The notes under the pieces are model-generated. The model was not told where the DNA came from. It was given only the letters and a program-made list of their open reading frames with translations, and searched no databases. Positions 1-64,000 of a stretch of 64,000 bases of DNA are shown piece after piece (within the stretch, counting starts at the first letter, position 1; every line of letters starts with the position of its first letter). The translations under genes and the position numbers were made by a program. Origin of the DNA: Bacteroidaceae bacterium (GTDB lineage Bacteria > Bacteroidota > Bacteroidia > Bacteroidales > Bacteroidaceae); NCBI GenBank assembly GCA_017428785.1, contig JAFRQD010000011.1, forward strand, positions 62,001 to 126,000, read 5' to 3'.

Positions 1-861
1 ATTGATAAGTTTGTACGCCCCGTAATTGAGGCCAATGGTTTTAAGATTGGCGAGGATATCAATCTTGTTCATGCACCGGAGCGCATCATTCCCGGCAACA
101 TGGTTTATGAACTTCTCCACAACAACCGTACCATTGGTGCAGACAGCAAGGAGATAGGTGAAAAGGTAAAGCAATATTATGCATCCTTCTGTCAGGGTGA
201 GATTGTAGTTACCGACATCCGCACAGCTGAAATGACCAAAGTGGTTGAGAACACTTATCGGGCCGTTAACATTGCTTTTGCCAATGAACTCTCAAGAATC
301 TGCCGCCACGACAACATGGATGTGTATGAGATTATCAAGATTTGCAATATGCATCCTCGTGTGAACATACTCCAGCCAGGCCCTGGTGTTGGTGGTCATT
401 GCATCTCTGTTGACCCTTGGTTCCTCGTAGGCGACTATCCTCAATTGGCCAAAGTCATTGACGAGTCCATGAAAACCAACGACTACCAGCCTGTCTTCGT
501 GCTTGAACGCATTCATGAAATTATGGAGGAGAATGGTATTACAGACAGTCGGAAGGTAGGACTCTATGGCATTACTTACAAGGAAAATGTTGACGATGTC
601 CGTGAGAGTCCCACACTTCAGATGCTTGACATTCAAAAGCGTCATCTGGCATGTCCGTTATGCACATTTGACCCATTCTTTACCAACAAGAAGATTGTTG
701 AAAACCAAATCCTTGATTTTGACCAGTTCCTCAGCGAAGTTGATATGGTTGTCATTATGGTGAAGCATGACCACATCAAGCAGAATTGGGACAAGCTGAA
801 AGGTAAGATTATTCTCGACTGCCACAATGTTTGCCCGTTGGAAGGTGTGTATCATATTTAA
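1..861 (+). CDS. wecC: UDP-N-acetyl-D-mannosamine dehydrogenase, 5' truncated by window edge
   Basis: Oxidises UDP-ManNAc to UDP-ManNAcA with NAD+ in the cytoplasm, supplying an acidic sugar for surface polysaccharide. The frame is open from base 1, so the N-terminal Rossmann domain lies outside; about 286 residues are visible. Seen are LVHAPERIIPGN near the new N-terminus, the central helical domain (TEMTKVVENTYRAVNIAFANE region), GPGVGGHCISVDPWFL with the catalytic cysteine of the UDP-sugar dehydrogenase family, and the C-terminal UDP-binding domain (LYGITYKENVDDVRESP). Followed after 26 bases by the epimerase that makes its substrate, which supports UDP-ManNAc rather than UDP-Glc as substrate. 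An internal ATG at 100 is not the true start. Confidence 0.93.
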   Translation: MDKFVRPVIEANGFKIGEDINLVHAPERIIPGNMVYELLHNNRTIGADSKEIGEKVKQYYASFCQGEIVVTDIRTAEMTKVVENTYRAVNIAFANELSRICRHDNMDVYEIIKICNMHPRVNILQPGPGVGGHCISVDPWFLVGDYPQLAKVIDESMKTNDYQPVFVLERIHEIMEENGITDSRKVGLYGITYKENVDDVRESPTLQMLDIQKRHLACPLCTFDPFFTNKKIVENQILDFDQFLSEVDMVVIMVKHDHIKQNWDKLKGKIILDCHNVCPLEGVYHI

Positions 862-887
862 TCGACGCATTTATAACATACAATCAC

Positions 888-2042
888 ATGAAAAAAAAGG
901 TAATGCTGGTGTTTGGGACCAGACCGGAAGCCATAAAGATGTGCCCTTTGGTTAAGGAGTTCCAAAAGCATCCCGAAGAGTTTGAGACAATCGTATGCGT
1001 AACAGGCCAGCACCGCGAGATGCTGGACCAAGTGCTGAAGATATTTGAGGTTGTACCCGACTATGACCTTAACATAATGAAGCAAGGGCAAGATTTGTAT
1101 GATATTACAGCGCGTGTACTGACTGGCATGCGGGATATTCTGAAAGAGGTACAGCCTAATGTGGTACTGGTTCACGGAGACACCACCACCAGCACTGCAG
1201 CTGCACTTGCAGCATTCTATCAGCAAATTCCTGTTGGTCATGTTGAGGCAGGCTTACGCACCCACAACATATACAGCCCTTGGCCTGAAGAAATGAACCG
1301 GCAGATAACAAGTCGTATTGCAACTTACAATTTTGCCCCGACACCTCTTTCCGATAAGAACCTGAAAGAGGAGAAAGCACATGGTAAAACCTATGTGACT
1401 GGCAATACTGTCATTGATGCCCTACACATAATCGTTGACAAGTTGAGCAAGGACAAGGCACTGGCTGACGAACAGGTTAATGTCCTTAAGAACGCAGGTT
1501 ATGATGTCACCCGATTAGCAGAAGGCAGGAAGCTTGTGCTCATCACGGGCCATCGACGCGAGAACTTTGGCGAGGGTTTTATCAGCATGGTTACTGCGAT
1601 GAAGGACCTCTCGGAGAAGTATCCCGAAGTCGATTTTGTGTATCCCATGCACTTGAACCCTAATGTGCGCAAGCCCATCCACGAAGTGTTCGGCGAAGAC
1701 TTGACCACTTACGAGAACTTCTTCTTCATAGAGCCATTGCAGTATCTTGAGTTTGTTTACTTGATGGAGAAATCCACGATTGTTCTGACCGACAGTGGCG
1801 GCATACAGGAAGAAGCCCCGGGCCTTGGGAAACCTGTGCTCGTAATGCGTGACACAACCGAACGTCCCGAGGCTCTTGAAAGTGGCACCGTACATTTGGT
1901 GGGAACCAATCACGATTTAATTGTGAACGAGGTGAGCACACTGCTCGACGATGAGGTTGCCTATGAAAAGATGAGCAAGGCGGTGAATCCATACGGAGAC
2001 GGCAAGGCTTGTGGGCGTATTGTCGCTGCATTATCAGAATAA
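888..2042 (+). CDS. wecB: UDP-N-acetylglucosamine 2-epimerase (non-hydrolysing)
   Basis: Interconverts UDP-GlcNAc and UDP-ManNAc, feeding the dehydrogenase just upstream. 384 residues, the usual family length. I chose ATG at 888 because the protein then opens MKKKVMLVFGTRPEAIKM, the canonical N-terminus; the frame can be read from 831 but that would overlap the wecC end. Visible motifs: GTRPEAIK, VHGDTTTS, GHVEAGLRT, PEEMNRQ, GHRRENFG, LTDSGGIQEEAPGLGKPVLVMR and TERPE, all typical of the GT-B-like epimerase fold. Operon with wecC and the glycosyltransferase 39 bases downstream. Confidence 0.97.
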   Translation: MKKKVMLVFGTRPEAIKMCPLVKEFQKHPEEFETIVCVTGQHREMLDQVLKIFEVVPDYDLNIMKQGQDLYDITARVLTGMRDILKEVQPNVVLVHGDTTTSTAAALAAFYQQIPVGHVEAGLRTHNIYSPWPEEMNRQITSRIATYNFAPTPLSDKNLKEEKAHGKTYVTGNTVIDALHIIVDKLSKDKALADEQVNVLKNAGYDVTRLAEGRKLVLITGHRRENFGEGFISMVTAMKDLSEKYPEVDFVYPMHLNPNVRKPIHEVFGEDLTTYENFFFIEPLQYLEFVYLMEKSTIVLTDSGGIQEEAPGLGKPVLVMRDTTERPEALESGTVHLVGTNHDLIVNEVSTLLDDEVAYEKMSKAVNPYGDGKACGRIVAALSE

Positions 2043-2081
2043 CAAGAAGGCTGTGTGAACGACAGATAAAAGCGGCTCTGC

Positions 2082-2822
2082 ATGTTGAGGCTGAGAGATA
2101 TAACGATTGTCGGGTCAATGGGTGAGTTGGCCAGCATTCCTGCGGGCAAGACGCTCATCAACACAATATATGCCTATTCGTATGTTGTGGCGCAACAGGA
2201 TGCGTTCTTTGCGGAGGCACTTACCAAATGCGACTACCTCATGCCCGACGGAGCAGGCATCGTCAAGGCTTGCCGATGGCTGAGAGCCAAAAGTCAGCCC
2301 AAAGAGCGGATAGCAGGATGGGACTTGTTCATGTACGAAATGCAAGCCATCTGCCAAAGAGTCTCCAGGCCTAAAGTGATGTTCCTCGGCTCAAGCGAAA
2401 AGGTGCTGTCCTTGATTCGTGAACGAGCTGCCTCTGATTTCCCGAATATAGAAGTCGTGACCTATTCCCCACCCTTCAAGACGGAGTTCTCGGACGAGGA
2501 CAGTCAAAAGATGATTCAGGCTATCAATTGTGCTGACCCGGACTTGTTGTGGATAGGTATAACGGCACCTAAGCAGGAGAAATGGACATACAGACATTGG
2601 GACGAACTCAACATCCATTGCCACTGCGGGACAATCGGAGCGGTGTTCGACTTCTATGCAGGCACCGTGAAACGAGCTCCGCTGTGGTGGCAGAAACATG
2701 CGCTGGAATGGCTTTATCGTTTACTCATGGAGCCCCGACGCATGTGGCGACGCTACATCATCGGCAATGCCAAGTTCCTCTATTATATATATAAGGAGAG
2801 CAGGCACGCCAATATGCAATAA
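2082..2822 (+). CDS. WecG/TagA/CpsF family glycosyltransferase
   Basis: GT26-type transferase; relatives add ManNAc or ManNAcA from the UDP-sugar to a lipid-linked first sugar on the inner face of the cytoplasmic membrane. 246 residues, standard length. Seen: MPDGAGIVKA with the conserved catalytic-base aspartate, GITAPKQEKW, and the end motif GAVFDFYAGTVKRAP typical of the family. The upstream wecB-wecC pair makes it likely that the sugar added is ManNAc or ManNAcA (inference). The first ATG at 2082 leaves 39 bases after wecB; a second, GTG/ATG-rich stretch (VGSMGELAS) lies a few codons in, so a slightly later start is possible. Confidence 0.9.
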   Translation: MLRLRDITIVGSMGELASIPAGKTLINTIYAYSYVVAQQDAFFAEALTKCDYLMPDGAGIVKACRWLRAKSQPKERIAGWDLFMYEMQAICQRVSRPKVMFLGSSEKVLSLIRERAASDFPNIEVVTYSPPFKTEFSDEDSQKMIQAINCADPDLLWIGITAPKQEKWTYRHWDELNIHCHCGTIGAVFDFYAGTVKRAPLWWQKHALEWLYRLLMEPRRMWRRYIIGNAKFLYYIYKESRHANMQ

Positions 2823-2893
2823 TCCCTTCCTGCTTCGGAAAACCTTTGTGCAGGCACATGATATTTTCAACTATACCACGCTGGATTCTTGCT

Positions 2894-2977
2894 ACGCAGG
2901 TTGCGTACCGAGAGACGCAACTTGTGTCTGTGGAAACGCAGGTTGTGTATCTGCATTTGCAAGCTGCGGAAGAAGAA
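2894..2977. repeat. 21-bp period array, ACGCA-N3-TGCGT type, 4 units
   Basis: Four 21-bp units at 2894, 2915, 2936 and 2957. Each holds a small inverted repeat: ACGCA-GGT-TGCGT, ACGCA-ACT-TGTGT, ACGCA-GGT-TGTGT, and the decayed TTGCA-AGC-TGCGG; the 8-bp remainders are unrelated. It sits in the 251-base gap between the glycosyltransferase and the cupin gene, 72 bases past the stop. The rest of the gap holds nothing I recognise. Same motif and same period recur at 14149-14232. Confidence 0.85.
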
Positions 2978-3073
2978 TGCTGCCTGCCAGCGATGGTTAT
3001 CTGACAGCCGGAAACTATTTATCTACAAGCGGTTGACGACAAATACGCTATAAAACAATTTATAATATTTAAT

Positions 3074-3469
3074 ATGGTAATCACAACTGAAATACTTGAC
3101 GCGCTCAGTGCTAAGGCAAAAGCCTGTGAGCGACTGCGTATGAACTACGACCTCCGGACATCTCCGGATGACCAAAGTCAGCGCATGCTAAACGCATTGG
3201 AGCCAGGCACTATAATGCCTATCCATCGCCATCCTACAACTTGCGAGACGATTGTCTTGCTTCGTGGCAGCATCAAGGAACTGCTCTACGATGAAAAAGG
3301 AAATCTGACGGAAAGCGTCATACTGAAAGCAGGGACTGAGCCTTCTGCAATGAACATCCCCGCAGGCGCTTGGCATTCACTTGAGTGCCTGGAGACCGGT
3401 ACAATCCTCTTTGAGGCAAAGGATGGCGCGTTCGAGCCCCGACGCGCAGAAGACACGATGGAAAAGTGA
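3074..3469 (+). CDS. WbuC-like cupin-fold metalloprotein
   Basis: 131 residues forming a single cupin barrel. Metal-binding cupin signatures are visible: HRHPTTCETIVLLRGS (residues about 55-70, His, His and Glu ligands plus a Gly) and GAWHSLECLE (about 97-106, third His). The name comes from WbuC of E. coli O-antigen clusters; WbuC proteins are regularly found in O-antigen or capsule loci but the reaction is not established. The neighbours here are likewise polysaccharide genes. The last codons and stop fall in a GTGAAAAGG repeat (3461-3493), so the exact C-terminus may vary among strains. Confidence 0.8.
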   Translation: MVITTEILDALSAKAKACERLRMNYDLRTSPDDQSQRMLNALEPGTIMPIHRHPTTCETIVLLRGSIKELLYDEKGNLTESVILKAGTEPSAMNIPAGAWHSLECLETGTILFEAKDGAFEPRRAEDTMEK

Positions 3470-3493
3470 AAAGGTGAAAAGGTGATAAAGTAA
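3461..3493. repeat. GTGAAAAGGTGAAAAGGTGA low-complexity repeat at a stop codon
   Basis: Short tandem words GTGAAAAG/GTGAAAAG/GTGATAAAG cover the stop codon of the cupin gene and the 27-base spacer to the next gene. The same word string covers the stop of the ABC ATPase gene at 54752-54793. Confidence 0.7.
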
Positions 3494-3496
3494 AAA

Positions 3497-4576
3497 ATGC
3501 TTTTCTTTGAGCTCATACGCATAGCCTTAGGCAGACAGGAGACTCTCAGCCATACCCCTACCGAGGAAGAGTGGCACCAACTGTTTGATGAGGCGAAGCA
3601 GCAGACACTAATAGGAATACTCTATGAAGGTCTGTGTAGGCTCACAGCTGCTCAGAAACCGCCACGGCAACTGCTCATCGACTGGCATGCGTCGGTGCAG
3701 AAGATTATATGCGACAACAAACGCCTCAATCACGATACGGTATGGGTGAGCCAACGCTGGGCGAAGCTTGGCTATCGGAACATTATCCTCAAAGGTCAGG
3801 GCAATGCCCTACTCTATCCCGACCCCATGCTACGTGTGCCTGGCGATATCGACATCTGGCTTGACGGCAACCGACGCCAGATTGCCAATTATATCCGCAG
3901 CCATTTCCCGAAATTGGAGGTGACGCGCATCGAGATGGAGTTTCCCGTCCGTAAGGACACTCATATCGAGGTTCACTTCTTGCCAAGCTTCCTCTATGAC
4001 CCGTTCAAGGACTGCAGGATGCAGCGCTATTTCCTCCAGCAACTTTCGAAGCCGAAGCAAGTGGAGCTGTCCGACGAGGGCACTATCAACATTCCCAACG
4101 ACGAGATGAACTTGGTGTTCCAGCTTAGCCACATCTACCGCCACCTCTTCTACGAAGGTATCGGGCTCAGGCAACTGATGGACTACTATTACCTGAGTCA
4201 ACTCCTGACCACATCAAAAGGCAATGAGCTCAGGGAAAAGGTTCTTCCTGTCATTCGCGAACTTGGTCTGACAGACTTCTGCAGAGCATTGATGTGGGTG
4301 CTGGGCGAAGTGTTCTATATGCCCAAAGAAATGATGCTCACCGAACCCGATGAGCGTCGCGGCCGCTTCCTGTTGCAAGAAGTGATGCGTGCAGGAAACT
4401 TCGGGCATGCAGACGACAGAGTGGGCAACTGGGAAGAGATGAGCAGATGGGAAAGGCTGGCATGGGGTACACGCTGGAGCTGGCGACTATTGGGGCAATA
4501 CCCCCGAGAAGTTTTCTGGCATCCTTTCTATCGCATATCACAATATTTATGGAGACTTTTTAATGGATATCTGTAA
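3497..4576 (+). CDS. NTP_transf_5 family nucleotidyltransferase-fold protein
   Basis: 359 residues. The family (uncharacterised nucleotidyltransferase, Pfam NTP_transf_5) belongs to the polymerase-beta-like nucleotidyltransferase superfamily and is frequent in polysaccharide clusters of Bacteroidetes and other bacteria; its substrate is unknown. Seen: YRNIILKGQGNALLY followed by the paired metal-binding aspartates in PGDIDIWLDG (about residues 115-124), and IEVHFLPSFL as the likely third acidic motif. The rest is helical. Its stop overlaps the start of the next gene by one base (TAATG), so translation is probably coupled to the initiating transferase. Confidence 0.8.
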   Translation: MLFFELIRIALGRQETLSHTPTEEEWHQLFDEAKQQTLIGILYEGLCRLTAAQKPPRQLLIDWHASVQKIICDNKRLNHDTVWVSQRWAKLGYRNIILKGQGNALLYPDPMLRVPGDIDIWLDGNRRQIANYIRSHFPKLEVTRIEMEFPVRKDTHIEVHFLPSFLYDPFKDCRMQRYFLQQLSKPKQVELSDEGTINIPNDEMNLVFQLSHIYRHLFYEGIGLRQLMDYYYLSQLLTTSKGNELREKVLPVIRELGLTDFCRALMWVLGEVFYMPKEMMLTEPDERRGRFLLQEVMRAGNFGHADDRVGNWEEMSRWERLAWGTRWSWRLLGQYPREVFWHPFYRISQYLWRLFNGYL

Positions 4577-5973
4577 TGGTTAGAGAAAACAAGACATCCG
4601 ACAACAGCATTCGCTGGATGATAATGGCTGGCGAGTTATTAGCTCTTAACTTTGCTCTGCTCGCTATGTCTTATGTATATAAGAGCATGGGCAACTCAAC
4701 CACACCTCACTACAAGCGTCTGATGTTGCTCATGTCGCTGGTGTATATACTATGTGACATACTGAGCCGCCATCATATCTACGACCGTTTCGTTCGAGGC
4801 GACCAGTTGATTCGGAGTTTCTTCCAGAGTACAGCACTTTTCGTGATACTGAGCCTCTTGGTAATGTGGGTGTTCCGTTGGCCTTTGATGACATGGGACT
4901 TCATGCTTCCTTTCTATGGCTTTATCATTTCCTTCCTATGCCTTTATCGTTGGATATTAAGAAAATGCATCGTTTTCTACCGTAAAAGAGGTCGCAACAC
5001 GATGAGCGTCATCTTTATTGGTAACATCAATGTGGCCAGCGAGCTCTATAAAAAGATGGAAACCGACCCTTCGACAGGCTTTAATGTCAAGGGATACTTT
5101 GCCGACAAGCCACGCACCAAGGTCACCGAGAAGAACTATCTTGGCAAACCGGAAGAAGCCGTTGACTATATAGAGAATGGATCCTTGCATCAAGTCTATT
5201 GCCTCTTGCCATCTTCGCAAAACGACCTTATCAACCGCATCATGCTGACATGTGCACAGAATATTGTGCGTTACAACCACATCCCCGATGCCTTTAATTA
5301 CCAAAGACACACAATGGCTCTTGACCTGATGGACGGAACACCAGTATTCAGCTTGCACAACGAACCACTCTCACTTTTGGGCAATCGTATCATCAAGCGT
5401 GCATTCGACTTCACCGCATCAAGTATCTTCCTTGTCACCATCTTCCCTTTCGTTTACATTATCTTCGGCACACTCATCAAGCTAAGTTCCCCTGGACCTG
5501 TGTTCTTCAAGCAGAAGCGCTCCGGACTGAATGGCGAGGAATTCTATTGCTATAAGTTCCGCTCGATGCGTGTGAATGTGGATAGCGACAAAGTTCAAGC
5601 GACAAAAGATGACCCGCGAAAGACACGCATTGGAGAGTTTATGCGCCGAACAAGTATCGACGAGCTGCCGCAGTTCATCAACGTGTGGCTGGGCAATATG
5701 AGTATCGTGGGCCCAAGGCCGCACATGCTGAAGCATACCGAACAATACAGCGAGCTCATCAACAGTTATATGATACGCCACTTTGCAAAGCCGGGCATTA
5801 CAGGCTATGCACAAGTAACAGGCTTTCGAGGCGAGACATCGGAACTATGGCAGATGGAGGGGCGCGTAAAGAAGGACATCTGGTACATCGAGCACTGGAC
5901 CTTTGCCCTCGACCTCTTCATCATTTGGAAGACGATTTATAACGCAATACACGGCGAAGAAAACGCTTATTAA
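4576..5973 (+). CDS. Undecaprenyl-phosphate glucose phosphotransferase (WcaJ-type)
   Basis: Transfers hexose-1-phosphate from UDP-sugar to undecaprenyl phosphate, starting a surface polysaccharide repeat unit. 465 residues: four N-terminal transmembrane helices (about 10-130), a CoA-binding-like Rossmann domain ([18 protein letters not shown], about 140-240), another membrane segment ([18 protein letters not shown], about 275-295) and the catalytic domain. Catalytic-domain motifs: [37 protein letters not shown] and [10 protein letters not shown], ending with GITGYAQV and [11 protein letters not shown]. WcaJ homologues use UDP-glucose, but sugar specificity cannot be read from sequence. Last gene of the polysaccharide run. 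Confidence 0.93.
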
Positions 5974-6008
5974 AGTAAATCATAATGTCTAATTTATTAT
6001 AATTAAGG

Positions 6009-8519
6009 ATGAAAAAGATTGTATTTTCGATTGCCTTTGCTGCAATCTGCATGACGGGTTTGGCACAAAGTGCTGAGTTCTTCAAACCGTACAAGCAGAC
6101 GGATTTGCGTCTGCCTAGTGTTCCTCTTGTGGTCAGCGACCCCTATTTCTCCGTTTGGAGTCCCTACGACAAACTGACCGACGGAAGCACTCGTCACTGG
6201 ACAAACGACGAGAAGCCCCTGGAGGGTCTGCTCTTTGTTGACGGCACAACTTATCGCTGGATGGGCTCTGCTCAGCGAACCCTTATGGAAAGCGTTGTTC
6301 CTATGTCTAATGAGGCTGAATGGGAAGCACAATACACCGACCAAAAGCCTTCCGACAACTGGATGAAGCCCGACTTCAACGCCTCTTCATGGAAAAGCGG
6401 CAAAGGTGCTTTCGGCTCGGACAACTACGACAACATTCGCACCTCTTGGACGAAAGAGGATGACCACATTTGGGTGCGTCGCTCTGTTGACCTGACAGCC
6501 GACCAGCTTCAAGGCGATCTCTATCTTATCTTCTCCCACGACGATGCCTGCGAGATATACATCAATGGAGAGAAGGCTGCCACGGGAATTATGGATTATG
6601 TGGATGGTGTGGTAGTTCGGTTGGATGGCAATAAAGCAAACCTGCTCAAAGAAGGCAAGAATGTCTTTGCCGTACATTGTTACAACAAGACTGGCGGCGC
6701 CCTGGTCGATTTCGGCATTTTCCGCAACATTGCCAAAGGCAACGACCGCATTGTGACGGCAGAACAGAAGAGTGTGGACGTGCTGGCTTGCAACACCTAC
6801 TACACCTTTGCTTGCGGTCCGGTGGAACTCGATGTTGTCTTTACCGCACCACACATCATCGACGACTACGACCTACTATCCGCTCCCATCAACTACATCT
6901 CCTATCAGGTTCGTGCCACCGACGGCAAGCGCCACAGCGTAAAGTTCTACCTCTCCACAACACCGCAAATGGCCGTTAACAAGATTCAGCAGCCCACCAT
7001 CTCAACAATGGAGTACAAGAATGGCACACAGTACCTCAAGGCCGGCACCATACAGCAGCCCATCCTCGCCAAGACGGGCGACGGCATCTGCATCGACTGG
7101 GGCTATGTTTACCTTGCCGGTACCAATGGACGTCTCTGCCTGGCCAGCGATGCCGACATCAAGACGCAGTTCCTGGCCGACGGACACTTGCCAAGAGGCG
7201 AACGACAGGTGGTTTGCCAGAAGCAAGTATCACTCCCCACTTTGGCCTATGTTCACGACTTTGGCACAACAGAGCAAGGCAGCAGTTTTGCCATGATTGG
7301 TTACGACGAGATTTGGGACATCGAATACTTCTTCAAGCGCTATAAAGGCTATTGGGCACACGAAGGTAGCGTCAGCATCTACGACATGTTCTCTCGCATG
7401 CGCGGCAACTACACCAACATCATGCAGCGCTGCCGCCAGATGGACAAGACCATCTACGACGACGCCTTCAATGCTGGTGGCAAGAAATATGCAGAAATAC
7501 TCTCCGGTTCCTATCGTCACGTCAACGCCGCCCACAAACTCTTCCGCGACAATGAGGGCAACGTGCTCTTCTTCTCGAAGGAGAACAACTCCAACGGATG
7601 CGTCAATACCGTGGACCTCACCTATCCCGAGGCACCGCTCTACCTCTGCTACAACCCCGAACTGCAGAAGGGCATGATGACCAGCATCTTCGACTACAGC
7701 CTCTCCGGTCGCTGGACAAAGCCCTTCGCAGCACACGACCTCGGACAATATCCAAAGGCTAACGGACAAGTCTATGGAGGCGACATGCCGCTCGAGGAAG
7801 CCGGCAACATGATAACGCTTGCCGCACAGATCTGCAAGCAGGAAGGCAACACGCTCTATGTTGACAAGTATTGGAACATCATCACCACATGGGCTGACTA
7901 TCTCGTAGAAAACGGCCTGCATCCCGCCAACCAGCTTTGTACCGACGACTTCGCAGGACATTGGGCAGGCAACTGCAACCTTGCCCTCAAAGCCATCATG
8001 GGCATCGCCGGATATGCCGAACTCGCCAAGATGAAAGGACTCGACGATGTGTATGACAAGTACAACGCAAAGGCAAAGGAGATGGCAGCCGCATGGGAAA
8101 GCGAGACAAAAGTTAAAGACCACTACGAGTTGGCCTATGGCGCAGGAGCCGACACTTGGAGTCAGAAGTACAACATGGTTTGGGACAAACTCTGGCAAAC
8201 GAATGTCATTCCCAACGGAGCCATGCAGACCGAGCTGAAGTACTACCTTAAGAAGCAGAACCAGTACGGCTTGCCTCTCGACTGCCGCAAGGACTACACC
8301 AAGAGCGACTGGATTATGTGGACGGCCGCAATGGCAGCAACCGATAAGGACTTCCAGGCATTCGTCGCCCCCCTCTACAAGTACATCAACGAGACAGAGA
8401 GCCGCGTGCCCATCTCCGACTGGCACGACACCAAGACAGGCCGCATGACAGGCTTCAAGGCACGCTCGGTCATCGGAGGCTACTGGATGAGAGTCCTCAT
8501 GAACAAAATGATTCAATAA
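6009..8519 (+). CDS. Secreted glutaminase-family protein (DUF5127/DUF4965/DUF1793)
   Basis: 836 residues with a signal peptide MKKIVFSIAFAAICMTGLAQ. The family is related to fungal glutaminase GtaA and is common in gut Bacteroidetes, where the true substrate is usually unproven. N-terminal part LRLPSVPLVVSDPYFSVWSPYDKLTDG is the GtaA-like opening. A galactose-binding-like insertion (about 95-235, ASSWKSGKGAFG through FAVHCYNKTGGALVDF) follows, then the beta-rich DUF5127-type region and a C-terminal alpha/alpha-barrel-like region (QVYGGDMPLEEAGNM through DWHDTKTGR). It stands alone between the polysaccharide operon and a convergent GH43 gene, with a good terminator after it. Confidence 0.85.
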   Translation: MKKIVFSIAFAAICMTGLAQSAEFFKPYKQTDLRLPSVPLVVSDPYFSVWSPYDKLTDGSTRHWTNDEKPLEGLLFVDGTTYRWMGSAQRTLMESVVPMSNEAEWEAQYTDQKPSDNWMKPDFNASSWKSGKGAFGSDNYDNIRTSWTKEDDHIWVRRSVDLTADQLQGDLYLIFSHDDACEIYINGEKAATGIMDYVDGVVVRLDGNKANLLKEGKNVFAVHCYNKTGGALVDFGIFRNIAKGNDRIVTAEQKSVDVLACNTYYTFACGPVELDVVFTAPHIIDDYDLLSAPINYISYQVRATDGKRHSVKFYLSTTPQMAVNKIQQPTISTMEYKNGTQYLKAGTIQQPILAKTGDGICIDWGYVYLAGTNGRLCLASDADIKTQFLADGHLPRGERQVVCQKQVSLPTLAYVHDFGTTEQGSSFAMIGYDEIWDIEYFFKRYKGYWAHEGSVSIYDMFSRMRGNYTNIMQRCRQMDKTIYDDAFNAGGKKYAEILSGSYRHVNAAHKLFRDNEGNVLFFSKENNSNGCVNTVDLTYPEAPLYLCYNPELQKGMMTSIFDYSLSGRWTKPFAAHDLGQYPKANGQVYGGDMPLEEAGNMITLAAQICKQEGNTLYVDKYWNIITTWADYLVENGLHPANQLCTDDFAGHWAGNCNLALKAIMGIAGYAELAKMKGLDDVYDKYNAKAKEMAAAWESETKVKDHYELAYGAGADTWSQKYNMVWDKLWQTNVIPNGAMQTELKYYLKKQNQYGLPLDCRKDYTKSDWIMWTAAMAATDKDFQAFVAPLYKYINETESRVPISDWHDTKTGRMTGFKARSVIGGYWMRVLMNKMIQ

Positions 8520-8538
8520 CTTATCTCGACATATCGGC

Positions 8539-8571
8539 AAGGGGAGACAGGACAACTGCCTCCCCTTTTTT
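8539..8571 (+). terminator. Rho-independent terminator after the glutaminase-family gene
   Basis: Stem AAGGGGAGACAG / CTGCCTCCCCTT with one mismatch around a GACAA loop, followed by a run of six T. It starts 20 bases after the stop codon. Confidence 0.85.
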
Positions 8572-8672
8572 CGTCCCAAAGAGGAGATTCAGAACCTTCT
8601 AGGATAAGAGAGCCGCTCTTGTACAAACCAGAAGTGTTATGTTGGGAAAAGCTTTTAGAGGCTGGAGGAAAT

Positions 8673-11243
8673 CTAACGCGTTGGGACCGCTATGATTCGG
8701 CTTTCCGAGCCTTGAACACGAAGATACATGCCACCGTTTTGGGCGGCAGTTGCGCTGACGGGCTGGCCCTGCATGTTGTAGTAGCGGACATGCGTCGATG
8801 GGCTGCTGCCTGTGTAAGGTGACTTGATGTCTGTAGAGTTGCACGAGGCCGGCGTCACTTTGAAGTTGTCGAACCGCAGCACGCTATCGTGCGTACGGAA
8901 CCCTGCACGACCGGTAATGAAGGGCATGGCATCTGTATATGTGATGAGGGGCTTGTCCATGTCGTCGAGGTAACAACGGATGGTGGCTCCCTCAACTTCA
9001 ACTTTCATGTGATGGGGCTGGCTAAGGTCTATGTTATGGCTAACGGTAGAAAGCGCCTGCCAACCGTAATTGTGCTTACCCAAAGTGGACGAGGAACCGC
9101 TTGCCAGGAACACATAACCCTGTAGGAAGTCTGTTCCGAGCACGGGATTGTCGTCGGCTCCACCGGTGCTGGCGTTGGTGGTTCGGAAGAGCAGGCCGCC
9201 GTTAGTGCCGCCAGAACCATAGATGACGTCGCATTCGACAGTATAGTCGGTAAGGTGGATGTCGTCGAAACCGCCCATCAGCATCTTGCCGTAGCGTCCC
9301 GTCGACTCGAGTTGCCCATCGATGATGTTCCAGTTCCCCTCCTTATAGCCCCATTCATTGCTGAAGCCTAACTCGAAATCATCTGCCATGATGTGTGGGG
9401 CAGCCACGCCTCGCTTGATGTTAAACTCCATGACGAAGACTTTGCCGCTGACGAGCTCAAACGAAAGGCTGTGGTGACCTTCCGGCAACTCGATGTCTTT
9501 CAAGGTCTGGACGGCTAATGTATTACGTGTAGAGGGTAGTTCTATGTTATCCCTCAGCACTTGTCCGTCGAGCAGCAAGCGAGCCGCAGAGACTGTGGCA
9601 GAACGGTATCGGAGGCCTATATTATAGGGATTCTCCTTCTGTACATTAACCTTATAGGTCATGACGGCACCTGGTTCGCATCGCATAATCTGGTACTTCC
9701 CGACGGTCATATTGGCCGAAGTTGACGAAACCGGCCCGTTCTTCTCGGCACACAGATTGGCTGCTATGATGCCGGGCAATGGCTGACTGACCTGAAGCGA
9801 AGCACTTCCATCAACATACGGGCTGACGGCAATGTAGCCGAACTGTGCAGAGCTTTGCAAGGTGGCGTAACCAGCCCTGCCCTCGGCAACATTCAATGTA
9901 TATTGCGTTTTGCGCATGCCGTCGATATAGGCACGCACACGCGTTCCGTTCTTTTCTATGCGAATGGTGTGCCAGCAGGTCGGATCGAAATCCTCGGGCA
10001 GACTATAGGTCTTCTTTGGTTTTTCCTCTCCATCAACAAAAGTGATGATTTCGAATTTGTTGTTGGAGGAATTGACAGTAGCTATGCTGTAGTTGTTCTC
10101 GTCTTGATAAGAGAAGACCGCGCCACAGGAACCTGAATCGAAAGAAGAACGGAATGTGAACTCTGCAGTATAGCTTTCATAGGCTTCGGTCTGGAAGATA
10201 GCAAAGTGGTTGCCTGTATTATTGCTTTGCAGTAGGTGGTCACCAGCCTCAATCTCCCATGTTCCTTCTTTCGACAAGGTCCACTTGCTCCCAACCTCCG
10301 AGCGCTCGAAATAGTCGTTTTCGGCAACGAGCGGACGGTCTTGCTCCCAATCTGTGGGGCCGGTCATCATCAGCTTGTCTCCGTTCCAGGCTATACGTTC
10401 GAAATTAAGGAGGCGGCGTGCCTTGTTGTCCTGCAAGTTATGATAGCAGAAGAAATATGTGTCGAGGTCAGGACCGACGAATGCCGTTCCGTGTCCCAAA
10501 GCCTTATGGGTTGGCGTTTCTGTATCGACAAGAATGGGGTTCTGTTCTTTCTGAGGTTGGAAGCCGGAAAGAGGTCCGGAACTGGAGATGGCGTAATCGA
10601 TGCGGTAGCCGTTTGTCCAGACATGATTGCCCGTATATAAAAGGTAGAAGAGGCCGTTGCGCTTGAAAAGGCATGGCCCTTCCGTCCATTGACCAGAGAT
10701 GCAGCATCCCAAATCGACATCATTGCCAAAACTTAGATGCGTAGGCATCGTGCAGCCTCTTATTCCACCATTGTTGGCATGATAGAAATACCACTTCCCA
10801 TCGTCATTAACGAACATCGAGCCGTCGATGTCGCGACCAAGATTTCCCGTTTGGTGAGTGAAGGGACCTGTCGGGCTCTCGCTGGTAAGCAGATAGTGGC
10901 CGCCTCCACGAGGGGAGGCGCACATATAGAAAAGCCCGTTCCAATAGATGACCTCGGGAGCATAGGCAACAGCCGTCGTCTCGTCTGTGCAGCAAATGAA
11001 AGGCTCAGACCATTCCATCAGGTCTTTCGTTCGCCAGCAATAGATGTTCCGGTCGCCAGCACTAACATACAGATAATAGTAGCCTCTGTATTTCATCATA
11101 TATGGGTCACCGAGACTGCGGTTCTCTAATCCCGGAAGAACCATAGGGTTTGTCCAACCTTGAGCATAAACAGAAGTAAAGATAGATGCCAATCCTATTA
11201 GGCAAAGTGCTGAAGTTAGGCGGAAAAAGTGCATTGCTTTCAT
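8673..11243 (-). CDS. Secreted glycoside hydrolase family 43 protein, multidomain
   Basis: GH43 five-bladed propeller enzymes cleave arabinose-, xylose- or galactose-containing glycans; specificity is not readable here. I chose ATG at 11243, which gives 856 residues opening with a signal peptide MKAMHFFRLTSALCLIGL; the frame extends to 11345 without support. The catalytic triad is visible: Asp in SLGDPYMMKYRGYYYL, Asp in GRDIDGSMFVNDDGKW and Glu in GQWTEGPCLF. Two LamG/3-keto-disaccharide-hydrolase-like jelly rolls (LDTYFF... and ADDFELGFSNEWGYKEGNW regions) flank a CBM-like domain (KYQIMRCEPGAVMTYKV). The tail VRYYNMQGQPV resembles the C-terminal sorting-like motif of Bacteroidetes secreted enzymes. 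An unusual inverted repeat precedes the gene (11246-11320). Confidence 0.88.
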   Translation of the reverse strand: MKAMHFFRLTSALCLIGLASIFTSVYAQGWTNPMVLPGLENRSLGDPYMMKYRGYYYLYVSAGDRNIYCWRTKDLMEWSEPFICCTDETTAVAYAPEVIYWNGLFYMCASPRGGGHYLLTSESPTGPFTHQTGNLGRDIDGSMFVNDDGKWYFYHANNGGIRGCTMPTHLSFGNDVDLGCCISGQWTEGPCLFKRNGLFYLLYTGNHVWTNGYRIDYAISSSGPLSGFQPQKEQNPILVDTETPTHKALGHGTAFVGPDLDTYFFCYHNLQDNKARRLLNFERIAWNGDKLMMTGPTDWEQDRPLVAENDYFERSEVGSKWTLSKEGTWEIEAGDHLLQSNNTGNHFAIFQTEAYESYTAEFTFRSSFDSGSCGAVFSYQDENNYSIATVNSSNNKFEIITFVDGEEKPKKTYSLPEDFDPTCWHTIRIEKNGTRVRAYIDGMRKTQYTLNVAEGRAGYATLQSSAQFGYIAVSPYVDGSASLQVSQPLPGIIAANLCAEKNGPVSSTSANMTVGKYQIMRCEPGAVMTYKVNVQKENPYNIGLRYRSATVSAARLLLDGQVLRDNIELPSTRNTLAVQTLKDIELPEGHHSLSFELVSGKVFVMEFNIKRGVAAPHIMADDFELGFSNEWGYKEGNWNIIDGQLESTGRYGKMLMGGFDDIHLTDYTVECDVIYGSGGTNGGLLFRTTNASTGGADDNPVLGTDFLQGYVFLASGSSSTLGKHNYGWQALSTVSHNIDLSQPHHMKVEVEGATIRCYLDDMDKPLITYTDAMPFITGRAGFRTHDSVLRFDNFKVTPASCNSTDIKSPYTGSSPSTHVRYYNMQGQPVSATAAQNGGMYLRVQGSESRIIAVPTR

Positions 11244-11245
11244 AT

Positions 11246-11320
11246 GTGATACTAATTTTTCATGCAAAGGACGGCATTTCCTTTCATAAAGAGGATAATT
11301 TACTGATTTATTAGTATCAC
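11246..11320. promoter_or_regulatory. 11-bp inverted repeat flanking the GH43 upstream region
   Basis: GTGATACTAAT (11246-11256) and its exact reverse complement ATTAGTATCAC (11310-11320) lie 53 bp apart just upstream of the GH43 start; a further GATAC follows at 11326. Such paired operator arms suggest a DNA-looping or two-site regulator, but no regulator gene is adjacent. Confidence 0.55.
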
Positions 11321-11384
11321 TTTTTGATACGCAAAAGAACAGCACACCGGCAACAGGGGACCGGGAAAGTACACAAGAAGCTGG

Positions 11385-12254
11385 TCAGTCGAAAGAAGGA
11401 AGGACTGGCATTGCGCCGTGCTGGGTGCAGACATAAGCACTAACGGCTACGGCTTTGCTATGAGCTTCGCGAACTGTTTTGCCGGCAAGTATCTGTGCCA
11501 CGAAGGTTGCGGTGAAACTATCGCCAGCACCAACGGTATCGGCTACAACGACTTTTGGCGTCGGGATATAGGATGTCTCGTCTGCTGTGAAGACATAACT
11601 GCCTATGGCTCCACAAGTTAGGATAACGATTTGCAACTTCGGATAACACATCAATATCTGACGGCACTGCTCTTCCAAACTGCCGTCAAAAAGTCCGAGA
11701 AGCTTTGACACGACAGCTATCTCTTCTTCGTTGAGCTTGAGCATCGTGGCGCAGCGGAGGCTTTCTTCGATGACCTCGAGGCTATAGAAATGCTGGCGAA
11801 GATTGATGTCGAATATGCGTTCTGTGTCTTCGTCCATCGCTGCAATGAAACGCATGATGGTATTGCGGCTAGCCATAGAGCGCTGTGCCAACGACCCAAA
11901 GCATACAGCTTTTGTTCGGCCGGCAAGAACAGAGAGTTCGTCCGTCCAGGGAATGTTGTCCCAAGCCACATTCTCGCATATCTCGTAGGAAGGAATGCCG
12001 TCTTCGGAAAGCGCAACTTGAACAGTACCAGTTGGTTGCTCTGTTCGAGCAATGTCGCATGGAAGCTTCACCTTATCGAAGACTTGCAGAATCTCGTCTC
12101 CAAGAGCATCGTTGCCCACTGCCGAAACAACTGCGCTCTTCCAACCGAACTGGCCGACATGAAAAGCGAAGTTGGCTGGTGCACCGCCCAACTTACGTCC
12201 CTCCGGCAAGCAGTCCCATAATGCCTCGCCTATGCCTACAATCGTATCTTTCAT
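11385..12254 (-). CDS. PfkB-family fructokinase
   Basis: Phosphorylates a hexose, most likely fructose, with ATP in the cytosol. 289 residues from ATG at 12254; GTG at 12257 is an alternative. Motifs: GIGEALWDCLPEGRKLGGAPANFAFH (family signature 1 with the GG-ANFA substrate loop) and VVADTVGAGDSFTATFVA near the C-terminus with the DTVGAGDSF catalytic aspartate and anion hole. The start overlaps the stop of the MCE gene (TGATG), so the two are co-translated. A 141-base gap with an operator-like repeat separates it from the GH43 gene downstream. Confidence 0.9.
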   Translation of the reverse strand: MKDTIVGIGEALWDCLPEGRKLGGAPANFAFHVGQFGWKSAVVSAVGNDALGDEILQVFDKVKLPCDIARTEQPTGTVQVALSEDGIPSYEICENVAWDNIPWTDELSVLAGRTKAVCFGSLAQRSMASRNTIMRFIAAMDEDTERIFDINLRQHFYSLEVIEESLRCATMLKLNEEEIAVVSKLLGLFDGSLEEQCRQILMCYPKLQIVILTCGAIGSYVFTADETSYIPTPKVVVADTVGAGDSFTATFVAQILAGKTVREAHSKAVAVSAYVCTQHGAMPVLPSFD

Positions 12255-13141
12255 CACTTACCTTCCTTCTTGCCAAAAACAGAGAAATGGACATAGCGCT
12301 TAGGATGTGCCTTGAGGTCGCTCACCAGACTGTCGGCGCTCTGTACCGTATGGTTCAAGTTGTCGTAAATCGACGGGTCGCTCATCAGTTTGCCGAGCGT
12401 ACCCTTGGGACTTTGCATCTGTTCCATCATGCCGTGGACGCTGCTGATGGTCTGGTTGACATTCTCAAGCGTAGCCTGGAGGTCGAGCTGGTTCATCTTG
12501 TCGGTCAGTGTCGTGACATTCTCGCCAGCTTTGGTGAAGGTGCCCGTCATCTTCGGTATGTCGTTGCGAAGCAGGGTGTTGAGCTGCTCTGTGCTCTTGT
12601 TTAGGTTCTCTGTGATGAGTTCGGCGTTCTGTATGATGAGGGGAAGATTGGGGTTGGAAAGCAAGGTGTTGAGCGTTGCGACAAGCGTATCGACCTTTGC
12701 CACAACCTCCTCGAGCTGCGGCACCATTCCCCCGACCTTTGCCATCAGGCCGCTAACATCACTTCCCTTGATGGTGTCGCCTGGATGATAGGCTTCGCGC
12801 AAGTTAGTGGCAAGCAGCATGTTGAGCGTACAGCCGCCAAGAACGGCTTCGTCAAGCTGAGCCGAACTGCCTTTCGGGATGCGGAGTCCCTTGTCAGTAC
12901 TAATTTCCACAACAACCTCGCCAGGATGATTGTAGTCGTACTCTATGCCCGAAACGATGCCCACCTTATAGCCATCGGCATAGACCGCACTGCTCTTGGT
13001 CAGACCTTTAGTATTACTGAAAGAGATATAATACTTCTCGCTGGTACTAAACAGGTTAACGCCTTTCAGGAAGTTAATGCCAAGAAAAAGCGCAACGAGT
13101 GCAACGACGCCTGTTATACCTATCTTTACTTCTGTTCGCAT
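12254..13141 (-). CDS. MlaD/MCE family protein
   Basis: 295 residues. One N-terminal membrane anchor (IGITGVVALVALFLGINFLKGV, about 6-28), then an MCE domain (about 38-115: FSNTKGLTKSSAVYADGYKVG, GLRIPKGSSAQLDEAVLGG), then a long helical/coiled-coil tail rich in Asn, Leu and Thr. In Gram-negatives MlaD-type proteins are the periplasmic lipid-binding part of ABC lipid transporters between inner and outer membrane; no permease or ATPase is adjacent. Placement downstream of a cell-wall amidase is common in Bacteroidales (recalled, not checked). Confidence 0.88.
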   Translation of the reverse strand: MRTEVKIGITGVVALVALFLGINFLKGVNLFSTSEKYYISFSNTKGLTKSSAVYADGYKVGIVSGIEYDYNHPGEVVVEISTDKGLRIPKGSSAQLDEAVLGGCTLNMLLATNLREAYHPGDTIKGSDVSGLMAKVGGMVPQLEEVVAKVDTLVATLNTLLSNPNLPLIIQNAELITENLNKSTEQLNTLLRNDIPKMTGTFTKAGENVTTLTDKMNQLDLQATLENVNQTISSVHGMMEQMQSPKGTLGKLMSDPSIYDNLNHTVQSADSLVSDLKAHPKRYVHFSVFGKKEGK

Positions 13142-13210
13142 AGCCTCTTTTATGGCCTCTCCAAAAGGAAAAGACCTCCTTTTTATTACTTATATCCTTA
13201 ATCTTCAAAT

Positions 13211-13260
13211 CCTCCTCTCGTTAGACCCTCTCCCTAAAGGAAGAGGTTTTTCGGGGAGGC
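13211..13260. repeat. CCTC...GAGG intergenic repeat, REP-like
   Basis: A G/C-asymmetric palindromic string (CCTCCTCTCG, CCCTCTCCCTAAAGGAAGAGG, GGGGAGGC) between the amidase and the MCE gene. Similar strings appear at 18895, 29308, 38160, 46910, 53743 and 53860. Confidence 0.55.
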
Positions 13261-13261
13261 A

Positions 13262-14002
13262 TCATTTCTTATATGCCACGAATGCGTTGTAGATGCTCTT
13301 AGCCATAGCATTCACGCCCACAGTGGATGTGAGATACGCCGCTTCGCTTGGGTTATTGATGTAGCCAAGCTCGATGAGGATGCTGGGCATACTTGTAGCC
13401 CTAAGCACAAGGAAACCAGCCTGATGCACGCCCTTGTCAACACGTTTCGCAGTATTGCGGAACTGCTTCTGCACGAGGCTGGCAAGCTTCACGCTGCTTT
13501 CCATGTTCTTGTCTTGCATAAGCTCGAAGATGATATAGCTCTCGCTCGAATTCGGGTCGAAGCCCTCATACTTCTGCTCATAGTTGTTCTCGAGCGTGAT
13601 GACCGAGTTCTCTCGCTTTGCGACAGCAAGGTTGTCAGCAGCTCTGTGCATACCAAGTGTGTAGGTTTCAGTGCCTTGCGGACCAATCTTGCCTGCTGTG
13701 GCATTCGTGTGAATACTGATGAAAAGGTCGGCTTTTGCCTTATTGGCGATGTTGGCACGCTCGTTCAACTCGACGAAAACATCCGTCTTGCGTGTATAGA
13801 CCACCTTAACATCCTTGCAATTCTGTTCAACAAGCTTTCCGAAGGCAAGAGCCACTGCCAGATTTATGTTCTTCTCCTTGGCCTTATTGCCCATTGCACC
13901 CGGGTCTTTACCGCCATGACCGGCATCGATGACAAGCGTGTATGGCAATGCACAAAGGCTGCATGCAAGAAGCAAGAAAGCGGCAATGTATCGTTTTATC
14001 AT
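13262..14002 (-). CDS. N-acetylmuramoyl-L-alanine amidase (Amidase_3)
   Basis: Cleaves the amide bond between MurNAc and the stem peptide, typically for daughter-cell separation. 246 residues: signal peptide MIKRYIAAFLLLACSLCALP, then a single Amidase_3 domain. Zinc ligands visible: His in VIDAGHGGKDPGA, Glu in KEKNINLAVAL and His in DLFISIHTNA; the catalytic Glu lies in SILIELGYINNPSEA near the C-terminus. No LysM or SPOR targeting domain is present. A TAccTTTG promoter box lies 26 bases upstream of the start. Confidence 0.93.
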   Translation of the reverse strand: MIKRYIAAFLLLACSLCALPYTLVIDAGHGGKDPGAMGNKAKEKNINLAVALAFGKLVEQNCKDVKVVYTRKTDVFVELNERANIANKAKADLFISIHTNATAGKIGPQGTETYTLGMHRAADNLAVAKRENSVITLENNYEQKYEGFDPNSSESYIIFELMQDKNMESSVKLASLVQKQFRNTAKRVDKGVHQAGFLVLRATSMPSILIELGYINNPSEAAYLTSTVGVNAMAKSIYNAFVAYKK

Positions 14003-14027
14003 AGACTAAAAAACTCTATTCCGCGTG

Positions 14028-14035
14028 CAAAGGTA
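14028..14035 (-). promoter_or_regulatory. Promoter -7 box (TACCTTTG) of the amidase gene
   Basis: Reverse complement reads TTTCGTACCTTTGCACG, matching the Bacteroidetes TAnnTTTG element. Confidence 0.75.
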
Positions 14036-14148
14036 CGAAAAAAAGTGAGAAATGAGAAATGAAAAAAGAAAAAATATATCATCGCGCCTGCTTTGCTAAG
14101 TGCTCGCAGGCAAAAGAACAACTCATTTCCTGTCTTTTCCATCTCAAT

Positions 14149-14232
14149 ACGCAGTCTGTAAATGAAGAAACGCAGTCTGCAAATGAAGAAACGCAAGTTG
14201 CATACGTTGGTACGCAATCTGCGTCTCAAAAA
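14149..14232. repeat. 21-bp period array, ACGCA-N3-TGCGT type, 4 units
   Basis: Units at 14149, 14170, 14191 and 14212: ACGCA-GTC-TGTAA, ACGCA-GTC-TGCAA, ACGCA-AGT-TGCAT, ACGCA-ATC-TGCGT. The first two also share the filler ATGAAGAA. It occupies most of the 315-base gap between the TonB receptor end and the amidase start, 86 bases past the receptor stop. Period and core are identical to 2894-2977. Confidence 0.87.
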
Positions 14233-14317
14233 CAGAGCATGCCTTAAGAATGATTCGGGCACGCTGAAAAGAAGAATCGAGCATGCGGGAATAGAGAGGC
14301 ATGCGTGCTGCATTGCA

Positions 14318-16351
14318 TCACAGCTTCAGTCTCCATCGCGCTCCTGCCATTACCCATGTGCCGGGCTGGGGAACGGAGCCGAGATCGTAGTAGCGATGGT
14401 TGGTGAGGTTCGTGGCCTGCACGTAAATCTGATAGCGAGGGGCGTCCCATTGGAGCTTTGCGTCGAGCATGGCGTATGGCTGATAGGGGACGAGTTCGCC
14501 GCCACTCAGATAACTGCCCACGCGTTCTTGCCATCGGAAATCCCAACTCATCGAAAGACGGCTGACAATACGATGGGAGAGGTTCGCCACAACTTTGTGC
14601 CGCAAGTACTCCATCGCCACATTGCTCTTCACAACGCCCTCTGCATCGTGCTTGGCCTGATGAATGAAAGTGTAACCAGCCGAGAAAGAACGTAACCATG
14701 TGTCGTGACCGTAAAGTTTCGGGAAAGAGACTCTCCCCTGAGCCTGCACGCCTACATTGTCGAGGCCGAAGGAAGCGGTATGGAAGATGTCGTCGGGTGA
14801 ATACATCACCCAGTCAATCATCTGTGTTCCATGGTGATAGAAGGCTCGAACCGATGTCTCTACCCCACTCCACTTGTGCTCTGCTCCGAGCGAAAAGGAG
14901 TGATTGTGCTCAGGCTTGAGGTCGCGATTCCCTTCGTGTGTCGGGCTCTTATAATATAGTTCTGTAAAGGTTGGCAGACGGAAGCCTTTGTTGTAGGAGA
15001 AGAGCAGTTTCCATTGCGACGAGGGGCGATAGGCGATATCGATGCCCGGGTAGAAACGGAAGCGATGGTCTATGCTCGATGTCATGCTTGCCATCAGGCC
15101 GGCGGAAATCGTCCAATGCTGCAGCAGGATGTTGTGCTCAAGGCAGAAGGATACGGTCGTGCGGTTGTCGCTACGCGTATAGACGCCCAATCCGTCTTTC
15201 TGCGGAATGTCTTTGCCGATATTCGAGCTGAGGATGTTATCGTGCCTCAAGAGTGCTGAAGCTGCCGTCTTGCCGAGTTTCCAATCTACATGGCCGCCAG
15301 CCTTAAGGCCATAGACATCTGTCCGATGGAAGTTCTCGCCAAAAGTCGTGCCGCGAACCAGCTCGAAGTTGTCCCAAGAACGGTGCCAAAAGACTTGCGG
15401 CGTGAAGTGGAACTTGCCCTTAGTCTCAGCACTAATGCTTGTCATCAGCCGCTGGTTGCGCTCATATTGGTCGGGATAGTTAGCGCTGTAGAAAGTATTT
15501 GCTCCGTAGTTTTTCTTCGAGAAGCCAAGCTGCCAGTCGAGCCGCAATGCCTCGCTTTCGTAGTCGCCCTGATAATAGAGCTGTCCCTTCTGCCAAGAGC
15601 TGTTGAGTGTACCGCCGTCGCTTCTTCCGCCGCTGCCGCTGATACGGTTCGAGAACCTACCAGTCGAGAGAGAAATTCTTGCCTCGCCTTCCGCAGTACC
15701 GAAGGAACCTCCTTTGCCAGCAAGCTCAACGCAAGATTCCCTGTCGTGCTTGGTGACAATATTGATGGCGCCGCCAAAACTCTGTCCGCCATAAACACGG
15801 CTTGCTGCGCCCTCGAGCACCTCGATGCGTTCGATGTCGCTGATGCTGACGGGAAAGTCTGCAGAAAGGTGTCCTGTTTGTGGATTGCCGATATCGATGC
15901 CGTTGAGCAGAAGAGTGACTTGGTCGAAGGTGCCGCCATCGATGCTGATGTCCGTCTGAATACCAAAGCCACCGCGTTGCCGGACATCCACGCCGGTGAC
16001 TAACTTCAAGAGGTCGTTGACGCTCTGCGCCGCCGCTTGTTCAATATCCTGCCGGCTGAGCACACATACTATTCGCGCCGCCTGCAACTGGGTAAGGGGA
16101 GCCATCGAAGCGCTTACCGTAAGCTCGGACAACTCCTTACCCACCTCCGTCTCCTCTGAGGACAACGGAACAGAAATCTTTCCTCGAGAAGAGGGAGAAA
16201 GACTCGCCTGCGCCTTAGCCGCCACACTCAATGTGGAAACGCTGAGGACACCTATGCATATGACTTTATGCAGGCTGGCAAAGGCAGCATAACCCTTATG
16301 GGCAAACTGCCGCCATCTGATTATATGAGTGGCATTCCTGATTTCTTGCAT
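14318..16351 (-). CDS. TonB-dependent outer-membrane receptor (BtuB/CirA-like)
   Basis: Imports a ligand (cobalamin, siderophore or similar) across the outer membrane using TonB energy; the ligand cannot be told. 677 residues from ATG at 16351; an in-frame ATG at 16375 is equally possible, and both lie inside the end of asnA. N-terminus carries RQFAHKGYAAFASLHKV and a signal-like ICIGVLSVSTLSVAAKAQA. Plug domain about 85-195 (AAAQSVNDLLKLVTGVDVRQRG, IDGGTFDQVTLLLNGIDIG, IERIEVLEGAASRVYGGQSF), then the 22-strand barrel ending in ARWRLKL with a terminal Leu rather than Phe. No SusD partner is adjacent, so it is not a classic polysaccharide utilisation pair. Confidence 0.92.
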   Translation of the reverse strand: MQEIRNATHIIRWRQFAHKGYAAFASLHKVICIGVLSVSTLSVAAKAQASLSPSSRGKISVPLSSEETEVGKELSELTVSASMAPLTQLQAARIVCVLSRQDIEQAAAQSVNDLLKLVTGVDVRQRGGFGIQTDISIDGGTFDQVTLLLNGIDIGNPQTGHLSADFPVSISDIERIEVLEGAASRVYGGQSFGGAINIVTKHDRESCVELAGKGGSFGTAEGEARISLSTGRFSNRISGSGGRSDGGTLNSSWQKGQLYYQGDYESEALRLDWQLGFSKKNYGANTFYSANYPDQYERNQRLMTSISAETKGKFHFTPQVFWHRSWDNFELVRGTTFGENFHRTDVYGLKAGGHVDWKLGKTAASALLRHDNILSSNIGKDIPQKDGLGVYTRSDNRTTVSFCLEHNILLQHWTISAGLMASMTSSIDHRFRFYPGIDIAYRPSSQWKLLFSYNKGFRLPTFTELYYKSPTHEGNRDLKPEHNHSFSLGAEHKWSGVETSVRAFYHHGTQMIDWVMYSPDDIFHTASFGLDNVGVQAQGRVSFPKLYGHDTWLRSFSAGYTFIHQAKHDAEGVVKSNVAMEYLRHKVVANLSHRIVSRLSMSWDFRWQERVGSYLSGGELVPYQPYAMLDAKLQWDAPRYQIYVQATNLTNHRYYDLGSVPQPGTWVMAGARWRLKL

Positions 16352-17358
16352 TCCTTTCGCATACTTTCCGGCCAAATGCTGGCCTGTGTTTCACCAATAT
16401 GAGCCTTGTGCAGGAGCACCATACAAAGTCGGCTCTGACCGATACCGCCACCAATTGTCAAAGGCAATGTGTCGCCCAACAAACGCTGGTGGAAGTAAAG
16501 CTCCTTTCGCTCTTCCTTGCCCTGCAAAGCAAGCTGGCGGAGCAGCGATTCCTTGTCCACGCGAATGCCCATCGAACTCAGCTCAATGCTGCGATTGAGC
16601 GTCGGATACCAAACAAGCAAATCGCCATTGAGTCCCATAAAACCGCTCTCGTTGGGAGTGCTCCAGTCGTCGTAGTCAGGAGCACGGTTGTCGTGGACCT
16701 CACCATTGCTTAGCTTACCACCAATACCAATGATGAACACGGCGCCGTAAGTCTTGCTGATAAGGTCCTCGCGCTCTTTCGGGGTCTTGTCCGGATAGAG
16801 CTGCAGCAATTCCTCGCTATGAATGAAGTGAATGTCCTCGGGCAGGAAAGGCTTCAGCTGCGGATAGTTCTCGCACACATAGAACTCCGTGCGCAGAATG
16901 GCGCTGTATATCTTCGAGACAATGCGACGTAGATAGGCCTCATTGCGGTTCTCGCGCAAAAGCACGCGCTCCCAGTCCCATTGATCGACATAAAGGCTGT
17001 GGATATTGTCCAACTCCTCGTCCGCACGAATGGCATTCATGTCTGTCACGATGCCGAAGCCGGGCTTGGTCTGGTACTCGGCAAGAGTAAGGCGTTTCCA
17101 CTTTGCGAGAGAATGTACCACCTCGGCCGTAGCATCATTCATATCCTTGATAGGAAAACTTACGGGGCGCTCCACGCCGTTGAGGTCATCGTTGATGCCC
17201 AATCCTCGTAGCACAAAGAGCGGGGCCGTGACGCGACTCAGACGAAGTTCTGTAGAAAGGCTTGCCAAGAAAAAATCTTTGATTTTCTTGATTGCTTGCT
17301 CCGTCTGGTTCAAACTTAACAGAGCAGTGTATCCTTCAGGCTTTAAGAGTTTGCTCAT
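16321..17358 (-). CDS. asnA: Aspartate--ammonia ligase
   Basis: Makes asparagine from aspartate, ammonia and ATP. 345 residues, normal for AsnA, an aminoacyl-tRNA-synthetase-like class II fold. Seen: LKPEGYTALLSLNQTEQAI opening, LSRVTAPLFVLRGLGINDDLNG, VSFPIKDM, VHSLAKWKRLTLAEY, VDQWDWERV and the end motif LPLTIGGGIGQSRLCMVLL. It overlaps the TonB receptor start by about 30 bases. A promoter box stands 24 bases upstream. Confidence 0.97.
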   Translation of the reverse strand: MSKLLKPEGYTALLSLNQTEQAIKKIKDFFLASLSTELRLSRVTAPLFVLRGLGINDDLNGVERPVSFPIKDMNDATAEVVHSLAKWKRLTLAEYQTKPGFGIVTDMNAIRADEELDNIHSLYVDQWDWERVLLRENRNEAYLRRIVSKIYSAILRTEFYVCENYPQLKPFLPEDIHFIHSEELLQLYPDKTPKEREDLISKTYGAVFIIGIGGKLSNGEVHDNRAPDYDDWSTPNESGFMGLNGDLLVWYPTLNRSIELSSMGIRVDKESLLRQLALQGKEERKELYFHQRLLGDTLPLTIGGGIGQSRLCMVLLHKAHIGETQASIWPESMRKECKKSGMPLI

Positions 17359-17381
17359 ATCATTTCTTTCGAAAATTCACG

Positions 17382-17389
17382 CAAAATTA
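17382..17389 (-). promoter_or_regulatory. Promoter -7 box (TAATTTTG) of asnA
   Basis: Reverse strand reads GATGTAATTTTGCGTG, matching TAnnTTTG, 24 bases before the asnA start. Confidence 0.65.
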
Positions 17390-17529
17390 CATCTTTTATT
17401 TCATTCTGTCAAGAAAAACAGGTAAAAAAGTTACATATTACCACATCTTTGCCTGCGGAGCATATAAAATGCCATACTATGCAACGACATATTGAGTATA
17501 ATCTGGCATCTTCATCCTCTCATAAACAA

Positions 17530-17552
17530 AAAGGCAACCTTGCTTGGTTGCC
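17530..17552 (-). terminator. Terminator of tRNA-Ser
   Basis: On the minus strand the stem AGGCAACC / GGTTGCCT is followed by TTTTTG. It begins 8 bases after the tRNA 3' end. Confidence 0.85.
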
Positions 17553-17559
17553 TTCCTTG

Positions 17560-17646
17560 CGGAGAGACTGGGATTCGAACCCAGGGTACCCGTAAGAGTA
17601 CGCCGCATTTCGAGTGCGGTCCATTCGACCACTCTGGCATCTCTCC
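17560..17646 (-). tRNA. tRNA-Ser (anticodon CGA)
   Basis: 87 nt with a long variable arm as in tRNA-Ser. Acceptor stem GGAGAGA pairs TCTCTCC, discriminator G. The anticodon stem-loop is CCGCA-CTCGAAA-TGCGG, giving CGA. The T-loop reads GGTTCGAATCC. The CCA end is not encoded. A TACCTTTG box lies 12 bases upstream. Confidence 0.96.
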
Positions 17647-17657
17647 TAATTCGGCTG

Positions 17658-17665
17658 CAAAGGTA
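17658..17665 (-). promoter_or_regulatory. Promoter -7 box (TACCTTTG) of tRNA-Ser
   Basis: Reverse strand reads TTGTACCTTTGCAGCC directly before the tRNA. Confidence 0.75.
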
Positions 17666-17704
17666 CAACTTTCCTGCGAACCTGCCAAATCTAGGCAAAG
17701 ATTT

Positions 17705-18394
17705 TTATATTCTTCTTAGAAACTCTTTAGTTACGGCGAAGCTTTTGTCGGCCATCGTATCCCAGAAATTGAGGTATTGGTCGAAGTGGGCTTTTACGCC
17801 TGGGGTGTCGCTGATGATGCGGAAACTGAGGAAAGGAACCTGCCAAAGATGGCAGACCTGAGCAATGGATGCGCTCTCCATATCGACCGCCAAGCCTTGA
17901 GGATATTTCGCCTTGATGGCATCGAGTTCTTCTCGACCGGTTATGAATTGGTCGCCCGTACAGATCAGGCCCGGAACGATGCGGACATCAGATTCTAGGC
18001 TTGTTGCAACAGTCACAAGGTTTTCATCTCCCTTGAAGAACTTGGGCAAACCTTGCACTTGCCCCGGGTCGCAATCTTCGCCGCAATAAACATCGTGATA
18101 GCATACCTCTTTACCTATAACGACATCCATCACATCGAGCTTCGTATCAATGCCTCCTGCAACTCCTGTCGAGATGATGCAGTCGGGACGAAACGTCATA
18201 ATGAGGTTCGTGACGCCTGTCGCTGCATTCGTCTTACCGATACCGCATTGCAAGAGCACCACCCTACTCTCACCAACTTTGCCCGAAAGAAACTTCTGCG
18301 GACCGCTTTGTACGGTCTCTGCATCCTGCAGCATCGCTGCAACCTGGCGATATTCAACGCTCATCGCCGTCAGCACGCCTATTGTCTTTTGCAT
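17705..18394 (-). CDS. mtnN: 5'-methylthioadenosine/S-adenosylhomocysteine nucleosidase
   Basis: Hydrolyses MTA and SAH to adenine plus the thioribose product, recycling methyl-donor by-products. 229 residues, the usual MTAN length. Seen: IGVLTAMSVEYRQVAAML with the catalytic-site Glu, CGIGKTNAATG, ISTGVAGGIDTKLDVMDVVIG, CTGDQFITGREELDAI and LAVDMESASIAQVC with the Glu that binds ribose, then SFRIISDTPG with the catalytic Asp. Own promoter box at 18418-18425. Confidence 0.95.
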   Translation of the reverse strand: MQKTIGVLTAMSVEYRQVAAMLQDAETVQSGPQKFLSGKVGESRVVLLQCGIGKTNAATGVTNLIMTFRPDCIISTGVAGGIDTKLDVMDVVIGKEVCYHDVYCGEDCDPGQVQGLPKFFKGDENLVTVATSLESDVRIVPGLICTGDQFITGREELDAIKAKYPQGLAVDMESASIAQVCHLWQVPFLSFRIISDTPGVKAHFDQYLNFWDTMADKSFAVTKEFLRRI

Positions 18395-18417
18395 ACCTAT
18401 AAATGATGATTTTAGTG

Positions 18418-18425
18418 CAAAGGTA
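18418..18425 (-). promoter_or_regulatory. Promoter -7 box (TACCTTTG) of mtnN
   Basis: Reverse strand reads TTCGTACCTTTGCACTA, 24 bases before the mtnN start. Confidence 0.75.
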
Positions 18426-18436
18426 CGAAAAAAAGT

Positions 18437-18465
18437 TCATAGTTCATAGTTCTTAGTCCATTGTT
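18437..18465. repeat. TTCATAGTTCATAGTTCTTAG low-complexity repeat
   Basis: Tandem TTCATAG words between two divergent promoters. Related CATAGT/GACTATG strings occur at 22405, 44846, 44905 and inside the PfkB gene near 56000. Confidence 0.65.
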
Positions 18466-18470
18466 TTTTG

Positions 18471-18478
18471 TAACTTTG
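18471..18478 (+). promoter_or_regulatory. Promoter -7 box (TAACTTTG) of the permease gene
   Basis: TTTTTTGTAACTTTGCAGC lies 21 bases before the permease ATG and faces away from the mtnN promoter. Confidence 0.75.
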
Positions 18479-18499
18479 CAGCAACAAAGACAAAAAGAG

Positions 18500-19780
18500 A
18501 TGAATATACTGCTTGAGATATGGACACTGTTATGTGAAATGTCGCCTTATTTGTTGCTTGGCTTTTTGCTTGCCGGATTGATGCATGAGTTCATTCCGAG
18601 TAAGGTCTATACAAAGTATCTGGGTGAAAACTCGCTGAAAAGCGTCGTGCTGGCTGCCCTCTTTGGCGTGCCATTGCCCCTTTGTTCCTGTGGCGTCATT
18701 CCGACAGCAATGGGCATTCGCAGAGAAGGAGCAAGCAAAGGTGCCACAATATCTTTCCTCATCGCCACGCCTCAAACAGGGGTGGACAGCATCATCGCCA
18801 CCTACAGCCTGATGGGATTGCCCTTTGCTATCATTCGCCCCATTGTGGCTTTTGTGACGGCTATCTTCGGAGGAGCACTTTGCAATTTATTTGAGGCCCC
18901 CTCTAACTCCAGCCCCTCTCTAACTTCCCCAAGGGGGAAAACAAATTGTTCAACTTCCGATGTTCAGTGTTCAATGTTCAACGGCTCATGGTCGATCAGA
19001 TTCTGCCGTGCTCTCTCCTATGCATTTGGCGAGATGATGGAGGACATCGGGAAGTGGCTGGCAATAGGCTTGATAGTGGCCGGCATTATTACCGCCGCCG
19101 TGCCCGATTCCTGGTTCACCATCTTCCAGGGGAACACACTCTACAGCATCCTCTTTGTGCTTGCTTTCAGCATTCCCATGTACCTCTGCGCCACAGGAAG
19201 CATCCCTATTGCTTTGGCATTGATGTTGAAAGGACTGACACCAGGAGCGGCATTGGTGCTCTTGATGGCCGGACCTGCAAGTAACGCTGCAAGCATATTG
19301 GTTGTGAGCAAAGTGCTGGGCAAACGCTCGATGCTGATTTACCTTATTGCCATCATCACAGGAGCTGTGCTCTTTGCCTTTGGCATCGACTACCTGCTGC
19401 CAAGAGAATGGTTTACGGCTCCTGTTGCCCAATACGAGGCCTGTCATGAAGAGGGTATTGGCCTCTTTTCCTACATTTGCACAGGGCTTCTGCTTGTTCT
19501 ATTGCTGAGGGCTCTCTTCTTTGCTCATCATCATCACCATCATGAAGAGCTCTCAAAGGCGATGGAGGGAGCACACATTATTTATAATATAGAAGGGATG
19601 AACTGCAATCATTGTGCCGAGAATGTCAGGAAAGCCATTGCCGCAGTGGAGGGCGTGGAGCAAGTAGAAGTCTCCCTTCACGAAAAGACCGCCATCATCA
19701 TGGGTACGCATCGGGAACAAGAAGTGCTTCAAGCTGTGGAAAGCATCGGATTCAAGGCCAGCAAGACACAAGAAGACTGA
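18500..19780 (+). CDS. SO_0444-type Cu/Zn efflux permease with C-terminal HMA domain
   Basis: Predicted inner-membrane permease (DUF318/ArsP-like) that exports divalent metals; the SO_0444 relatives were named for copper/zinc efflux. 426 residues from ATG at 18500, which directly opens MNILLEIWTLLCEMSPYLLLGF. Two membrane halves of four or so helices each carry GVPLPLCSCGVIPTAMGIR and SIPMYLCATGSIPIALALML. A His run (six His) at about residue 345 precedes an HMA domain with the metal site GMNCNHCAENVRKA. Between the halves, residues about 132-164 are foreign: SPSLTSPRGKTNCS and neighbours are translated intergenic repeat. The next gene begins 7 bases on. Confidence 0.88.
   Translation: MNILLEIWTLLCEMSPYLLLGFLLAGLMHEFIPSKVYTKYLGENSLKSVVLAALFGVPLPLCSCGVIPTAMGIRREGASKGATISFLIATPQTGVDSIIATYSLMGLPFAIIRPIVAFVTAIFGGALCNLFEAPSNSSPSLTSPRGKTNCSTSDVQCSMFNGSWSIRFCRALSYAFGEMMEDIGKWLAIGLIVAGIITAAVPDSWFTIFQGNTLYSILFVLAFSIPMYLCATGSIPIALALMLKGLTPGAALVLLMAGPASNAASILVVSKVLGKRSMLIYLIAIITGAVLFAFGIDYLLPREWFTAPVAQYEACHEEGIGLFSYICTGLLLVLLLRALFFAHHHHHHEELSKAMEGAHIIYNIEGMNCNHCAENVRKAIAAVEGVEQVEVSLHEKTAIIMGTHREQEVLQAVESIGFKASKTQED
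18895..18990. repeat. Intergenic-type repeat inside the permease coding frame
   Basis: GGCCCCCTCTAACTCC, CTAACTTCCCCAAGGGGGA and GTTCAGTGTTCAATGTTCAA are the same words found between genes at 53743-53889 and near 44000. Here they lie in frame in the cytoplasmic or periplasmic linker of the permease, without a stop. Confidence 0.75.
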
Positions 19781-19787
19781 AGGAAAC

Positions 19788-20612
19788 ATGAAAGAGTCAA
19801 CAAAGTCGAAACTGACAAAGTTCACACGTCTGTGGGCTGTGTCGATGGTGCTCAGCATCGCATTGTGCATCGTTGGAGTTTTTGCCTGCATCTACGAACA
19901 CAGGACCCTGATGGGGATTGCTGCAATAGGAACCTTCCTGATGTTCTTAGTTATGTTTTGCCAGCTTCTTACTTCCATCATCATTCGCCGCTGGTGGAGT
20001 TTGGTTGGCGTCATCATCGGCTTAGTCCTGTCGTCCATTGTCGTGATATGCTCCGTAGTGGTTCTTGCAGCGGGACAATATCGACCGCCCAAAAGAGAGG
20101 AACCGAACGACATTTCAGACATCATGCTAACCATCGCCAGTCAGGAAGACCCTGGTGAGCTGCTTGCCTCCATCAAGACGGCATGGCAGCAATATACCCG
20201 AGGAGAAGCTTATTCAGGAGAGTTCAGTTTGCAGGACGACTATCTGATGTATGCAGATAGAGACGAAAACCAAGGACTCGTCTGGACAGACACCACAGAG
20301 TTTCGGAGTTGGGACTTTCAGGATCAACCCCTCGAGCTTGTGGCAATGGCGCATCGCGACTACCTCAACGGCGAGCTTGCAGGCGGGCAATACAGCGGCC
20401 TCACATTCTACATCTATGATGGCGACACCATAGAGTGGGTTTATACAGGTGACTACGGCATCGAACCTCCCGAGATAGACGGCTTGATAGCTTTCAGACT
20501 CTCGGGCACAGATGCCGACATCACTCTGACCGCAAGCAACCCCGAAGAAGGCAGCCGCACGAATTCGTTCGTCTGGAACGGAAGCAGATTCGTCAAGTCC
20601 TCACAGCCCTGA
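19788..20612 (+). CDS. Hypothetical membrane protein
   Basis: 274 residues, not recognised. Three hydrophobic segments occupy the first 100 residues (LWAVSMVLSIALCIVGVFA; IAAIGTFLMFLVMFCQLL; VGVIIGLVLSSIVVICSVV). The remaining 170 residues are soluble, acidic and beta-like (WTDTTEFRSWDFQD; LTFYIYDGDTIEWVYTGDYG; TNSFVWNGSRFVKSSQP), likely outside the cytoplasm. It follows the metal permease by 7 bases and is probably cotranscribed. No metal ligands or catalytic motif are evident. Confidence 0.75.
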   Translation: MKESTKSKLTKFTRLWAVSMVLSIALCIVGVFACIYEHRTLMGIAAIGTFLMFLVMFCQLLTSIIIRRWWSLVGVIIGLVLSSIVVICSVVVLAAGQYRPPKREEPNDISDIMLTIASQEDPGELLASIKTAWQQYTRGEAYSGEFSLQDDYLMYADRDENQGLVWTDTTEFRSWDFQDQPLELVAMAHRDYLNGELAGGQYSGLTFYIYDGDTIEWVYTGDYGIEPPEIDGLIAFRLSGTDADITLTASNPEEGSRTNSFVWNGSRFVKSSQP

Positions 20613-20706
20613 TTATTGTCTCTGTAACGACAGATTCCGGCGTATCTCACGACACACCGAAACCGGCGGAATTCCTTTCTAATAACTATTAAATATACCT
20701 TTAAAC

Positions 20707-22407
20707 TTATTGGCGTACGAACTTGTAGTTTGTCACGCCGCATTCCTGCATAATGCTTTTGATGCGGTCTATATGTTTCTGCGGAACGCCCTTGCAGACA
20801 TTGATGCGTACGCTGTGGTCTTTGCGGATGGCCACTTCCTTCAGGTGTACGCTGATGTCATCCACATCCCACTTCCACGAACAGATTGTGTAGTTCTTCC
20901 AACTGTAGCCGTCGAAGTTGCCTCGCCTTTCCCAGATGGTCGTCTTGCTGCCGCTGTCCTTCGGAGGTGTTCCCGTGAGCAGGATGGTCAGCTCGGGGTT
21001 GATGTTGCCCTTCACGCTGGCTGGAATCTGAACGGGCTTCGTGATGAGGTTGACCGATAGCTTTCCTTCCTTGGACTTCAACTTCATTTCCACCTTCTTC
21101 AGGGCCGAAGCAGGCAGGTCTGGCAGGTGGTTAATGTCGAGTTCCTTGCCGTCGAGCATGACCTTGTAGTATTTCGTATGGAATGCCCACGGGTACTGGC
21201 AATCGGGATGCTCTTCGATGTACGAGCCGTCGTCTTTCTCCACCCAAGTTCCTTTGAGCCAAAAGACCGTGATGGCAGGGCCGTGTTTCTTGATGAAGTC
21301 TTTTGCGTCATCCTTGGGGATAAAGGCGTTCAGCATCTTCTTCCCTGAGAAGCCTTTCACCTCATCTGTCATTACTAGTCCCATTCCAGGCACAGCCACC
21401 GTGACAGGCTTGTCTGCCTGAACTTGATCGATAACTTCTAATGCCGTCTCACTGCTGTTCTCCACTTCTTTGGAGGGTTCGAGGGAGGCTGTTGGCTTTG
21501 CCCAGACAACGAGGGCCAGTGTCATGAGTGCCGGCAGGATGAGAGCCTTGCTCATCAGCCAGCGATTGGAATTGTGTGTGTGCATCATCTTGATTCGCTT
21601 TTTGAGAGAATGGTGACTCAGATTGTTGCAGACCGTCTGCAGTCGGCTGCCCACAGCTTTCGTCACGAGTAATAGTTGATATGTCTTTGCATCGATGCCA
21701 AAGTTTAGTACTGCGTCGTCTGCCTCGTATTCGTGGATGGCTTTCAAGTCTCGCCCCAAAAGATAGACGAAGGGGTTGAACCACTGGAGAACTTTCACGA
21801 GTTCTAAGAGAAGCAGGTCATAGGTGTGTCCGAGACGGATATGAGCCTGTTCGTGCGCCAAGATGGGCTGGCGCAGGTGCTCATAGTCTGAAGCACTTAT
21901 TATAATATAATGTAGGAAGCTGTACGGAGCGAAATTACCTCCTTGAATGACAATCGTGTTGCCCTGCTCGTCCTTCGTATGCACGCCGTCCCTTATCTCA
22001 TTTAAGAGACGGAAGAGCTGGAAGAAAAAGATGGAGATGGAGACTAACATACCGAGAAAATAAGCCCCCTTCACAACCTCATTCCATGTGACGAGGCTTT
22101 CCTTTTCCTGTTCTGTCGGATAGACAATCTTAAGTAGTTCCACATGCTGAGAAGTCTCATGTTTATTCTCGATTTGTATATCGGGCTGGACATAAGTTTC
22201 CTGCAAGGGAGTTACTTCATAGCAGAGGAACTCGGGCTTCTGTATTGTAATTTGAATAAAAGGCAGCACCATCGACGCCACGAGCACGACAAGCAGAGCG
22301 ATTCTGTTGAAGCGATGGAACGTCTCGCGACTCAGCAGCAAGGCAAAACTCCCGTAGAGGACAGCCAGCAGCAAACAAGACTTTATAATATAGAGCATCA
22401 TAACCAT
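20707..22407 (-). CDS. BlaR1/MecR1-type M56 membrane metallopeptidase
   Basis: Sensor protease that in staphylococci cleaves a BlaI-type repressor on antibiotic sensing; in Bacteroidetes the signal is mostly unknown. 566 residues. Four membrane helices in the first 300 residues surround the zinc site: HEQAHIRLGHTYDLLLLE (HExxH) and the downstream Glu in AIHEYEADDAVL. An anchoring helix (ALILPALMTLALVVWA) follows at about 290. The long C-terminal region (about 310-566) is not a penicillin-binding domain: no SxxK or KTG is seen. The start is preceded by the BlaI-type gene only 13 bases upstream, so the pair is an operon. Start could be the third or fourth codon (MVMM). Confidence 0.9.
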   Translation of the reverse strand: MVMMLYIIKSCLLLAVLYGSFALLLSRETFHRFNRIALLVVLVASMVLPFIQITIQKPEFLCYEVTPLQETYVQPDIQIENKHETSQHVELLKIVYPTEQEKESLVTWNEVVKGAYFLGMLVSISIFFFQLFRLLNEIRDGVHTKDEQGNTIVIQGGNFAPYSFLHYIIISASDYEHLRQPILAHEQAHIRLGHTYDLLLLELVKVLQWFNPFVYLLGRDLKAIHEYEADDAVLNFGIDAKTYQLLLVTKAVGSRLQTVCNNLSHHSLKKRIKMMHTHNSNRWLMSKALILPALMTLALVVWAKPTASLEPSKEVENSSETALEVIDQVQADKPVTVAVPGMGLVMTDEVKGFSGKKMLNAFIPKDDAKDFIKKHGPAITVFWLKGTWVEKDDGSYIEEHPDCQYPWAFHTKYYKVMLDGKELDINHLPDLPASALKKVEMKLKSKEGKLSVNLITKPVQIPASVKGNINPELTILLTGTPPKDSGSKTTIWERRGNFDGYSWKNYTICSWKWDVDDISVHLKEVAIRKDHSVRINVCKGVPQKHIDRIKSIMQECGVTNYKFVRQ

Positions 22408-22420
22408 GAACTATGGACTA

Positions 22421-22831
22421 TTAACTATGAAGTTTTTGCTCGACGTTATAACTATGGATTAAAGAAAGTATCTCCTGCAAGTCTTCATCTGTAAGTTCTT
22501 CGTTCTGAATGAAGAAGGAGCAGAAACGTTTGGCCGATCCTCCGAATAGCTTGTCCTTCGTGTCACCCACAACATGGGCGATGTATTTCTCGCGCGAGAG
22601 CATTGGCGAATAGTAAAAAGTACGCCCCGTCTCTTCCTTCTTCTTGTGTTCCACATAGCCCTTTGCTTCGAGAATTTTCAGGAAGGTCGCCACAGTTGTA
22701 TAGGCAGGCTTAGGCTCGGGATAGCCTTCAACAATCTCGTTCACCGTGAGGGCATGCTGGGCATCCCAAAGGACATTCATTACATCCATCTCTGCTCGCG
22801 TGAGGAGCTTCATTGTCTTCTTCTCGTTCAT
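22421..22831 (-). CDS. BlaI/MecI/CopY family repressor
   Basis: 136 residues from the ATG opening MNEKKTMKLLTRAEMDVMNVLW; the frame reads further up but lacks an ATG. Winged-helix DNA-binding domain at about 8-80 (HALTVNEIVEG; YTTVATFLKILEAKGYVEHKK; GRTFYYSP), dimerisation helices after it. It should repress its own operon and be inactivated by the M56 partner just downstream. Its stop codon and spacer lie in a CATAGT/GACTATG repeat. Confidence 0.93.
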   Translation of the reverse strand: MNEKKTMKLLTRAEMDVMNVLWDAQHALTVNEIVEGYPEPKPAYTTVATFLKILEAKGYVEHKKKEETGRTFYYSPMLSREKYIAHVVGDTKDKLFGGSAKRFCSFFIQNEELTDEDLQEILSLIHSYNVEQKLHS

Positions 22832-23082
22832 AACATTTGATTTTTCTGATGCAAAGGAACGGAGTTTATGGAACCTCAACAAGAGAAATATGAAAAAAGG
22901 CAGCCAGAAGCGCTACCTTTTAACATATTTATTTAGTTCTACCTCGTCGTTTATTAGTAGTTAACAAAGGCGATGGTTCCCTTCACCGCTTTCGAGCCAA
23001 TGGATGCACTAACCAATAAGGTTCATGGATTCGGTTAATTCCCCATCCGTAAAACTGAAAGAGAAGCTTTTGCTCCTTTATG
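22832..23082. other. Gap upstream of the BlaI gene
   Basis: About 250 bases between the BlaI start and the convergent-side end of the DUF5107 gene (both minus strand). A reversed GCAAAGGAAC near 22850 could be a weak promoter box (TTCCTTTGC). No ORF of note and no clear hairpin seen. Confidence 0.5.
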
Positions 23083-25905
23083 TCAGTCGAAGAGACGCGC
23101 ATCGTGGCTCATCAGACTTTTCATTTTGGGAAGGATGGGTTCGAAAGGACCTTTGGCATGGCGACGGCGCTTTATCTCTGCCGTCAGCTGGTCTTCCACA
23201 TCGTGGTTGATGAAGCGTTCAGCCGGTTTGCCGACACCTAAGTTCCGAGGCCATTGCTGTGCTTCCTTGATGAGACGGGAAGCCTTTTTGTAGTCCCCTG
23301 AATCGATAGCGGATGCAGCGAGGTGGAGCTTGATGTCGCGGTACTTATCGTGGCTGCCGCGCATTCCCTCGAAAGGCAGTATCACGAGCGAAGAGAGCAG
23401 GACGTCGGCCTCTTCGTAACGCCCGGCTGCTACGTATGCATCTACCAGGGCGTCGCCAATCTGCATGTTATTCGGACAGATGGGATGAAAGGCCTGCAGC
23501 ATCTCGATGGCTTCTTCCGCCTTGCCGCTGCCAATGAGCGACATGGCCAGGATGCGGCGATAGCGCCAAGCTTCCGGCTCAATCTCGATTGCCTTTCGCA
23601 CATCGCTGGTCTCGCCCGAGAAGGCTTGATAGCGATATATATAATAAGGTGCATAGGAAGCATCGTCGGGGGCGACAAGTTTTCGTGCGGCATCACCATC
23701 TCCAAGATAGTCTTTCAGCAATGCCAACAGGTATCGGCTCTGCCAATGTCCGCCGTGAGCCAATGCCCATTCAAGGGGTGCAGCAGATTCCGTTCGGAAC
23801 GGGAACACGAAATCGAGCGTCTGCTGTTCGGCAGCCTCGATGGCGTCTGTATCATCGCGCAGCCAAGCCATCCACAATGCGGTAAGGGCATTTTGTCGGG
23901 GCAGAGCCGCAAGGATGTCTACCGCTTCTTTGTCCAAACTGATGCTATGGTAGAAGCTGGCCAGCTCGAGATACTCTTCCCAAGGTATTTCCTCGCGGAA
24001 GGAGCGGGCAAAGTCCTCAGTCGAAAGAGAGCCCGCAAGCATCTTCTCTGCATCGGCAAAGTGGCTCAGAGGGTCGAGGGCAAGAATCTGTTCCATCCCC
24101 TCCCCCGTTTGCCGATAGAGAATCATCAGAGCGGTCACGTTGTGTGCATTGGTTATAAGCGCCTTCCGTGCGTATTCTGCAGCCAGCCTGCCATTGCCGA
24201 GGCGAGCGTGGAGACGCGCCAGTTCGGTATGACATGCTGTCCGAAGCGCACTATGGGAAATGGCCGCCACTTCAAAGCAGTCGAGGGCTTCTTCGTCTTT
24301 TCCGAGGGCAACAGAGGCGAGGCCTGCAACATAGCCTGCCTCGGGATTGTATTGGTCGATGGTGAGCGCCTGACAGGCAAAGTCCCAAGCCTCTTCATAA
24401 TGCATGCGGAGGAGCAGCAAATGCGCCTTCAAGGCCAAGGCATCTACATTTGCGGAATCTTGTTCCAAGGCTTTTTCAAGAGCCTGCCCAGCCTTGTCGT
24501 ATCTGCGCAATCCCATATAGTCGCGTGCCATAAGCAGGTTTGCCGAAGCAGAGGAGTTGTTGAATTTGGGATTGCGATGAAGAGGACGTTCGGAAATGTC
24601 CTTTTCTGCTCGCCAAAGCACTTTGCCTTCCATCAGAATCTTGCCAGGCGTACCCTCAACATTTATCTTGACAGGTTGGGCAGGACGTAGATTATGCTGG
24701 GAAGTGTAGAGCGTCGTTCCCTTGGCGTCGAGTATCTTCAAGGTTCCGCTTGATGCCTGAAGCGGATAGATGCCTACATGTGCGCCCTTCTCGTCGTTCC
24801 GTACATCCGTCACGGCGTCCAGCGTCGCCTCGTCTGCCATACCAATACCACGATACGGCAGCCAATATTCGGTCCACTCGTCGGTGCCGTAAGGTGCAAA
24901 GAGCGGTTGCCTGAATGACGATTCAAGAGAACTCTTTTCCATGTTCTGGTTATAGAGCCGTCCGCCTTGCATCTCCACATATTGCACGCCGCAATCAGAA
25001 AGCAAGTCAATCCAAATCTGCCCGTCATCATTTCGCGACCATGCGAAATACTTGCGACCGAGTTTCTCGTCGCGCATTGCATAGTGCAGCATTCCCCAGT
25101 CGCTCTTCTCATAATATGCTCCGAAGAAAGGCTTGCGCGTACCAACAACATGATAGGAAATGCTGGACATGCCTTCCTGATTGGCATAACGAGAGATGTC
25201 GCGCCCTTGATTGTCCAAGGGATACGAAAGATAATCCCCATTATGACCGATGGCATGTGAACCGGGATAGACCAGAACCAAGTCATCTGCCGACGTTACC
25301 CCTGAATTTGTCCATGAATAATAGGGCTGGTAACAGCCGGTCAGGTTGTACCAGGTGGAAGATGTACGCAGCCAAACAGCATCTTTTGGCAAGTTTATCT
25401 CCACACACCAACGGCTGTGGCTGGTCATCTCCAGGACGCCAATGTAGCAACTGACACTCCCGTCTGCCTTCTCTTCAGTACGCCAATCCACGGGATGGGC
25501 ACAAGAAGGAGCATGCCCGATGACACCATAATTGAATTCGATGCCGCCGCTCGTCCAAGGCCCTCGCATGGCAATGTCACGAAACTTCACGGCATTATTG
25601 TCGTAGAACATCTCCTTTCTTGCGGTTTTGTCGAACACCGACCACACTTTCCCGCCAATCTCGGGGAAGACTTTTACCCTGAGATAAGGATTCTCAAGCA
25701 CCACCATCTTCCACGACTGTTGTGTCGGAGAAGTGGAGAACTCATCGAAGTTGCAATAAGGATAGCAGTTGCGTTTCACCTGCGGGATGGGATTGGGGTC
25801 GCCGAAAGGATAGGTAGTCATCACGGTATCCTTCACGGTTATAGTCTGGGCGCTAACCGCCAAGCAAACCATAACGAGGCTCGACAAGAGGAATCGTTTC
25901 TCCAT
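23083..25905 (-). CDS. DUF5107 protein with TPR repeats, secreted
   Basis: 940 residues with a signal peptide MEKRFLLSSLVMVCLAVSAQ. The N-terminal half (about 45-350) is the DUF5107 beta domain: ENPYLRVKVFPEIGGKVWSV, GGIEFNYGVIGHAPSC, MTSHSRWCVEINLP, which resembles galactose-mutarotase folds. The C-terminal half is helical with TPR-like repeats (ANLLMARDYMGLRRYDKAGQ; NPEAGYVAGLASVALGKDEEAL; GDALVDAYVAAGRYEEADVLL). The family is widespread in host-associated Bacteroidetes and tied to glycan use by context only. It begins 6 bases after the flavodoxin-like gene, so both share an operon. Confidence 0.85.
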   Translation of the reverse strand: MEKRFLLSSLVMVCLAVSAQTITVKDTVMTTYPFGDPNPIPQVKRNCYPYCNFDEFSTSPTQQSWKMVVLENPYLRVKVFPEIGGKVWSVFDKTARKEMFYDNNAVKFRDIAMRGPWTSGGIEFNYGVIGHAPSCAHPVDWRTEEKADGSVSCYIGVLEMTSHSRWCVEINLPKDAVWLRTSSTWYNLTGCYQPYYSWTNSGVTSADDLVLVYPGSHAIGHNGDYLSYPLDNQGRDISRYANQEGMSSISYHVVGTRKPFFGAYYEKSDWGMLHYAMRDEKLGRKYFAWSRNDDGQIWIDLLSDCGVQYVEMQGGRLYNQNMEKSSLESSFRQPLFAPYGTDEWTEYWLPYRGIGMADEATLDAVTDVRNDEKGAHVGIYPLQASSGTLKILDAKGTTLYTSQHNLRPAQPVKINVEGTPGKILMEGKVLWRAEKDISERPLHRNPKFNNSSASANLLMARDYMGLRRYDKAGQALEKALEQDSANVDALALKAHLLLLRMHYEEAWDFACQALTIDQYNPEAGYVAGLASVALGKDEEALDCFEVAAISHSALRTACHTELARLHARLGNGRLAAEYARKALITNAHNVTALMILYRQTGEGMEQILALDPLSHFADAEKMLAGSLSTEDFARSFREEIPWEEYLELASFYHSISLDKEAVDILAALPRQNALTALWMAWLRDDTDAIEAAEQQTLDFVFPFRTESAAPLEWALAHGGHWQSRYLLALLKDYLGDGDAARKLVAPDDASYAPYYIYRYQAFSGETSDVRKAIEIEPEAWRYRRILAMSLIGSGKAEEAIEMLQAFHPICPNNMQIGDALVDAYVAAGRYEEADVLLSSLVILPFEGMRGSHDKYRDIKLHLAASAIDSGDYKKASRLIKEAQQWPRNLGVGKPAERFINHDVEDQLTAEIKRRRHAKGPFEPILPKMKSLMSHDARLFD

Positions 25906-25911
25906 ATTCGT

Positions 25912-26535
25912 TTATCTGATAAAGTGCATGGGCTGCCATTCTTCCCGTTTGGGATAATCGGGATTGCCGTCGGCATGTATCTTCTTAAGCAGCCAAGCCA
26001 TGTTGTTTGCCATTGTGCGCATAGTCTGCATGCCTTCCGTATCGAGAGCAGCCTGCCCTTCCTCACGCCCATAGACGATATTCCAGTATTGAGAGGTAAC
26101 GACAGGCATGTTCATCATCTCAAAAGGCATGTTCATCGTTTGGAAAGCAGCCGTAGCTCCACCACGACGGCATACGCAAACAGCAGCTGCGGGCTTGTTC
26201 ACCACCTTGTCCCCTGCCGAAAAGAACATGCGTTGGACGAGCGACAGCACAGAGCCGTTGGGCTGACCGTAATAGACCGGTGAGCCCACAATCAGAGCAT
26301 CCGCATCGTCCAGCTTTTCAGAGATGCGATTGCAGATATCGTCATCAAACACGCAACGCCCCAATTGCTTCGTCTTGCACTGTGCACAGGCGATGCAGCC
26401 TCGAACGGGCTTCACTCCAATCTGCACAATCTCTGTCTCTATTCCTTGCTGCTCCAAGGTCTTTGCCGCCTCGCTCAATGCCAGAAATGTGTTGCCGTTC
26501 TTGCGTGGGCTGCCGTTAATCAATAGTACCTTCAT
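25912..26535 (-). CDS. Flavodoxin-family NAD(P)H-dependent FMN reductase
   Basis: 207 residues. N-terminal FMN phosphate loop INGSPRKNGNTFLAL, a four-cysteine patch CIACAQCKTKQLGRCVF as seen in iron-sulfur flavoproteins and related reductases, and ADALIVGSPVYYGQPNG for the isoalloxazine-binding loop. The patch lacks the exact iron-sulfur spacing of archaeal Isf, so a simple flavin reductase is more likely. First gene of a two-gene operon with the DUF5107 protein. Confidence 0.88.
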   Translation of the reverse strand: MKVLLINGSPRKNGNTFLALSEAAKTLEQQGIETEIVQIGVKPVRGCIACAQCKTKQLGRCVFDDDICNRISEKLDDADALIVGSPVYYGQPNGSVLSLVQRMFFSAGDKVVNKPAAAVCVCRRGGATAAFQTMNMPFEMMNMPVVTSQYWNIVYGREEGQAALDTEGMQTMRTMANNMAWLLKKIHADGNPDYPKREEWQPMHFIR

Positions 26536-26627
26536 AATTCATATATTTTAGTTTCCTTTATAAACGAAGATAGAACTCCCGTAAAAACAAGAAATACCTT
26601 CCCGCTCGGTTTGGAGAAGGTGAGGTG

Positions 26628-27857
26628 CTAATCATATAGGATGTATTTCTGTCTCTTCTGTTTGAACGCTTCCACATCGTCCTTCCAACGGGCGCGTATT
26701 TCTGTTTCGCTGCATCCCTCTTCAATCATTTCACGAACATAGGTTTGGCCCAGCAGCTTATCGAAGAAAGAGGTGAAGAACCCATCTGCCTTGCCCTCTG
26801 CCTTTAGGCAACGATAGGCATCTATAACATATGCCAGGTTCATCTGAGCGTGCCATATCGTATCGTAGGGAATGGCGGAAAGGTCTCTGCCGTAACATTT
26901 CTCACCCATCAGCACAGGGCGTGTGGCTCCTGGCACGCTCTGTGGAGTGAATGAATAGCTGTGGCACGCTTTCATCCCCGGATGGCCGTATTGTTGAAAG
27001 GGCTTGTCCGTTCCTCTTCCCATACTGACCACAGTCCCCTCAAAGGGGCAGAGCGATGGATAGAGATAGACGGACTGCATGTTTGGCAGGTTGGGCGACG
27101 GAGCAACAGGCAAGCTATAGTGGGTCTGATGGGTATAGTTCAGGCAAGGGATTACCGTCAGCCTGCACTCATTGCCCTCGTTGAGCCATTTCTCCCCAAT
27201 TGCCATTTGTGCAAGTTCGCCCAGTGTCATGCCGTGCACTACAGGGATGGGCAGGTATCCCACTCCACTGCGCAATGATGCCATATCGAGGATGGGGCCG
27301 TCCACATAGTGCCCATTGGGGTTCGGACGGTCCAATATGATGACCTCTCTTCCGTATTTCGCACAGGCATCCATCAGGTGGCACATCGTCACATAATATG
27401 TATAATAGCGCAAGCCCACATCTTGAATATCAACTAGCAGCACATCGAACATCCCAATAGCTTCCTCTCCGAGATGCTTCTTGCGATTCTGTCCGTAGAG
27501 CGAAAGGATGGGAATGCCTGTCCGCTCGTCCACTTCGTCTGCCACTACAGCTCCCGCATCGGCACGCCCCCTGAAGCCATGTTCCGGAGAGAAGACAGCT
27601 GTCATCCTTACCCCTCTTTCCACAAGCACATCCAATACATGCCGATGTTCTGTCCCCACAAGCCCTGTTTGGTTGCTGAAGAGCGCCACACGCTTTCCCT
27701 TGAGGAGCGGCAGATAGAGCTCTGTCCGCTCGTCACCTGTCATCACACGTTCAGTCTTTTCTTCCTCATTGTCGCGAGGGCTCTGCCATTCGCAGCCCCA
27801 ATGGTAGCTATATGCTGGCAGAAGAACCAATAACAATGCTATTATTCTTGTCTTCAT
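26628..27857 (-). CDS. namZ: Exo-beta-N-acetylmuramidase NamZ-like (DUF1343, GH171)
   Basis: Removes terminal MurNAc from peptidoglycan fragments for cell-wall recycling. 409 residues from ATG at 27857, which opens a signal peptide MKTRIIALLLVLLPAYSYHWG; the frame reads up to 27911 but then runs through the promoter. Family motifs: GKRVALFSNQTGLVG, AVFSPEHGFRG, IPILSLYGQNRK, DVLLVDIQDVGLRYYTY, VIILDRPNPNGHYVDGPI and PIPVVHGMTLGELA. Alone in its transcription unit with a good promoter. Confidence 0.9.
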   Translation of the reverse strand: MKTRIIALLLVLLPAYSYHWGCEWQSPRDNEEEKTERVMTGDERTELYLPLLKGKRVALFSNQTGLVGTEHRHVLDVLVERGVRMTAVFSPEHGFRGRADAGAVVADEVDERTGIPILSLYGQNRKKHLGEEAIGMFDVLLVDIQDVGLRYYTYYVTMCHLMDACAKYGREVIILDRPNPNGHYVDGPILDMASLRSGVGYLPIPVVHGMTLGELAQMAIGEKWLNEGNECRLTVIPCLNYTHQTHYSLPVAPSPNLPNMQSVYLYPSLCPFEGTVVSMGRGTDKPFQQYGHPGMKACHSYSFTPQSVPGATRPVLMGEKCYGRDLSAIPYDTIWHAQMNLAYVIDAYRCLKAEGKADGFFTSFFDKLLGQTYVREMIEEGCSETEIRARWKDDVEAFKQKRQKYILYD

Positions 27858-27886
27858 TAGTAACAATTCTATTACAGAAACTTCTG

Positions 27887-27894
27887 CAAAGTTA
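27887..27894 (-). promoter_or_regulatory. Promoter -7 box (TAACTTTG) of namZ
   Basis: Reverse strand reads CTTATTCGTAACTTTGCAG, the same core as the tandem promoters at 47307-47484. Confidence 0.78.
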
Positions 27895-27962
27895 CGAATA
27901 AGTAAAGACAATACAAAATAAACAGAGCTTTTTTCGCTTACTTATGCTGCATCTCAAAGACG

Positions 27963-28072
27963 TCAGCAGTGAGGATGGAAAACTTCACACGTCAACTTTG
28001 GAAAATTCACACGTCAACTTTGCAAAATTCACGCGTGAACTTTGGAAACATCACGCGTCTATACAATCCATA
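27963..28072. repeat. 22-bp period array, CACACGTC type, 5 units
   Basis: Units start at 27963 (diverged), 27985, 28007, 28029 and 28051. The three central ones read TCACACGTCAACTTTGG, TCACACGTCAACTTTGC and TCACGCGTGAACTTTGG plus five more bases each; the last keeps TCACGCGTC. It lies between the MFS gene end (19 bases away) and the namZ promoter. Confidence 0.88.
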
Positions 28073-28090
28073 AGGGACAGGCCTCTTGTG

Positions 28091-29443
28091 CTAAACACGG
28101 CGAAGCAGCCAGATTCCAAGCAGACAAACAGGGCCGCAAAGGGCATTGATAAGGAAGTAGCTGCTGAATCCCAATTGCTCTACCAGCAGGCCGCTTATGG
28201 CCATCGGCACAAGCAGGGCGGCCGAGACAAGCGGTATCTGAAGCATGTTGATGGTGTTGCGGTAGCGTGCTCCAGAGATGGCACTAACGGGAAGACGGCA
28301 AATGCCAATGCCCAAGCCGAACAGAAGCTGGGCGGTCATCGTGCAGAGGCACAGTTCCCAAAGCGCTTGTGGCGGCCAAAAGGTCATACCTAAATAGACA
28401 AAAGGCGAGAGAACGATGCACAAAGCCATCGGCCAGAAGAGTCGCTCCAAAGAATAATGCTTGATGAGGCTCCGCCCCATAAAGATGCCGACGCTAAAGG
28501 CTATGACACCAACAGTTCCCTGAGCAAAGCCAATCTCCTGCATCGTGCATTGCAATCCGCCTTGCGCGTGCGATATATATAAATATAGTACGCGCGCGTG
28601 AAACATGAGGCCTTGCGGAAGCAGAAGCAGGAAGAGAATGAGCACAGGCTGCCACCATTTCTCTTGATGACGGATGCGGTCTATGATGCGTAGCTCCGCT
28701 TTTACCGATGCTCCCACACTATGCTTCGAACCACTATCGCCCACACGGGGACTTCTTAACCACATAAGATGATGGAAGAAGAATATCAGGAAGAGCCCTG
28801 CTGCTACATAACAGCCAACAGACCACGAGTAGCGTATCTGCCGGAAATAGACTTGTAGCGTTCCCACCAAGAAGATAAGCGCGCCATAGGTGAAGATGAT
28901 AGCGACTTGAGAGAAAGCCAGCTTTGGAGTGGTAAGCAGTTTCTGAAAGACAGGGCGCAGCATCCGTTCGTAGTACATTCGAGCCGAAAGTTCGTGCCAA
29001 GCGCAAAGCAGGCTGACTAACAACAGGGAAAAGAAGACGGCTGCCGAGCCTCTGTTGAAGGAGAAGGCCAGGAACATGAGACTAATGAAGAGCAAAGCCT
29101 CGATAAGATGCAGCATTTGCCTGAAGTGCCCCACTCTTCTTACCCATGAACGCATAAAGGATTTCAGCACCCAAGGCATGAAGAGCAAGGCCGAACAAAG
29201 TGTTGCCATAGCCGGTGACAATCCCAGTTGGAGAAGCATCAGCAAGGCAACATAAGTCACCATTGCCGCAGGAATCTCTTCCGCAGCAAAAAGAGTGAGG
29301 AACCAAAAACCTCCCCCTGCTCCTCCGAAGGAAGAGCCTCCCACGTCCCCTCCAAGGGAGGGGGGAACGGCGGCGCCTTGCCTCCCTCTCTTTTGGAGAG
29401 GGCTGGGGAGAGGCTGTTTAGTAGCTTCTTGCGATGAGGACAC
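28091..29443 (-). CDS. MFS permease (AmpG-like) with repeat-derived N-terminus
   Basis: 450 residues, about 12 membrane helices. [19 protein letters not shown] and [15 protein letters not shown] resemble helices 1-2 of the AmpG-like permeases that import muropeptides; with namZ next door that role is attractive but unproven. Residues about 11-45 ([13 protein letters not shown] and the Gly-rich stretch after it) are translated intergenic repeat. The start at 29443 lies 26 bases inside proS, but a later start is not obvious because helix 1 follows the repeat at once. Confidence 0.8.
29308..29413. repeat. REP-like G/C palindromic repeat read as the MFS N-terminus
   Basis: CTCCTCCGAAGGAAGAGCC, CCCCTCCAAGGGAGGGGGG and CCTCCCTCTCTTTTGGAGAGG are typical intergenic words here. 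They are in frame with the permease and abut the proS stop. Confidence 0.7.
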
Positions 29444-30899
29444 GCGCCTTGCTTGGTTTGCCTGTTACCATATCCACACCAGGTGTCTGCTCGAAGCCGA
29501 AGGGCACGCAGCGAATGGTGGCCTGCGTCTCTTCCTTGATTCGAGCTTCCGTCTCGGCTGTGCCGTCCCAATGACAGAGGAAGAAGCCGCCGTCCTTGAC
29601 GCGTTCCTTGAACTCCTCGTAGTTGTCGCATTCGTAGATATGGGCATCGCGGAAGGCCTTTGCCTTGGTGAAGATGTTCTTCTGGATATCGTCGAGGAGA
29701 TGCTTGACGCTCTCGGCAATGCCTTCGAGAGGACGCGTTTCCTTCTCGAGCGTGTCGCGGCGCATCACCTCTATTGTGCCGTTCTCCAAGTCTCTTGCTC
29801 CAAGCACGAGACGAACGGGGACACCTTTCAGTTCATAATCAGCAAACTTGAAGCCTGGACGCTTATTGTCGGCATTGTCGTACTTTACACTAATGCCCAT
29901 CTTCTTCAACTCGTCGATGATAGGAGCGACGGCTGCATCCACGGCTGCCATCTGTTCGGGCTTGCCGCCAATGGGAATGATGACCACCTGAACAGGAGCC
30001 AAGGCAGGAGGCAGCACGAGGCCGTTGTCGTCGGAATGTGTCATGATGAGAGCGCCCATGAGACGTGTGCTGACGCCCCAAGAGGTTGCCCAAGCGTATT
30101 CGGGCTTGTTCTCCTTGTTGAGGAACTGCACCTCGAAAGCCTTTCCGAAGTTCTGGCCGAGGAAATGGCTCGTTCCGCTCTGCAGAGCCTTGCCGTCCTG
30201 CATCATGGCCTCGATGGTATAGGTGTCGAGAGCGCCTGCGAACCGTTCCGTCTCACTCTTGACGCCCTGAACAACAGGAACTGCCATATAATCCTCAGCG
30301 AACTTTGCATAGACCTTGAGCATCTGCTGTGCACGTGCCTCGGCTTCTTCTCTTGTGGCATGAGCCGTGTGGCCTTCCTGCCAAAGGAACTCGCTGGTAC
30401 GGAGGAAGAGGCGTGTGCGCATCTCCCATCGCATCACATTGCACCATTGGTTGACCAGCAGAGGCAGGTCGCGATAAGACTGAATCCAGTTCTTGAAGGT
30501 GTTCCAAATGATGGTCTCTGAAGTTGGACGGATGATGAGTTCCTCTTCCAGCTTGGCCGCAGGGTCAACCACAACGCCATCATGCGTTTCGTTGGTCTTC
30601 AGGCGATAGTGCGTCACGACAGCGCACTCCTTTGCAAAACCTTCCACGTGCTCTGCCTCTTTTGAGAGGAAACTCTTCGGAATGAGCAAAGGGAAATAAG
30701 CGTTCTGCACGCCCGTCTCCTTGAACATATCGTCGAGCGTGCGTTGCATCTTTTCCCATATTGCATAACCATAAGGCTTGATGACCATACAGCCGCGAAC
30801 ATCGCTCTGCTCTGCAAGGTCTGCCTTTACTACCAGTTCATTATACCACTTACTATAGTCCTCGCTTCGTTTTGTGAGGAAATCCAATTCTTTTGCCAT
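29418..30899 (-). CDS. proS: Proline--tRNA ligase
   Basis: Charges tRNA-Pro. 493 residues, the short archaeal/eukaryote-like ProRS form without the editing insertion, normal in Bacteroidetes. Seen: [22 protein letters not shown] opening, [30 protein letters not shown] (class II motif 2 region), [17 protein letters not shown], and [15 protein letters not shown]. The C-terminal anticodon domain and a zinc-like CHWDG segment follow. Overlaps the MFS frame by 26 bases. Confidence 0.97.
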
Positions 30900-30927
30900 T
30901 TGAGTTTATTTTATCTTATTTCTGCTG

Positions 30928-30935
30928 CAAAAGTA
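30928..30935 (-). promoter_or_regulatory. Promoter -7 box (TACTTTTG) of proS
   Basis: Reverse strand reads TTTGTACTTTTGCAGCA, 29 bases before the proS start. Confidence 0.72.
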
Positions 30936-30960
30936 CAAAAAATATATTAAATAAGAAAAA

Positions 30961-30995
30961 AACTCTCAACTCTAAACCCTCAACTCTAAACTTTT
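30961..30995. repeat. CAACTCTAAACCCT low-complexity repeat
   Basis: Two and a half copies of ACTCTCAACTCTAAAC in the divergent gap between proS and the OmpA gene, immediately before the OmpA promoter. Confidence 0.6.
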
Positions 30996-30998
30996 ATA

Positions 30999-31006
30999 TA
31001 TCTTTG
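30999..31006 (+). promoter_or_regulatory. Promoter -7 box (TATCTTTG) of the OmpA lipoprotein gene
   Basis: TTTTATATATCTTTGCATC lies 51 bases before the ATG. Confidence 0.7.
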
Positions 31007-31057
31007 CATCTGAAAAAGGATAATAACAAACAGTATTAACTAACAAAACCAACTAAA

Positions 31058-31798
31058 ATGAAAGCTAAAAAGATTATTTTGGGTGCTTTGGCAATGGCCC
31101 TGGTACTCTCAGGCTGTAACATGAACAATACAACAAAGGGCGGCCTTATCGGCGGTGCCGGTGGCGGTGCTCTTGGTGCAGGCCTCGGCGCGGCAATCGG
31201 CGCTCTGATTAATGGTTCCAGCGGTGCCAAGATGGGTGCAGCTATCGGTGCCGGCGTAGGTGCTGCTGGCGGTACCACAGCTGGTGTGCTCATCGGTCGC
31301 AAGATGGATAAGGCTAAGAAAGAAGCAGAAGCCATCGCTAATGCTCAGGTATCAGACGCTGTGGATGCTAACGGCTACCAGGCTGTGAAGGTTACCTTCG
31401 AGAGCGGCATCCTCTTCCAGAGCAGCAAGGCTGTTCTCAATGCCGCTGCACAGAGCTCACTCACCGAATTTGCCACCAATGTCCTCGCTGCCAATCCTGA
31501 CATGAACGTCGGCATCGTTGGTTACACAGACAACGACCCTTGGAAGGGCAAGACTGCTGAGCAGAGCGTAGCTGCCAACCAGAAATTGTCTGAACAGCGT
31601 GCAGAAGCTGTCAGCAGCTTCCTCCAGAAGCATGGTGCAGCCAAGAACCAGATTAAGGATGTCGTAGGCATGGGCGAAAGCAACCCCGTTGCCAGCAATA
31701 GCACAGCAGCAGGTAAGCAGCAGAACCGCCGTGTGGAGGTATTCCTCTATGCTAGCCAAGACATGATCGACGCCGCTAAAGCAGGAACTCTGCAATAA
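31058..31798 (+). CDS. OmpA-family lipoprotein with glycine-zipper region
   Basis: 246 residues. Lipoprotein signal peptide with lipobox LSGC (Cys about 21), a glycine-zipper stretch (about 27-80, IGGAGGGALGAGLGAAIGAL and a second run) and a C-terminal OmpA-like peptidoglycan-binding domain (about 100-235: VGIVGYTDNDPWKGKTAEQS; LSEQRAEAVSSFLQKHG; NRRVEVFLYAS). Likely outer-membrane lipoprotein tethered to the cell wall. The glycine zipper may insert in membrane. Its 3' end is followed at once by a CTAG-phased repeat and then the transglycosylase gene. Confidence 0.9.
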   Translation: MKAKKIILGALAMALVLSGCNMNNTTKGGLIGGAGGGALGAGLGAAIGALINGSSGAKMGAAIGAGVGAAGGTTAGVLIGRKMDKAKKEAEAIANAQVSDAVDANGYQAVKVTFESGILFQSSKAVLNAAAQSSLTEFATNVLAANPDMNVGIVGYTDNDPWKGKTAEQSVAANQKLSEQRAEAVSSFLQKHGAAKNQIKDVVGMGESNPVASNSTAAGKQQNRRVEVFLYASQDMIDAAKAGTLQ

Positions 31799-31815
31799 GC
31801 CGATATTCCAGGGAA

Positions 31816-31863
31816 CCCTAGGAATGCCTAGGAAAACCTAGAAGCCCCTAGGAAAGCCTAGCT
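31816..31863. repeat. Five CTAG sites at exact 10-bp spacing
   Basis: CTAG begins at 31818, 31828, 31838, 31848 and 31858, giving a strict 10-bp period; three are CCTAGG palindromes. It fills the gap between the OmpA stop and the mtgA start, and CTAG is otherwise rare in this DNA. The last repeat abuts the mtgA ATG. Confidence 0.85.
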
Positions 31864-31864
31864 C

Positions 31865-32548
31865 ATGAGAAAGCTCCAACTCTTATTGCGATGGATTGTG
31901 CTCTTCTTCTTTGGGAGCACAATCCTCGCTGTTTTAATCTATAAGTGGTGTCCCGTCTATGTGACGCCGCTTATGGTGATTCGTTGCGCCCAGCAAGTCC
32001 GTCACGGCGAGCAGATTCGCCTCAAGCATCATTGGGTGCCGCTCGACTCGATGAGCATCTACATGCCCGTCGCCGTGATGGCGAGCGAGGACCAGCGATT
32101 CCTCGACCACAACGGCTTCGACTTTGTGGAAATTAACAAGACACTCGAGGAGCGCCGCTCCGGCAAACGCTTCCGCGGAGGCAGCACCATCACTCAGCAA
32201 ACCGCCAAGAATGTCTTCCTCTGGCCGAAAGCAAGCTGGTTGAGGAAAGGCCTTGAGGCTTATTTCACCGTGCTGATAGAGTTGCTTTGGGGCAAGGAAC
32301 GCATCATGGAAGTTTACCTTAACTCTATCGAAATGGGCGACGGCATATATGGAGCAGAAGCGGTTGCCCAGCAACATTTCGGCCGCAGAGCCATCACCCT
32401 GACTCGTCCTAACTGCGCCCTCATCGCTGCCACACTGCCCAACCCGCTCAAGTTCAGCAGCAAGAACCCCTCCAACTATATGCTGAAACGTCAGACGGCA
32501 ATTATGACGCAAATGCGCCACATTGATGTCTTCCCTCGGGAAAAATGA
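31865..32548 (+). CDS. mtgA: Monofunctional biosynthetic peptidoglycan transglycosylase
   Basis: Polymerises lipid II into glycan strands at the inner membrane. 227 residues: one N-terminal anchor (LLRWIVLFFFGSTILAVLIY) and a GT51 domain. Motifs: AVMASEDQRFLDHNGFDF with the catalytic Glu, RGGSTITQQTAKNVFLWP, KERIMEVYLNSIEMGDGIYG with the second Glu, and AALIAATLPNP-like ending. No transpeptidase domain, so MtgA rather than PBP1. Confidence 0.95.
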   Translation: MRKLQLLLRWIVLFFFGSTILAVLIYKWCPVYVTPLMVIRCAQQVRHGEQIRLKHHWVPLDSMSIYMPVAVMASEDQRFLDHNGFDFVEINKTLEERRSGKRFRGGSTITQQTAKNVFLWPKASWLRKGLEAYFTVLIELLWGKERIMEVYLNSIEMGDGIYGAEAVAQQHFGRRAITLTRPNCALIAATLPNPLKFSSKNPSNYMLKRQTAIMTQMRHIDVFPREK

Positions 32549-32614
32549 ATATCGAAGAAAGCCTCATTTTTCCACTTCTGCAACCCGCTCTATTTTAACA
32601 GCTTAGGAAAGCAT

Positions 32615-32702
32615 AAAACGCCGCCTGCGGCGATGGCAAATTCCGCGTGCGGCGATGGGCATTTCCGCGTGCGGCGATTGCAATCCCCGCGTGCGGCGTT
32701 TT
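32615..32702. repeat. 88-bp element with AAAACGCCGC/GCGGCGTTTT ends, 22-bp period
   Basis: Ends AAAACGCCGC (32615-32624) and GCGGCGTTTT (32693-32702) are inverted copies. Inside, 22-bp units start at 32626, 32648 and 32670, each TGCGGCGAT plus filler ending CCGCG, and a fourth core at 32692. It lies 66 bases after the mtgA stop. The T-rich end could act as a terminator. A CCCCCTACAGGGG string follows at 32706. Confidence 0.88.
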
Positions 32703-32854
32703 ATATCCCCCTACAGGGGCATTCTCGATGTTCCTTTGGATTTCATTTTTGCTAGAACAAAGAAGAGATCTGTTTCTTGCTCGCCAATTATAAAAATATT
32801 TTGTAAAAATTGCACTTTTTGCTATATAGACTTTGCATTTTGGAAAGTTTTTTA

Positions 32855-32862
32855 TATCTTTG
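32855..32862 (+). promoter_or_regulatory. Promoter -7 box (TATCTTTG) of the AAA ATPase gene
   Basis: TTTTATATCTTTGCAGCGC stands 27 bases before ATG 32890, with TTTGCA near -33. Confidence 0.72.
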
Positions 32863-32889
32863 CAGCGCAAAAACTATATAAATACATTT

Positions 32890-34071
32890 ATGTTCGAGTC
32901 TTTTTATAGAATGCATCAGTATCTGGTGGAGCGAACGCAAGCGCCCATCAGACGTGCCCTGATGGATGAAATTGACTGGCACAAGCGACTTATCGGCATT
33001 AAGGGTAGTCGCGGCGTGGGCAGGACGACTTTCCTGCTGCAGTATGCCAAGGAGAACTTCGGTCCAAGAGACCGCCGTTGCCTCTACATCAACATGAACA
33101 ACTTCTATTTCCAAGGGAAAACGCTTTTCCAGTTTGCCCAGGAGTTCATGCAGGCAGGCGGACAGGTTCTGCTCATCGACCAGGTGTTCAAGTACCCCGA
33201 CTGGAGTCACGACCTTCGCCTCATCTACGACCGCTGCCCTCGACTCAAAGTGGTCTTTGCTGGCTCAAGCGTGATGCGGCTCAAGGACGAGAATCCAGAG
33301 CTGAACGGCATCTGTGCAAGCTATAACCTGCGCGGCTTCTCCTTCCGCGAGTACCTGAACCTCAGGGCTGGGACAAACTTCCGCCCCTACACGATTCGCG
33401 AGATTCAGAACCGCCACGAGCACATTGCCGAAGAGGTGCTGCCGCATGTCAATCCGCTCGACTACTTCAACGACTATCTCCATCACGGATACTACCCCTT
33501 CTTCCTCGAGAAGGCAAGTTTCATCGAGAACCTGCTGAAGGCAGTCAACATGATGATTGAGGTCGATATCCTGCTCATCAAGCAGATTGACCTGAAATAT
33601 CTGAGCAAGATAAAGAAACTGCTCTATCTGCTTGCGACAGGCGACTACGGAGCTCCCAATGTAAGCCAGCTGGCTCAAGACCTGCAGACCAGCCGCGCAA
33701 CGGTGGTGAACTACATCAAGTACCTGACAGACGCCCGTCTGCTCAATATGCTCTATCGGCCAGGCGAGGACTTCCCCAAGAAGCCGGCAAGCATCCTCCT
33801 GCACAACACGAACCTGATGTACGCCATGATGCCCGACTTCAACGACGAGCAGATGATTATGGAGACTTTCTTCCAAAACGCTCTCTGGGGACGCCATCAA
33901 GTGCAGAAGGGCGACCGCAGCTGCACATTCATCGTTGACAAGAACATGAGGTTCCGCATCTGTCTGGAACAGCCGAAGCGCAAGAACACAGATGTGCTAT
34001 ATGCCCTCGCCGGCATCAAGGAAGGCCTCGAGCAGGAAATCCCCCTCTGGATGTACGGGTTCCTCTACTAA
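32890..34071 (+). CDS. AAA_14/DUF4143 ATPase
   Basis: 393 residues from ATG at 32890 (the frame opens at 32833 inside the promoter). N-terminal AAA_14 P-loop domain: RLIGIKGSRGVGRTTFLLQ Walker A, and QVLLIDQVFKYPDW in the Walker B position, where the usual Glu after Asp is Gln. VVFAGSSVMRLK is sensor-1-like. Then a winged-helix segment (NVSQLAQDLQTSRATVVNYIKYL) and the C-terminal DUF4143 domain. The family is abundant in Bacteroidetes and its function is unknown. The Gln may slow ATP hydrolysis (inference). Confidence 0.87.
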   Translation: MFESFYRMHQYLVERTQAPIRRALMDEIDWHKRLIGIKGSRGVGRTTFLLQYAKENFGPRDRRCLYINMNNFYFQGKTLFQFAQEFMQAGGQVLLIDQVFKYPDWSHDLRLIYDRCPRLKVVFAGSSVMRLKDENPELNGICASYNLRGFSFREYLNLRAGTNFRPYTIREIQNRHEHIAEEVLPHVNPLDYFNDYLHHGYYPFFLEKASFIENLLKAVNMMIEVDILLIKQIDLKYLSKIKKLLYLLATGDYGAPNVSQLAQDLQTSRATVVNYIKYLTDARLLNMLYRPGEDFPKKPASILLHNTNLMYAMMPDFNDEQMIMETFFQNALWGRHQVQKGDRSCTFIVDKNMRFRICLEQPKRKNTDVLYALAGIKEGLEQEIPLWMYGFLY

Positions 34072-34130
34072 TTCATAAATAATAATACACAGAACAATAA
34101 ATAAGGTAAAAGGTTTTAATCAATATAATT

Positions 34131-37100
34131 ATGTCAAAGGAAAAGAAATTTATCACTTGTGATGGCAACGAGGCTGCGGCTCATGTGAGTTATATGTTCT
34201 CTGAGGTAGCTGCTATCTACCCCATCACCCCGTCTTCGCCTATGGCGGAGCATGTTGACGAGTGGGCCGCTCGCGGTCGTAAGAACCTGTGGGGACAGAC
34301 CGTCAGTGTTCAGGAAATGCAATCTGAGGCAGGCGCTGCCGGAGCTGTTCACGGCTCTCTGCAGGCCGGTGCCCTCACTACAACATTCACGGCATCTCAG
34401 GGCTTGCTCCTGATGATTCCCAACATGTACAAGATTGCAGGCGAGCTGATTCCCTGCGTGTTCGATGTCTCTGCCCGCACACTCGCCAGCCACTCTCTCT
34501 GTATCTTCGGTGACCATCAGGATGTGATGGCGTGCCGTCAGACCGGCTTCGCCATGCTCTGCGAAGGCTCAGTGCAGGAAGTGATGGACCTCACCGCTGT
34601 GGCTCACCTCGCTTCCCTCGAGACAATGGTTCCGTTCGTGAACTTCTTCGACGGCTTCCGCACCTCTCACGAATACCACAAGATTGAGCTCATGGACCAG
34701 GAGGACATCCGCCCCCTTGTCAAGGAAGAGTACATCAAGCGTTTCCGCGACCGTGCCATGAGCCCAGAGCGTCCCATCACACGCGGCACAGCAGAGAATC
34801 CCGAGACCTTCTTCACGCATCGCGAGGCTTGCAACCCATACTACAACAGCGTGCCCGAAGCTGTAGAGAAGTACTTGGGCGAGATCAGCAAGATAACCGG
34901 CCGCGAGTATCACCTCTTCTCATATTATGGAGCAAAGGATGCCGACCGCATGATTATCCTCATGGGCTCAGCAACCGATGCTGCCCGCGAAGCCATCGAC
35001 TACCTGAACGCCAACGGACAGAAGGTCGGCATGATAAGCGTTCACCTCTATCGTCCGTTCTCTGTTAAGCATCTGCTTGCTTCAGTTCCAAAGACCGTGA
35101 AGCGCATCGCCGTGCTCGACCGCACGAAAGAACCCGGTGCAAATGGAGAGCCTCTGTATCTTGACGTCAAGGACGCTTTCTACGATGTCGAGGATCGTCC
35201 ACTCATCGTTGGCGGTCGCTATGGCCTCGGTTCTCACGACACCACTCCGGCACAGATTATCAGCGTCTTCAACAACCTCGCTATGCCCGAGCCCAAGAAC
35301 CACTTCACAGTCGGCATCGTCGACGATGTGACCTTCACCTCTCTGCCTCCTGTCGAGGAGATTGCACTGGGCGGTGCAGGCATGTTCCAGGCTAAGTTCT
35401 TCGGACTGGGTGCCGACGGCACGGTGGGTGCGAACAAGAACAGCGTTAAGATTATCGGTGACAACACCGACAAGTACTGTCAGGCATACTTCTCTTATGA
35501 CTCGAAGAAGTCGGGCGGCTTTACCTGCTCACACCTCCGCTTCGGCGACACACCTATCCGTTCTACATATCTTGTGACGACGCCCAACTTCGTGGCTTGC
35601 CACGTGCAGGCTTACCTGCACATGTACGATGTGACGCGTGGTTTGCAGAAGAACGGCACCTTCCTCCTTAATACCATCTTCGAAGGCGAGGAATTGGCGA
35701 AGTTCATGCCAAACAAGGTGAAGAAGTATTTCGCACAGAACAACATCACAGTCTATACCATCAATGCCACCAAGATTGCACAGGAGATTGGTCTCGGCAA
35801 CCGCACGAACACCATCTTGCAGAGTGCATTCTTCCGCATCACAGGCGTCATTCCTGTTGACCTCGCAGTCGAACAGATGAAGAAGTTCATCGTGAAGTCT
35901 TACGGCTCGAAGGGCGAGGATGTGGTGAACAAGAACTATGCTGCCGTTGACCGCGGTGGCGAGTACAAGCAGTTCCCTGTCGATCCGGCATGGGCTAACC
36001 TGCCTGATGATGCCGAGAAGGCCGACGATGCTCCCGCTTTCGTAAAGGAAGTAGTGCGTCCTATCAATGCCCAGGCCGGCGACTTGCTGCCAGTCAGCAC
36101 CTTCGCCAAGTTCGGCACAGCCGACGGCTCTTGGGAGGTTGGCACAGCTGCTTACGAGAAGCGTGGCGTAGAGGCTTTCGTTCCCGCTTGGAACAAAGAG
36201 AACTGTATCCAGTGCAACCAGTGTGCTTACATCTGTCCTCATGCAGCCATCCGTCCCTTCGTCCTTACCGACGACGAGCTTGCTAAGTTCGATGGCCTGG
36301 AGACTCTCGAGATGAAGGCACCTGCTGCCATGAAGGGCATGCACTTCGTGATAGAGCCTTCTGTGCTCGACTGTCTGGGATGCGGCAACTGTGCTGACAT
36401 CTGTCCGGGCAATCCCAAGCTGGGCAAGGCGCTCACGATGGTTCCGTTCAATCCCGACGCAGCCGACATGAAGAAGATGGCAGCCGATTGGGACAAGCTG
36501 GTGAAGGTTCCCAGCAAGCAGGAGCTTGTCGACATCAAGCAGAGCGTGAAGAACAGCCAGTTTGCTCAGCCTCTGTTCGAGTTCTCCGGAGCATGCTCTG
36601 GTTGTGGCGAGACACCTTATGTAAAGCTCATCTCTCAGCTCTTCGGCGACCGCCAGATGATAGCCAACGCAACCGGCTGCTCCAGCATCTACAGCGCTTC
36701 CATTCCTTCCACACCATACACCAAGAACGAGAAGGGACAAGGCCCATGCTTCAACAACTCCCTGTTCGAGGACTTCTGCGAGTTCGGTCTCGGTATGCAG
36801 CTTGGTCACAAGAAGATGCGCGGCATCCTTCGCGAGAAGGCCGAGGAACTGGTCAAGACCACTGCTTTCGACTGGATGCGCGAGGCCACACAGAAATGGC
36901 TCGACACCTACGATGACTCTGCCGCTAACCGCAAGGCTACAGATGAATTTATAGCAGCTCTCGAGAAGGCCATTCTGCCAATTGATGGAGCCATCGAGTT
37001 CTGGCAGGGTAAGGGCATCGAGCTCTATGGTGCCGAGGTAGCTGCTCAGAAGTTGCAGGAAGCCAAGGATGCCAAGGCTGCAGGCAGCCCCATCTGCCCG

Positions 37101-37826
37101 TGCCGTGGCTGTGCGCTGGAGAGCGAACTCCTTCAAGGCAAGGCTCATCTGGCCAAGCGCAGCCAGTGGATTATCGGCGGCGACGGTGCTTCCTACGACA
37201 TCGGCTACGGCGGTCTCGACCATGTGATTGCCAGCGGCGAAGACGTGAACATCCTCGTGCTCGACACAGAGGTTTACTCCAACACTGGCGGTCAGGCTTC
37301 TAAGGCCACGCCTCTGGGAGCCATCGCCCAGTTCGCAGCTCAAGGCAAGCGCATCCGCAAGAAGGACCTCGGCATGATTGCCACCACCTATGGCTATGTC
37401 TATGTGGCTCAGATTGCAATGGGTGCCGACCACGCTCAGACGCTCAAGGCCATCCGCGAGGCCGAGGCTTGGCATGGTCCAAGCATCATCATCGCCTACG
37501 CTCCCTGTATCAACCACGGCCTCAAGGCTAAGGGCGGTATGGGTAAGAGTCAAGCAGAGGAGAAGAAGGCTGTCGAGTGCGGATATTGGCACCTGTGGCG
37601 CTTCAACCCCGCCCTCATCGAGGAAGGCAAGAACCCGTTCAGCCTCGACTCGAAGGAGCCGAACTGGGAGAACTTCCACGACTTCCTGATGGGCGAGGTA
37701 CGCTACCTCAGCGTCAAGAAGGCTTACCCGGACGAGGCCGAAGAACTCTTCGCAGAAGCACAGCGCATGGCCCAGATCCGCTACAAGAGCTATGTACGCA
37801 AGACTCAAGAGGACTGGACGGAGTAA
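34131..37826 (+). CDS. nifJ: Pyruvate:ferredoxin (flavodoxin) oxidoreductase
   Basis: Oxidises pyruvate to acetyl-CoA and CO2 while reducing ferredoxin; central enzyme of anaerobic metabolism. 1231 residues, the fused single-chain form. Domains in order: N-terminal TPP-pyrimidine domain (YMFSEVAAIYPITPSSPMAE), the CoA-binding/domain III region, two 4Fe-4S clusters (NCIQCNQCAYICPHAAIRP; LDCLGCGNCADICPGNP) at about 685-770, and the C-terminal TPP domain with the third cluster (FSGACSGCGETPYVKL; GDGASYDIGYGGLDHV). Strong codon bias suggests high expression. A terminator follows. Confidence 0.98.
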   Translation: MSKEKKFITCDGNEAAAHVSYMFSEVAAIYPITPSSPMAEHVDEWAARGRKNLWGQTVSVQEMQSEAGAAGAVHGSLQAGALTTTFTASQGLLLMIPNMYKIAGELIPCVFDVSARTLASHSLCIFGDHQDVMACRQTGFAMLCEGSVQEVMDLTAVAHLASLETMVPFVNFFDGFRTSHEYHKIELMDQEDIRPLVKEEYIKRFRDRAMSPERPITRGTAENPETFFTHREACNPYYNSVPEAVEKYLGEISKITGREYHLFSYYGAKDADRMIILMGSATDAAREAIDYLNANGQKVGMISVHLYRPFSVKHLLASVPKTVKRIAVLDRTKEPGANGEPLYLDVKDAFYDVEDRPLIVGGRYGLGSHDTTPAQIISVFNNLAMPEPKNHFTVGIVDDVTFTSLPPVEEIALGGAGMFQAKFFGLGADGTVGANKNSVKIIGDNTDKYCQAYFSYDSKKSGGFTCSHLRFGDTPIRSTYLVTTPNFVACHVQAYLHMYDVTRGLQKNGTFLLNTIFEGEELAKFMPNKVKKYFAQNNITVYTINATKIAQEIGLGNRTNTILQSAFFRITGVIPVDLAVEQMKKFIVKSYGSKGEDVVNKNYAAVDRGGEYKQFPVDPAWANLPDDAEKADDAPAFVKEVVRPINAQAGDLLPVSTFAKFGTADGSWEVGTAAYEKRGVEAFVPAWNKENCIQCNQCAYICPHAAIRPFVLTDDELAKFDGLETLEMKAPAAMKGMHFVIEPSVLDCLGCGNCADICPGNPKLGKALTMVPFNPDAADMKKMAADWDKLVKVPSKQELVDIKQSVKNSQFAQPLFEFSGACSGCGETPYVKLISQLFGDRQMIANATGCSSIYSASIPSTPYTKNEKGQGPCFNNSLFEDFCEFGLGMQLGHKKMRGILREKAEELVKTTAFDWMREATQKWLDTYDDSAANRKATDEFIAALEKAILPIDGAIEFWQGKGIELYGAEVAAQKLQEAKDAKAAGSPICPCRGCALESELLQGKAHLAKRSQWIIGGDGASYDIGYGGLDHVIASGEDVNILVLDTEVYSNTGGQASKATPLGAIAQFAAQGKRIRKKDLGMIATTYGYVYVAQIAMGADHAQTLKAIREAEAWHGPSIIIAYAPCINHGLKAKGGMGKSQAEEKKAVECGYWHLWRFNPALIEEGKNPFSLDSKEPNWENFHDFLMGEVRYLSVKKAYPDEAEELFAEAQRMAQIRYKSYVRKTQEDWTE

Positions 37827-37852
37827 GACTCTCAACAGCATCTCATAAAACG

Positions 37853-37885
37853 AGGCAGGTTCCACCAACGGAGCCTGCCTTTTTA
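37853..37885 (+). terminator. Rho-independent terminator of nifJ
   Basis: Perfect 11-bp stem AGGCAGGTTCC / GGAGCCTGCCT (one G-U pair) with loop ACCAAC and TTTTT after it, 26 bases past the stop. Confidence 0.92.
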
Positions 37886-37977
37886 GTTTCCAAACGACAC
37901 AGGGTATAACGTCAAACTACGCACGGGAAATATTACGGTTTTGCAAGTGCCTTATTTTTAGGCGTATAGAGCGAGGC

Positions 37978-38066
37978 AAAACGCCGCCTGCGGCGTTGGC
38001 AATCCCCGCGTGCGGCGATGGCAATCCCCGCGTGCGGTGTTGGCAATCTCCGCAGGCGGCGTTTTT
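37978..38066. repeat. 89-bp element with AAAACGCCGC/GCGGCGTTTT ends, 22-bp period
   Basis: Ends AAAACGCCGC (37978-37987) and GCGGCGTTTTT (38056-38066). Units start at 37989, 38011 and 38033: TGCGGCGTTGGCAATCCCC, TGCGGCGATGGCAATCCCC and TGCGGTGTTGGCAATCTCC. It lies 152 bases after nifJ, beyond that gene's own terminator. Nearly the same element as at 32615 and 51926. Confidence 0.9.
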
Positions 38067-38072
38067 AGATAC

Positions 38073-38160
38073 CCCATAGAGGGATTTTTGACACCTTAAA
38101 GAAGGGGTATTGACACCTGATAAAAGAGGCATTGAAACATAGTAGGAGGTGTATTGTTAC
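38073..38160. repeat. 22-bp period array, GTATTGACAC type, 4 units
   Basis: Units at 38073, 38095, 38117 and 38139, each purine-rich then ending in ATTTTTGACAC, GTATTGACAC, GCATTGAAAC and GTATTGTTAC. Follows the previous element after 6 bases but has a different core. The same period with a different sequence is striking. The CCCCCTACAGGGGCATTC after 32702 looks like one lone unit of this type. Confidence 0.82.
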
Positions 38161-38256
38161 CCCACCCCAACCCCTCCCCTTAAAGGGGCGGGGAAACCTT
38201 GCGCCGTATTACTCCCCTCCCATTCCTCGAAGGGAAGGGGTTTGGGGGTGTGTTCG
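38160..38256. repeat. REP-like G/C palindromic repeats
   Basis: CCCCTCCCCTTAAAGGGGCGGGG and CTCCCCTCCCATTCCTCGAAGG-type words in the 500-base gap between nifJ and the acyltransferase gene. Confidence 0.6.
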
Positions 38257-38282
38257 GAATATTTGCGTTCGTAAATAAAAAG

Positions 38283-38329
38283 AAAAACAAGCTTTTCTTT
38301 TGCATTTCACTCGCTTATTCGTACCTTTG
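38283..38329 (+). promoter_or_regulatory. Conserved promoter module of the acyltransferase gene
   Basis: AAACAAGCTTTTCTTTTGCA, then TTTCACTCGCTTATTCG and TACCTTTG (38322-38329). TTTGCA sits near -33 and TACCTTTG at -7. The same module occurs three times at 47246-47484 and in altered form before ilvC. Confidence 0.82.
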
Positions 38330-38350
38330 CAGAGTCTAAACCATATCAAG

Positions 38351-39460
38351 ATGCAAAAACCGAGATACGATATCCTGGACGGACTGCGAGGAGTGGCAGC
38401 CGTGATGGTGCTTCTGTACCATGTCTTCAACGACGCCAAGAGCTTCTATGTGTGGCCTGAAACCGTGTACGAGTTCTATCACAGCTTCCTCGGCGTGGAC
38501 TTCTTCTTTATCCTGTCGGGATTCGTGATGGGCTATGCCTACGACAAGAGCTGGGACAAGATGTCACTCGGCGGCTTCATCAAGAAACGACTCATCCGCC
38601 TGCATCCAATGGTCGTGATGGGCGTTCTCGTTGGCCTGATAGCCTTCCTCATTCAGGGATGCACGAAATGGGACGGGACAGAGGTAACGACAGAAGCCGT
38701 GATGCTGGTCACGTTGCTTGGACTCTTCATGCTGCCCTCGCCCACAAGTCTGGAAGTTCGCGGCAATACCGAAGCCTTCCCCCTGAACGGCCCCCACTGG
38801 TCGCTGTTCTTCGAATACATCGGCAGCCTGCTCTATGGTCTGGTGCTTCATAAGTTGCCCACCAAATGGCTTCGCGTTTGGGTGGCATGCGGCATTGTGT
38901 CGATTACAGCATACGCCCTGCTGCGTGAGGACGGCGGTGTTGCCTATGGATGGTCTTCCGAGCCCATGAACTTCCTGGGAGGTGCTCTCCGTATGCTCTA
39001 TGCCTATCCCATGGGCTTGCTGATGGCTCGCATGTTCCGCCAGCGCAATCCGAAGCCTGTGAAAGGCCATGTGTTCCTGCTCAGCAGCATCGCCCTGGTA
39101 GTGCTGCTGGGACTGCCTTCACTGGGCGAAAAGGACATGAACACAATCTACCAGCTTGTATGCCTCCTCTCGTTCTTCCCAGCCATTATCTGGTATGCAG
39201 CACGAGGCACCGTGTCTGGCTGGAGACAGAAAGCAGTATCCTTCCTCGGACGCCTCTCTTATCCTCTCTATGCCATCCACTTCCCTTTCATCTATCTCTA
39301 TATCACATGGGTAGGCAGAGACGGGCACCCATACGAGGGATACATGCATCCCTGGCTGATATCGCTTCTTGCCATCGTTGTCTCCATTGCCGCTGCCACA
39401 TTGTGCATGTTGTTCTATGATGAACCGCTCCGCAAGTGGCTGAGTAGGAACAGAGGATAG
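38351..39460 (+). CDS. Acyltransferase family 3 membrane protein
   Basis: O-acetylates or otherwise acylates an extracellular carbohydrate; substrate unknown. 369 residues from ATG at 38351, opening MQKPRYDILDGLRGVAAVMV with the conserved R and the catalytic-type His a helix later (LLYHVFND). Around ten membrane helices; GVDFFFILSGFVMGYAY and FIKKRLIRLHPMVVMGV are family hallmarks. Ends SYPLYAIHFPFIYLYITW and a Lys/Arg-rich tail. Alone in its unit. Confidence 0.92.
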   Translation: MQKPRYDILDGLRGVAAVMVLLYHVFNDAKSFYVWPETVYEFYHSFLGVDFFFILSGFVMGYAYDKSWDKMSLGGFIKKRLIRLHPMVVMGVLVGLIAFLIQGCTKWDGTEVTTEAVMLVTLLGLFMLPSPTSLEVRGNTEAFPLNGPHWSLFFEYIGSLLYGLVLHKLPTKWLRVWVACGIVSITAYALLREDGGVAYGWSSEPMNFLGGALRMLYAYPMGLLMARMFRQRNPKPVKGHVFLLSSIALVVLLGLPSLGEKDMNTIYQLVCLLSFFPAIIWYAARGTVSGWRQKAVSFLGRLSYPLYAIHFPFIYLYITWVGRDGHPYEGYMHPWLISLLAIVVSIAAATLCMLFYDEPLRKWLSRNRG

Positions 39461-39532
39461 GCCTTTTATGACATTTGGTGCTTTTAAGCGACAATTCTGT
39501 GGCGTTTTGTTGGCTAAACGAAAGTTTTATGC

Positions 39533-39540
39533 TAACTTTG
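39533..39540 (+). promoter_or_regulatory. Promoter -7 box (TAACTTTG) of ilvD
   Basis: TTTTATGCTAACTTTGCGCG lies 22 bases before the ilvD ATG. Confidence 0.75.
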
Positions 39541-39562
39541 CGCGTCAAACAACAATCATACA

Positions 39563-41362
39563 ATGAAACATCAACTTCGCAGCTCAATCTGCACAGAAGG
39601 TCGCCGCATGGCTGGAGCCCGCGCTCTGTGGGTAGCCAACGGCATGAAGAGGGAGCAGTTCGGCAAACCCATCATCGCAGTCGTCAACTCCTTCACACAG
39701 TTCGTCCCGGGTCATACGCACCTCCATGAAATAGGACAAATCGTAAAGCAAGAGATAGAGAAGCTCGGCTGCTATGCCGCAGAGTTCAACACCATCGCCA
39801 TCGACGACGGCATTGCAATGGGGCACGACGGTATGCTCTACTCCCTACCCTCTCGCGACATCATTGCCGATTCGGTGGAGTATATGGTAAACGCACACAA
39901 GGCAGATGCCATGATTTGCATCTCCAATTGCGACAAGGTGACGCCTGGAATGCTGATGGCTGCAATGAGGCTCAACATCCCTGCCATCTTTGTCAGCGGC
40001 GGTCCGATGGAATCTCACAAGCTCAACGGCGAGAATGCCGACCTCATCACAGCTATGGTGAAAGGAGGTGACCCGACTGTCAGTGACGAGGAACTGGCGA
40101 AAGTGGAGCAGATGGCTTGCCCTGGTTGTGGCGCATGCTCCGGCATGTTCACAGCCAACTCAATGAACTCTCTGACAGAAGCCATCGGACTCTCCTTGCC
40201 CGGCAACGGAAGCATCCTCGCCACGCACAAGAACCGCATCCAGCTCTTCAAGGACGCAGCCAAGATTATCGTCAAGAACGCCCTAGCCTACTACGAGGAC
40301 GGTGACGAGTCGGTTCTGCCTCGCAGCATCGCTACCCGTCAGGCTTTCCTCAATGCAATGACGCTCGATATCGCCATGGGAGCAAGCACCAACACCGTGC
40401 TCCATCTGCTTGCAGTTGCTCAGGAAGCGGAGGTCGATTTCAAGATGAAGGATATCGACGAGCTGAGTCGCAAGGTGCCGTTCCTCTGCAAGCTCGCTCC
40501 TAATTGGCAGAAGTACAGCATTCAAGAGGAGAACCGCGCAGGAGGCATTCTCGGCATACTTGGCGAACTGGCCAAAGGCAACCTGCTCGATCTCTCCTGC
40601 AAGCGCGTCAACGGTGCTACACTTGGCGAAGATATTGCTAAATACGACATTACTAGCCCTACTAGTGATCCTAGTTGTACTAGAATATATTATAGCGCCC
40701 CAGGAGGCAAGTTCAGCAATGTGATGGGCTCGCAGGAAACATACTTCGAGACCCTTGACACCGACCGCGAGAACGGTTGCATCCGCGATATCGAACACGC
40801 CTACATGAAGGATGGCGGAATGGCTGTCCTCTTCGGAAACATCGCCCAGGACGGCTGCGTAGTAAAGACAGCCGGCGTTGCTCCCGAGCTCTGGCACTTC
40901 GAAGGTCCGGCCGTCTGCTTCGACTCTCAGGAAGACGCTTGCGAAGGCATTTTAGGTGGCAAAGTAAGGAAAGGCGACTGCGTAGTCATCACTCACGAAG
41001 GCCCCAAAGGCGGACCAGGCATGCAGGAAATGCTCTACCCAACCTCATACATCAAGTCGATGCACATGGGCAAGGAGTGCGCTCTCATCACTGACGGACG
41101 CTTCTCCGGTGGCACAAGCGGCCTCTCCATCGGACACATCAGTCCAGAGGCAGCAAGCGGCGGCAACATCGGCAAGATTAAAGACGGCGACATCATCGTC
41201 ATCGACATTCCCAGCCGCTCCATCAATGTGAAGCTCAGCGATGAAGAACTCGCTGCCCGTCCTCAGCAGCCACTGCGCAGGAACCGTCCCGTCAGCAAAG
41301 CACTAAGGGCATACGCTCAATCTGTCGCAAGCGCAGATAAGGGCGGCATCCGCATCGTGTAA
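39563..41362 (+). CDS. ilvD: Dihydroxy-acid dehydratase
   Basis: Dehydrates dihydroxy acids to the 2-keto acids of valine and isoleucine. 599 residues. Iron-sulfur ligands: Cys in [13 protein letters not shown] and Cys in [17 protein letters not shown]; other motifs [25 protein letters not shown] and [10 protein letters not shown]. About residue 365-375 ([12 protein letters not shown]) is encoded by a CTAG-phased repeat (40653-40683) but keeps the length I recall for Bacteroides homologues. ilvB-ilvN and ilvC lie downstream, separated by other genes. Confidence 0.97.
40653..40683. repeat. Four CTAG sites at exact 9-bp spacing inside ilvD
   Basis: CTAG begins at 40653, 40662, 40671 and 40680. 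The 9-bp step equals three codons and encodes [11 protein letters not shown] using ACT, AGC, AGT and CCT codons. Confidence 0.85.
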
Positions 41363-41412
41363 TACTATTACAGCACAGTCCTTTCCTTTGCTTGTTGTAG
41401 AGGTATAAAAAA

Positions 41413-41446
41413 GAGGAGCAGATTGGTTCTGCTCCTCAACTTTTTT
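41413..41446. terminator. Bidirectional terminator between ilvD and the lipoprotein gene
   Basis: Stem GAGGAGCAG / CTGCTCCTC (9 bp, perfect) flanked by AAAAAAG on the left and, after AAC, TTTTTT on the right. Serves ilvD on plus and the lipoprotein gene on minus. Confidence 0.9.
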
Positions 41447-41459
41447 GTATGAAAAGGTT

Positions 41460-42005
41460 TTACTCAGACTTGAGAGCTTCGTCCATAACCTTCCAAAGAT
41501 ATTCAGCCATACCTTGGCGGTCAAAATCTTGACCTGGAGCCACCCATTCCTCTGTGCCAACATACACCTTGCAGTAGTAGCCCTTATCTATTTTCTGACC
41601 ATTTACCACCTGGCCATCCATTTTGATGTACTCCTTCTTGAGTTCATAAGAGGCACTTTTGTTTGTGGTGGGATCAGTCACAACAAGTTGTCCGTTCTTC
41701 ACTTCCCACTTGGCATAAAGGCCACTATCCTTAATATGAGGGTCAGAGGGCTGGCCTGTAAAAGTCAATTGACCGCAATCGCCTTGACGGAAAATAAAGA
41801 AAGTGCCCGAATTATTGTCGGCATTGCTTTTCAGCAAGACCTTCCAGCCGAGAAGTTCGCTGCTCGATACGGAAAGCTTCTTGCCATACTCAACAGAATT
41901 GCCGTTCAGATCGAGAATCTTTGTTTCCTCGTTGCAAGAGGTCAGTGTTGCTGTGGTGCCGCAAAGAAGGATGGCGGCAAGCATCCATAAAAGACATTTT
42001 TTCAT
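41460..42005 (-). CDS. Hypothetical lipoprotein
   Basis: 181 residues, not recognised. Signal peptide MKKCLLWMLAAILLCGTTATL with lipobox LTSC (Cys about 24). The rest is a small beta-rich domain (SSELLGWKVLLKSNADN; LYAKWEVKNGQLVVTD; YYCKVYVGTEEWVAPGQ) suggestive of a lipocalin-like calycin fold. Convergent with ilvD and with its own promoter box at 42052-42059. Confidence 0.75.
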   Translation of the reverse strand: MKKCLLWMLAAILLCGTTATLTSCNEETKILDLNGNSVEYGKKLSVSSSELLGWKVLLKSNADNNSGTFFIFRQGDCGQLTFTGQPSDPHIKDSGLYAKWEVKNGQLVVTDPTTNKSASYELKKEYIKMDGQVVNGQKIDKGYYCKVYVGTEEWVAPGQDFDRQGMAEYLWKVMDEALKSE

Positions 42006-42051
42006 AAATAAAACATTTATATTATATATTAGTATTTGTTCAAAAAAGTTG

Positions 42052-42059
42052 CAAAAGTA
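42052..42059 (-). promoter_or_regulatory. Promoter -7 box (TACTTTTG) of the lipoprotein gene
   Basis: Reverse strand reads TTATACTTTTGCAAC, 47 bases before the start. The rest of the 294-base gap to ilvB holds AT-rich DNA and TTATCAATTATCAATT words at 42234-42260. Confidence 0.65.
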
Positions 42060-42264
42060 TAATAAATCGACAAAATAGAAGTCATCAGGAACAACTTTTT
42101 TTGCTTAAGCAAGTATTTTTGCATAAAAACACATAATGAATAAGTTTCATTTTTAGATAAATCCCGGCATTTGCCTAAGAAGTGCATGTGCTTGTTCGGG
42201 ATGAAATATCCCCTTGCAGTCAATATTTTTCATTTATCAATTATCAATTATCAATTAAATTTCG

Positions 42265-42272
42265 TACCTTTG
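42265..42272 (+). promoter_or_regulatory. Promoter -7 box (TACCTTTG) of ilvB
   Basis: ATTTCGTACCTTTGCAGCG stands 28 bases before ilvB. Confidence 0.78.
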
Positions 42273-42299
42273 CAGCGCAATAAGGATAACAAGACAATA

Positions 42300-43997
42300 A
42301 TGAACGAAAAGATATCTGGTGCAGAGGCTTTGATGCGAAGCCTCGAACATGAGGGTGTAGATGTGCTCTTCGGCTATCCAGGTGGTGCTATCATGCCCAC
42401 CTATGATGCCCTTTACGATCACAAGAAAACCCTTCATCACATCCTTGTTCGTCACGAACAGGCTGCCGTTCATGCTGCTCAGGGCTATGCCCGCGTCAGT
42501 GGTAAGGTTGGCTGTGCTATTGTGACGAGTGGTCCGGGGGCAATGAACACGATTACTGGCGTTGCTGATGCCATGATCGACTCAACGCCGATGGTCGTCA
42601 TCTGCGGTCAGGTGGGTGCTGCCATGCTTGGTACTGATGCTTTCCAAGAGGTCGATGTGGTGGGTGTTACACAGCCTATCACAAAGTGGAACTTCCAGAT
42701 TCGTCGTGCCGAGGACATCCCTTGGGCAGTGGCTCGTGCTTTCTTCATTGCCAAGAGCGGAAGGCCTGGTCCAGTGGTGCTCGACTTTGCGAAGAATGCT
42801 CAGACTGCCATGATTGAGTATGCTCCGCAGAAGGTCGACTTCATCCGCAGCTACAACCCCAATCCTCAGCCAGAGGAAGGTGCTATTGAGAAAGCGGCTC
42901 AAATGATAAACGAGAGTGTGAAACCTTTCATGCTCGTGGGACAAGGCGTAGAATTAGCTCAAGCAAACAAGGAGCTGCTTGCCCTTTGCGAAAAGGCTCA
43001 GATACCTTTCGGCTCAACCATTCTCGGCCTTTCTGCCGCTCCTTCCGACCATCCTCTGAATATGGGAATGCTTGGCATGCACGGCAATCTTGCTCCAAAT
43101 GTGATGACGAATCAGTGCGACTTGCTCATCGCTGTTGGTATGCGCTTCGACGACCGCGTGACTGGCAACCTGAAGACTTATGCCAAGCAAGCAAAAATCA
43201 TTCATTTCGAGATTGACCCATCGGAATTGGGCAAGAATGTGAAGCCCACAATTTCTGTCCTCGGCAATTGCAAGCAGACACTTCCTGCCGTAACAAAGCT
43301 TGTGGACAAGGCTACTCACAAAGCATGGATAGAGGGCTTCAAGCCATACGAAGAGAAGGAATACACGAAGGTTATCGACGCAGCATTGCATCCTACAGAA
43401 GGCCCGCTCCTGATGGGTGAAGTGGTTCGCAAGGTCAGCGAGGCAGCCAAGAACAAAGCCATCCTCGTGACTGATGTCGGACAAAACCAGATGATGGGCT
43501 GTCGCTACTTCAAGTTCACAGAGCCTCGTTCTGTAGTTACCAGCGGCGGTTGCGGCACTATGGGCTTCGGCATCCCTGCAGCTATGGGTGCTTGCTATGG
43601 CGCTCCTAACAGAACGGTCTGCATGTTCTGTGGCGACGGAGGATTCCAAATGACCATTCAGGAACTGGGCACCATCATGGAGAACCAGATTCCTGTGAAG
43701 ATGATTCTGCTGAACAACAACTTCCTCGGCAATGTGCGCCAGTGGCAGTACATGTTCTTCAACAAACGCTACTCCTTCACGCCGATGCTCAACCCCGACT
43801 ACGAGAAGATAGCAGCAGGCTATAACATTCCTTGCAGAACCGTCATCGACCGCAAGGACCTGGACGCTGCTATCAAGGAGATGCTGAAGACGAAAGGTCC
43901 CTACCTCCTGCAATGTGCTGTGAAGGAGGAAGATAATGTACTTCCGATGACACCTCCAGGAGCAAATGTGGACGAGATGATGTTATCCATTGATTGA
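42300..43997 (+). CDS. ilvB: Acetolactate synthase, large catalytic subunit
   Basis: Condenses pyruvate (with pyruvate or 2-ketobutyrate) in the first committed step of valine/isoleucine synthesis. 565 residues from ATG at 42300, opening MNEKISGAEALMRSLEHEGV. TPP enzyme layout: PYR domain with the catalytic Glu in HHILVRHEQAAVHAAQGYAR, FAD-site central domain, PP domain with CMFCGDGGFQMTIQELGT and the metal-binding LLNNNFLGNVRQWQ. Immediately precedes ilvN. Confidence 0.97.
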   Translation: MNEKISGAEALMRSLEHEGVDVLFGYPGGAIMPTYDALYDHKKTLHHILVRHEQAAVHAAQGYARVSGKVGCAIVTSGPGAMNTITGVADAMIDSTPMVVICGQVGAAMLGTDAFQEVDVVGVTQPITKWNFQIRRAEDIPWAVARAFFIAKSGRPGPVVLDFAKNAQTAMIEYAPQKVDFIRSYNPNPQPEEGAIEKAAQMINESVKPFMLVGQGVELAQANKELLALCEKAQIPFGSTILGLSAAPSDHPLNMGMLGMHGNLAPNVMTNQCDLLIAVGMRFDDRVTGNLKTYAKQAKIIHFEIDPSELGKNVKPTISVLGNCKQTLPAVTKLVDKATHKAWIEGFKPYEEKEYTKVIDAALHPTEGPLLMGEVVRKVSEAAKNKAILVTDVGQNQMMGCRYFKFTEPRSVVTSGGCGTMGFGIPAAMGACYGAPNRTVCMFCGDGGFQMTIQELGTIMENQIPVKMILLNNNFLGNVRQWQYMFFNKRYSFTPMLNPDYEKIAAGYNIPCRTVIDRKDLDAAIKEMLKTKGPYLLQCAVKEEDNVLPMTPPGANVDEMMLSID

Positions 43998-44016
43998 GCA
44001 TAGAACATTGAACATT

Positions 44017-44844
44017 ATGAAAACAAACAAGAAAACAGGAAACGCAGAATGTGGCGATTGCAATACTTGCGGCAAATGTGACGAGTTGGAGCAGGCAAAG
44101 GAGATGCAGGGCTTCAACGAAGCTGTCTATGCTGCAGCGGCCATTGAGCGTGACAGCTTCGAGAAGAACCTGGCTCGTCAGCGCAGGGCTACTCTTGCTC
44201 AGGATGCACGAGAAGGCGGCCAGAAGGAGACCTTCAAGCGTAATGCAGTGGCACGACCTGCAATGCCTGCAAGAGAAGGTGCCTTGCTCAGTCACGATGG
44301 CCTGACACTCTACACACTCATTGTCTATTCCGAGAACTTCGCTGGTATCCTCAATCAGATAACTGCTGTCTTTACCCGCAGACAGGTCAACATCGAGAGC
44401 CTCAATGTTTGTGCCTCTTCCACTCCTGGTGTGCATAAATACACCATTACCTGCTACTGCAAGCAGGAAATGGCAGAAATGCTGACCAAGCAAATCGAGA
44501 AGAAAGTTGATGTCCTGCAGGCCAACTGCTTCATCGACGACGAGATATTCATCCTCGAGACTTCTCTGCTGAAGCTCTCCACACCCATGGTGCTCGCCAA
44601 TCAGGACATCTCTTGCATCGTTCGTCGCTATGATGCTCGCATAGTCGAGGTGAATCCCACATACACCATCGTCGAGAACACAGGCATCACAAAAGATGTG
44701 ATTGAGCTCTTCACTCAGCTCGATGCCCTGGGGTGCGTCCTGCAGTTTGTACGCACAGGCCGCATTGCTGTCACAAAGTCCTGCATCGAGAGGCTGGATG
44801 CATATATTGCAAAGAGAGAGGAAGAACACAATGGCAATTCATAG
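44017..44844 (+). CDS. ilvN: Acetolactate synthase small subunit with N-terminal Cys-rich extension
   Basis: Regulatory subunit that confers valine feedback. 275 residues from ATG at 44017. The conserved part starts at about residue 96 (LTLYTLIVYSENFAGILNQ; FTRRQVNIESLNVCASS), an ACT domain, followed by the C-terminal ACT-like domain; this part alone is the usual size of the subunit. The first 95 residues are extra: ECGDCNTCGKC gives Cys 12, 15, 18 and 21 (CxxCxxCxxC), then a charged helix-like stretch. Metal or cluster binding is possible (inference). Codon use in the extension looks like that of the rest. An internal start at residue 83 cannot be excluded. Confidence 0.88.
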   Translation: MKTNKKTGNAECGDCNTCGKCDELEQAKEMQGFNEAVYAAAAIERDSFEKNLARQRRATLAQDAREGGQKETFKRNAVARPAMPAREGALLSHDGLTLYTLIVYSENFAGILNQITAVFTRRQVNIESLNVCASSTPGVHKYTITCYCKQEMAEMLTKQIEKKVDVLQANCFIDDEIFILETSLLKLSTPMVLANQDISCIVRRYDARIVEVNPTYTIVENTGITKDVIELFTQLDALGCVLQFVRTGRIAVTKSCIERLDAYIAKREEEHNGNS

Positions 44845-44845
44845 T

Positions 44846-44936
44846 GCATAGTGCGTAATTCATAGTTAATAATGCTTTGAGCTATGATATGACACATGAA
44901 ATAAATACTATGGACTCATAACTATGGACTATGGAC
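44846..44936. repeat. CATAGT / GACTATG low-complexity repeat over a start codon
   Basis: TTCATAGTGCATAGTGCG and ACTATGGACTATGGACTACG words span the ilvN-thioesterase gap; the thioesterase ATG lies inside the last word. Confidence 0.6.
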
Positions 44937-45683
44937 TACGAACTAATCGACTCCTACCCCTTCTTTGTCGAGCCTTTTCATGTTGACTTCACTGGCCGCA
45001 TCTTCCTTGGTGTATTAGGCAATCACTTGCTCAATGCTGCCGGCAATCATTCGCAGAAGCGTGGCTGGGGCATTGGTGCTTTGAACGAAACCAGACACAC
45101 TTGGGTGCTCTCGCGACTCAGCATCGAGATGAGGGAAATGCCTCGGCAGTATGAGCATTGCGAAGTGAGGACATGGGTGGAGAGCGTGATGAAGTACTTC
45201 ACCAATCGTAACTTCTCTATCCATAACGCTGAAGGCAAGCCACTTGGCTATGCCAGAAGCGTGTGGGCAATGATAGACCTCGAGACACGCAAGCCTTGTG
45301 ACCTGCTGACACTCTACGACGGAGACATCCTCAGGTATATTGTCCCGGAGGAAGAGAACGTCTGTCCCATCGAAGGCCATGGACGCTTCCGTTTCCGTGA
45401 GCCACAGCTTGTCCGAACCATCGACACCTATTATAGCGATGTTGACATCAATGGCCACATCAACAGCATCAAGTATATCGAGCACATCCTCGACCTCTTC
45501 CCTCGCCAGCGCTTCGAGCAAGGAGGCATCCGTCGCTTCGAGATAGCCTACAAGGCAGAGTCATATCTTGGCGACAGACTGAGCTTCTATGAGCAAGTCA
45601 TCGACGAGAACGAGACAGACATCGAAGTCCGTAAAACAGATGGCACCGTCATCTGCCAGGCAAAGGTCTGCTTCAACGGATAA
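44931..45683 (+). CDS. Acyl-ACP thioesterase
   Basis: Releases fatty acids from acyl carrier protein. 250 residues with two hot-dog domains: RIFLGVLGNHLLNAAGNHS and GALNETRHTWVLSRLSIE in the first, TYYSDVDINGHINSIKYIEHIL in the second, which carries the catalytic Asp/Asn-His motif. Homologues commonly lie among the ilv genes of Bacteroidales (recalled). The start MDYELIDSYPFFVEPF overlaps a repeat word, so the first few residues are uncertain. Confidence 0.9.
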   Translation: MDYELIDSYPFFVEPFHVDFTGRIFLGVLGNHLLNAAGNHSQKRGWGIGALNETRHTWVLSRLSIEMREMPRQYEHCEVRTWVESVMKYFTNRNFSIHNAEGKPLGYARSVWAMIDLETRKPCDLLTLYDGDILRYIVPEEENVCPIEGHGRFRFREPQLVRTIDTYYSDVDINGHINSIKYIEHILDLFPRQRFEQGGIRRFEIAYKAESYLGDRLSFYEQVIDENETDIEVRKTDGTVICQAKVCFNG

Positions 45684-45862
45684 CAAGAGGCCTGTGGCAC
45701 AATTATGTGTCTTCGATAACAATATTTACTTTGTCAAATTGTTAGACTATAATCCTGCTGAATATTGTAAGCAGGGCATCCTGTTTTCGACTTTCCTTTT
45801 AATAATTCACAAATACGTTTATTGCTTGATTTCTGCTCTTCTATTTTAACATTATCAGAAGC

Positions 45863-46036
45863 AAAAAAAGAGTCACGCCCATGCCTATAGCACAGACGCT
45901 TGCGACTTATTCGTTGGATTGATTTCGTGAATGTGGTAGATTCAGAAGTGATCCGAATAACAGCAAACGCTTGTTATTTATTTCCGATAAGACTTGAACA
46001 GGGCGCCTCCACTGAAGCTAATATGCCCTTTCGACT
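45863..46036 (-). ncRNA. Candidate structured RNA, 6S-like
   Basis: A promoter box TATCTTTG (46038-46045, minus) reads into about 174 nt that ends in seven T (45863-45869). By hand the RNA folds as one long rod: end stem AGUCG / UGACU, then UAGC / GCUA, GGCGC / GCGUC and CUUAUCG / CGAAUAAG. It closes with a terminal hairpin of stem AAUAACA-AGC around a GUUU loop, with internal bubbles. A rod with a central bubble is the 6S RNA plan, so ssrS is my first guess. No ORF of note is on this strand. Fills the 521-base gap after the thioesterase gene. Confidence 0.5.
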
Positions 46037-46037
46037 G

Positions 46038-46045
46038 CAAAGATA
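46038..46045 (-). promoter_or_regulatory. Promoter -7 box (TATCTTTG) of the candidate RNA
   Basis: Reverse strand reads TTTTGTATCTTTGCAGTCG; transcription would begin right at the predicted end stem. Confidence 0.65.
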
Positions 46046-46217
46046 CAAAAAAATGCTATATGCAAACAGCAAAAGCATACTTTTATTAAAGATTTTTCGT
46101 GTCTGGGGTTAACAAATCGGGGTGTACTCAGTATATAACAGCGTGAGAGGTCTGCAAAAGACTTGCCTCTACACCAGTGAAGATATTATCCGACTGCAGT
46201 CAATTTGGCCAACTTCC

Positions 46218-46349
46218 GGTGTGAGGTTTTCCTTCTGTTCGTGAGTGCTTTTCAAAATCCTCGTGTGGATTTCTCAATTTTCACGTGTGGATTTCACGAA
46301 ATCCTCGTGTGGATTTTGCAAACATCTCGTGTGCAGTTTCCGCATTCCT
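46218..46349. repeat. 22-bp period array, CGTGTGGATTT type, 6 units
   Basis: Units start at 46218, 46240, 46262, 46284, 46306 and 46328. Cores: GGTGTGAGGTTTT, CGTGAGTGCTTTT, CGTGTGGATTTCT, CGTGTGGATTTCA, CGTGTGGATTTTG and CGTGTGCAGTTTC. It ends 50 bases before the HU-like gene and lies 535 bases after the thioesterase stop. Longest array of the window. Confidence 0.9.
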
Positions 46350-46399
46350 ATCGCAAGAACATTAACACTTTAATTATTAACCATTTAATTCTTACTATC

Positions 46400-46861
46400 A
46401 TGATTAAGTACAGTATCGTTATCAAGAGTACAAAACCTGGAACTAAAAAGGAACTTATCCAGGAGACCAAAGCTTACGGTGTGGCACAGGCCGACGAAAT
46501 CCTCGACCTCGACAAGTTCTGCCAGCACATCGCCGACCACAACTCGCCTTTCTCGAAGGGGACAATCAAAGGCATCCTCACCGATGCAGTGTCTTGTCTG
46601 AGAGAGCAGATGTTGGCAGGCAACAAGGTGAAACTCGGCGACTTGGGTGACTTCCATGTGGAGCTCGACACCGAAGGTGCAGTCACCACTGATGACTTCA
46701 GCACGAACAACATCAAGGATGTCAATATCCGTTGGACTCCCAGCAGCAAGTTCAAGCACCTGCGTCAGGAAGCCACCTTCCAGCTTGTTCCCAGCCGCTC
46801 TGCACAGGCCGACGCCATCGAGGTCGTCAGGAACACAGACACGATTCACGGCTTGGAGTAA
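46400..46861 (+). CDS. HU-like DNA-binding protein (HU-HIG type)
   Basis: 153 residues from ATG at 46400 (MIKYSIVIKSTKPGTKKELIQ). Family of Bacteroidetes proteins with an HU/IHF fold, N-terminally extended: LDKFCQHIADHNSPFSKGTIKGILTD, GNKVKLGDLGDFHVEL, and a C-terminal tail without the Arg-rich basic stretch of other HU. Likely nucleoid-associated. Nearest gene to the six-unit array upstream. Confidence 0.88.
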   Translation: MIKYSIVIKSTKPGTKKELIQETKAYGVAQADEILDLDKFCQHIADHNSPFSKGTIKGILTDAVSCLREQMLAGNKVKLGDLGDFHVELDTEGAVTTDDFSTNNIKDVNIRWTPSSKFKHLRQEATFQLVPSRSAQADAIEVVRNTDTIHGLE

Positions 46862-46906
46862 TCACCTATCTGTGAAATTAAGAATTAAAAAAGAAGAATG
46901 AAGAAT

Positions 46907-47060
46907 TAGAGGGGTGGAGAGCTGGGCTCCCCTACTCTCCTCCCTGTCTAATACTCCCCACCTCTGCCTTCAGCCACTTGCCTCCCCTTATGGGCGGAGA
47001 GCAGGGCTCCCCTACTTCCCTCCCATTCCTTGAAGAAGAGGAGTGGAGTGTAGCGAGTGG
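46907..47060. repeat. REP-like repeats in the gap before the STAS-kinase gene
   Basis: Two near-copies of GGAGAG(C/CA)GGGCTCCCCTAC (about 46916 and 46996) with CTCCCT/GGAGGA words. Part of a 650-base gap that also has a terminator and three promoters. Confidence 0.6.
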
Positions 47061-47101
47061 TGGAGTTGGCTCCTCTCGCAGAAGAAGAGTTCGTAATCTT
47101 T

Positions 47102-47138
47102 CTCCCTCATCTCTCGCAGGTGAGGGAGTTTTTTTTTT
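47102..47138 (+). terminator. Rho-independent terminator downstream of the HU-like gene
   Basis: Stem CTCCCTCA / TGAGGGAG (8 bp) with loop TCTCTCGCAGG and a run of about ten T. It lies 240 bases past the HU stop and just before the tandem promoters. Confidence 0.8.
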
Positions 47139-47245
47139 GACCTGCGGTCTAAGTCCTTTTATATAGCCTACCAACCCCACCCCTGCCCCTCCCCTTCTGG
47201 GAATGGGAGGGGAGCTGAGGAAGCTCACTCAGCTAAACAGGAGTC

Positions 47246-47484
47246 CTCTCGCTCGGAAATGAAAATAAAAAACAAGCTTTTCTTTTGCTTTTCTCTTGCT
47301 TATTCGTAGCTTTGACCTGCGGTCTTAGTTACTCTCGCTCGGAAATGAAAAGAAAAACAAGCTTTTCTTTTGCATTTCTCTCGCTTATTCGTAACTTTGA
47401 CCTGCGGTCTTAGTTACTCTCGCTCGGAAATGAAAAGAAAAACAAGCTTTTCTTTTGCATTTCTCTCGCTTATTCGTAACTTTG
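47246..47484 (+). promoter_or_regulatory. Three tandem 85-bp promoter copies
   Basis: Copies start at 47246, 47332 and 47417. Each carries CTCTCGCTCGGAAATGAAAA, the palindromic AAACAAGCTTTTCTTTTGC, and a -7 box: TAGCTTTG (47307-47314), TAACTTTG (47392-47399) and TAACTTTG (47477-47484), exactly 85 bp apart. The tail TTTGACCTGCGGTCTTAG is in copies 1 and 2, and a lone copy of this tail lies at about 47136. The last box is 30 bases before the STAS-kinase start. Confidence 0.85.
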
Positions 47485-47513
47485 CCATCAGAAAACACTT
47501 TGACAATACTTTT

Positions 47514-48758
47514 ATGACAACAACCTTTCAAACTGACGAAGATGGAGCGACTATCGTTTTTGAAGGGCGCTTGGATACGGCAACATCGGCTGAGACTAAT
47601 GCAAAGATTAGTCGCGAACTGGACAATATAGGCTCCATAGATTCGCTGACTTGCGACGCAGCCCGCCTGGAGTACATTTCAAGCTCGGGATTGCGTATCC
47701 TGCTCTCACTGGCTAAACGATACAAGAAGTTCCGCGTGACAGGTGTGCAGCCACAAGTCTATGAGATTCTCGAAACGACGGGATTCACGAAGATCATGAC
47801 AGTAGAGCGGGCCATGCGAAGGCTGAGTGTGGACGGATGCCGCCTCATTGGCATTGGCGGCGTGGGGAAAGTTTACAGGCTGGATGGCGACACCATCATA
47901 AAGGTCTTCAGAGAAGGTTCGACAATGGATGAGGTGCGCCGCGAAATAACCATGTCGAAGGAAGCTTTTGTGCTGGGAATGCCAACAGCCATCTCTTTCG
48001 ATGTGGTCAAAGTGGCACCGTCATCAGAAGGCCAGGCTGAGTGCTATGGTCTCGTTTACGAACTACTGAAAGCCAAGACACTGAGCACATACATAAAGCA
48101 GCATCCCGACAAACTCGATTCATGTGCGAAAATGTATGCCGACCTCATCATGCAACTTCATCAGATCGAGGTGCCAATTGGAGGCATCGTGCCGTCGGCC
48201 TTAGAACACGAACGGCAGCAGATAGAGCATCTGAGTCGCTATTTCCCTGATAAGCAAATAGACATGATGCTGAGCATTATCAACAGCATTCCTGCTGGCA
48301 ACAGACTGCTCCACCTCGACATGCAGACAAAGAACACAATGATGCAGGATGGCGAAGCAATAGTCGATGGGCAAAGGGAAAGCCAACTGATGCTCATCGA
48401 CATGGGCGAGGTGAGCTACGGACATCCTCTTCTCGATCTGGGGCACGCTTACTCTGCAATGGTAAGCCTTGTCGGCGATTACGAGAAGATAATAGAAATG
48501 CCGCGAGAGTTAGGACAGCGATTATGGAACAAAGCAATCGACTACTACTTTGAGGGATTGCCCGACAACATCATTTCCGAGCGAAAGAAACAGATAGAAG
48601 TTGTGTCGTGTGTCAGAAACTTCAGTTGGCTTTCCCTTTCCGACTCCTTCCCCGAATCGGTCATCCAGGAGTGCAAAATGCTCTTCGACGAACGCATAGC
48701 AAAGCGCTATGACTACATCATGGAGGTCTGCAAGACCTTTGAAAACTGGACACTCTAA
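47514..48758 (+). CDS. STAS domain fused to an aminoglycoside-phosphotransferase-like kinase
   Basis: 414 residues from ATG at 47514 (the frame runs back through the promoters to 47370). Residues about 1-100 are a STAS domain like anti-sigma factor antagonist SpoIIAA: VFEGRLDTATSAE, then RLEYISSSGLRILLSLAKRY with a Ser run at 56-58 where SpoIIAA is phosphorylated. Residues about 110-414 are a kinase of the APH fold (TIGR02172-like): IGIGGVGKVYRLDGDTIIKVF with Lys 130, VYELLKAKTL hinge, LLHLDMQTKN (His 267, Asp 269, Asn 274) and LIDMGEVSYGHP (Asp 296). All catalytic residues look intact. Followed after 6 bases by a SpoIIE-type phosphatase. Confidence 0.86.
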   Translation: MTTTFQTDEDGATIVFEGRLDTATSAETNAKISRELDNIGSIDSLTCDAARLEYISSSGLRILLSLAKRYKKFRVTGVQPQVYEILETTGFTKIMTVERAMRRLSVDGCRLIGIGGVGKVYRLDGDTIIKVFREGSTMDEVRREITMSKEAFVLGMPTAISFDVVKVAPSSEGQAECYGLVYELLKAKTLSTYIKQHPDKLDSCAKMYADLIMQLHQIEVPIGGIVPSALEHERQQIEHLSRYFPDKQIDMMLSIINSIPAGNRLLHLDMQTKNTMMQDGEAIVDGQRESQLMLIDMGEVSYGHPLLDLGHAYSAMVSLVGDYEKIIEMPRELGQRLWNKAIDYYFEGLPDNIISERKKQIEVVSCVRNFSWLSLSDSFPESVIQECKMLFDERIAKRYDYIMEVCKTFENWTL

Positions 48759-48764
48759 AGCAAC

Positions 48765-50555
48765 ATGAACATCCTGAAGAAACTGTGGCCCAAGACACTT
48801 CGCTCCAAATCGAGTGTGGCCATCATCGTAACCGTAGCAGTATTGCTGGAGCTCATCTCCACCATTCAATTCCTATATGCCCGCAAGGGAATCCGCGAAG
48901 AGGTGGAACACCGAGCCGAGACAGAGCTTCGAGTCAAGGAACTTGAGATTCAGAAGGTGATGGTGGCTGTTGAGACAGCTATCGGCAATACTGTTTGGGC
49001 AGCAGAACGCATGCTGGAAAGGCCAGACTCCCTCTATTCAGTCCTTCGCAGGATGGTGGAGCAAAACCCGACAATCGTTGGTGCAGGGCTGATGTTCAAG
49101 GCCGATTACTATCCTCAGGAAGGACATTGGTTCGAACCTTATGTGGCGCAGCGAGAAGACGGCTCAATAGATGAGGAACAAATAGGCAGCACATCCCACA
49201 ATTATCTTGAATCGGAGTTCTACCTTAATGGTATCAGCGCAGGACAAGGGCGATGGAGCGAACCATATTATGACAATGCAGGAGCAAAGATGATGCTCTG
49301 CACCTACACCATTCCTGTTCACAACAAGAAAGGAGAAACCGTTGCCCTTCTGGGTGCCGATGTTTCCCTTGATTGGCTGACCAGTGTTATCAACGCCAAC
49401 AGAATCTATTCCACAAGTTATAATGTGGTCATCTCGCGAACTGGTCAAGTCTTGGTAGGTCCTGAAGAAAACCTTATATTGCGTCGCACAATTCAGGAAA
49501 TCACAGCCACTTATTCCGACACCATGACACAGCACATCAACCGTCAGATGTTGAGTGGCCAAAGCGGACATAGCACCATTACAGGCATGAATGGCGAAAA
49601 GAAATTCGTCTTCTATGCCCCTATCGACGGCGAGACAGGCTGGTCGATGGCAGTTGTCTGCAATGATAAGGAAATCTATGCAAACCTGCGAAAGGTGATA
49701 CTTTACCTTTCTTTGCTCATGCTTGCAGGCCTGGCATTGTTGGGCTACATCATCTATCGAACAGCCCGAAGCGACCGTTCATTGCAGAAAGCAAATGCAG
49801 AGAAAGAGCGGATAGGCAGCGAACTGCGCATTGCCCGAGAAATACAGGAAAGCATGCTGCCAAAGACCTTCCCACCCTACCCTGACCACGAAGAGATAGA
49901 CATCTTTGCCTCGCTTGTCCCAGCCAAAGAAGTTGGAGGCGACCTCTACGACTATCACATTCGCGACGAGAAACTCTTCTTCTGCATTGGCGACGTGTCA
50001 GGAAAAGGAGTGCCTGCTTCCCTCGTGATGGCCGTTACACGAAGTCTTTTCCGCACAGTATCTGCTCGCGAGGACCTGCCTGAGAAAATCGTTGCAGCCA
50101 TGAACGCATCGATGGCAGAGACAAACGACTCCGACATGTTCGTCACACTCTTTGTGGGTGCACTCGACTTGCAAACAGGACAACTCCACTACTGCAATGC
50201 TGGCCACGAAGAACCTCTGCTCATCGGCAAAGGCGTAGGACTGTTGCATGCCGACAACAACATACCTATAGGTCTGATGCCCGAATGGAACTACCAAGGT
50301 CAGGAAACACTTATCAGCGGAGGCGCAACCATCTTCCTATATACCGACGGTCTCATAGAAGCGGAGAACAACACGCACTCACAATACGGCAAGCAGCGCA
50401 TGACTCAGACAGCACGGCAGATACTGAACGATTGCAACTCATGCAGCCCCGAAACCATCATCGAACATCAAGCAAAAGCCCTGCATCAGTTTGTAGGGAA
50501 TGCACAGCAGAGCGACGACCTCACAATGCTTGCCATTCGATTCAACAAGGCATAG
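48765..50555 (+). CDS. Membrane sensor SpoIIE-type serine phosphatase
   Basis: 596 residues. TM1 about 18-38, an extracytoplasmic dCache-like sensor about 40-305 (IVGAGLMFKADYYPQEGHWF; YYDNAGAKMMLCTYTIPV; WSMAVVCNDKEI), TM2 about 310-330, a helical linker (ELRIAREIQESMLPKTFP) and a PP2C/SpoIIE domain to the end. Metal-binding motifs: KEVGGDLYDY, IGDVSGKGVPASLVMA, LYTDGLIEAEN and QSDDLTMLAI. Probably dephosphorylates the upstream STAS domain in response to an external signal. No sigma or anti-sigma gene is nearby. Confidence 0.92.
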   Translation: MNILKKLWPKTLRSKSSVAIIVTVAVLLELISTIQFLYARKGIREEVEHRAETELRVKELEIQKVMVAVETAIGNTVWAAERMLERPDSLYSVLRRMVEQNPTIVGAGLMFKADYYPQEGHWFEPYVAQREDGSIDEEQIGSTSHNYLESEFYLNGISAGQGRWSEPYYDNAGAKMMLCTYTIPVHNKKGETVALLGADVSLDWLTSVINANRIYSTSYNVVISRTGQVLVGPEENLILRRTIQEITATYSDTMTQHINRQMLSGQSGHSTITGMNGEKKFVFYAPIDGETGWSMAVVCNDKEIYANLRKVILYLSLLMLAGLALLGYIIYRTARSDRSLQKANAEKERIGSELRIAREIQESMLPKTFPPYPDHEEIDIFASLVPAKEVGGDLYDYHIRDEKLFFCIGDVSGKGVPASLVMAVTRSLFRTVSAREDLPEKIVAAMNASMAETNDSDMFVTLFVGALDLQTGQLHYCNAGHEEPLLIGKGVGLLHADNNIPIGLMPEWNYQGQETLISGGATIFLYTDGLIEAENNTHSQYGKQRMTQTARQILNDCNSCSPETIIEHQAKALHQFVGNAQQSDDLTMLAIRFNKA

Positions 50556-50696
50556 CGCTCGGCATGGCGTAAGCCTGAACCAAAGGTCGACGGCCTAAGG
50601 GAAAGTCAAAAGCAAAAAAAAGGCCACAGGCGGGTTGCAGCCCCCGTAAAAGGTGTGGTAGAAGAAAAGGAGGGAGCCCACTTTTGTGTACGGAAA

Positions 50697-50746
50697 TAAA
50701 AATAAACGATTTATTTTGTATTTCTCTCGCTTTTTTCGTACCTTTG
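50697..50746 (+). promoter_or_regulatory. Promoter of ilvC
   Basis: AATAAAAATAAACGATTTAT, TTTGTATTTCTCTCGC and TACCTTTG (50739-50746), an altered copy of the module at 47246. The 300-base gap upstream also holds a GGCGGGTTGCAGCCCCCG hairpin near 50630 and AATTAAGAATAAG words at 50790-50840. Confidence 0.75.
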
Positions 50747-50855
50747 CACCCGATTATAAGGATAACTCTTTTGAGGAAGTCAGAAAATCAGGAAATTAAG
50801 AATAAGATATTAAGATATTTAGAGAATAAGAATTTCAACATAAATCAATTACATT

Positions 50856-51899
50856 ATGGCAAAAATGAATTTTGGCGGAGTCATCGAGGAAGTTATGACC
50901 CGCGAAGAGTTCCCTCTTGAAAAAGCACGTGAGATTCTGAAGGACGAGACGATTGCAGTCATCGGCTATGGTGTTCAAGGTCCAGGTCAGGCATGCAACC
51001 TGCGCGACAATGGCTTCAATGTCATCGTAGGTCAGCGTCAGGGCAAGACTTTCGAGAAAGCCATCGGCGACGGATGGGTTCCAGGTGAGACACTCTTCTC
51101 CATCGAAGAGGCAGCCGAGAAGGGCACCATCGTGATGTGTCTGCTTTCCGATGCAGCCGTCATGAGCGTATGGCCCACACTCCAGAAGTACCTCACTCCT
51201 GGCAAGGCACTCTATTTCTCTCATGGCTTCGCAATCACTTGGAGCGACCGCACAGGTTGCGTGCCCTCTAAGGACATCGATGTCATCATGGTGGCACCGA
51301 AAGGCAGCGGCACAAGCCTGCGCACCATGTTCCTCGAAGGACGCGGTCTGAACAGCTCCTATGCCGTTTATCAGGACGCCACAGGCAAGGCCCTCGAGCG
51401 CACACTGGCCCTCGGTATCGGAATAGGTTCTGGCTATCTCTTCGAGACCACCTTCCAGCGCGAAGCCACATCCGACCTCACTGGAGAGCGCGGCTCATTG
51501 ATGGGAGCCATTCAGGGTTTGCTCCTGGCACAGTATGAAGTGCTGCGAGAGAATGGCCACACACCCTCCGAAGCCTTCAACGAGACAGTAGAGGAGCTCA
51601 CGCAGAGCCTCATGCCACTCTTTGCACAGAAGGGTATGGACTGGATGTACGCCAACTGCTCAACCACAGCCCAGCGCGGAGCTCTCGACTGGTTCCCACG
51701 TTTCCACGATGCCATCAAGCCTGTTATGGAGCAGCTCTATGCAAGCGTGAAGTGCGGACATGAAGCACAGATTAGCATAGACTCCAACTCGAAGCCCGAC
51801 TACCGTGTGGGTCTTGAGAAAGAACTGGCTGCCCTGCGCGACTCTGAGATGTGGCGCACTGCCGAGACTGTCCGCAAACTCCGCCCTGAGAACAACTGA
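50856..51899 (+). CDS. ilvC: Ketol-acid reductoisomerase
   Basis: Second step of valine/isoleucine synthesis, NADPH-dependent. 347 residues, class I. IAVIGYGVQGPGQACNLRDNG is the Rossmann loop and FSHGFAITW the conserved His; the C-terminal knotted domain has GERGSLMGAIQGLL and TVEELTQSLMPLF. Separated from ilvB-ilvN by the HU and STAS-kinase genes but with its own strong promoter. Confidence 0.97.
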   Translation: MAKMNFGGVIEEVMTREEFPLEKAREILKDETIAVIGYGVQGPGQACNLRDNGFNVIVGQRQGKTFEKAIGDGWVPGETLFSIEEAAEKGTIVMCLLSDAAVMSVWPTLQKYLTPGKALYFSHGFAITWSDRTGCVPSKDIDVIMVAPKGSGTSLRTMFLEGRGLNSSYAVYQDATGKALERTLALGIGIGSGYLFETTFQREATSDLTGERGSLMGAIQGLLLAQYEVLRENGHTPSEAFNETVEELTQSLMPLFAQKGMDWMYANCSTTAQRGALDWFPRFHDAIKPVMEQLYASVKCGHEAQISIDSNSKPDYRVGLEKELAALRDSEMWRTAETVRKLRPENN

Positions 51900-51925
51900 T
51901 TTTCCACACACCAAAAGGGGCATAG

Positions 51926-52014
51926 AAAACGCCGCACAAGGAGATTTCCGTTTCCAAGTGCGGTGTTTGCTATTTCCGCACGCGACATTGACCATTCCCG
52001 CACGCGGCGTTTTT
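51926..52014. repeat. 89-bp element with AAAACGCCGC/GCGGCGTTTT ends, 22-bp period
   Basis: Ends AAAACGCCGC (51926-51935) and GCGGCGTTTTT (52004-52014). Units at 51934, 51956 and 51978 (GCACAAGGAG, AAGTGCGGTG, GCACGCGACA) and a fourth core at 52000. It begins 27 bases after the ilvC stop in the convergent gap to the sugar epimerase. More diverged inside than the copies at 32615 and 37978. Confidence 0.85.
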
Positions 52015-52178
52015 GTACTTGAGCATGCTGCCAAGGTAAAGCCCGTTCCGGACCAAGTAGTAGCGAGCAACATCTCCAAGCCCTACGCTGCTGTTGCCAT
52101 TCTAATGCAAACAACCAAACACATAGTGTCCTGATGGCTATTTACTCGTGTGTCGTTGGCCGACGACACACGAGGTTC

Positions 52179-53069
52179 TTATTCTGCCATTGTTGCCTTG
52201 AAGTAGCCCACGCTCTCGGCGATGCCTATGAAGGGGTCGGTCATGTCCTTCTCGTATTCGAGGCTGACGGAGCCTCTGTAGCCCACCTTGCGGAGCATCC
52301 TGACGAACTGGGGGAAGTCGATGATGCCTCTGCCCAGCTCGATGGCACGGCCTTCTTTTGTGGGGGCCGTGACATCCTTCAGGTGTATGTCGAAGACACG
52401 CTTGGCATAGCGCTTCAGGTCGCGGATGGAGTCGGCACCATAGCGGAGGTTGTGGCCGATGTCGAGGCACATCCCGATACGCGGGTCGCGGTCCTTGACA
52501 TCCTCCCATATTGATGTGGCATCGGGATAGAGCGGCATGTCGGGGCCGTGCAGATGGATGGCATAGCGGATGCCAGTCTCCTTGACCTTTTGCTCCACAC
52601 GGTCGAGCACATCCTTCTTCGGGGAGGTATCACCCCATGTGCCTGGCACACCCACGATGAGGTCCACTCCCACTCTGCTGGCGTATGCGAAGGCCTTGTC
52701 CACGGCTGCCGCATCTTTCATGTATATGGGGCCTACGGCATAGCCAATCACACCAGCTGCTGCGAGCTTCTCCTTGAATGCCGATATCTTCTGGGCATCG
52801 GCATCGAGAGGCAGATGGAAATCCTTGATGCAGAGGTAGTGGACGTCAATCCTCTTCATGAAGGCAAGCGTTGTGTCGAGGTCGAACTTCACGAAAGTGT
52901 AGCCTGCCATACCAAGATGGAAGGTGTCCGCCTCGGATGCTTTCGGCGATGGGGAGGCTTTGATTGTGGAGTTCCCGTTTTTCTCGGAAGGTCGGGCCAA
53001 CCCCTCGAAGGGCGCCACCAGCAGTGCGGCTCCTGCTATACTGCTGCGAAGGAATGTTCTGCGTTTCAT
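52179..53069 (-). CDS. Tat-exported sugar phosphate isomerase/epimerase-like protein (TIM barrel)
   Basis: 296 residues from ATG at 53069 (53072 also possible). The N-terminus MKRRTFLRSS then a hydrophobic stretch to Ala is Tat-like (twin Arg). AP-endonuclease-2 family TIM barrel with metal ligands in YAIHLHGPDMP, MCLDIGHNLRYG and VFDIHLKDVTAPT, plus SLEYEKD near the end. Likely a xylose-isomerase-like epimerase acting in the periplasm on an unknown sugar. Divergent from the TIR-like gene. Confidence 0.85.
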   Translation of the reverse strand: MKRRTFLRSSIAGAALLVAPFEGLARPSEKNGNSTIKASPSPKASEADTFHLGMAGYTFVKFDLDTTLAFMKRIDVHYLCIKDFHLPLDADAQKISAFKEKLAAAGVIGYAVGPIYMKDAAAVDKAFAYASRVGVDLIVGVPGTWGDTSPKKDVLDRVEQKVKETGIRYAIHLHGPDMPLYPDATSIWEDVKDRDPRIGMCLDIGHNLRYGADSIRDLKRYAKRVFDIHLKDVTAPTKEGRAIELGRGIIDFPQFVRMLRKVGYRGSVSLEYEKDMTDPFIGIAESVGYFKATMAE

Positions 53070-53105
53070 CATGACAAAATATAATAATGTATGGTGTTTG
53101 ATGCA

Positions 53106-53113
53106 CAAAAATA
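53106..53113 (-). promoter_or_regulatory. Promoter -7 box (TATTTTTG) of the epimerase gene
   Basis: Reverse strand reads TTTTGTATTTTTGTGC, 36 bases before the start. Confidence 0.6.
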
Positions 53114-53157
53114 CAAAATATTTATGAATTATGGTTTGCGGATTGTGAATTATTTTG

Positions 53158-53165
53158 TAACTTTG
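53158..53165 (+). promoter_or_regulatory. Promoter -7 box (TAACTTTG) of the TIR-like gene
   Basis: ATTTTGTAACTTTGCAAGC is 45 bases before the start. Confidence 0.72.
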
Positions 53166-53209
53166 CAAGCAAATGAACAAATAAATCGTCAAAATTGTAA
53201 ATCATTCCG

Positions 53210-53737
53210 ATGAACACTCATAAAACATACGTGGCATACGATGCAGCAGGTGTGCTCGACCACGAGAACAGCAACCTGAAGACTTTCCAGCAGCTGCATG
53301 CATGGCAACGGATGCATCCCGACCGCTTCCGTTTCCTCAACATCGACGAAATCTACTTCTCAAGCGAGCACGACGACCTTGTGGACAGCACGGTGAAGAC
53401 GCGGCTGCTAGCCCTCATGGCTCAGGCCGACAATCTGCTCGTGCTCGTCTCGCCCATAACAAACGTGGAGAGCCCCATCCTGAACTGGCAGATAAGCAAG
53501 GCCGTCAACCGATACCACCTGCCCGTCGTCATAGCCTATGTGAACAAGCGGCAGCTCGATGACAACTCCGTGGAAGACAATTGGGCGAAGCTTCCCAACA
53601 AGATACGCAAGTACATCGGTCGCGACAGTGCCCGAATGTGCCACATCCCCCTCACACAGGACAAGCTGGAACGTGCCCTCGGAACCTTCTCCGTCGGCGC
53701 ACAGACATACCCCTGGAACTCAACGACAATCTTCTGA
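53210..53737 (+). CDS. TIR-like (MTH538/DUF1863) domain protein
   Basis: 175 residues, essentially one domain. KTYVAYDAAG as first strand, TVKTRLLALMAQADNLLVLVSP, SPILNWQISKAVNRY and LPVVIAYV match the TIR-like fold used by ThsB and related defence effectors. Where catalytic TIRs carry Glu in WEI, this has Gln (NWQI), so NAD hydrolase activity is doubtful and a signalling or scaffold role is as likely. No effector or sensor is fused. Two genes that resemble a PARIS pair follow after a repeat-filled gap. Confidence 0.7.
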   Translation: MNTHKTYVAYDAAGVLDHENSNLKTFQQLHAWQRMHPDRFRFLNIDEIYFSSEHDDLVDSTVKTRLLALMAQADNLLVLVSPITNVESPILNWQISKAVNRYHLPVVIAYVNKRQLDDNSVEDNWAKLPNKIRKYIGRDSARMCHIPLTQDKLERALGTFSVGAQTYPWNSTTIF

Positions 53738-53742
53738 AGGAT

Positions 53743-53948
53743 AGCCCCCCTCTGACTCCCCCAAAGGGGAGAAAACGAAAATTTCAATTTTCAATGTTCA
53801 ATTTTCAATGGTAAGGGGGGCACACGGCACAGGCTCAGTACCCGAAAAAGACGATGGTCAGCCCCCTCTGACTCCCCCAAAGGGGAGAACTATTAAATGG
53901 TAAATGTTTAAATGGTAAATGGTAAATGTTTAAATGGTAAATGAGAGA
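53743..53948. repeat. Two REP-like copies and ATGGTAAATG words
   Basis: GCCCCCCTCTGACTCCCCCA at 53744 and GCCCCCTCTGACTCCCCCAA at 53861 are direct copies 117 bp apart, each ending AAAGGGGAGAA. Between them are TTTCAATTTTCAATGTTCAA words and after them TTAAATGGTAAATGG words up to the ATPase start. Confidence 0.75.
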
Positions 53949-54781
53949 TGAACGGACAATACATCGAACGCATCGAGATAGATTCCCTTTGGAACGGGCA
54001 CAAGCACATACGCTGGGATTTGCAGCCAGGCGTCAACATCCTTAGTGGCGTGAACGGTGTGGGCAAGAGCACGATTCTCAACCGCTGCATCAAACACTTG
54101 CTCGACATAGACAAGGATGCCCGCAAGAACGACGGCGTGCACCTCCAGTTCTTCCCAAAAGAAGCAAAGTCTGTGGATTTCGAAGTCATTCGCAGCTTCG
54201 ACCGCCCTGTGCTCTCCAGCGACGTGTTGAACAAATTCACAGAAAACCAGATGCAGACAGAACTGGACCTGCACATCTATCACCTCGGACGCAAATGGCT
54301 CGACTATCAGGTAAACCTCTCAAACCGCATGGTGGAACTCTTCGCAAGCAAAGACCCGAAGGCAGCGACAAAGGTGCAGGAACTGGCCAACGAGAAGACA
54401 CACTTCCAGGATGTGGTGGACGAACTCTTCCGCGAAACAGGCAAGACCATCAAGCGAGACCAGAACGAACTCTACTTCGACAGCTACGGAGAATCCATCT
54501 CCGCCTACAAGCTTTCAAGCGGCGAAAAGCAGATGCTCATCATTCTGCTCACCGTACTGGTGCAAAACAAGAAGCCCTTCGTCCTCTTCATGGACGAACC
54601 AGAAGTCAGCCTCCACGTCGAATGGCAGCAACGACTGCTCGAACTCCTGATGGACCTCAACCCCAATGTGCAGGTCATCCTCACCACACACAGCCCCGCA
54701 GTCATCATGAACGGCTGGAGCGACAGAGTGACCGACGTGGAAGACATCGAAGTGGAAAAAGGTGAAAAGGTAAAAAAGTGA
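53948..54781 (+). CDS. ABC-type AAA ATPase (AriA-like)
   Basis: 277 residues, compact ABC/OLD-like ATPase: Walker A GVNGVGKST (about 34-42), signature LSSGEKQMLI (about 190), Walker B PFVLFMDEPEVSLH and the H-loop LTTHSPAVI. No coiled-coil or nuclease domain. The following DUF4435 gene gives it the layout of the PARIS AriA-AriB pair. I recall this pair as common across Bacteroidales, so it may be a housekeeping module. Its C-terminus (EKGEKVKK) is translated low-complexity repeat. Confidence 0.8.
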   Translation: MNGQYIERIEIDSLWNGHKHIRWDLQPGVNILSGVNGVGKSTILNRCIKHLLDIDKDARKNDGVHLQFFPKEAKSVDFEVIRSFDRPVLSSDVLNKFTENQMQTELDLHIYHLGRKWLDYQVNLSNRMVELFASKDPKAATKVQELANEKTHFQDVVDELFRETGKTIKRDQNELYFDSYGESISAYKLSSGEKQMLIILLTVLVQNKKPFVLFMDEPEVSLHVEWQQRLLELLMDLNPNVQVILTTHSPAVIMNGWSDRVTDVEDIEVEKGEKVKK

Positions 54782-54845
54782 AAAGGTGAAAAAACTTTCA
54801 GCTCTTAACTTTTAAATTTTAAACTTTTAAACTTTTAAATTTTTT
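54752..54845. repeat. GTGAAAAGG and TTTTAAACTTTTAAAC low-complexity repeat
   Basis: Covers the end and stop of the ATPase gene and the whole spacer to the DUF4435 gene. The first half uses the same word string as 3461-3493. Confidence 0.65.
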
Positions 54846-55862
54846 ATGGCAAAGCGCCTTCAGGAACATCTCAACTCCCAATATGTCGAGCTTGCATCAA
54901 AGCTTCGGCCAAAGAATGCCGCACGTAAGATAGTGGCGTATGTGGAGAGCTATGATGATGTGTTCTTCTGGCGCTCTGTTCTCGGAGACTTCGAGACCGA
55001 CCACATCAAGTTCGAAGTGATGCTCCCTTCGCGACACACGCTCAGCAAAGGCAAGAAAGCCGCCCTGATGAACCGCCTCGGACCTTCGCTCGGAGAATAC
55101 ATGATAGCATGCGTGGACGCCGATTACGACTATCTGATGCAAGGCGCCACACCCATCAGCCAGACACTCCTCTCCTCCCCCTTCATCCTGCACACCTACG
55201 CCTATGCCATCGAGAACTACCAATGCTATGCTCCAGCCTTGCATACCGCTTGCGTGATGAGCACACTCAACGACCGAACAATCCTCTCCCTCGAAGCCTT
55301 CATGGAGGAGTACAGCAACATCATCTGGCCACTTTTCGTATGGAGCATCTGGGCACACAAATACGGGCATGCAAGCAGCTACAGCATAACGAACTTTGCC
55401 CAGACCGTCACCTTCCACGACATCAATCCCTACAGTCCTGAGAAAGCTCTCGAACATCTGCGCGACAAAGTAAACAAGCAAGTGGCCTGGTTGCAACGAA
55501 GATATCCCAAGGCAAAGGACACCTACCTGAAGCTCAGAAAGAGCATGCAAGAAGAACTTGGCATTCGCCCTGCCGATACCTATTTATATATACAAGGCCA
55601 TGCCCTGATGGAAGGCGTCGTGCTGCCCTTGCTCAATCCCATTTGCAACATCCTCCGCAGGGAAAGGGAAAAGGAAATAACGCAATTGGCCATGCACAGC
55701 TGCCAGAAACAGAACGAACTCTCAGGATATCGTCACAGCCAATCGCCCATCGACCTCATGCTCAGAAAAGGTACCGACTTTAAGCAAAGCGCTCCATACC
55801 AGCTTCTTATTGCCGATATAGAGCGCCTCATAGCCCGAATAAACAAACGCCTCACTGCTTGA
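54846..55862 (+). CDS. DUF4435 protein (AriB-like, TOPRIM-type)
   Basis: 338 residues. TOPRIM-like residues visible: Glu in IVAYVESYDDVFFW (about 31-44) and the DxD in MIACVDADYDYL (about 88-99). In PARIS, AriB is the DUF4435 nuclease released by the ATPase when phage anti-restriction proteins appear. The rest is helical with AIENYQCYAPALH and a tail ending IARINKRLTA. Overlaps the convergent kinase gene by 11 bases. Confidence 0.8.
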   Translation: MAKRLQEHLNSQYVELASKLRPKNAARKIVAYVESYDDVFFWRSVLGDFETDHIKFEVMLPSRHTLSKGKKAALMNRLGPSLGEYMIACVDADYDYLMQGATPISQTLLSSPFILHTYAYAIENYQCYAPALHTACVMSTLNDRTILSLEAFMEEYSNIIWPLFVWSIWAHKYGHASSYSITNFAQTVTFHDINPYSPEKALEHLRDKVNKQVAWLQRRYPKAKDTYLKLRKSMQEELGIRPADTYLYIQGHALMEGVVLPLLNPICNILRREREKEITQLAMHSCQKQNELSGYRHSQSPIDLMLRKGTDFKQSAPYQLLIADIERLIARINKRLTA

Positions 55863-57123
55863 GATACTGGTCGTAAAGCTCCTGCAGATAAGCAAACTTC
55901 TCGCCTTCCTTTTCCTCGAGATAGGTTCCGCCATAATAGAAACAGGCAAAACCTCCCGACACAATCCCCCAACGACAAGCCTCACGGAGGTCCAGAGTCA
56001 GTCCATAGTCCATAGTCCACAGTCCATAGTCAGTCCGTTGTATGTTGTCCGTTGTCAGTTGTCCATTCTCCCCTTTGGTGGAGCTATAGGGGGGCTGTCC
56101 GTTGTCAAACATCTGCCTTGCCAGCGAGCCTATAACACCGCCAGCAAAGTTATCGCCACAACCTGTACTGTCGCCTTTTCTGCCTTGCTTCAGAGCTTCG
56201 CCTACTGCCTTGGAGACAGGCATCGTCTGCACCTCTATCTTGCCGAAAAGAGGACTGTCCGCCCAAAGATGTATGTTCTGAGCGCCGTTGGTAACGATTA
56301 CCGCCCCCGTACCCTTCTCTCGGAAGAAAGCAATTGCCGATGGAATATCCTTGCATCCACTCAGCCGAAGGGCTTCCTCATGGTCCACAAGAAGCAGGTC
56401 GATGAAACGATAACTCTCGTCGCTCTCCCCCATTGGCCAGCGCTTTTCGGGATGCTCTTTCTCGTTAAGGAAATCATAAACGGTGTTGACGACAGTTATT
56501 CTTCCCTTTGCTTTAGCCTTCTTGAGCATAGGAAGCAACCCTTGATGAATGCGAGGCACAAGAGCTGTAGAGCCGAAGACGCAGATATCACTGTCATAGA
56601 AACTCTCATCCACCTCATCGGGAAGGTAATTCCATGAAGCTCCGATGGTGTTCACGAAAGTACGTTCGCCATGACCATTATCGTAATTCGGGTCGGAAAG
56701 GACACTTGTAGATGCCGTTTCGCTTCCCTTTTCCATGCGGTAATGGCTGAGGTCGAGCCTCGTCTGACTCAGTTTCTCGAGCAATCCAACGCCAACATCA
56801 TCATCGCCTCTGCAGCCATAAAAGCAGACTTCGCTCTCTTTGTAAGCCAGTTGCGAAGCATTGATGAGCGCCACAATGCAGGGACCTCCCACATTTTCCT
56901 TCTTAGGCTCTTGTCCTTTGGTCAGGCTGGGGAGTATTTCTTTTACGAACGATTGCCCCGAAAAGCGTTCCAACTCTTCCTCGAAAGTAAGCTTCCCTGG
57001 CTCCAGACCTCCGTCACCAGGCTTCTGGCTCCAATACTTGCGAAATGTTTCTGACTGGAAATCTATGTTATCATAAATGCGGTCGAGAAGGCAACAACCG
57101 ACGCCACTGATTCGAACAGCCAT
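55852..57123 (-). CDS. PfkB-family carbohydrate kinase with repeat-derived insertion
   Basis: 423 residues, longer than the ~300-380 usual. PfkB features: GGPCIVALINASQLA substrate loop, ADS-like region, KGDSTGCGDNFAGGVIG with the catalytic Asp and anion hole (about 315-332). Residues about 340-377 (SSTKGENGQLTTDN, YGLWTMDYGL) are translated intergenic repeat placed shortly after the catalytic motif. Phosphorylates a sugar made by the isomerase upstream. Last gene of the aldolase-isomerase-kinase run. Confidence 0.85.
   Translation of the reverse strand: MAVRISGVGCCLLDRIYDNIDFQSETFRKYWSQKPGDGGLEPGKLTFEEELERFSGQSFVKEILPSLTKGQEPKKENVGGPCIVALINASQLAYKESEVCFYGCRGDDDVGVGLLEKLSQTRLDLSHYRMEKGSETASTSVLSDPNYDNGHGERTFVNTIGASWNYLPDEVDESFYDSDICVFGSTALVPRIHQGLLPMLKKAKAKGRITVVNTVYDFLNEKEHPEKRWPMGESDESYRFIDLLLVDHEEALRLSGCKDIPSAIAFFREKGTGAVIVTNGAQNIHLWADSPLFGKIEVQTMPVSKAVGEALKQGRKGDSTGCGDNFAGGVIGSLARQMFDNGQPPYSSTKGENGQLTTDNIQRTDYGLWTMDYGLTLDLREACRWGIVSGGFACFYYGGTYLEEKEGEKFAYLQELYDQYLKQ
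55992..56107. repeat. CATAGTCCATAGTCC / GTTGTCCGTTGTC repeat inside the PfkB frame
   Basis: The words GTCCATAGTCCATAGTCC, CCGTTGTCAGTTGTCC and CTCCCCTTTGGTGGAGC match intergenic repeats elsewhere in the window and stay in frame. Confidence 0.75.
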
Positions 57124-57242
57124 AAGGAATTAAGAATTTAAAATGAAAAATTAGAAATTAACAATGAAGAATTATAAATGACTTTCAGGTCTCCATGATT
57201 GGCATTATCTGATTATTTCACTTTCCACATTTCGTTTTTCAC

Positions 57243-57920
57243 TTAACCGAGGAACTTCCCGTAGTCAGAGCAAAGCAGATGCAAGGGCTGCTCATCCTCT
57301 TCTATTTCTGGGAAGCGGCCAACGGGAGCATAGAAGCGATTGTCCGAGGTATCATCATTACACTGACTTACTTCGCCCACCATCACTTTGCCTTTACCTG
57401 GCTCACCATAAAACCGATGGTAGAGATACTGCTCCATGCATATGCTTTGACCTGGTTTGAGGATGACCTTTCCGCCTGGTTCCATCGTGTGCTCTATGCC
57501 ATCGATGCGATAATGGACAGGTGTATCGGCAAACTGCTCGTCCTTATCGGCATTGTAGAGCTCAATCACAAGATTGCCGCCACCGCGATTGATAATGTCC
57601 TCCATCTTCGACCAATGGAAATGCATCGGCGTCTCCTGATTCTCTTCCACTATCATAATCTTCTCTGCATAAGGCTTCTTGTCGACCCCATACTTGCCGT
57701 TTCTGATGGTAAAGAGAAAGAGTCCGCATGTCTTGAAATCGCCTGAGCCAAAGTCTGTTATGTCCCATCCAAGCATACGCTCTATGATGTAATCCACCTT
57801 CTCGCGATTTGCCTTCCAGTCACTAACGCTCCATTCCGACCACTCTGGTAAAATGAACTGACGCGAAGCCAGAAACTCCTTGGCCTCACGAATGATTTGA
57901 TTGATTTCGCTACGTTTCAT
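57243..57920 (-). CDS. D-lyxose isomerase-like cupin protein
   Basis: 225 residues, the size and fold of D-lyxose (D-mannose) isomerases. Cupin metal motifs: TPMHFHWSKMEDIIN (His-x-His and Glu) and the later Glu/His in ICMEQYLYHRFYGEP. Converts an aldose such as D-lyxose or D-mannose to the ketose. Between the aldolase (11 bases upstream) and the kinase (119-base spacer of AATTAAGAA words). Confidence 0.85.
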   Translation of the reverse strand: MKRSEINQIIREAKEFLASRQFILPEWSEWSVSDWKANREKVDYIIERMLGWDITDFGSGDFKTCGLFLFTIRNGKYGVDKKPYAEKIMIVEENQETPMHFHWSKMEDIINRGGGNLVIELYNADKDEQFADTPVHYRIDGIEHTMEPGGKVILKPGQSICMEQYLYHRFYGEPGKGKVMVGEVSQCNDDTSDNRFYAPVGRFPEIEEDEQPLHLLCSDYGKFLG

Positions 57921-57931
57921 GTTGTATAGTC

Positions 57932-58765
57932 TTAGATTCTGTTATTGCTTTCAAATAGTAAGATGTGTTCCTTGACGACCTCCCTCGAAGCGTCTATCAT
58001 CACCTGTTTGAGGGGCACATATTCCTCGTCGGGTTTTTGGGCGAGACGTTCGTTGATGCGCTTCATGATGCCTCGCTGAATGGCAGTCGCAACATTTATC
58101 TTGCAGATGCCATTATGGATGCAAGCCTTGAAGTCTTCTACGCTCGTCCCACTTCCGCCGTGAAGCACCAAAGGCAAACGGTTGGCCTCGTGTATCTCGA
58201 TGAGTCGCTTGATGTTTAGCTGAGGTGTGTGGACATAATGCCCGTGCAGATTGCCGATAGCAACGGCAAGAGCGTCGATTCCCGTAGCGCTCACGAAACG
58301 GACAGATTCCTCAACATCCGTGAAGACATCGGCAGTATCGACACCCGAGTTGCCTACCTTCCCCAGTTCGGCTTCCACATCCACTCCAGCGGCTTTTGCG
58401 ATTCGTGTCACTTCGCTCGTAACGGCTACATTCTCCTCGAAAGGCAGAGCGGCTCCGTCGAACATGACAGAAGTGAAGCCCAGTCGAATGGCTCGGACAC
58501 AAGTTTCAAGGCTTTGCCCGTGGTCCAAATGCACACAAACAGGCACAGACGACCTCTTCGCCGCCTCGAGATAAAGCGGAGCCATCAGTTCCATCGGCGC
58601 TTCAGGAAACTGAACCTCAGCGAGTTGCAGGATGATTGGGGAGCGCAACTCCTCCGCAGCCTCGAGCGCTCCCATCACATTCTCAAGGCTTAGGCTATTG
58701 AAAGCGCCAACCGCATAATGCCGTTCGTTGGCATCTTTCAGTATTTCACTTAAGGTAACTAACAT
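57932..58765 (-). CDS. Class II ketose-bisphosphate aldolase
   Basis: Cleaves a ketose phosphate (fructose-, tagatose- or similar bisphosphate) to dihydroxyacetone phosphate and an aldehyde. 277 residues. Zinc ligands: VHLDHGQSLE, GNLHGHYVHTPQLN and VLHGGSGTS; the active-site Asp is in VCVHLDHG. KLGKVGNS-like GELGKVG loop (VEAELGKVGNSGVDTADV). First gene of the run, with a promoter box at 58812-58819. Exact substrate unknown. Confidence 0.9.
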   Translation of the reverse strand: MLVTLSEILKDANERHYAVGAFNSLSLENVMGALEAAEELRSPIILQLAEVQFPEAPMELMAPLYLEAAKRSSVPVCVHLDHGQSLETCVRAIRLGFTSVMFDGAALPFEENVAVTSEVTRIAKAAGVDVEAELGKVGNSGVDTADVFTDVEESVRFVSATGIDALAVAIGNLHGHYVHTPQLNIKRLIEIHEANRLPLVLHGGSGTSVEDFKACIHNGICKINVATAIQRGIMKRINERLAQKPDEEYVPLKQVMIDASREVVKEHILLFESNNRI

Positions 58766-58811
58766 TTGATGGTTATTGGTTTTAGGTTATTGGTTATTAG
58801 TTTTCCGACCA

Positions 58812-58819
58812 CAAATATA
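58812..58819 (-). promoter_or_regulatory. Promoter -7 box (TATATTTG) of the ketose operon
   Basis: Reverse strand reads AACTTATATTTGTGGTC, 47 bases before the aldolase start. Confidence 0.65.
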
Positions 58820-58879
58820 AGTTTTTTTACGAACATATTAAGCATGTTCATCTACTTTTTTTCGATAAGTCTCAAAACA

Positions 58880-58989
58880 CCACCAGTCAAGTTGCCAGAC
58901 TTCACACGTGAATATTGCGAAGTTGACGTGTCTATTTTGCCAATTTGACACGTGGATTTTGACAACTAGACACGTCTAATTCACCAACC
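58880..58989. repeat. 22-bp period array, CACACGTG type, 5 units
   Basis: Units start at 58880 (diverged), 58902, 58924, 58946 and 58968: TCACACGTGAATATT, TGACGTGTCTATTTT, TGACACGTGGATTTT, AGACACGTCTAATTC. It lies 85 bases after the tRNA-Ala gene, upstream of the ketose operon. Core and period match 27963 and 46218. Confidence 0.9.
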
Positions 58990-58996
58990 ACACTGC

Positions 58997-59017
58997 AAGT
59001 GCCATCAACAGGCACTT
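58997..59017. other. Perfect 7-bp hairpin after tRNA-Ala
   Basis: AAGTGCC / GGCACTT with loop ATCAACA between the array and the tRNA terminator. Confidence 0.6.
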
Positions 59018-59028
59018 TCGACAAATGC

Positions 59029-59058
59029 AAAAAGAGCTGCCCGAAACGGACAACTCTT
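59029..59058 (-). terminator. Terminator of tRNA-Ala
   Basis: On the minus strand, stem AAGAGTTGTCCG / CGGGCAGCTCTT with one mismatch and one G-U pair, loop TTT, then TTTTT. It begins 15 bases past the tRNA. Confidence 0.8.
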
Positions 59059-59073
59059 CTTGTTTAAATGATG

Positions 59074-59147
<74 letters not shown>

Positions 59148-59209
59148 GTTGTTTGGTAGAATGTTTAAAGTAGAGAGTTTAATGATGTCGCTGGCTCTCT
59201 TTTGCGGTG

Positions 59210-59217
59210 CAAAATTA
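59210..59217 (-). promoter_or_regulatory. Promoter -7 box (TAATTTTG) of tRNA-Ala
   Basis: Reverse strand reads GAGTAATTTTGCACC, 63 bases before the mature tRNA end. Confidence 0.6.
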
Positions 59218-59281
59218 CTCACAATCTAACAATTCTGCAAATAAATGACGGCTTTTTTTTGCATTGAAAGCTAAAAAAGCG

Positions 59282-59289
59282 TACTTTTG
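59282..59289 (+). promoter_or_regulatory. Promoter -7 box (TACTTTTG) of the M6 protease operon
   Basis: AAAAGCGTACTTTTGCGCAC is 26 bases before the first ATG. Confidence 0.7.
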
Positions 59290-59314
59290 CGCACAGATAT
59301 TATATATAGAAGAC

Positions 59315-61333
59315 ATGAAACGTTACATAATAAGCCTCTTTTTGCTGAGCCTGACCATGTGGATTATGGCTGTGCCCGCTCTACGAATACGCAGAAGCGT
59401 GACACTCGACGACGGGCGTACAGTTATGGTAACAGCATTTGGCGACGAGGATTTCGACTACTTGCTGACCGACGACGGCGAGGTGGTTTTGAACCAGGAC
59501 AGCATTTTCCACGCTACCGGCCTTAGCAGACAGGAGTTTTTCGCCATCATGCCGGAAGCCCCGTCATTGCCAAGATATGCAAGAAGGAAAGTGGGAAATG
59601 TGGCTACTGCCTTGGTGCAACCCTGGGGCGTAAAGAAGATTCCCGTCATCCTGACAGCCTTCAAGGACAAGCCTTTCACTGTGGCCAATACGGACCAAAA
59701 GGTGAACGCATTCTACAACGACTTTTTCAACGGCACGAACATTTATACTGCGACCGGCACCTATGACGCTGAGACTAATTTAGGAAGTGTCAGGCAGTAC
59801 TTCTTAGACCAAAGTCTCGGACAGTTTCAACCGGAGTTCTCCATCATCGGTCCTGTGGAACTCGACAGCGTTTACTCTTATTACGGAAAGCAAGTCGGAA
59901 ACACGAAGGACCAGAATTACAGCTCGTTCGTCCGCGAGTCCTTCCTTAAAGCTTTAGCTTTGGAAAACGACTGGATGCAGTTCGACAACAACAACGACGG
60001 GAAGGTTGATATGTGCGTCATTATTTACGCAGGACTTGGCCAGAACTACACCAATTCATATGGCGACAAGAATACCATCTGGCCTCAGGAAATGCCAATG
60101 TCTTATACGATAAACGGCACGACACTCATGGGATGTTCCTCAACTTGCGAGATGCGCCCGACAACTCATAACGGAAGCGTCATTACCGGATGGCAAGCAG
60201 ACGGCATCGGGGTTGCCGTTCACGAATTAAGTCATGCGCTCGGTTTGCCCGACCTTTACGACAGGAACAATGTGGAATTCGGCCTCGACTATTGGAGTGT
60301 AATGGACTATGGCATGTACACAAGGTCGTCGAAAGTTCCTGTTGGCTATACGGCATACGAACGTGAGTTTATGGGTTGGCAGCAGACAGAAACCATCAAC
60401 GAACCCCGAACTCTGCGCCTTAAATGCTTTGACATGGGCGGCAAGGGTTACAAGATTGTCAACGATGCCAATCCGAACGAGTACTACATCCTCGATAACC
60501 GCCAGGCAATGAGCTGGGATTGGGGGGTATGCAGCAATCGTGGTCACGGCATGCTTGTCTATCATGTCGATTACAAATCAAGTATTTGGACAAGCAACTA
60601 TGTGAATACGCTTTGGAGTAATTATTCTGACCCCACAAAAAACCATACCCATCAATCGTTGACCATCATTCCTGCAAACGGAACGCTCGTCGGCTCCAAT
60701 AATGCAAGGGACAGAAACCAATGGCAAACAAGCCTGCAGGGCAATCCCTATCCTGGCATCACGGAAAACCACGAGCTGACCGACGAGTCACATCCTGCCA
60801 GCATTGTCTATACGGGCGGCTTCATGGGAAAGCCTCTTGTGGATATCGAGGAGACGGAAGACGGCACCATCACTCTCAAAGTGATGCCTCTTGGCACGCT
60901 CGACGCCCCGACCGGCTTATCCTTCGAAGACACAACGCCAAGCAGCACGACGGCTATTTGGGAACCTGTTGAGGAAGCAGAACTTTATAACCTCAGGCTT
61001 TACCGCGAAGGCGAACTGGTCTTCCAACAAGACAGCATTCCGACCAATTCCTTTAGGCTCAACGATTTGCAAGACGGCGCCGATTACATATACGCCGTTC
61101 AGGCAATAAGCAATTCCTATCGCAACAGCGAATGGCAGGAGAGCGGCAACTTCCGCGACGACCCTCTCGCAATCTCGGAAACAACAGAAAGCATGAAACG
61201 GGTTCGCATCAATGACATGAACGGCCGGTTCATCGGAGAATGCTATGCCGACGAACTCTATCGCTACTATCTCAAGCACGGCATCTACATCGTTCGTTAC
61301 CAGAACGGAAAGACGAAAAAGATTATGAAATAA
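59315..61333 (+). CDS. Secreted M6-family metalloprotease
   Basis: 672 residues from ATG at 59315 (the frame opens at a TTG at 59264 within the promoter). Signal peptide MKRYIISLFLLSLTMWIMAVPA. Propeptide-like start RRSVTLDDGRTVMVTAFGDE, then the M6 catalytic domain with zinc motif HELSHALGLPDLYD (about 300-313) and VMDYGMYTR. A fibronectin-III-like domain (LDAPTGLSFEDTTPSST through YAVQAISNSYRNS) and a C-terminal sorting-like tail (RINDMNGRFIG; YLKHGIYIV) follow. The second M6 gene starts in the stop codon (TAATG). Family members such as InhA degrade host proteins. Confidence 0.92.
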   Translation: MKRYIISLFLLSLTMWIMAVPALRIRRSVTLDDGRTVMVTAFGDEDFDYLLTDDGEVVLNQDSIFHATGLSRQEFFAIMPEAPSLPRYARRKVGNVATALVQPWGVKKIPVILTAFKDKPFTVANTDQKVNAFYNDFFNGTNIYTATGTYDAETNLGSVRQYFLDQSLGQFQPEFSIIGPVELDSVYSYYGKQVGNTKDQNYSSFVRESFLKALALENDWMQFDNNNDGKVDMCVIIYAGLGQNYTNSYGDKNTIWPQEMPMSYTINGTTLMGCSSTCEMRPTTHNGSVITGWQADGIGVAVHELSHALGLPDLYDRNNVEFGLDYWSVMDYGMYTRSSKVPVGYTAYEREFMGWQQTETINEPRTLRLKCFDMGGKGYKIVNDANPNEYYILDNRQAMSWDWGVCSNRGHGMLVYHVDYKSSIWTSNYVNTLWSNYSDPTKNHTHQSLTIIPANGTLVGSNNARDRNQWQTSLQGNPYPGITENHELTDESHPASIVYTGGFMGKPLVDIEETEDGTITLKVMPLGTLDAPTGLSFEDTTPSSTTAIWEPVEEAELYNLRLYREGELVFQQDSIPTNSFRLNDLQDGADYIYAVQAISNSYRNSEWQESGNFRDDPLAISETTESMKRVRINDMNGRFIGECYADELYRYYLKHGIYIVRYQNGKTKKIMK

Positions 61334-62964
61334 TGCCGAGAGTTCTTCTTTCCTTTTTTTGTCTCCTATGTTCCCTGATGGCATTTGCCGTTCCTGCAAA
61401 ACGGGAGCGATGCACCCTTACGCTTTCAGATGGCTCTACCGTTGTGGCCACAGCAATGGGCGATGAGGTCATGCATTACTTTCTGACCGATGACGGACGT
61501 ACCTTGCAATGCGACGACAAAGGCATCGCTCACTTCGTAGATGCCGAAGAGATGCAAGCCCGATGGAAAGCAAGAACACACAAACGGCAAGCAGCAAGGG
61601 CTAAACGAAACGCTTCGAACCGAAAGAAGGCAGGCTACATGACCGGCACGAAGCGAGGCCTCGTCATTTTGGTGCAGTTCCCCGACGTCAAGTTTCATTT
61701 TTCAAGAAGCACCTTCGAACACCTTTTCAACGAAGAAGGATATCTGGATGATATCAACAAAGGTTCCGTCCACGACTATTTCCTCGACCAAAGCTATGGG
61801 CAATTCGATTTCTCATTCGATATTGTAGGGCCCGTAACAATGAAGGATTCCCTTTATCATTATGGGAAAAACAACAAAAACGGCGACGACATTCATCCCG
61901 CCGTTATGGTTGCAGAAGTTGTGCAGATGATAGATAATGAGGTGGACTTCAGAGAGTACGATTGGAACGGAGATGGCGAGGTGGAGCAAATCTTCATCAT
62001 CCATTCTGGCCACGACGAGGCGCAGAGCCGCGTTCGCAACGATATCTGGTCGCATGCCTGGACGCTCACCGAAGCTGTTGAAGAAGATGATGGCAACGGG
62101 CCTGTAGAGGTGGATGGCGTCATTATCGACAGCTATGCCACGAGCGCGGAGCTGAGAGGCAGAAGCGGTTATCTCCTTACTGGAATCGGTACGGCTTGCC
62201 ACGAATTTTCCCACCAATTTGGGCTTCCCGACTTTTATGATACGGCAGGGAACAACTTTGGCATGAATTCATGGGACCTCATGGACTATGGAGAATACAA
62301 TGGCGACGGCGGCACACCTGCTGCTTTTACCAGTTACGAGCGTATGTTTTGCGGATGGCTGCAACCTGCTGAACTCATCCAGCCGATGGCAATACGCAAC
62401 ATGCCTGCCCTCACATCCGAACCCGTTGCGTATATCTTGAGGAATAGCGGAAAAGAGGATGAATATTATCTCTTCGAGAACCGGCAGAAGGTTGGTTGGG
62501 ACAAGTATCTTGGCGGTCATGGCATGCTTGTCCTGCATGTCGATTACGACAGCCTGGCATGGGCGGACAATGCCGTCAATACCGTCCAATCGCATCAACG
62601 CATGACCATCATTCCTGCCGACAACATCCTCTATTCCGGAACATTAGCGGGCGATCCCTGGCCTGGCTCTTCGGACAAGACGGAGCTCTCGAATTCATCC
62701 GAACCGCCTGCTGCGCTCTTCAACAAGAATGCAAATGGCGAGAAACTGATGAACCATTCTATAACAGATATCGTAGAATCGGACGACGGGTTGATAAGCT
62801 TTATCTTTGACGAAGAAGCGTTGAGGATTCCTTCCATCTTCCCGAAGAAAGACGAGGAATGCACCTACGACCTGCAGGGAAGGCGATGCCCCATGCCCAA
62901 CGACCGGAGCTCTTTGCCTCGAGGAATCTACATTCTAGACGAAAAAAAATTGATGATAAGATGA
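61333..62964 (+). CDS. Second secreted M6-family metalloprotease
   Basis: 543 residues from ATG at 61333, overlapping the previous stop. Signal peptide MPRVLLSFFCLLCSLMAFAVPA. Propeptide CTLTLSDGSTVVATAMGDEV, catalytic domain with HEFSHQFGLPDFYD and DLMDYGEYNGDGG. Shorter than its neighbour because it lacks the fibronectin-like domain; ends in the sorting-like YDLQGRRCPM and LPRGIYILDEKKL. A clear tandem duplicate: both share LDQSYGQF/LDQSLGQF and the VHELSH region. Its stop overlaps the next start (ATGA). Confidence 0.92.
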   Translation: MPRVLLSFFCLLCSLMAFAVPAKRERCTLTLSDGSTVVATAMGDEVMHYFLTDDGRTLQCDDKGIAHFVDAEEMQARWKARTHKRQAARAKRNASNRKKAGYMTGTKRGLVILVQFPDVKFHFSRSTFEHLFNEEGYLDDINKGSVHDYFLDQSYGQFDFSFDIVGPVTMKDSLYHYGKNNKNGDDIHPAVMVAEVVQMIDNEVDFREYDWNGDGEVEQIFIIHSGHDEAQSRVRNDIWSHAWTLTEAVEEDDGNGPVEVDGVIIDSYATSAELRGRSGYLLTGIGTACHEFSHQFGLPDFYDTAGNNFGMNSWDLMDYGEYNGDGGTPAAFTSYERMFCGWLQPAELIQPMAIRNMPALTSEPVAYILRNSGKEDEYYLFENRQKVGWDKYLGGHGMLVLHVDYDSLAWADNAVNTVQSHQRMTIIPADNILYSGTLAGDPWPGSSDKTELSNSSEPPAALFNKNANGEKLMNHSITDIVESDDGLISFIFDEEALRIPSIFPKKDEECTYDLQGRRCPMPNDRSSLPRGIYILDEKKLMIR

Positions 62965-64000
62965 AAAAGCTACTTTTGATTCATTTGCTTGCATGCCTTT
63001 GCATAAACCTGTCGGCTGGCACGATGACGCGATACACCGGCAGCCGCATCTTTTGGGATTCGCGTTCGTCCGTCAATGTCTTTGAATCAGGGGGTTATGC
63101 ACGAATGATAGAGCTCCAGGACGGACGCCTTCTTGCTTGTTGCGAAAGCGGAGGCATAAAGGTCTGCTTCTCATCTGATAAAGGCAAGAGCTGGTCATCG
63201 CCTACCCTCATCGCTCCAAATTCAAACAACACGCCCAACTGCGTGCCCGACCTTATCCAGCTTGCCGACGGCACAATCATCGTTGGTTACAATCCCCGCC
63301 CCTCTGCGCCCTATACAGAAGACCGGCGCTTTGGAATCCGGCTGCGTAGAAGCACCAACAACGGAAAATCATGGAGCCAGGAAATCTTCGTTTACGATGC
63401 CGATTATGTTTTCGAGAACGGCTGCTGGGAACCATCCTTCCTCGAATTGCCGAGCGGCGAGCTTCAACTTTATTTTGCCGACGAGAGCCCCTATACAACG
63501 AATGGCGACCAACAGATTTCGCTCTGCCGAAGTTTCGATGGTGGCTTGACCTGGACAGCGCCCCAGCGCATTTCCTATCGAAGCGGTTTTCGCGACGGGA
63601 TGCCTGTTCCAGTTCTGCTCAGCGACAAGAGCGACATCGTGGTTGCCATCGAGGATAACGGATGGAGCAACGTTGGCGACTTCCTCCCGACAACGGTTCG
63701 TACGCCACTCTCAAGCAACTGGAGGAACAACTCATACGTCAGCGGCTCGAACTCGCGGCGCAACCGTAGCATCAACTACAATTACTGTCCCATGGCAAAA
63801 GGTGGAGCCCCGTATCTGCGCGTGCTGCCAAATGGCGAGACCGTTCTCTCCCATCAATCCAGATATGGCGAGAGCGATAACATGAAGATGTATGTTTATG
63901 TAGGAAACCAAGAGGCAAAGGATTTCAAGGCCATGTCCAAGCCCTTTCTGCAAGGCACCTCGAAAGGATGTTGGTGGAACTCGCTTGCGGTTATCGACAC
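62961..64000 (+). CDS. BNR-repeat sialidase-fold protein, 3' truncated by window edge
   Basis: At least 346 residues; no stop before the window ends. Signal peptide MKKLLLIHLLACLCINLSAG. Bacterial neuraminidase (Asp-box) repeats SSDKGKSWSSPT, STNNGKSWSQEI and SFDGGLTWTAPQ mark a six-bladed propeller. The GH33 RIP motif is not evident; NGCWEPSFLELPSGE and RDGMPVPVLL suggest the related GH93 exo-arabinanase or an unassigned sialidase-like family. Third gene of the protease operon, joined by an ATGA overlap. Confidence 0.8.
   Translation, partial: MKKLLLIHLLACLCINLSAGTMTRYTGSRIFWDSRSSVNVFESGGYARMIELQDGRLLACCESGGIKVCFSSDKGKSWSSPTLIAPNSNNTPNCVPDLIQLADGTIIVGYNPRPSAPYTEDRRFGIRLRRSTNNGKSWSQEIFVYDADYVFENGCWEPSFLELPSGELQLYFADESPYTTNGDQQISLCRSFDGGLTWTAPQRISYRSGFRDGMPVPVLLSDKSDIVVAIEDNGWSNVGDFLPTTVRTPLSSNWRNNSYVSGSNSRRNRSINYNYCPMAKGGAPYLRVLPNGETVLSHQSRYGESDNMKMYVYVGNQEAKDFKAMSKPFLQGTSKGCWWNSLAVID

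Follow-up and report, generated by a model that had tools for sequence, protein, structure and literature searches.

What do short tandem arrays have in common when they agree in period from locus to locus and not in sequence? The question is raised by nine arrays in a 64-kb stretch of bacterial DNA (hereafter the window, i.e. the whole of the DNA analysed). A sequence-only reading had described them as having a period of 21 or 22 bp and lying after the 3' ends of genes; palindromic symmetry as such, breadth across the family and turnover are not mentioned there. All nine were recovered, each by one or more of Tandem Repeats Finder (TRF), sequence reading and autocorrelation. TRF rows at a period of 21-22 are clear for five (14149, 27976, 32621, 37984 and 46252; scores 87-118) and weaker for two (58892, score 75; 38088, score 61). 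The arrays at 2894 and 51926 are without TRF rows; both pass autocorrelation at 0.64, and cores resembling theirs recur at other loci of the same genome. The features are as follows (the arrays are given without strand):

2891..2980, 21-bp array of about 4 units with ACGCAnnnTGCGT-like cores (sequence reading, autocorrelation; fold z -4.8), in a tandem gap about 70 bases beyond the stop of the gene at 2118-2822.
14149..14224, 21-bp array of about 4 units with ACGCAGTCTGCA / ACGCAAGTTGCA cores (TRF, reading; fold z -3.4), 3' of the minus-strand gene at 14318-16375.
27963..28062, 22-bp array of about 4 units of ACACGTCAACTTTG type, CACGTG class (TRF, autocorrelation; fold z -4.5), 3' of the minus-strand gene at 28091-29443.
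32615..32703, GCCGC-class element in which four CCGCNNGCGG cores follow one another at exact 22-bp intervals (TRF, reading; fold z -3.6); its ends, AAAACG...CGTTTT, are terminator-like both ways.
37852..37881, plus strand, terminator-like hairpin and T-tract (consensus scan), past the upstream gene, before and separate from the array at 37978.
37978..38066, GCCGC-class element with four cores at 22 bp (TRF, reading; fold z -7.6) and ends AAAACG...CGTTTTT, 3' of the gene at 34131-37826, presumably for pyruvate:ferredoxin oxidoreductase (its protein was read without a family search).
38088..38150, weak 22-bp array of 2-3 units, TTGACACCTgAAAAAAGAGGCA (TRF), directly adjoining the preceding one; the weakest of the nine, left out of separate folding.
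46235..46345, 22-bp array of 4-5 units, AAATCCTCGTGTGGATTT, CACGTG class (TRF, autocorrelation; fold z -3.6), upstream of a gene with a likely start at about 46399 that, reading its protein, we take to be HU-like; our home-made gene caller placed the start of this gene within the array.
51926..52014, GCCGC-class element with four diverged cores at 22 bp (autocorrelation, reading; fold z -3.3) and ends AAAACG...CGTTTTT, in a convergent gap beyond the gene at 50856-51899, whose protein we read as presumably ketol-acid reductoisomerase-like.
58880..58990, 22-bp array of about 4 units with GACACGTG cores (TRF, autocorrelation; fold z -3.6), 3' of tRNA-Ala (59073-59147, minus strand).

Rfam, applied to the window at gathering score, returned no family apart from two tRNAs. 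For the 21-bp ACGCA class, a possible heptad peptide reading was noticed by eye.

Periods from 12 to 43 were scanned by autocorrelation (65% self-match over 44 bases). The window gave 6 matches at period 22, one of which (53873) is actually a 7-bp array, and 3 at period 21, two of which (12576 and 57115) are of another kind; every other period gave 0-2. First-order Markov simulated sequence yielded no period-22 match in 20 x 64 kb. A 458-kb sample of the same genome gave 54 matches at period 22, 11 at period 21 and at most 8 at any other period scanned, its array density being inflated because the stretches were chosen on contigs with GCCGC matches.

The sequence-only reading had made its proposal depend on an excess of this period in related genomes. 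We ran this test, the excess is present, and the pattern survived. Stretches from 20 other species of the genus gave 16 matches at period 22 versus 1 at 20 and 2 at 23, those from 20 genomes in the family's other genera gave 11, and 80 named, mostly Prevotella-type loci gave 42 versus 5 at 20 and 4 at 23 (the window's own genome has none at 23). Outside the family, 319 kb sampled across 20 genomes gave no period-22 match. These four sets were chosen independently of array matches. Period-22 arrays occur at 28 of the 80 named loci, in 11 of the 20 genus stretches (among these L065, where it is a low-complexity pyrimidine array) and in 6 of the 20 family stretches; there are none at the loci of Segatella copri (two), Phocaeicola coprophilus (two) and Alloprevotella rava, nor in small contigs of Bacteroides clarus (19 kb) and S. 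copri (7 kb). Where sets were not chosen on arrays, the density is about 27 (named loci) to 94 (window) period-22 matches per megabase. Genome G065 has 17 matches at period 22, 7 at 11 and 3 at 33; support for 11 bp is thin, as 6 of these 7 lie within one 20-kb stretch, and so is that for 33 bp, where at least one match of the family set looks coding. Other stretches were selected: G065 and G096 were picked once their first 20 kb had shown arrays, the stretches of G051, G069 and ten further relatives were placed mostly on GCCGC matches, and some of Prevotella multiformis on matches of the third core described below. The arrays of the window are one instance of a lineage-wide pattern in the Prevotella family of gut and oral bacteria, and among the genomes sampled period 22 is limited to this family.

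The claim of a shared period with free sequence was supported, as 22 recurs across species while the core letters differ. The core CCGCGTGCGGCG has 459 copies in its own genome, 13-423 in 3 of 120 other members of the genus and 0-7 in the other 117. A second class, counted by an exact 25-base pattern, has 44 copies in the own genome and none in these 120; G034 carries (at L060:16393) a related form of the TCATGATG class and lacks the exact pattern. A third core has 13 sites in P. multiformis and none in 7 other genomes. Units are often near-palindromic, with a palindrome sequence that varies between species and between classes of one genome. Of 123 arrays, 28 have full 6-bp palindrome arms, where null rates are 1.6-3.5%; the strict test was failed by the other 95, including 11 of the 12 arrays of G065, and a small palindrome excess is also seen in arrays of other periods (4.31 versus 3.89).

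Core-to-core spacing in the GCCGC class is 22 in 97 of 105 cases, with a filler identity between loci of 0.62, i.e. about 38% differences. Within a locus the fillers are homogeneous, as had been claimed: identity is 0.685 versus 0.619 +/- 0.015 in permutations, 0 of 2000 being as high (38 elements with 97 fillers from the own-genome sample, the window and G051). A first impression by eye, that fillers in the GCCGC alignments are position-specific, did not hold up. Local homogenisation and rapid turnover, both of which are seen, would also be yielded by a mutational artefact, namely polymerase slippage on palindromes that favours 22 bp in this lineage without selection. However, slippage normally yields many periods, whereas matches are few at the neighbouring periods 19, 20, 23, 25 and 26, and the spacing persists after the fillers have diverged, so that we consider such an artefact very improbable.

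As the spacing recurs between species and the letters do not, selection on DNA geometry or on the origin of the arrays, and not on their sequence, is suggested. Our preferred reading, to which we assign a probability of roughly 0.4, is that the arrays are fast-turning-over intergenic satellite-like repeats that keep their helical phasing but not their sequence. Such a repeat would consist of about four units, often with dyad symmetry, set 22 bp apart; this makes two turns of 11 bp each, a pitch ascribed to bacterial DNA under negative supercoiling. Units might arise and homogenise through local tandem duplication and conversion, and array families might spread inside a genome by copying. With the geometry kept, successive dyads would fall on one face of the helix, where they might serve as cooperative sites for a putative dimeric or structural DNA-binding protein, or form a supercoil-sensitive structure. 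Against this, a length-biased duplication process could yield 22 bp without selection.

It is possible, if rather doubtful, that geometry is itself the conserved trait, the whole family keeping dyads two helical turns apart in its gene spacers and freely replacing their sequence since shape and phase are read by a putative lineage-specific structural or dimeric protein or by the supercoiled duplex. If true, this would make the arrays a bacterial counterpart of satellite DNA. A-form RNA likewise has 11 bp per turn, therefore multiples of 11 bp do not exclude double-stranded RNA.

The suggestion of tandem sites for a protein that binds one face of DNA stands in part. That the spacing stays exact while the fillers diverge speaks for phasing on one face of the DNA, and constant helical spacing regardless of filler was found both in the GCCGC class and, as period 22, across the family. 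A single sequence-specific protein that reads all the arrays is excluded in its simple form, because the cores of different species lack a common motif; the one recognised motif of a phased protein-binding array was sought among them by inspection, the cores proved unrelated, and a shared protein motif was rejected. The 11-bp ParR sites and the iterons of plasmids are likewise repeated in tandem every one or two turns of the helix, but they belong to a single locus, one motif and one protein, whereas the present arrays are dispersed and lack a common motif. Carriers of the arrays form a dominant group among the bacteria of gut, rumen and mouth. Should geometry be under selection, the arrays would offer a direct handle on the organisation of bacterial spacer DNA; if biased duplication is the source, an unusual mutational mechanism would be exposed. 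Either reading is testable in cultured species, e.g. P. multiformis.

Every array of the window lies after a 3' end, as first described, but genome-wide this is a bias and not a rule. The reported absence from divergent gaps holds for the window, but not for its genome, where the 458-kb sample has 63 arrays of period 21 or 22 in gaps of known type, 13 of them in gaps called divergent; some 'divergent' and 'genic' labels are wrong because the gene caller was home-made and tRNAs were included in this count only. Expressed as arrays per gap of at least 90 bases, the GCCGC class shows a 3' bias, with 12 per 28 in convergent and 3 per 36 in divergent gaps, and the CACGTG class shows none, with 5 per 28 and 8 per 36, respectively. 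Stretches not placed on array matches, those of G065 and G096 among them, gave 25 per 146 convergent versus 8 per 190 divergent gaps (p = 1.4e-4; Fisher p-values are approximate because one gap can hold two arrays), and 64 of 79 arrays in tandem gaps are on the 3' side. Under the satellite-like reading, convergent gaps and 3' sides might be favoured because insertions would be least harmful there, and also because the GCCGC class might act as a predicted bidirectional terminator.

The same bias would suit arrays of RNA hairpins acting as bidirectional terminators or as stabilisers of mRNA 3' ends, in which the palindromic units pair 1 with 4 and 2 with 3 to give one long stem. The eight window arrays that were folded did better than nearly all shuffles (z -3.3 to -7.6; in one case 1 of 200 shuffles was as good), but tandem palindromes give stable folds anyway. 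The GCCGC class has A-tract/T-tract ends (a T-run of at least 4 at 0.53 of 38 ends versus 0.13 and 0.26 further out), and a weak rise of T-runs is seen in convergent gaps of other genomes (0.24 of 66 ends versus 0.12 and 0.15), but not in their tandem gaps or at the non-GCCGC arrays of the own genome. Among 79 tandem-gap arrays, the sense RNA is the more stable of the two strands in 35 and the less stable in 44 (p = 0.99; the count omits arrays longer than 220 bases and those with N or 7-bp periodicity); the own genome alone gave 15 and 10. Fillers that would lie on opposite sides of the long stem lack covariation (0.554 versus 0.602 shuffled, 20 GCCGC elements). The CACGTG class is equally common in divergent gaps, which argues against terminators, and the array at 37978 is already preceded by the terminator-like hairpin at 37852 (the consensus scan of this region gave 10 terminator-like sites versus 7.5 +/- 2.9 in shuffles).

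We regard RNA hairpin arrays as an unlikely explanation. One long hairpin maintained by filler pairing in the GCCGC family was rejected for lack of covariation, and an RNA element under strand-specific selection for lack of asymmetry over all 79 arrays. The earlier idea of RNA elements in 3' ends fared poorly on the same absence of strand bias and on T-tracts that are clear only in the GCCGC class; a 3' RNA element in general is not supported. Judged by its letters, the GCCGC class looks like a bidirectional intrinsic terminator, with a GC-rich stem between an A-tract and a T-tract in convergent gaps. Unlike such terminators, the arrays stack several units where one would do, and classes other than GCCGC show no clear T-tract.

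Fourteen arrays have an orthologous gap that could be judged: 3 persist there, 1 has given way to an array of another class and 10 are missing. The element at 32615..32703 is absent from the orthologous gap in L138, L162, L164, L220 and L221. The best flanks of an array-free orthologous gap (L018:3741 versus L033) are 85% and 90% identical, and the spacer itself is unalignable.

Such absences, the core copies scattered by the hundred through a single genome, the species-specific cores and the inverted ends of the GCCGC class (AAAACGCC/GGCGTTTT) would all fit selfish REP- or MITE-like repeats, moved by a transposase and tolerated in 3' spacers, with a period that has no function. Nevertheless, independent mobile elements would not predict one period in the unrelated cores of different genera. 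The one Y1 match (RAYT-type, PF01797) of the 84%-complete genome lies in a 3,339-base locus that is free of period-21/22 arrays, and a RAYT/REP system was rejected on this lone gene without arrays in the surrounding 3.3 kb. Mobile repeats seem to us an improbable source. As for phage origin, one 32-base GCCGC two-unit pattern, the sole pattern tried, had no match in viral_contigs.

Among known repeats, REPs are described as short extragenic palindromes of high copy number in genome-specific families, with GTAG or CGTC tags and spacers of mostly 20-100 bp (PMC3733652). The present arrays resemble REP/BIME and RAYT systems in the former respects, but their spacing is fixed at 22 and the RAYT-type gene has no flanking arrays in 3.3 kb. 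The BrickBuilt MITE of Porphyromonas gingivalis has a 23-nt unit of one sequence family in 1 to 22.8 copies, common leader and/or tail segments in most copies, predicted long stem-loops and a unit number that differs between strains, with leader and tail matches in P. gulae (PMC4596501). It is likewise an intergenic tandem repeat of a Bacteroidales species, of nearly equal unit length and imperfect between loci (PMC4596501). In contrast, the present arrays have 22-bp units (97 of 105 core spacings, against 23 nt), typically about 4 cores, often palindromic, and many unrelated sequences across the family.

In titles and abstract starts of the open-licence literature we recognised no description of tandem 22-bp palindromes from Prevotella or its relatives. 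Repeat families are usually recognised by sequence, therefore a class defined by spacing and symmetry is easily missed. By analogy, eukaryotic satellite DNA also keeps its unit length while its sequence turns over and is locally homogenised, but the present arrays have about 4 units per site at many sites, and are bacterial. GCCGC copies have, by eye, common AAAACG/CGTTTT ends, and the next 20 bases to the left and right of them are slightly complementary (0.382 versus 0.339; 35 of 1000 shuffles).

Each of the nine arrays of 21-22 bp units which the sequence-only reading had claimed in the window was found again by at least one of two methods, Tandem Repeats Finder and autocorrelation. The real window gave 6 period-22 matches, one of which is really a 7-bp array, against 0 in 20 simulated windows (first-order Markov null). 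The window (G000:C2:62001-126000) belongs to an assembly of 2.98 Mb in 71 contigs, 84% complete, referred to here as the own genome. Gene 34131-37826 reads as a pyruvate:ferredoxin oxidoreductase; its closest named relatives include the uncultured Bacteroidales metagenome assemblies RUG13285 (95% protein identity) and RUG13363 (93%) and a Prevotella sp. from water buffalo, which suggests a rumen bacterium of Prevotella type as the most likely host.

Periods were counted, for every shift between 10 and 59, as 44-base stretches with a self-match of at least 65%.

Matches per period in each sample
Own genome (394 kb): period 22, 54; 21, 11; any other from 12 to 43, at most 8
Genus set (20 other species, 379 kb; at most the first 20 kb of contig 1 in each, chosen without regard to arrays): 22, 16; 21, 8 (several being 7-bp arrays); 14, 8; 24, 7; 28, 6; 23, 2; 20, 1
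Relative G065 (220 kb): 22, 17; 11, 7 (6 within a single 20-kb stretch); 33, 3; remaining periods from 12 to 43, 0-2
Relative G096 (220 kb; a masked portion adds about 1 to every count): 14, 12; 22, 8; 21, 5
Other genera of the family (20 genomes, 353 kb): 22, 11; 21, 5; 33, 5
80 named loci round the oxidoreductase gene (1.55 Mb): 22, 42; 21, 30; 14, 17; 18, 14; 33, 12; 20, 5; 23, 4
Prevotella multiformis DSM 16608 (200 kb): 22, 8; 20, 4
Other families (20 genomes, 18 of the same order, 319 kb): 22, 0

The 21-22 bp excess predicted for related genomes was borne out, period 22 being raised in the genus, family and named-locus sets; in G096, where it lies under period 14 and little over 21, five arrays match the kind described. 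Period-22 counts differ between the family and other-families sets (p = 0.001), although absence outside the family is provisional, since 7 of the 20 outgroup stretches fall short of 20 kb. Arrays of periods 11 and 33 exist, but they are few and clustered. Those with 11-bp units (e.g. TTGGGACGCTT), apparently without palindromes, occur in two relatives (L091:5168, L092:456 and L114:5679, as stretch:position) and hint that the basic step may be a single helical turn.

Intergenic arrays of a second class, whose period is 7 bp (TTCAATT, TAAATGG, AATTGAC etc.), are present in the own genome and several relatives, and add to the counts at periods 14, 21 and 28:
Window 53872-53969, 57114-57187, 18434-18465 and 56000-56064
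Other stretches L016:7705, L029:163, L052:16177 and L058:9702

The typical 21-22 bp unit consists of a filler and a near-palindrome of 10-16 bp, as read from the sequence in the following cases:
Genus set: AAGACGCGCGTCTT (G001), TACGACCGGTCATA (G016), GGGACGCGTCCC (G034), AAACACTTAAGTGTTT (G077)
Named loci: GGGAATCCGGTTCCC (P. multiformis), GAAAGTGCCACTTTC (P. dentasini)
When the majority unit of each array was required to hold complete 6-bp arms with a loop of 0-4, palindromes were found in 11/53 own, 6/14 genus, 1/12 G065, 3/6 family and 7/38 named-locus arrays, a strong excess over shuffled units (1.6-3.5%); this strict test nevertheless leaves 95 of the 123 arrays without a palindrome. A small surplus over shuffles (4.31 vs 3.89) also appeared when 7-bp arms were scored in 32 arrays of periods 19, 20 and 23-26.

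The own genome holds at least four array classes, namely GCCGC, CACGTG, ACGCA (period 21) and TCATGATGCAG. The GCCGC class is laid out as AAAACGCCGC, four CCGCNNGCGG cores and GCGGCGTTTT. The exact string CCGCGTGCGGCG has 459 copies in the own genome, 423 in G051, 154 in G069 and 13 in G072, and 0-7 in each of the remaining 117 genus members searched. The TCATGATG class, as an exact 25-base pattern, has 44 copies in the own genome and none in the other 120; G034 nonetheless holds a related array. For the core seen in P. multiformis, that genome has 13 sites, whereas seven other genomes have none. Two side observations concern the other classes: 21-bp ACGCA arrays at window 2891-2980, L017:3999 and L012:2023, inspected by eye, form open frames that repeat every seven codons (x-Q-x-A-Y/F-x-x), so that translation of some into heptad peptides is possible, and a gene reading as a small HU-like DNA-binding protein (window 46399-46861) lies directly downstream of a CACGTG-class array.

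GCCGC core-to-core distances of 13-34 (one mismatch allowed), taken from the own sample together with the window and G051, numbered 105, of which 97 were 22 and five were 21. In spite of this constant spacing, the 12-base fillers agree at only 62% of positions between loci; within a locus they agree at 68.5%, more than in any of 2000 permutations. The 62% is well over the level that would be expected of unrelated sequence, which suggests that the family probably spread by copying and was later homogenised locally. That the arrays are a purely mobile or selfish repeat seems to us rather improbable.

Turnover was followed at arrays with both flanks matching another genome. The 33 flank pairings, many of them one locus repeated, reduce to 14 judgeable arrays with reciprocal pairs counted once, absence being judged by gap length and by eye:
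Retained (3): L017:6382 vs L032 of G051, same CACGTG-type class, 3 and about 4 units, common right end; L022:3799 and L023:7280 vs G069, GCCGC in both genomes
Replaced (1): L017:11249 vs G051, flanks 97% and 83% identical, similarity ending at the stop codon
Absent in the comparator (10): L018:3741, L033:13954, window 32605, L064:16100, L037:14247, L162:7554, both L187 loci, L197:8281, L217:3506

Arrays thus appear and disappear from one related species to another. L017:11249 shows replacement of the whole spacer (248 vs 252 bases), with a GCCGC array in the own genome, a CACGTG-type array in G051 and a differing hairpin before each; as the own sample has 14 arrays per 27 convergent gaps, an array in both genomes may be coincidence. 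The window 32605 array has no counterpart in L138, L162, L164, L220 or L221 nor, as judged by eye, in L208, which is more diverged (L200 was left unjudged); L166:8456 and L179:13730, whose gaps are too wide, were left out of the count. The L217:3506 comparator has a repeat-like stretch, sub-threshold at all periods 15-29 (best 0.55 at 23). In the L018 gap orthologous to L033:13954, a GCCGC array of G051, the own genome carries a long inverted repeat (CAACAACGGATTGAACGGATTTGACGGATT and its complement).

Placement was expressed as arrays per gap of at least 90 bases, arrays inside called genes being counted apart. Genomes other than that of the window gave ratios of 33/164 for convergent, 54/628 for tandem and 12/213 for divergent gaps, with 6 arrays in called genes (convergent vs divergent, p = 2e-5; tandem vs divergent, p = 0.19). 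Stretches not placed on array matches gave 25/146, 35/540 and 8/190, with 4 genic (convergent vs divergent, p = 1.4e-4). Within tandem gaps 64 of 79 arrays lie closer to the 3' end (28/35 in stretches not placed on matches). In the own genome, per 28 convergent, 94 tandem and 36 divergent gaps, CACGTG arrays number 5, 7 and 8, and GCCGC arrays 12, 14 and 3, one of these three (L013) being a mixed array labelled GCCGC by the typing rule. Gene 3' ends are therefore favoured but not required: the position past 3' ends proposed from the window holds as a bias, and the statement that none stands in a divergent gap does not generalise.

The sequence-only reading had offered one-face protein sites or RNA elements in 3' ends. 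Folding of eight of the nine arrays in the window gave, for each, a structure of greater stability than almost every shuffled version (z -3.3 to -7.6), though tandem palindromes fold regardless of purpose. Among 79 tandem-gap arrays, whose transcribed strand is known, the sense RNA was more stable in 35 and less in 44 (p = 0.99); the own genome alone gave 15 vs 10 (mean -4.0 kcal/mol). At the 38 ends of own GCCGC arrays a T-run of at least 4 has a frequency of 0.53, compared with 0.13 and 0.26 at greater distance; elsewhere, in other genomes, the rise is weak at most (tandem gaps, 0.26 vs 0.20 and 0.26; convergent gaps, 0.24 vs 0.12 and 0.15). No covariation was found between fillers that would lie opposite each other in a single long stem (20 elements), and a terminator-like hairpin stands between the oxidoreductase gene and its downstream array. 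These results favour a cause at the DNA level; the GCCGC arrays, whose T-runs are the exception, may plausibly act as terminators. Hairpin clusters have been described as terminators (PMC8355165). An RNA or terminator role for the arrays in general we consider as improbable as a purely mobile or selfish repeat.

The account that best explains the arrays is one of satellite-like repeats whose geometry is conserved, in which units would duplicate and homogenise locally, families would rise and fall, and phase alone would persist. An 11-bp pitch has been attributed to negatively supercoiled bacterial DNA (PMC4132750), and at that pitch 22 bp make two turns. Dimers binding cooperatively on one helix face, or a structure sensitive to supercoiling, would account for the persistence of the spacing once the fillers have diverged. 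As there is no common motif, any reader would have to vary between species or recognise shape. We give this DNA-phasing account a probability of about 0.42.

The closest published element found is BrickBuilt of P. gingivalis, which has 23-nt units, 19 copies in one strain, a leader and a tail (PMC4596501), whereas the arrays here have 22 bp. REPs (PMC3733652) share high copy number and palindromes with the arrays, but fixed spacing is found only in the latter. None of the titles and abstract openings listed by the literature searches describes, for this family, tandem palindromes of 22 bp whose sequence is free.

Elsewhere in the window, an 85-bp unit (AAAAGAAAAACAAGCTTTTCTTTTGCATTTC...GCTTATTCGTA.CTTTG) is repeated almost three times at 47246-47484, 5' of gene 47514, and a related stretch stands as a single copy at 38270-38340, before gene 38300. 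The end of the unit resembles a Bacteroides-type promoter box. The region is 73-75% alike to stretches of G065, and across the 458 kb of own sample the 13-base heart of the unit has only these 4 occurrences.
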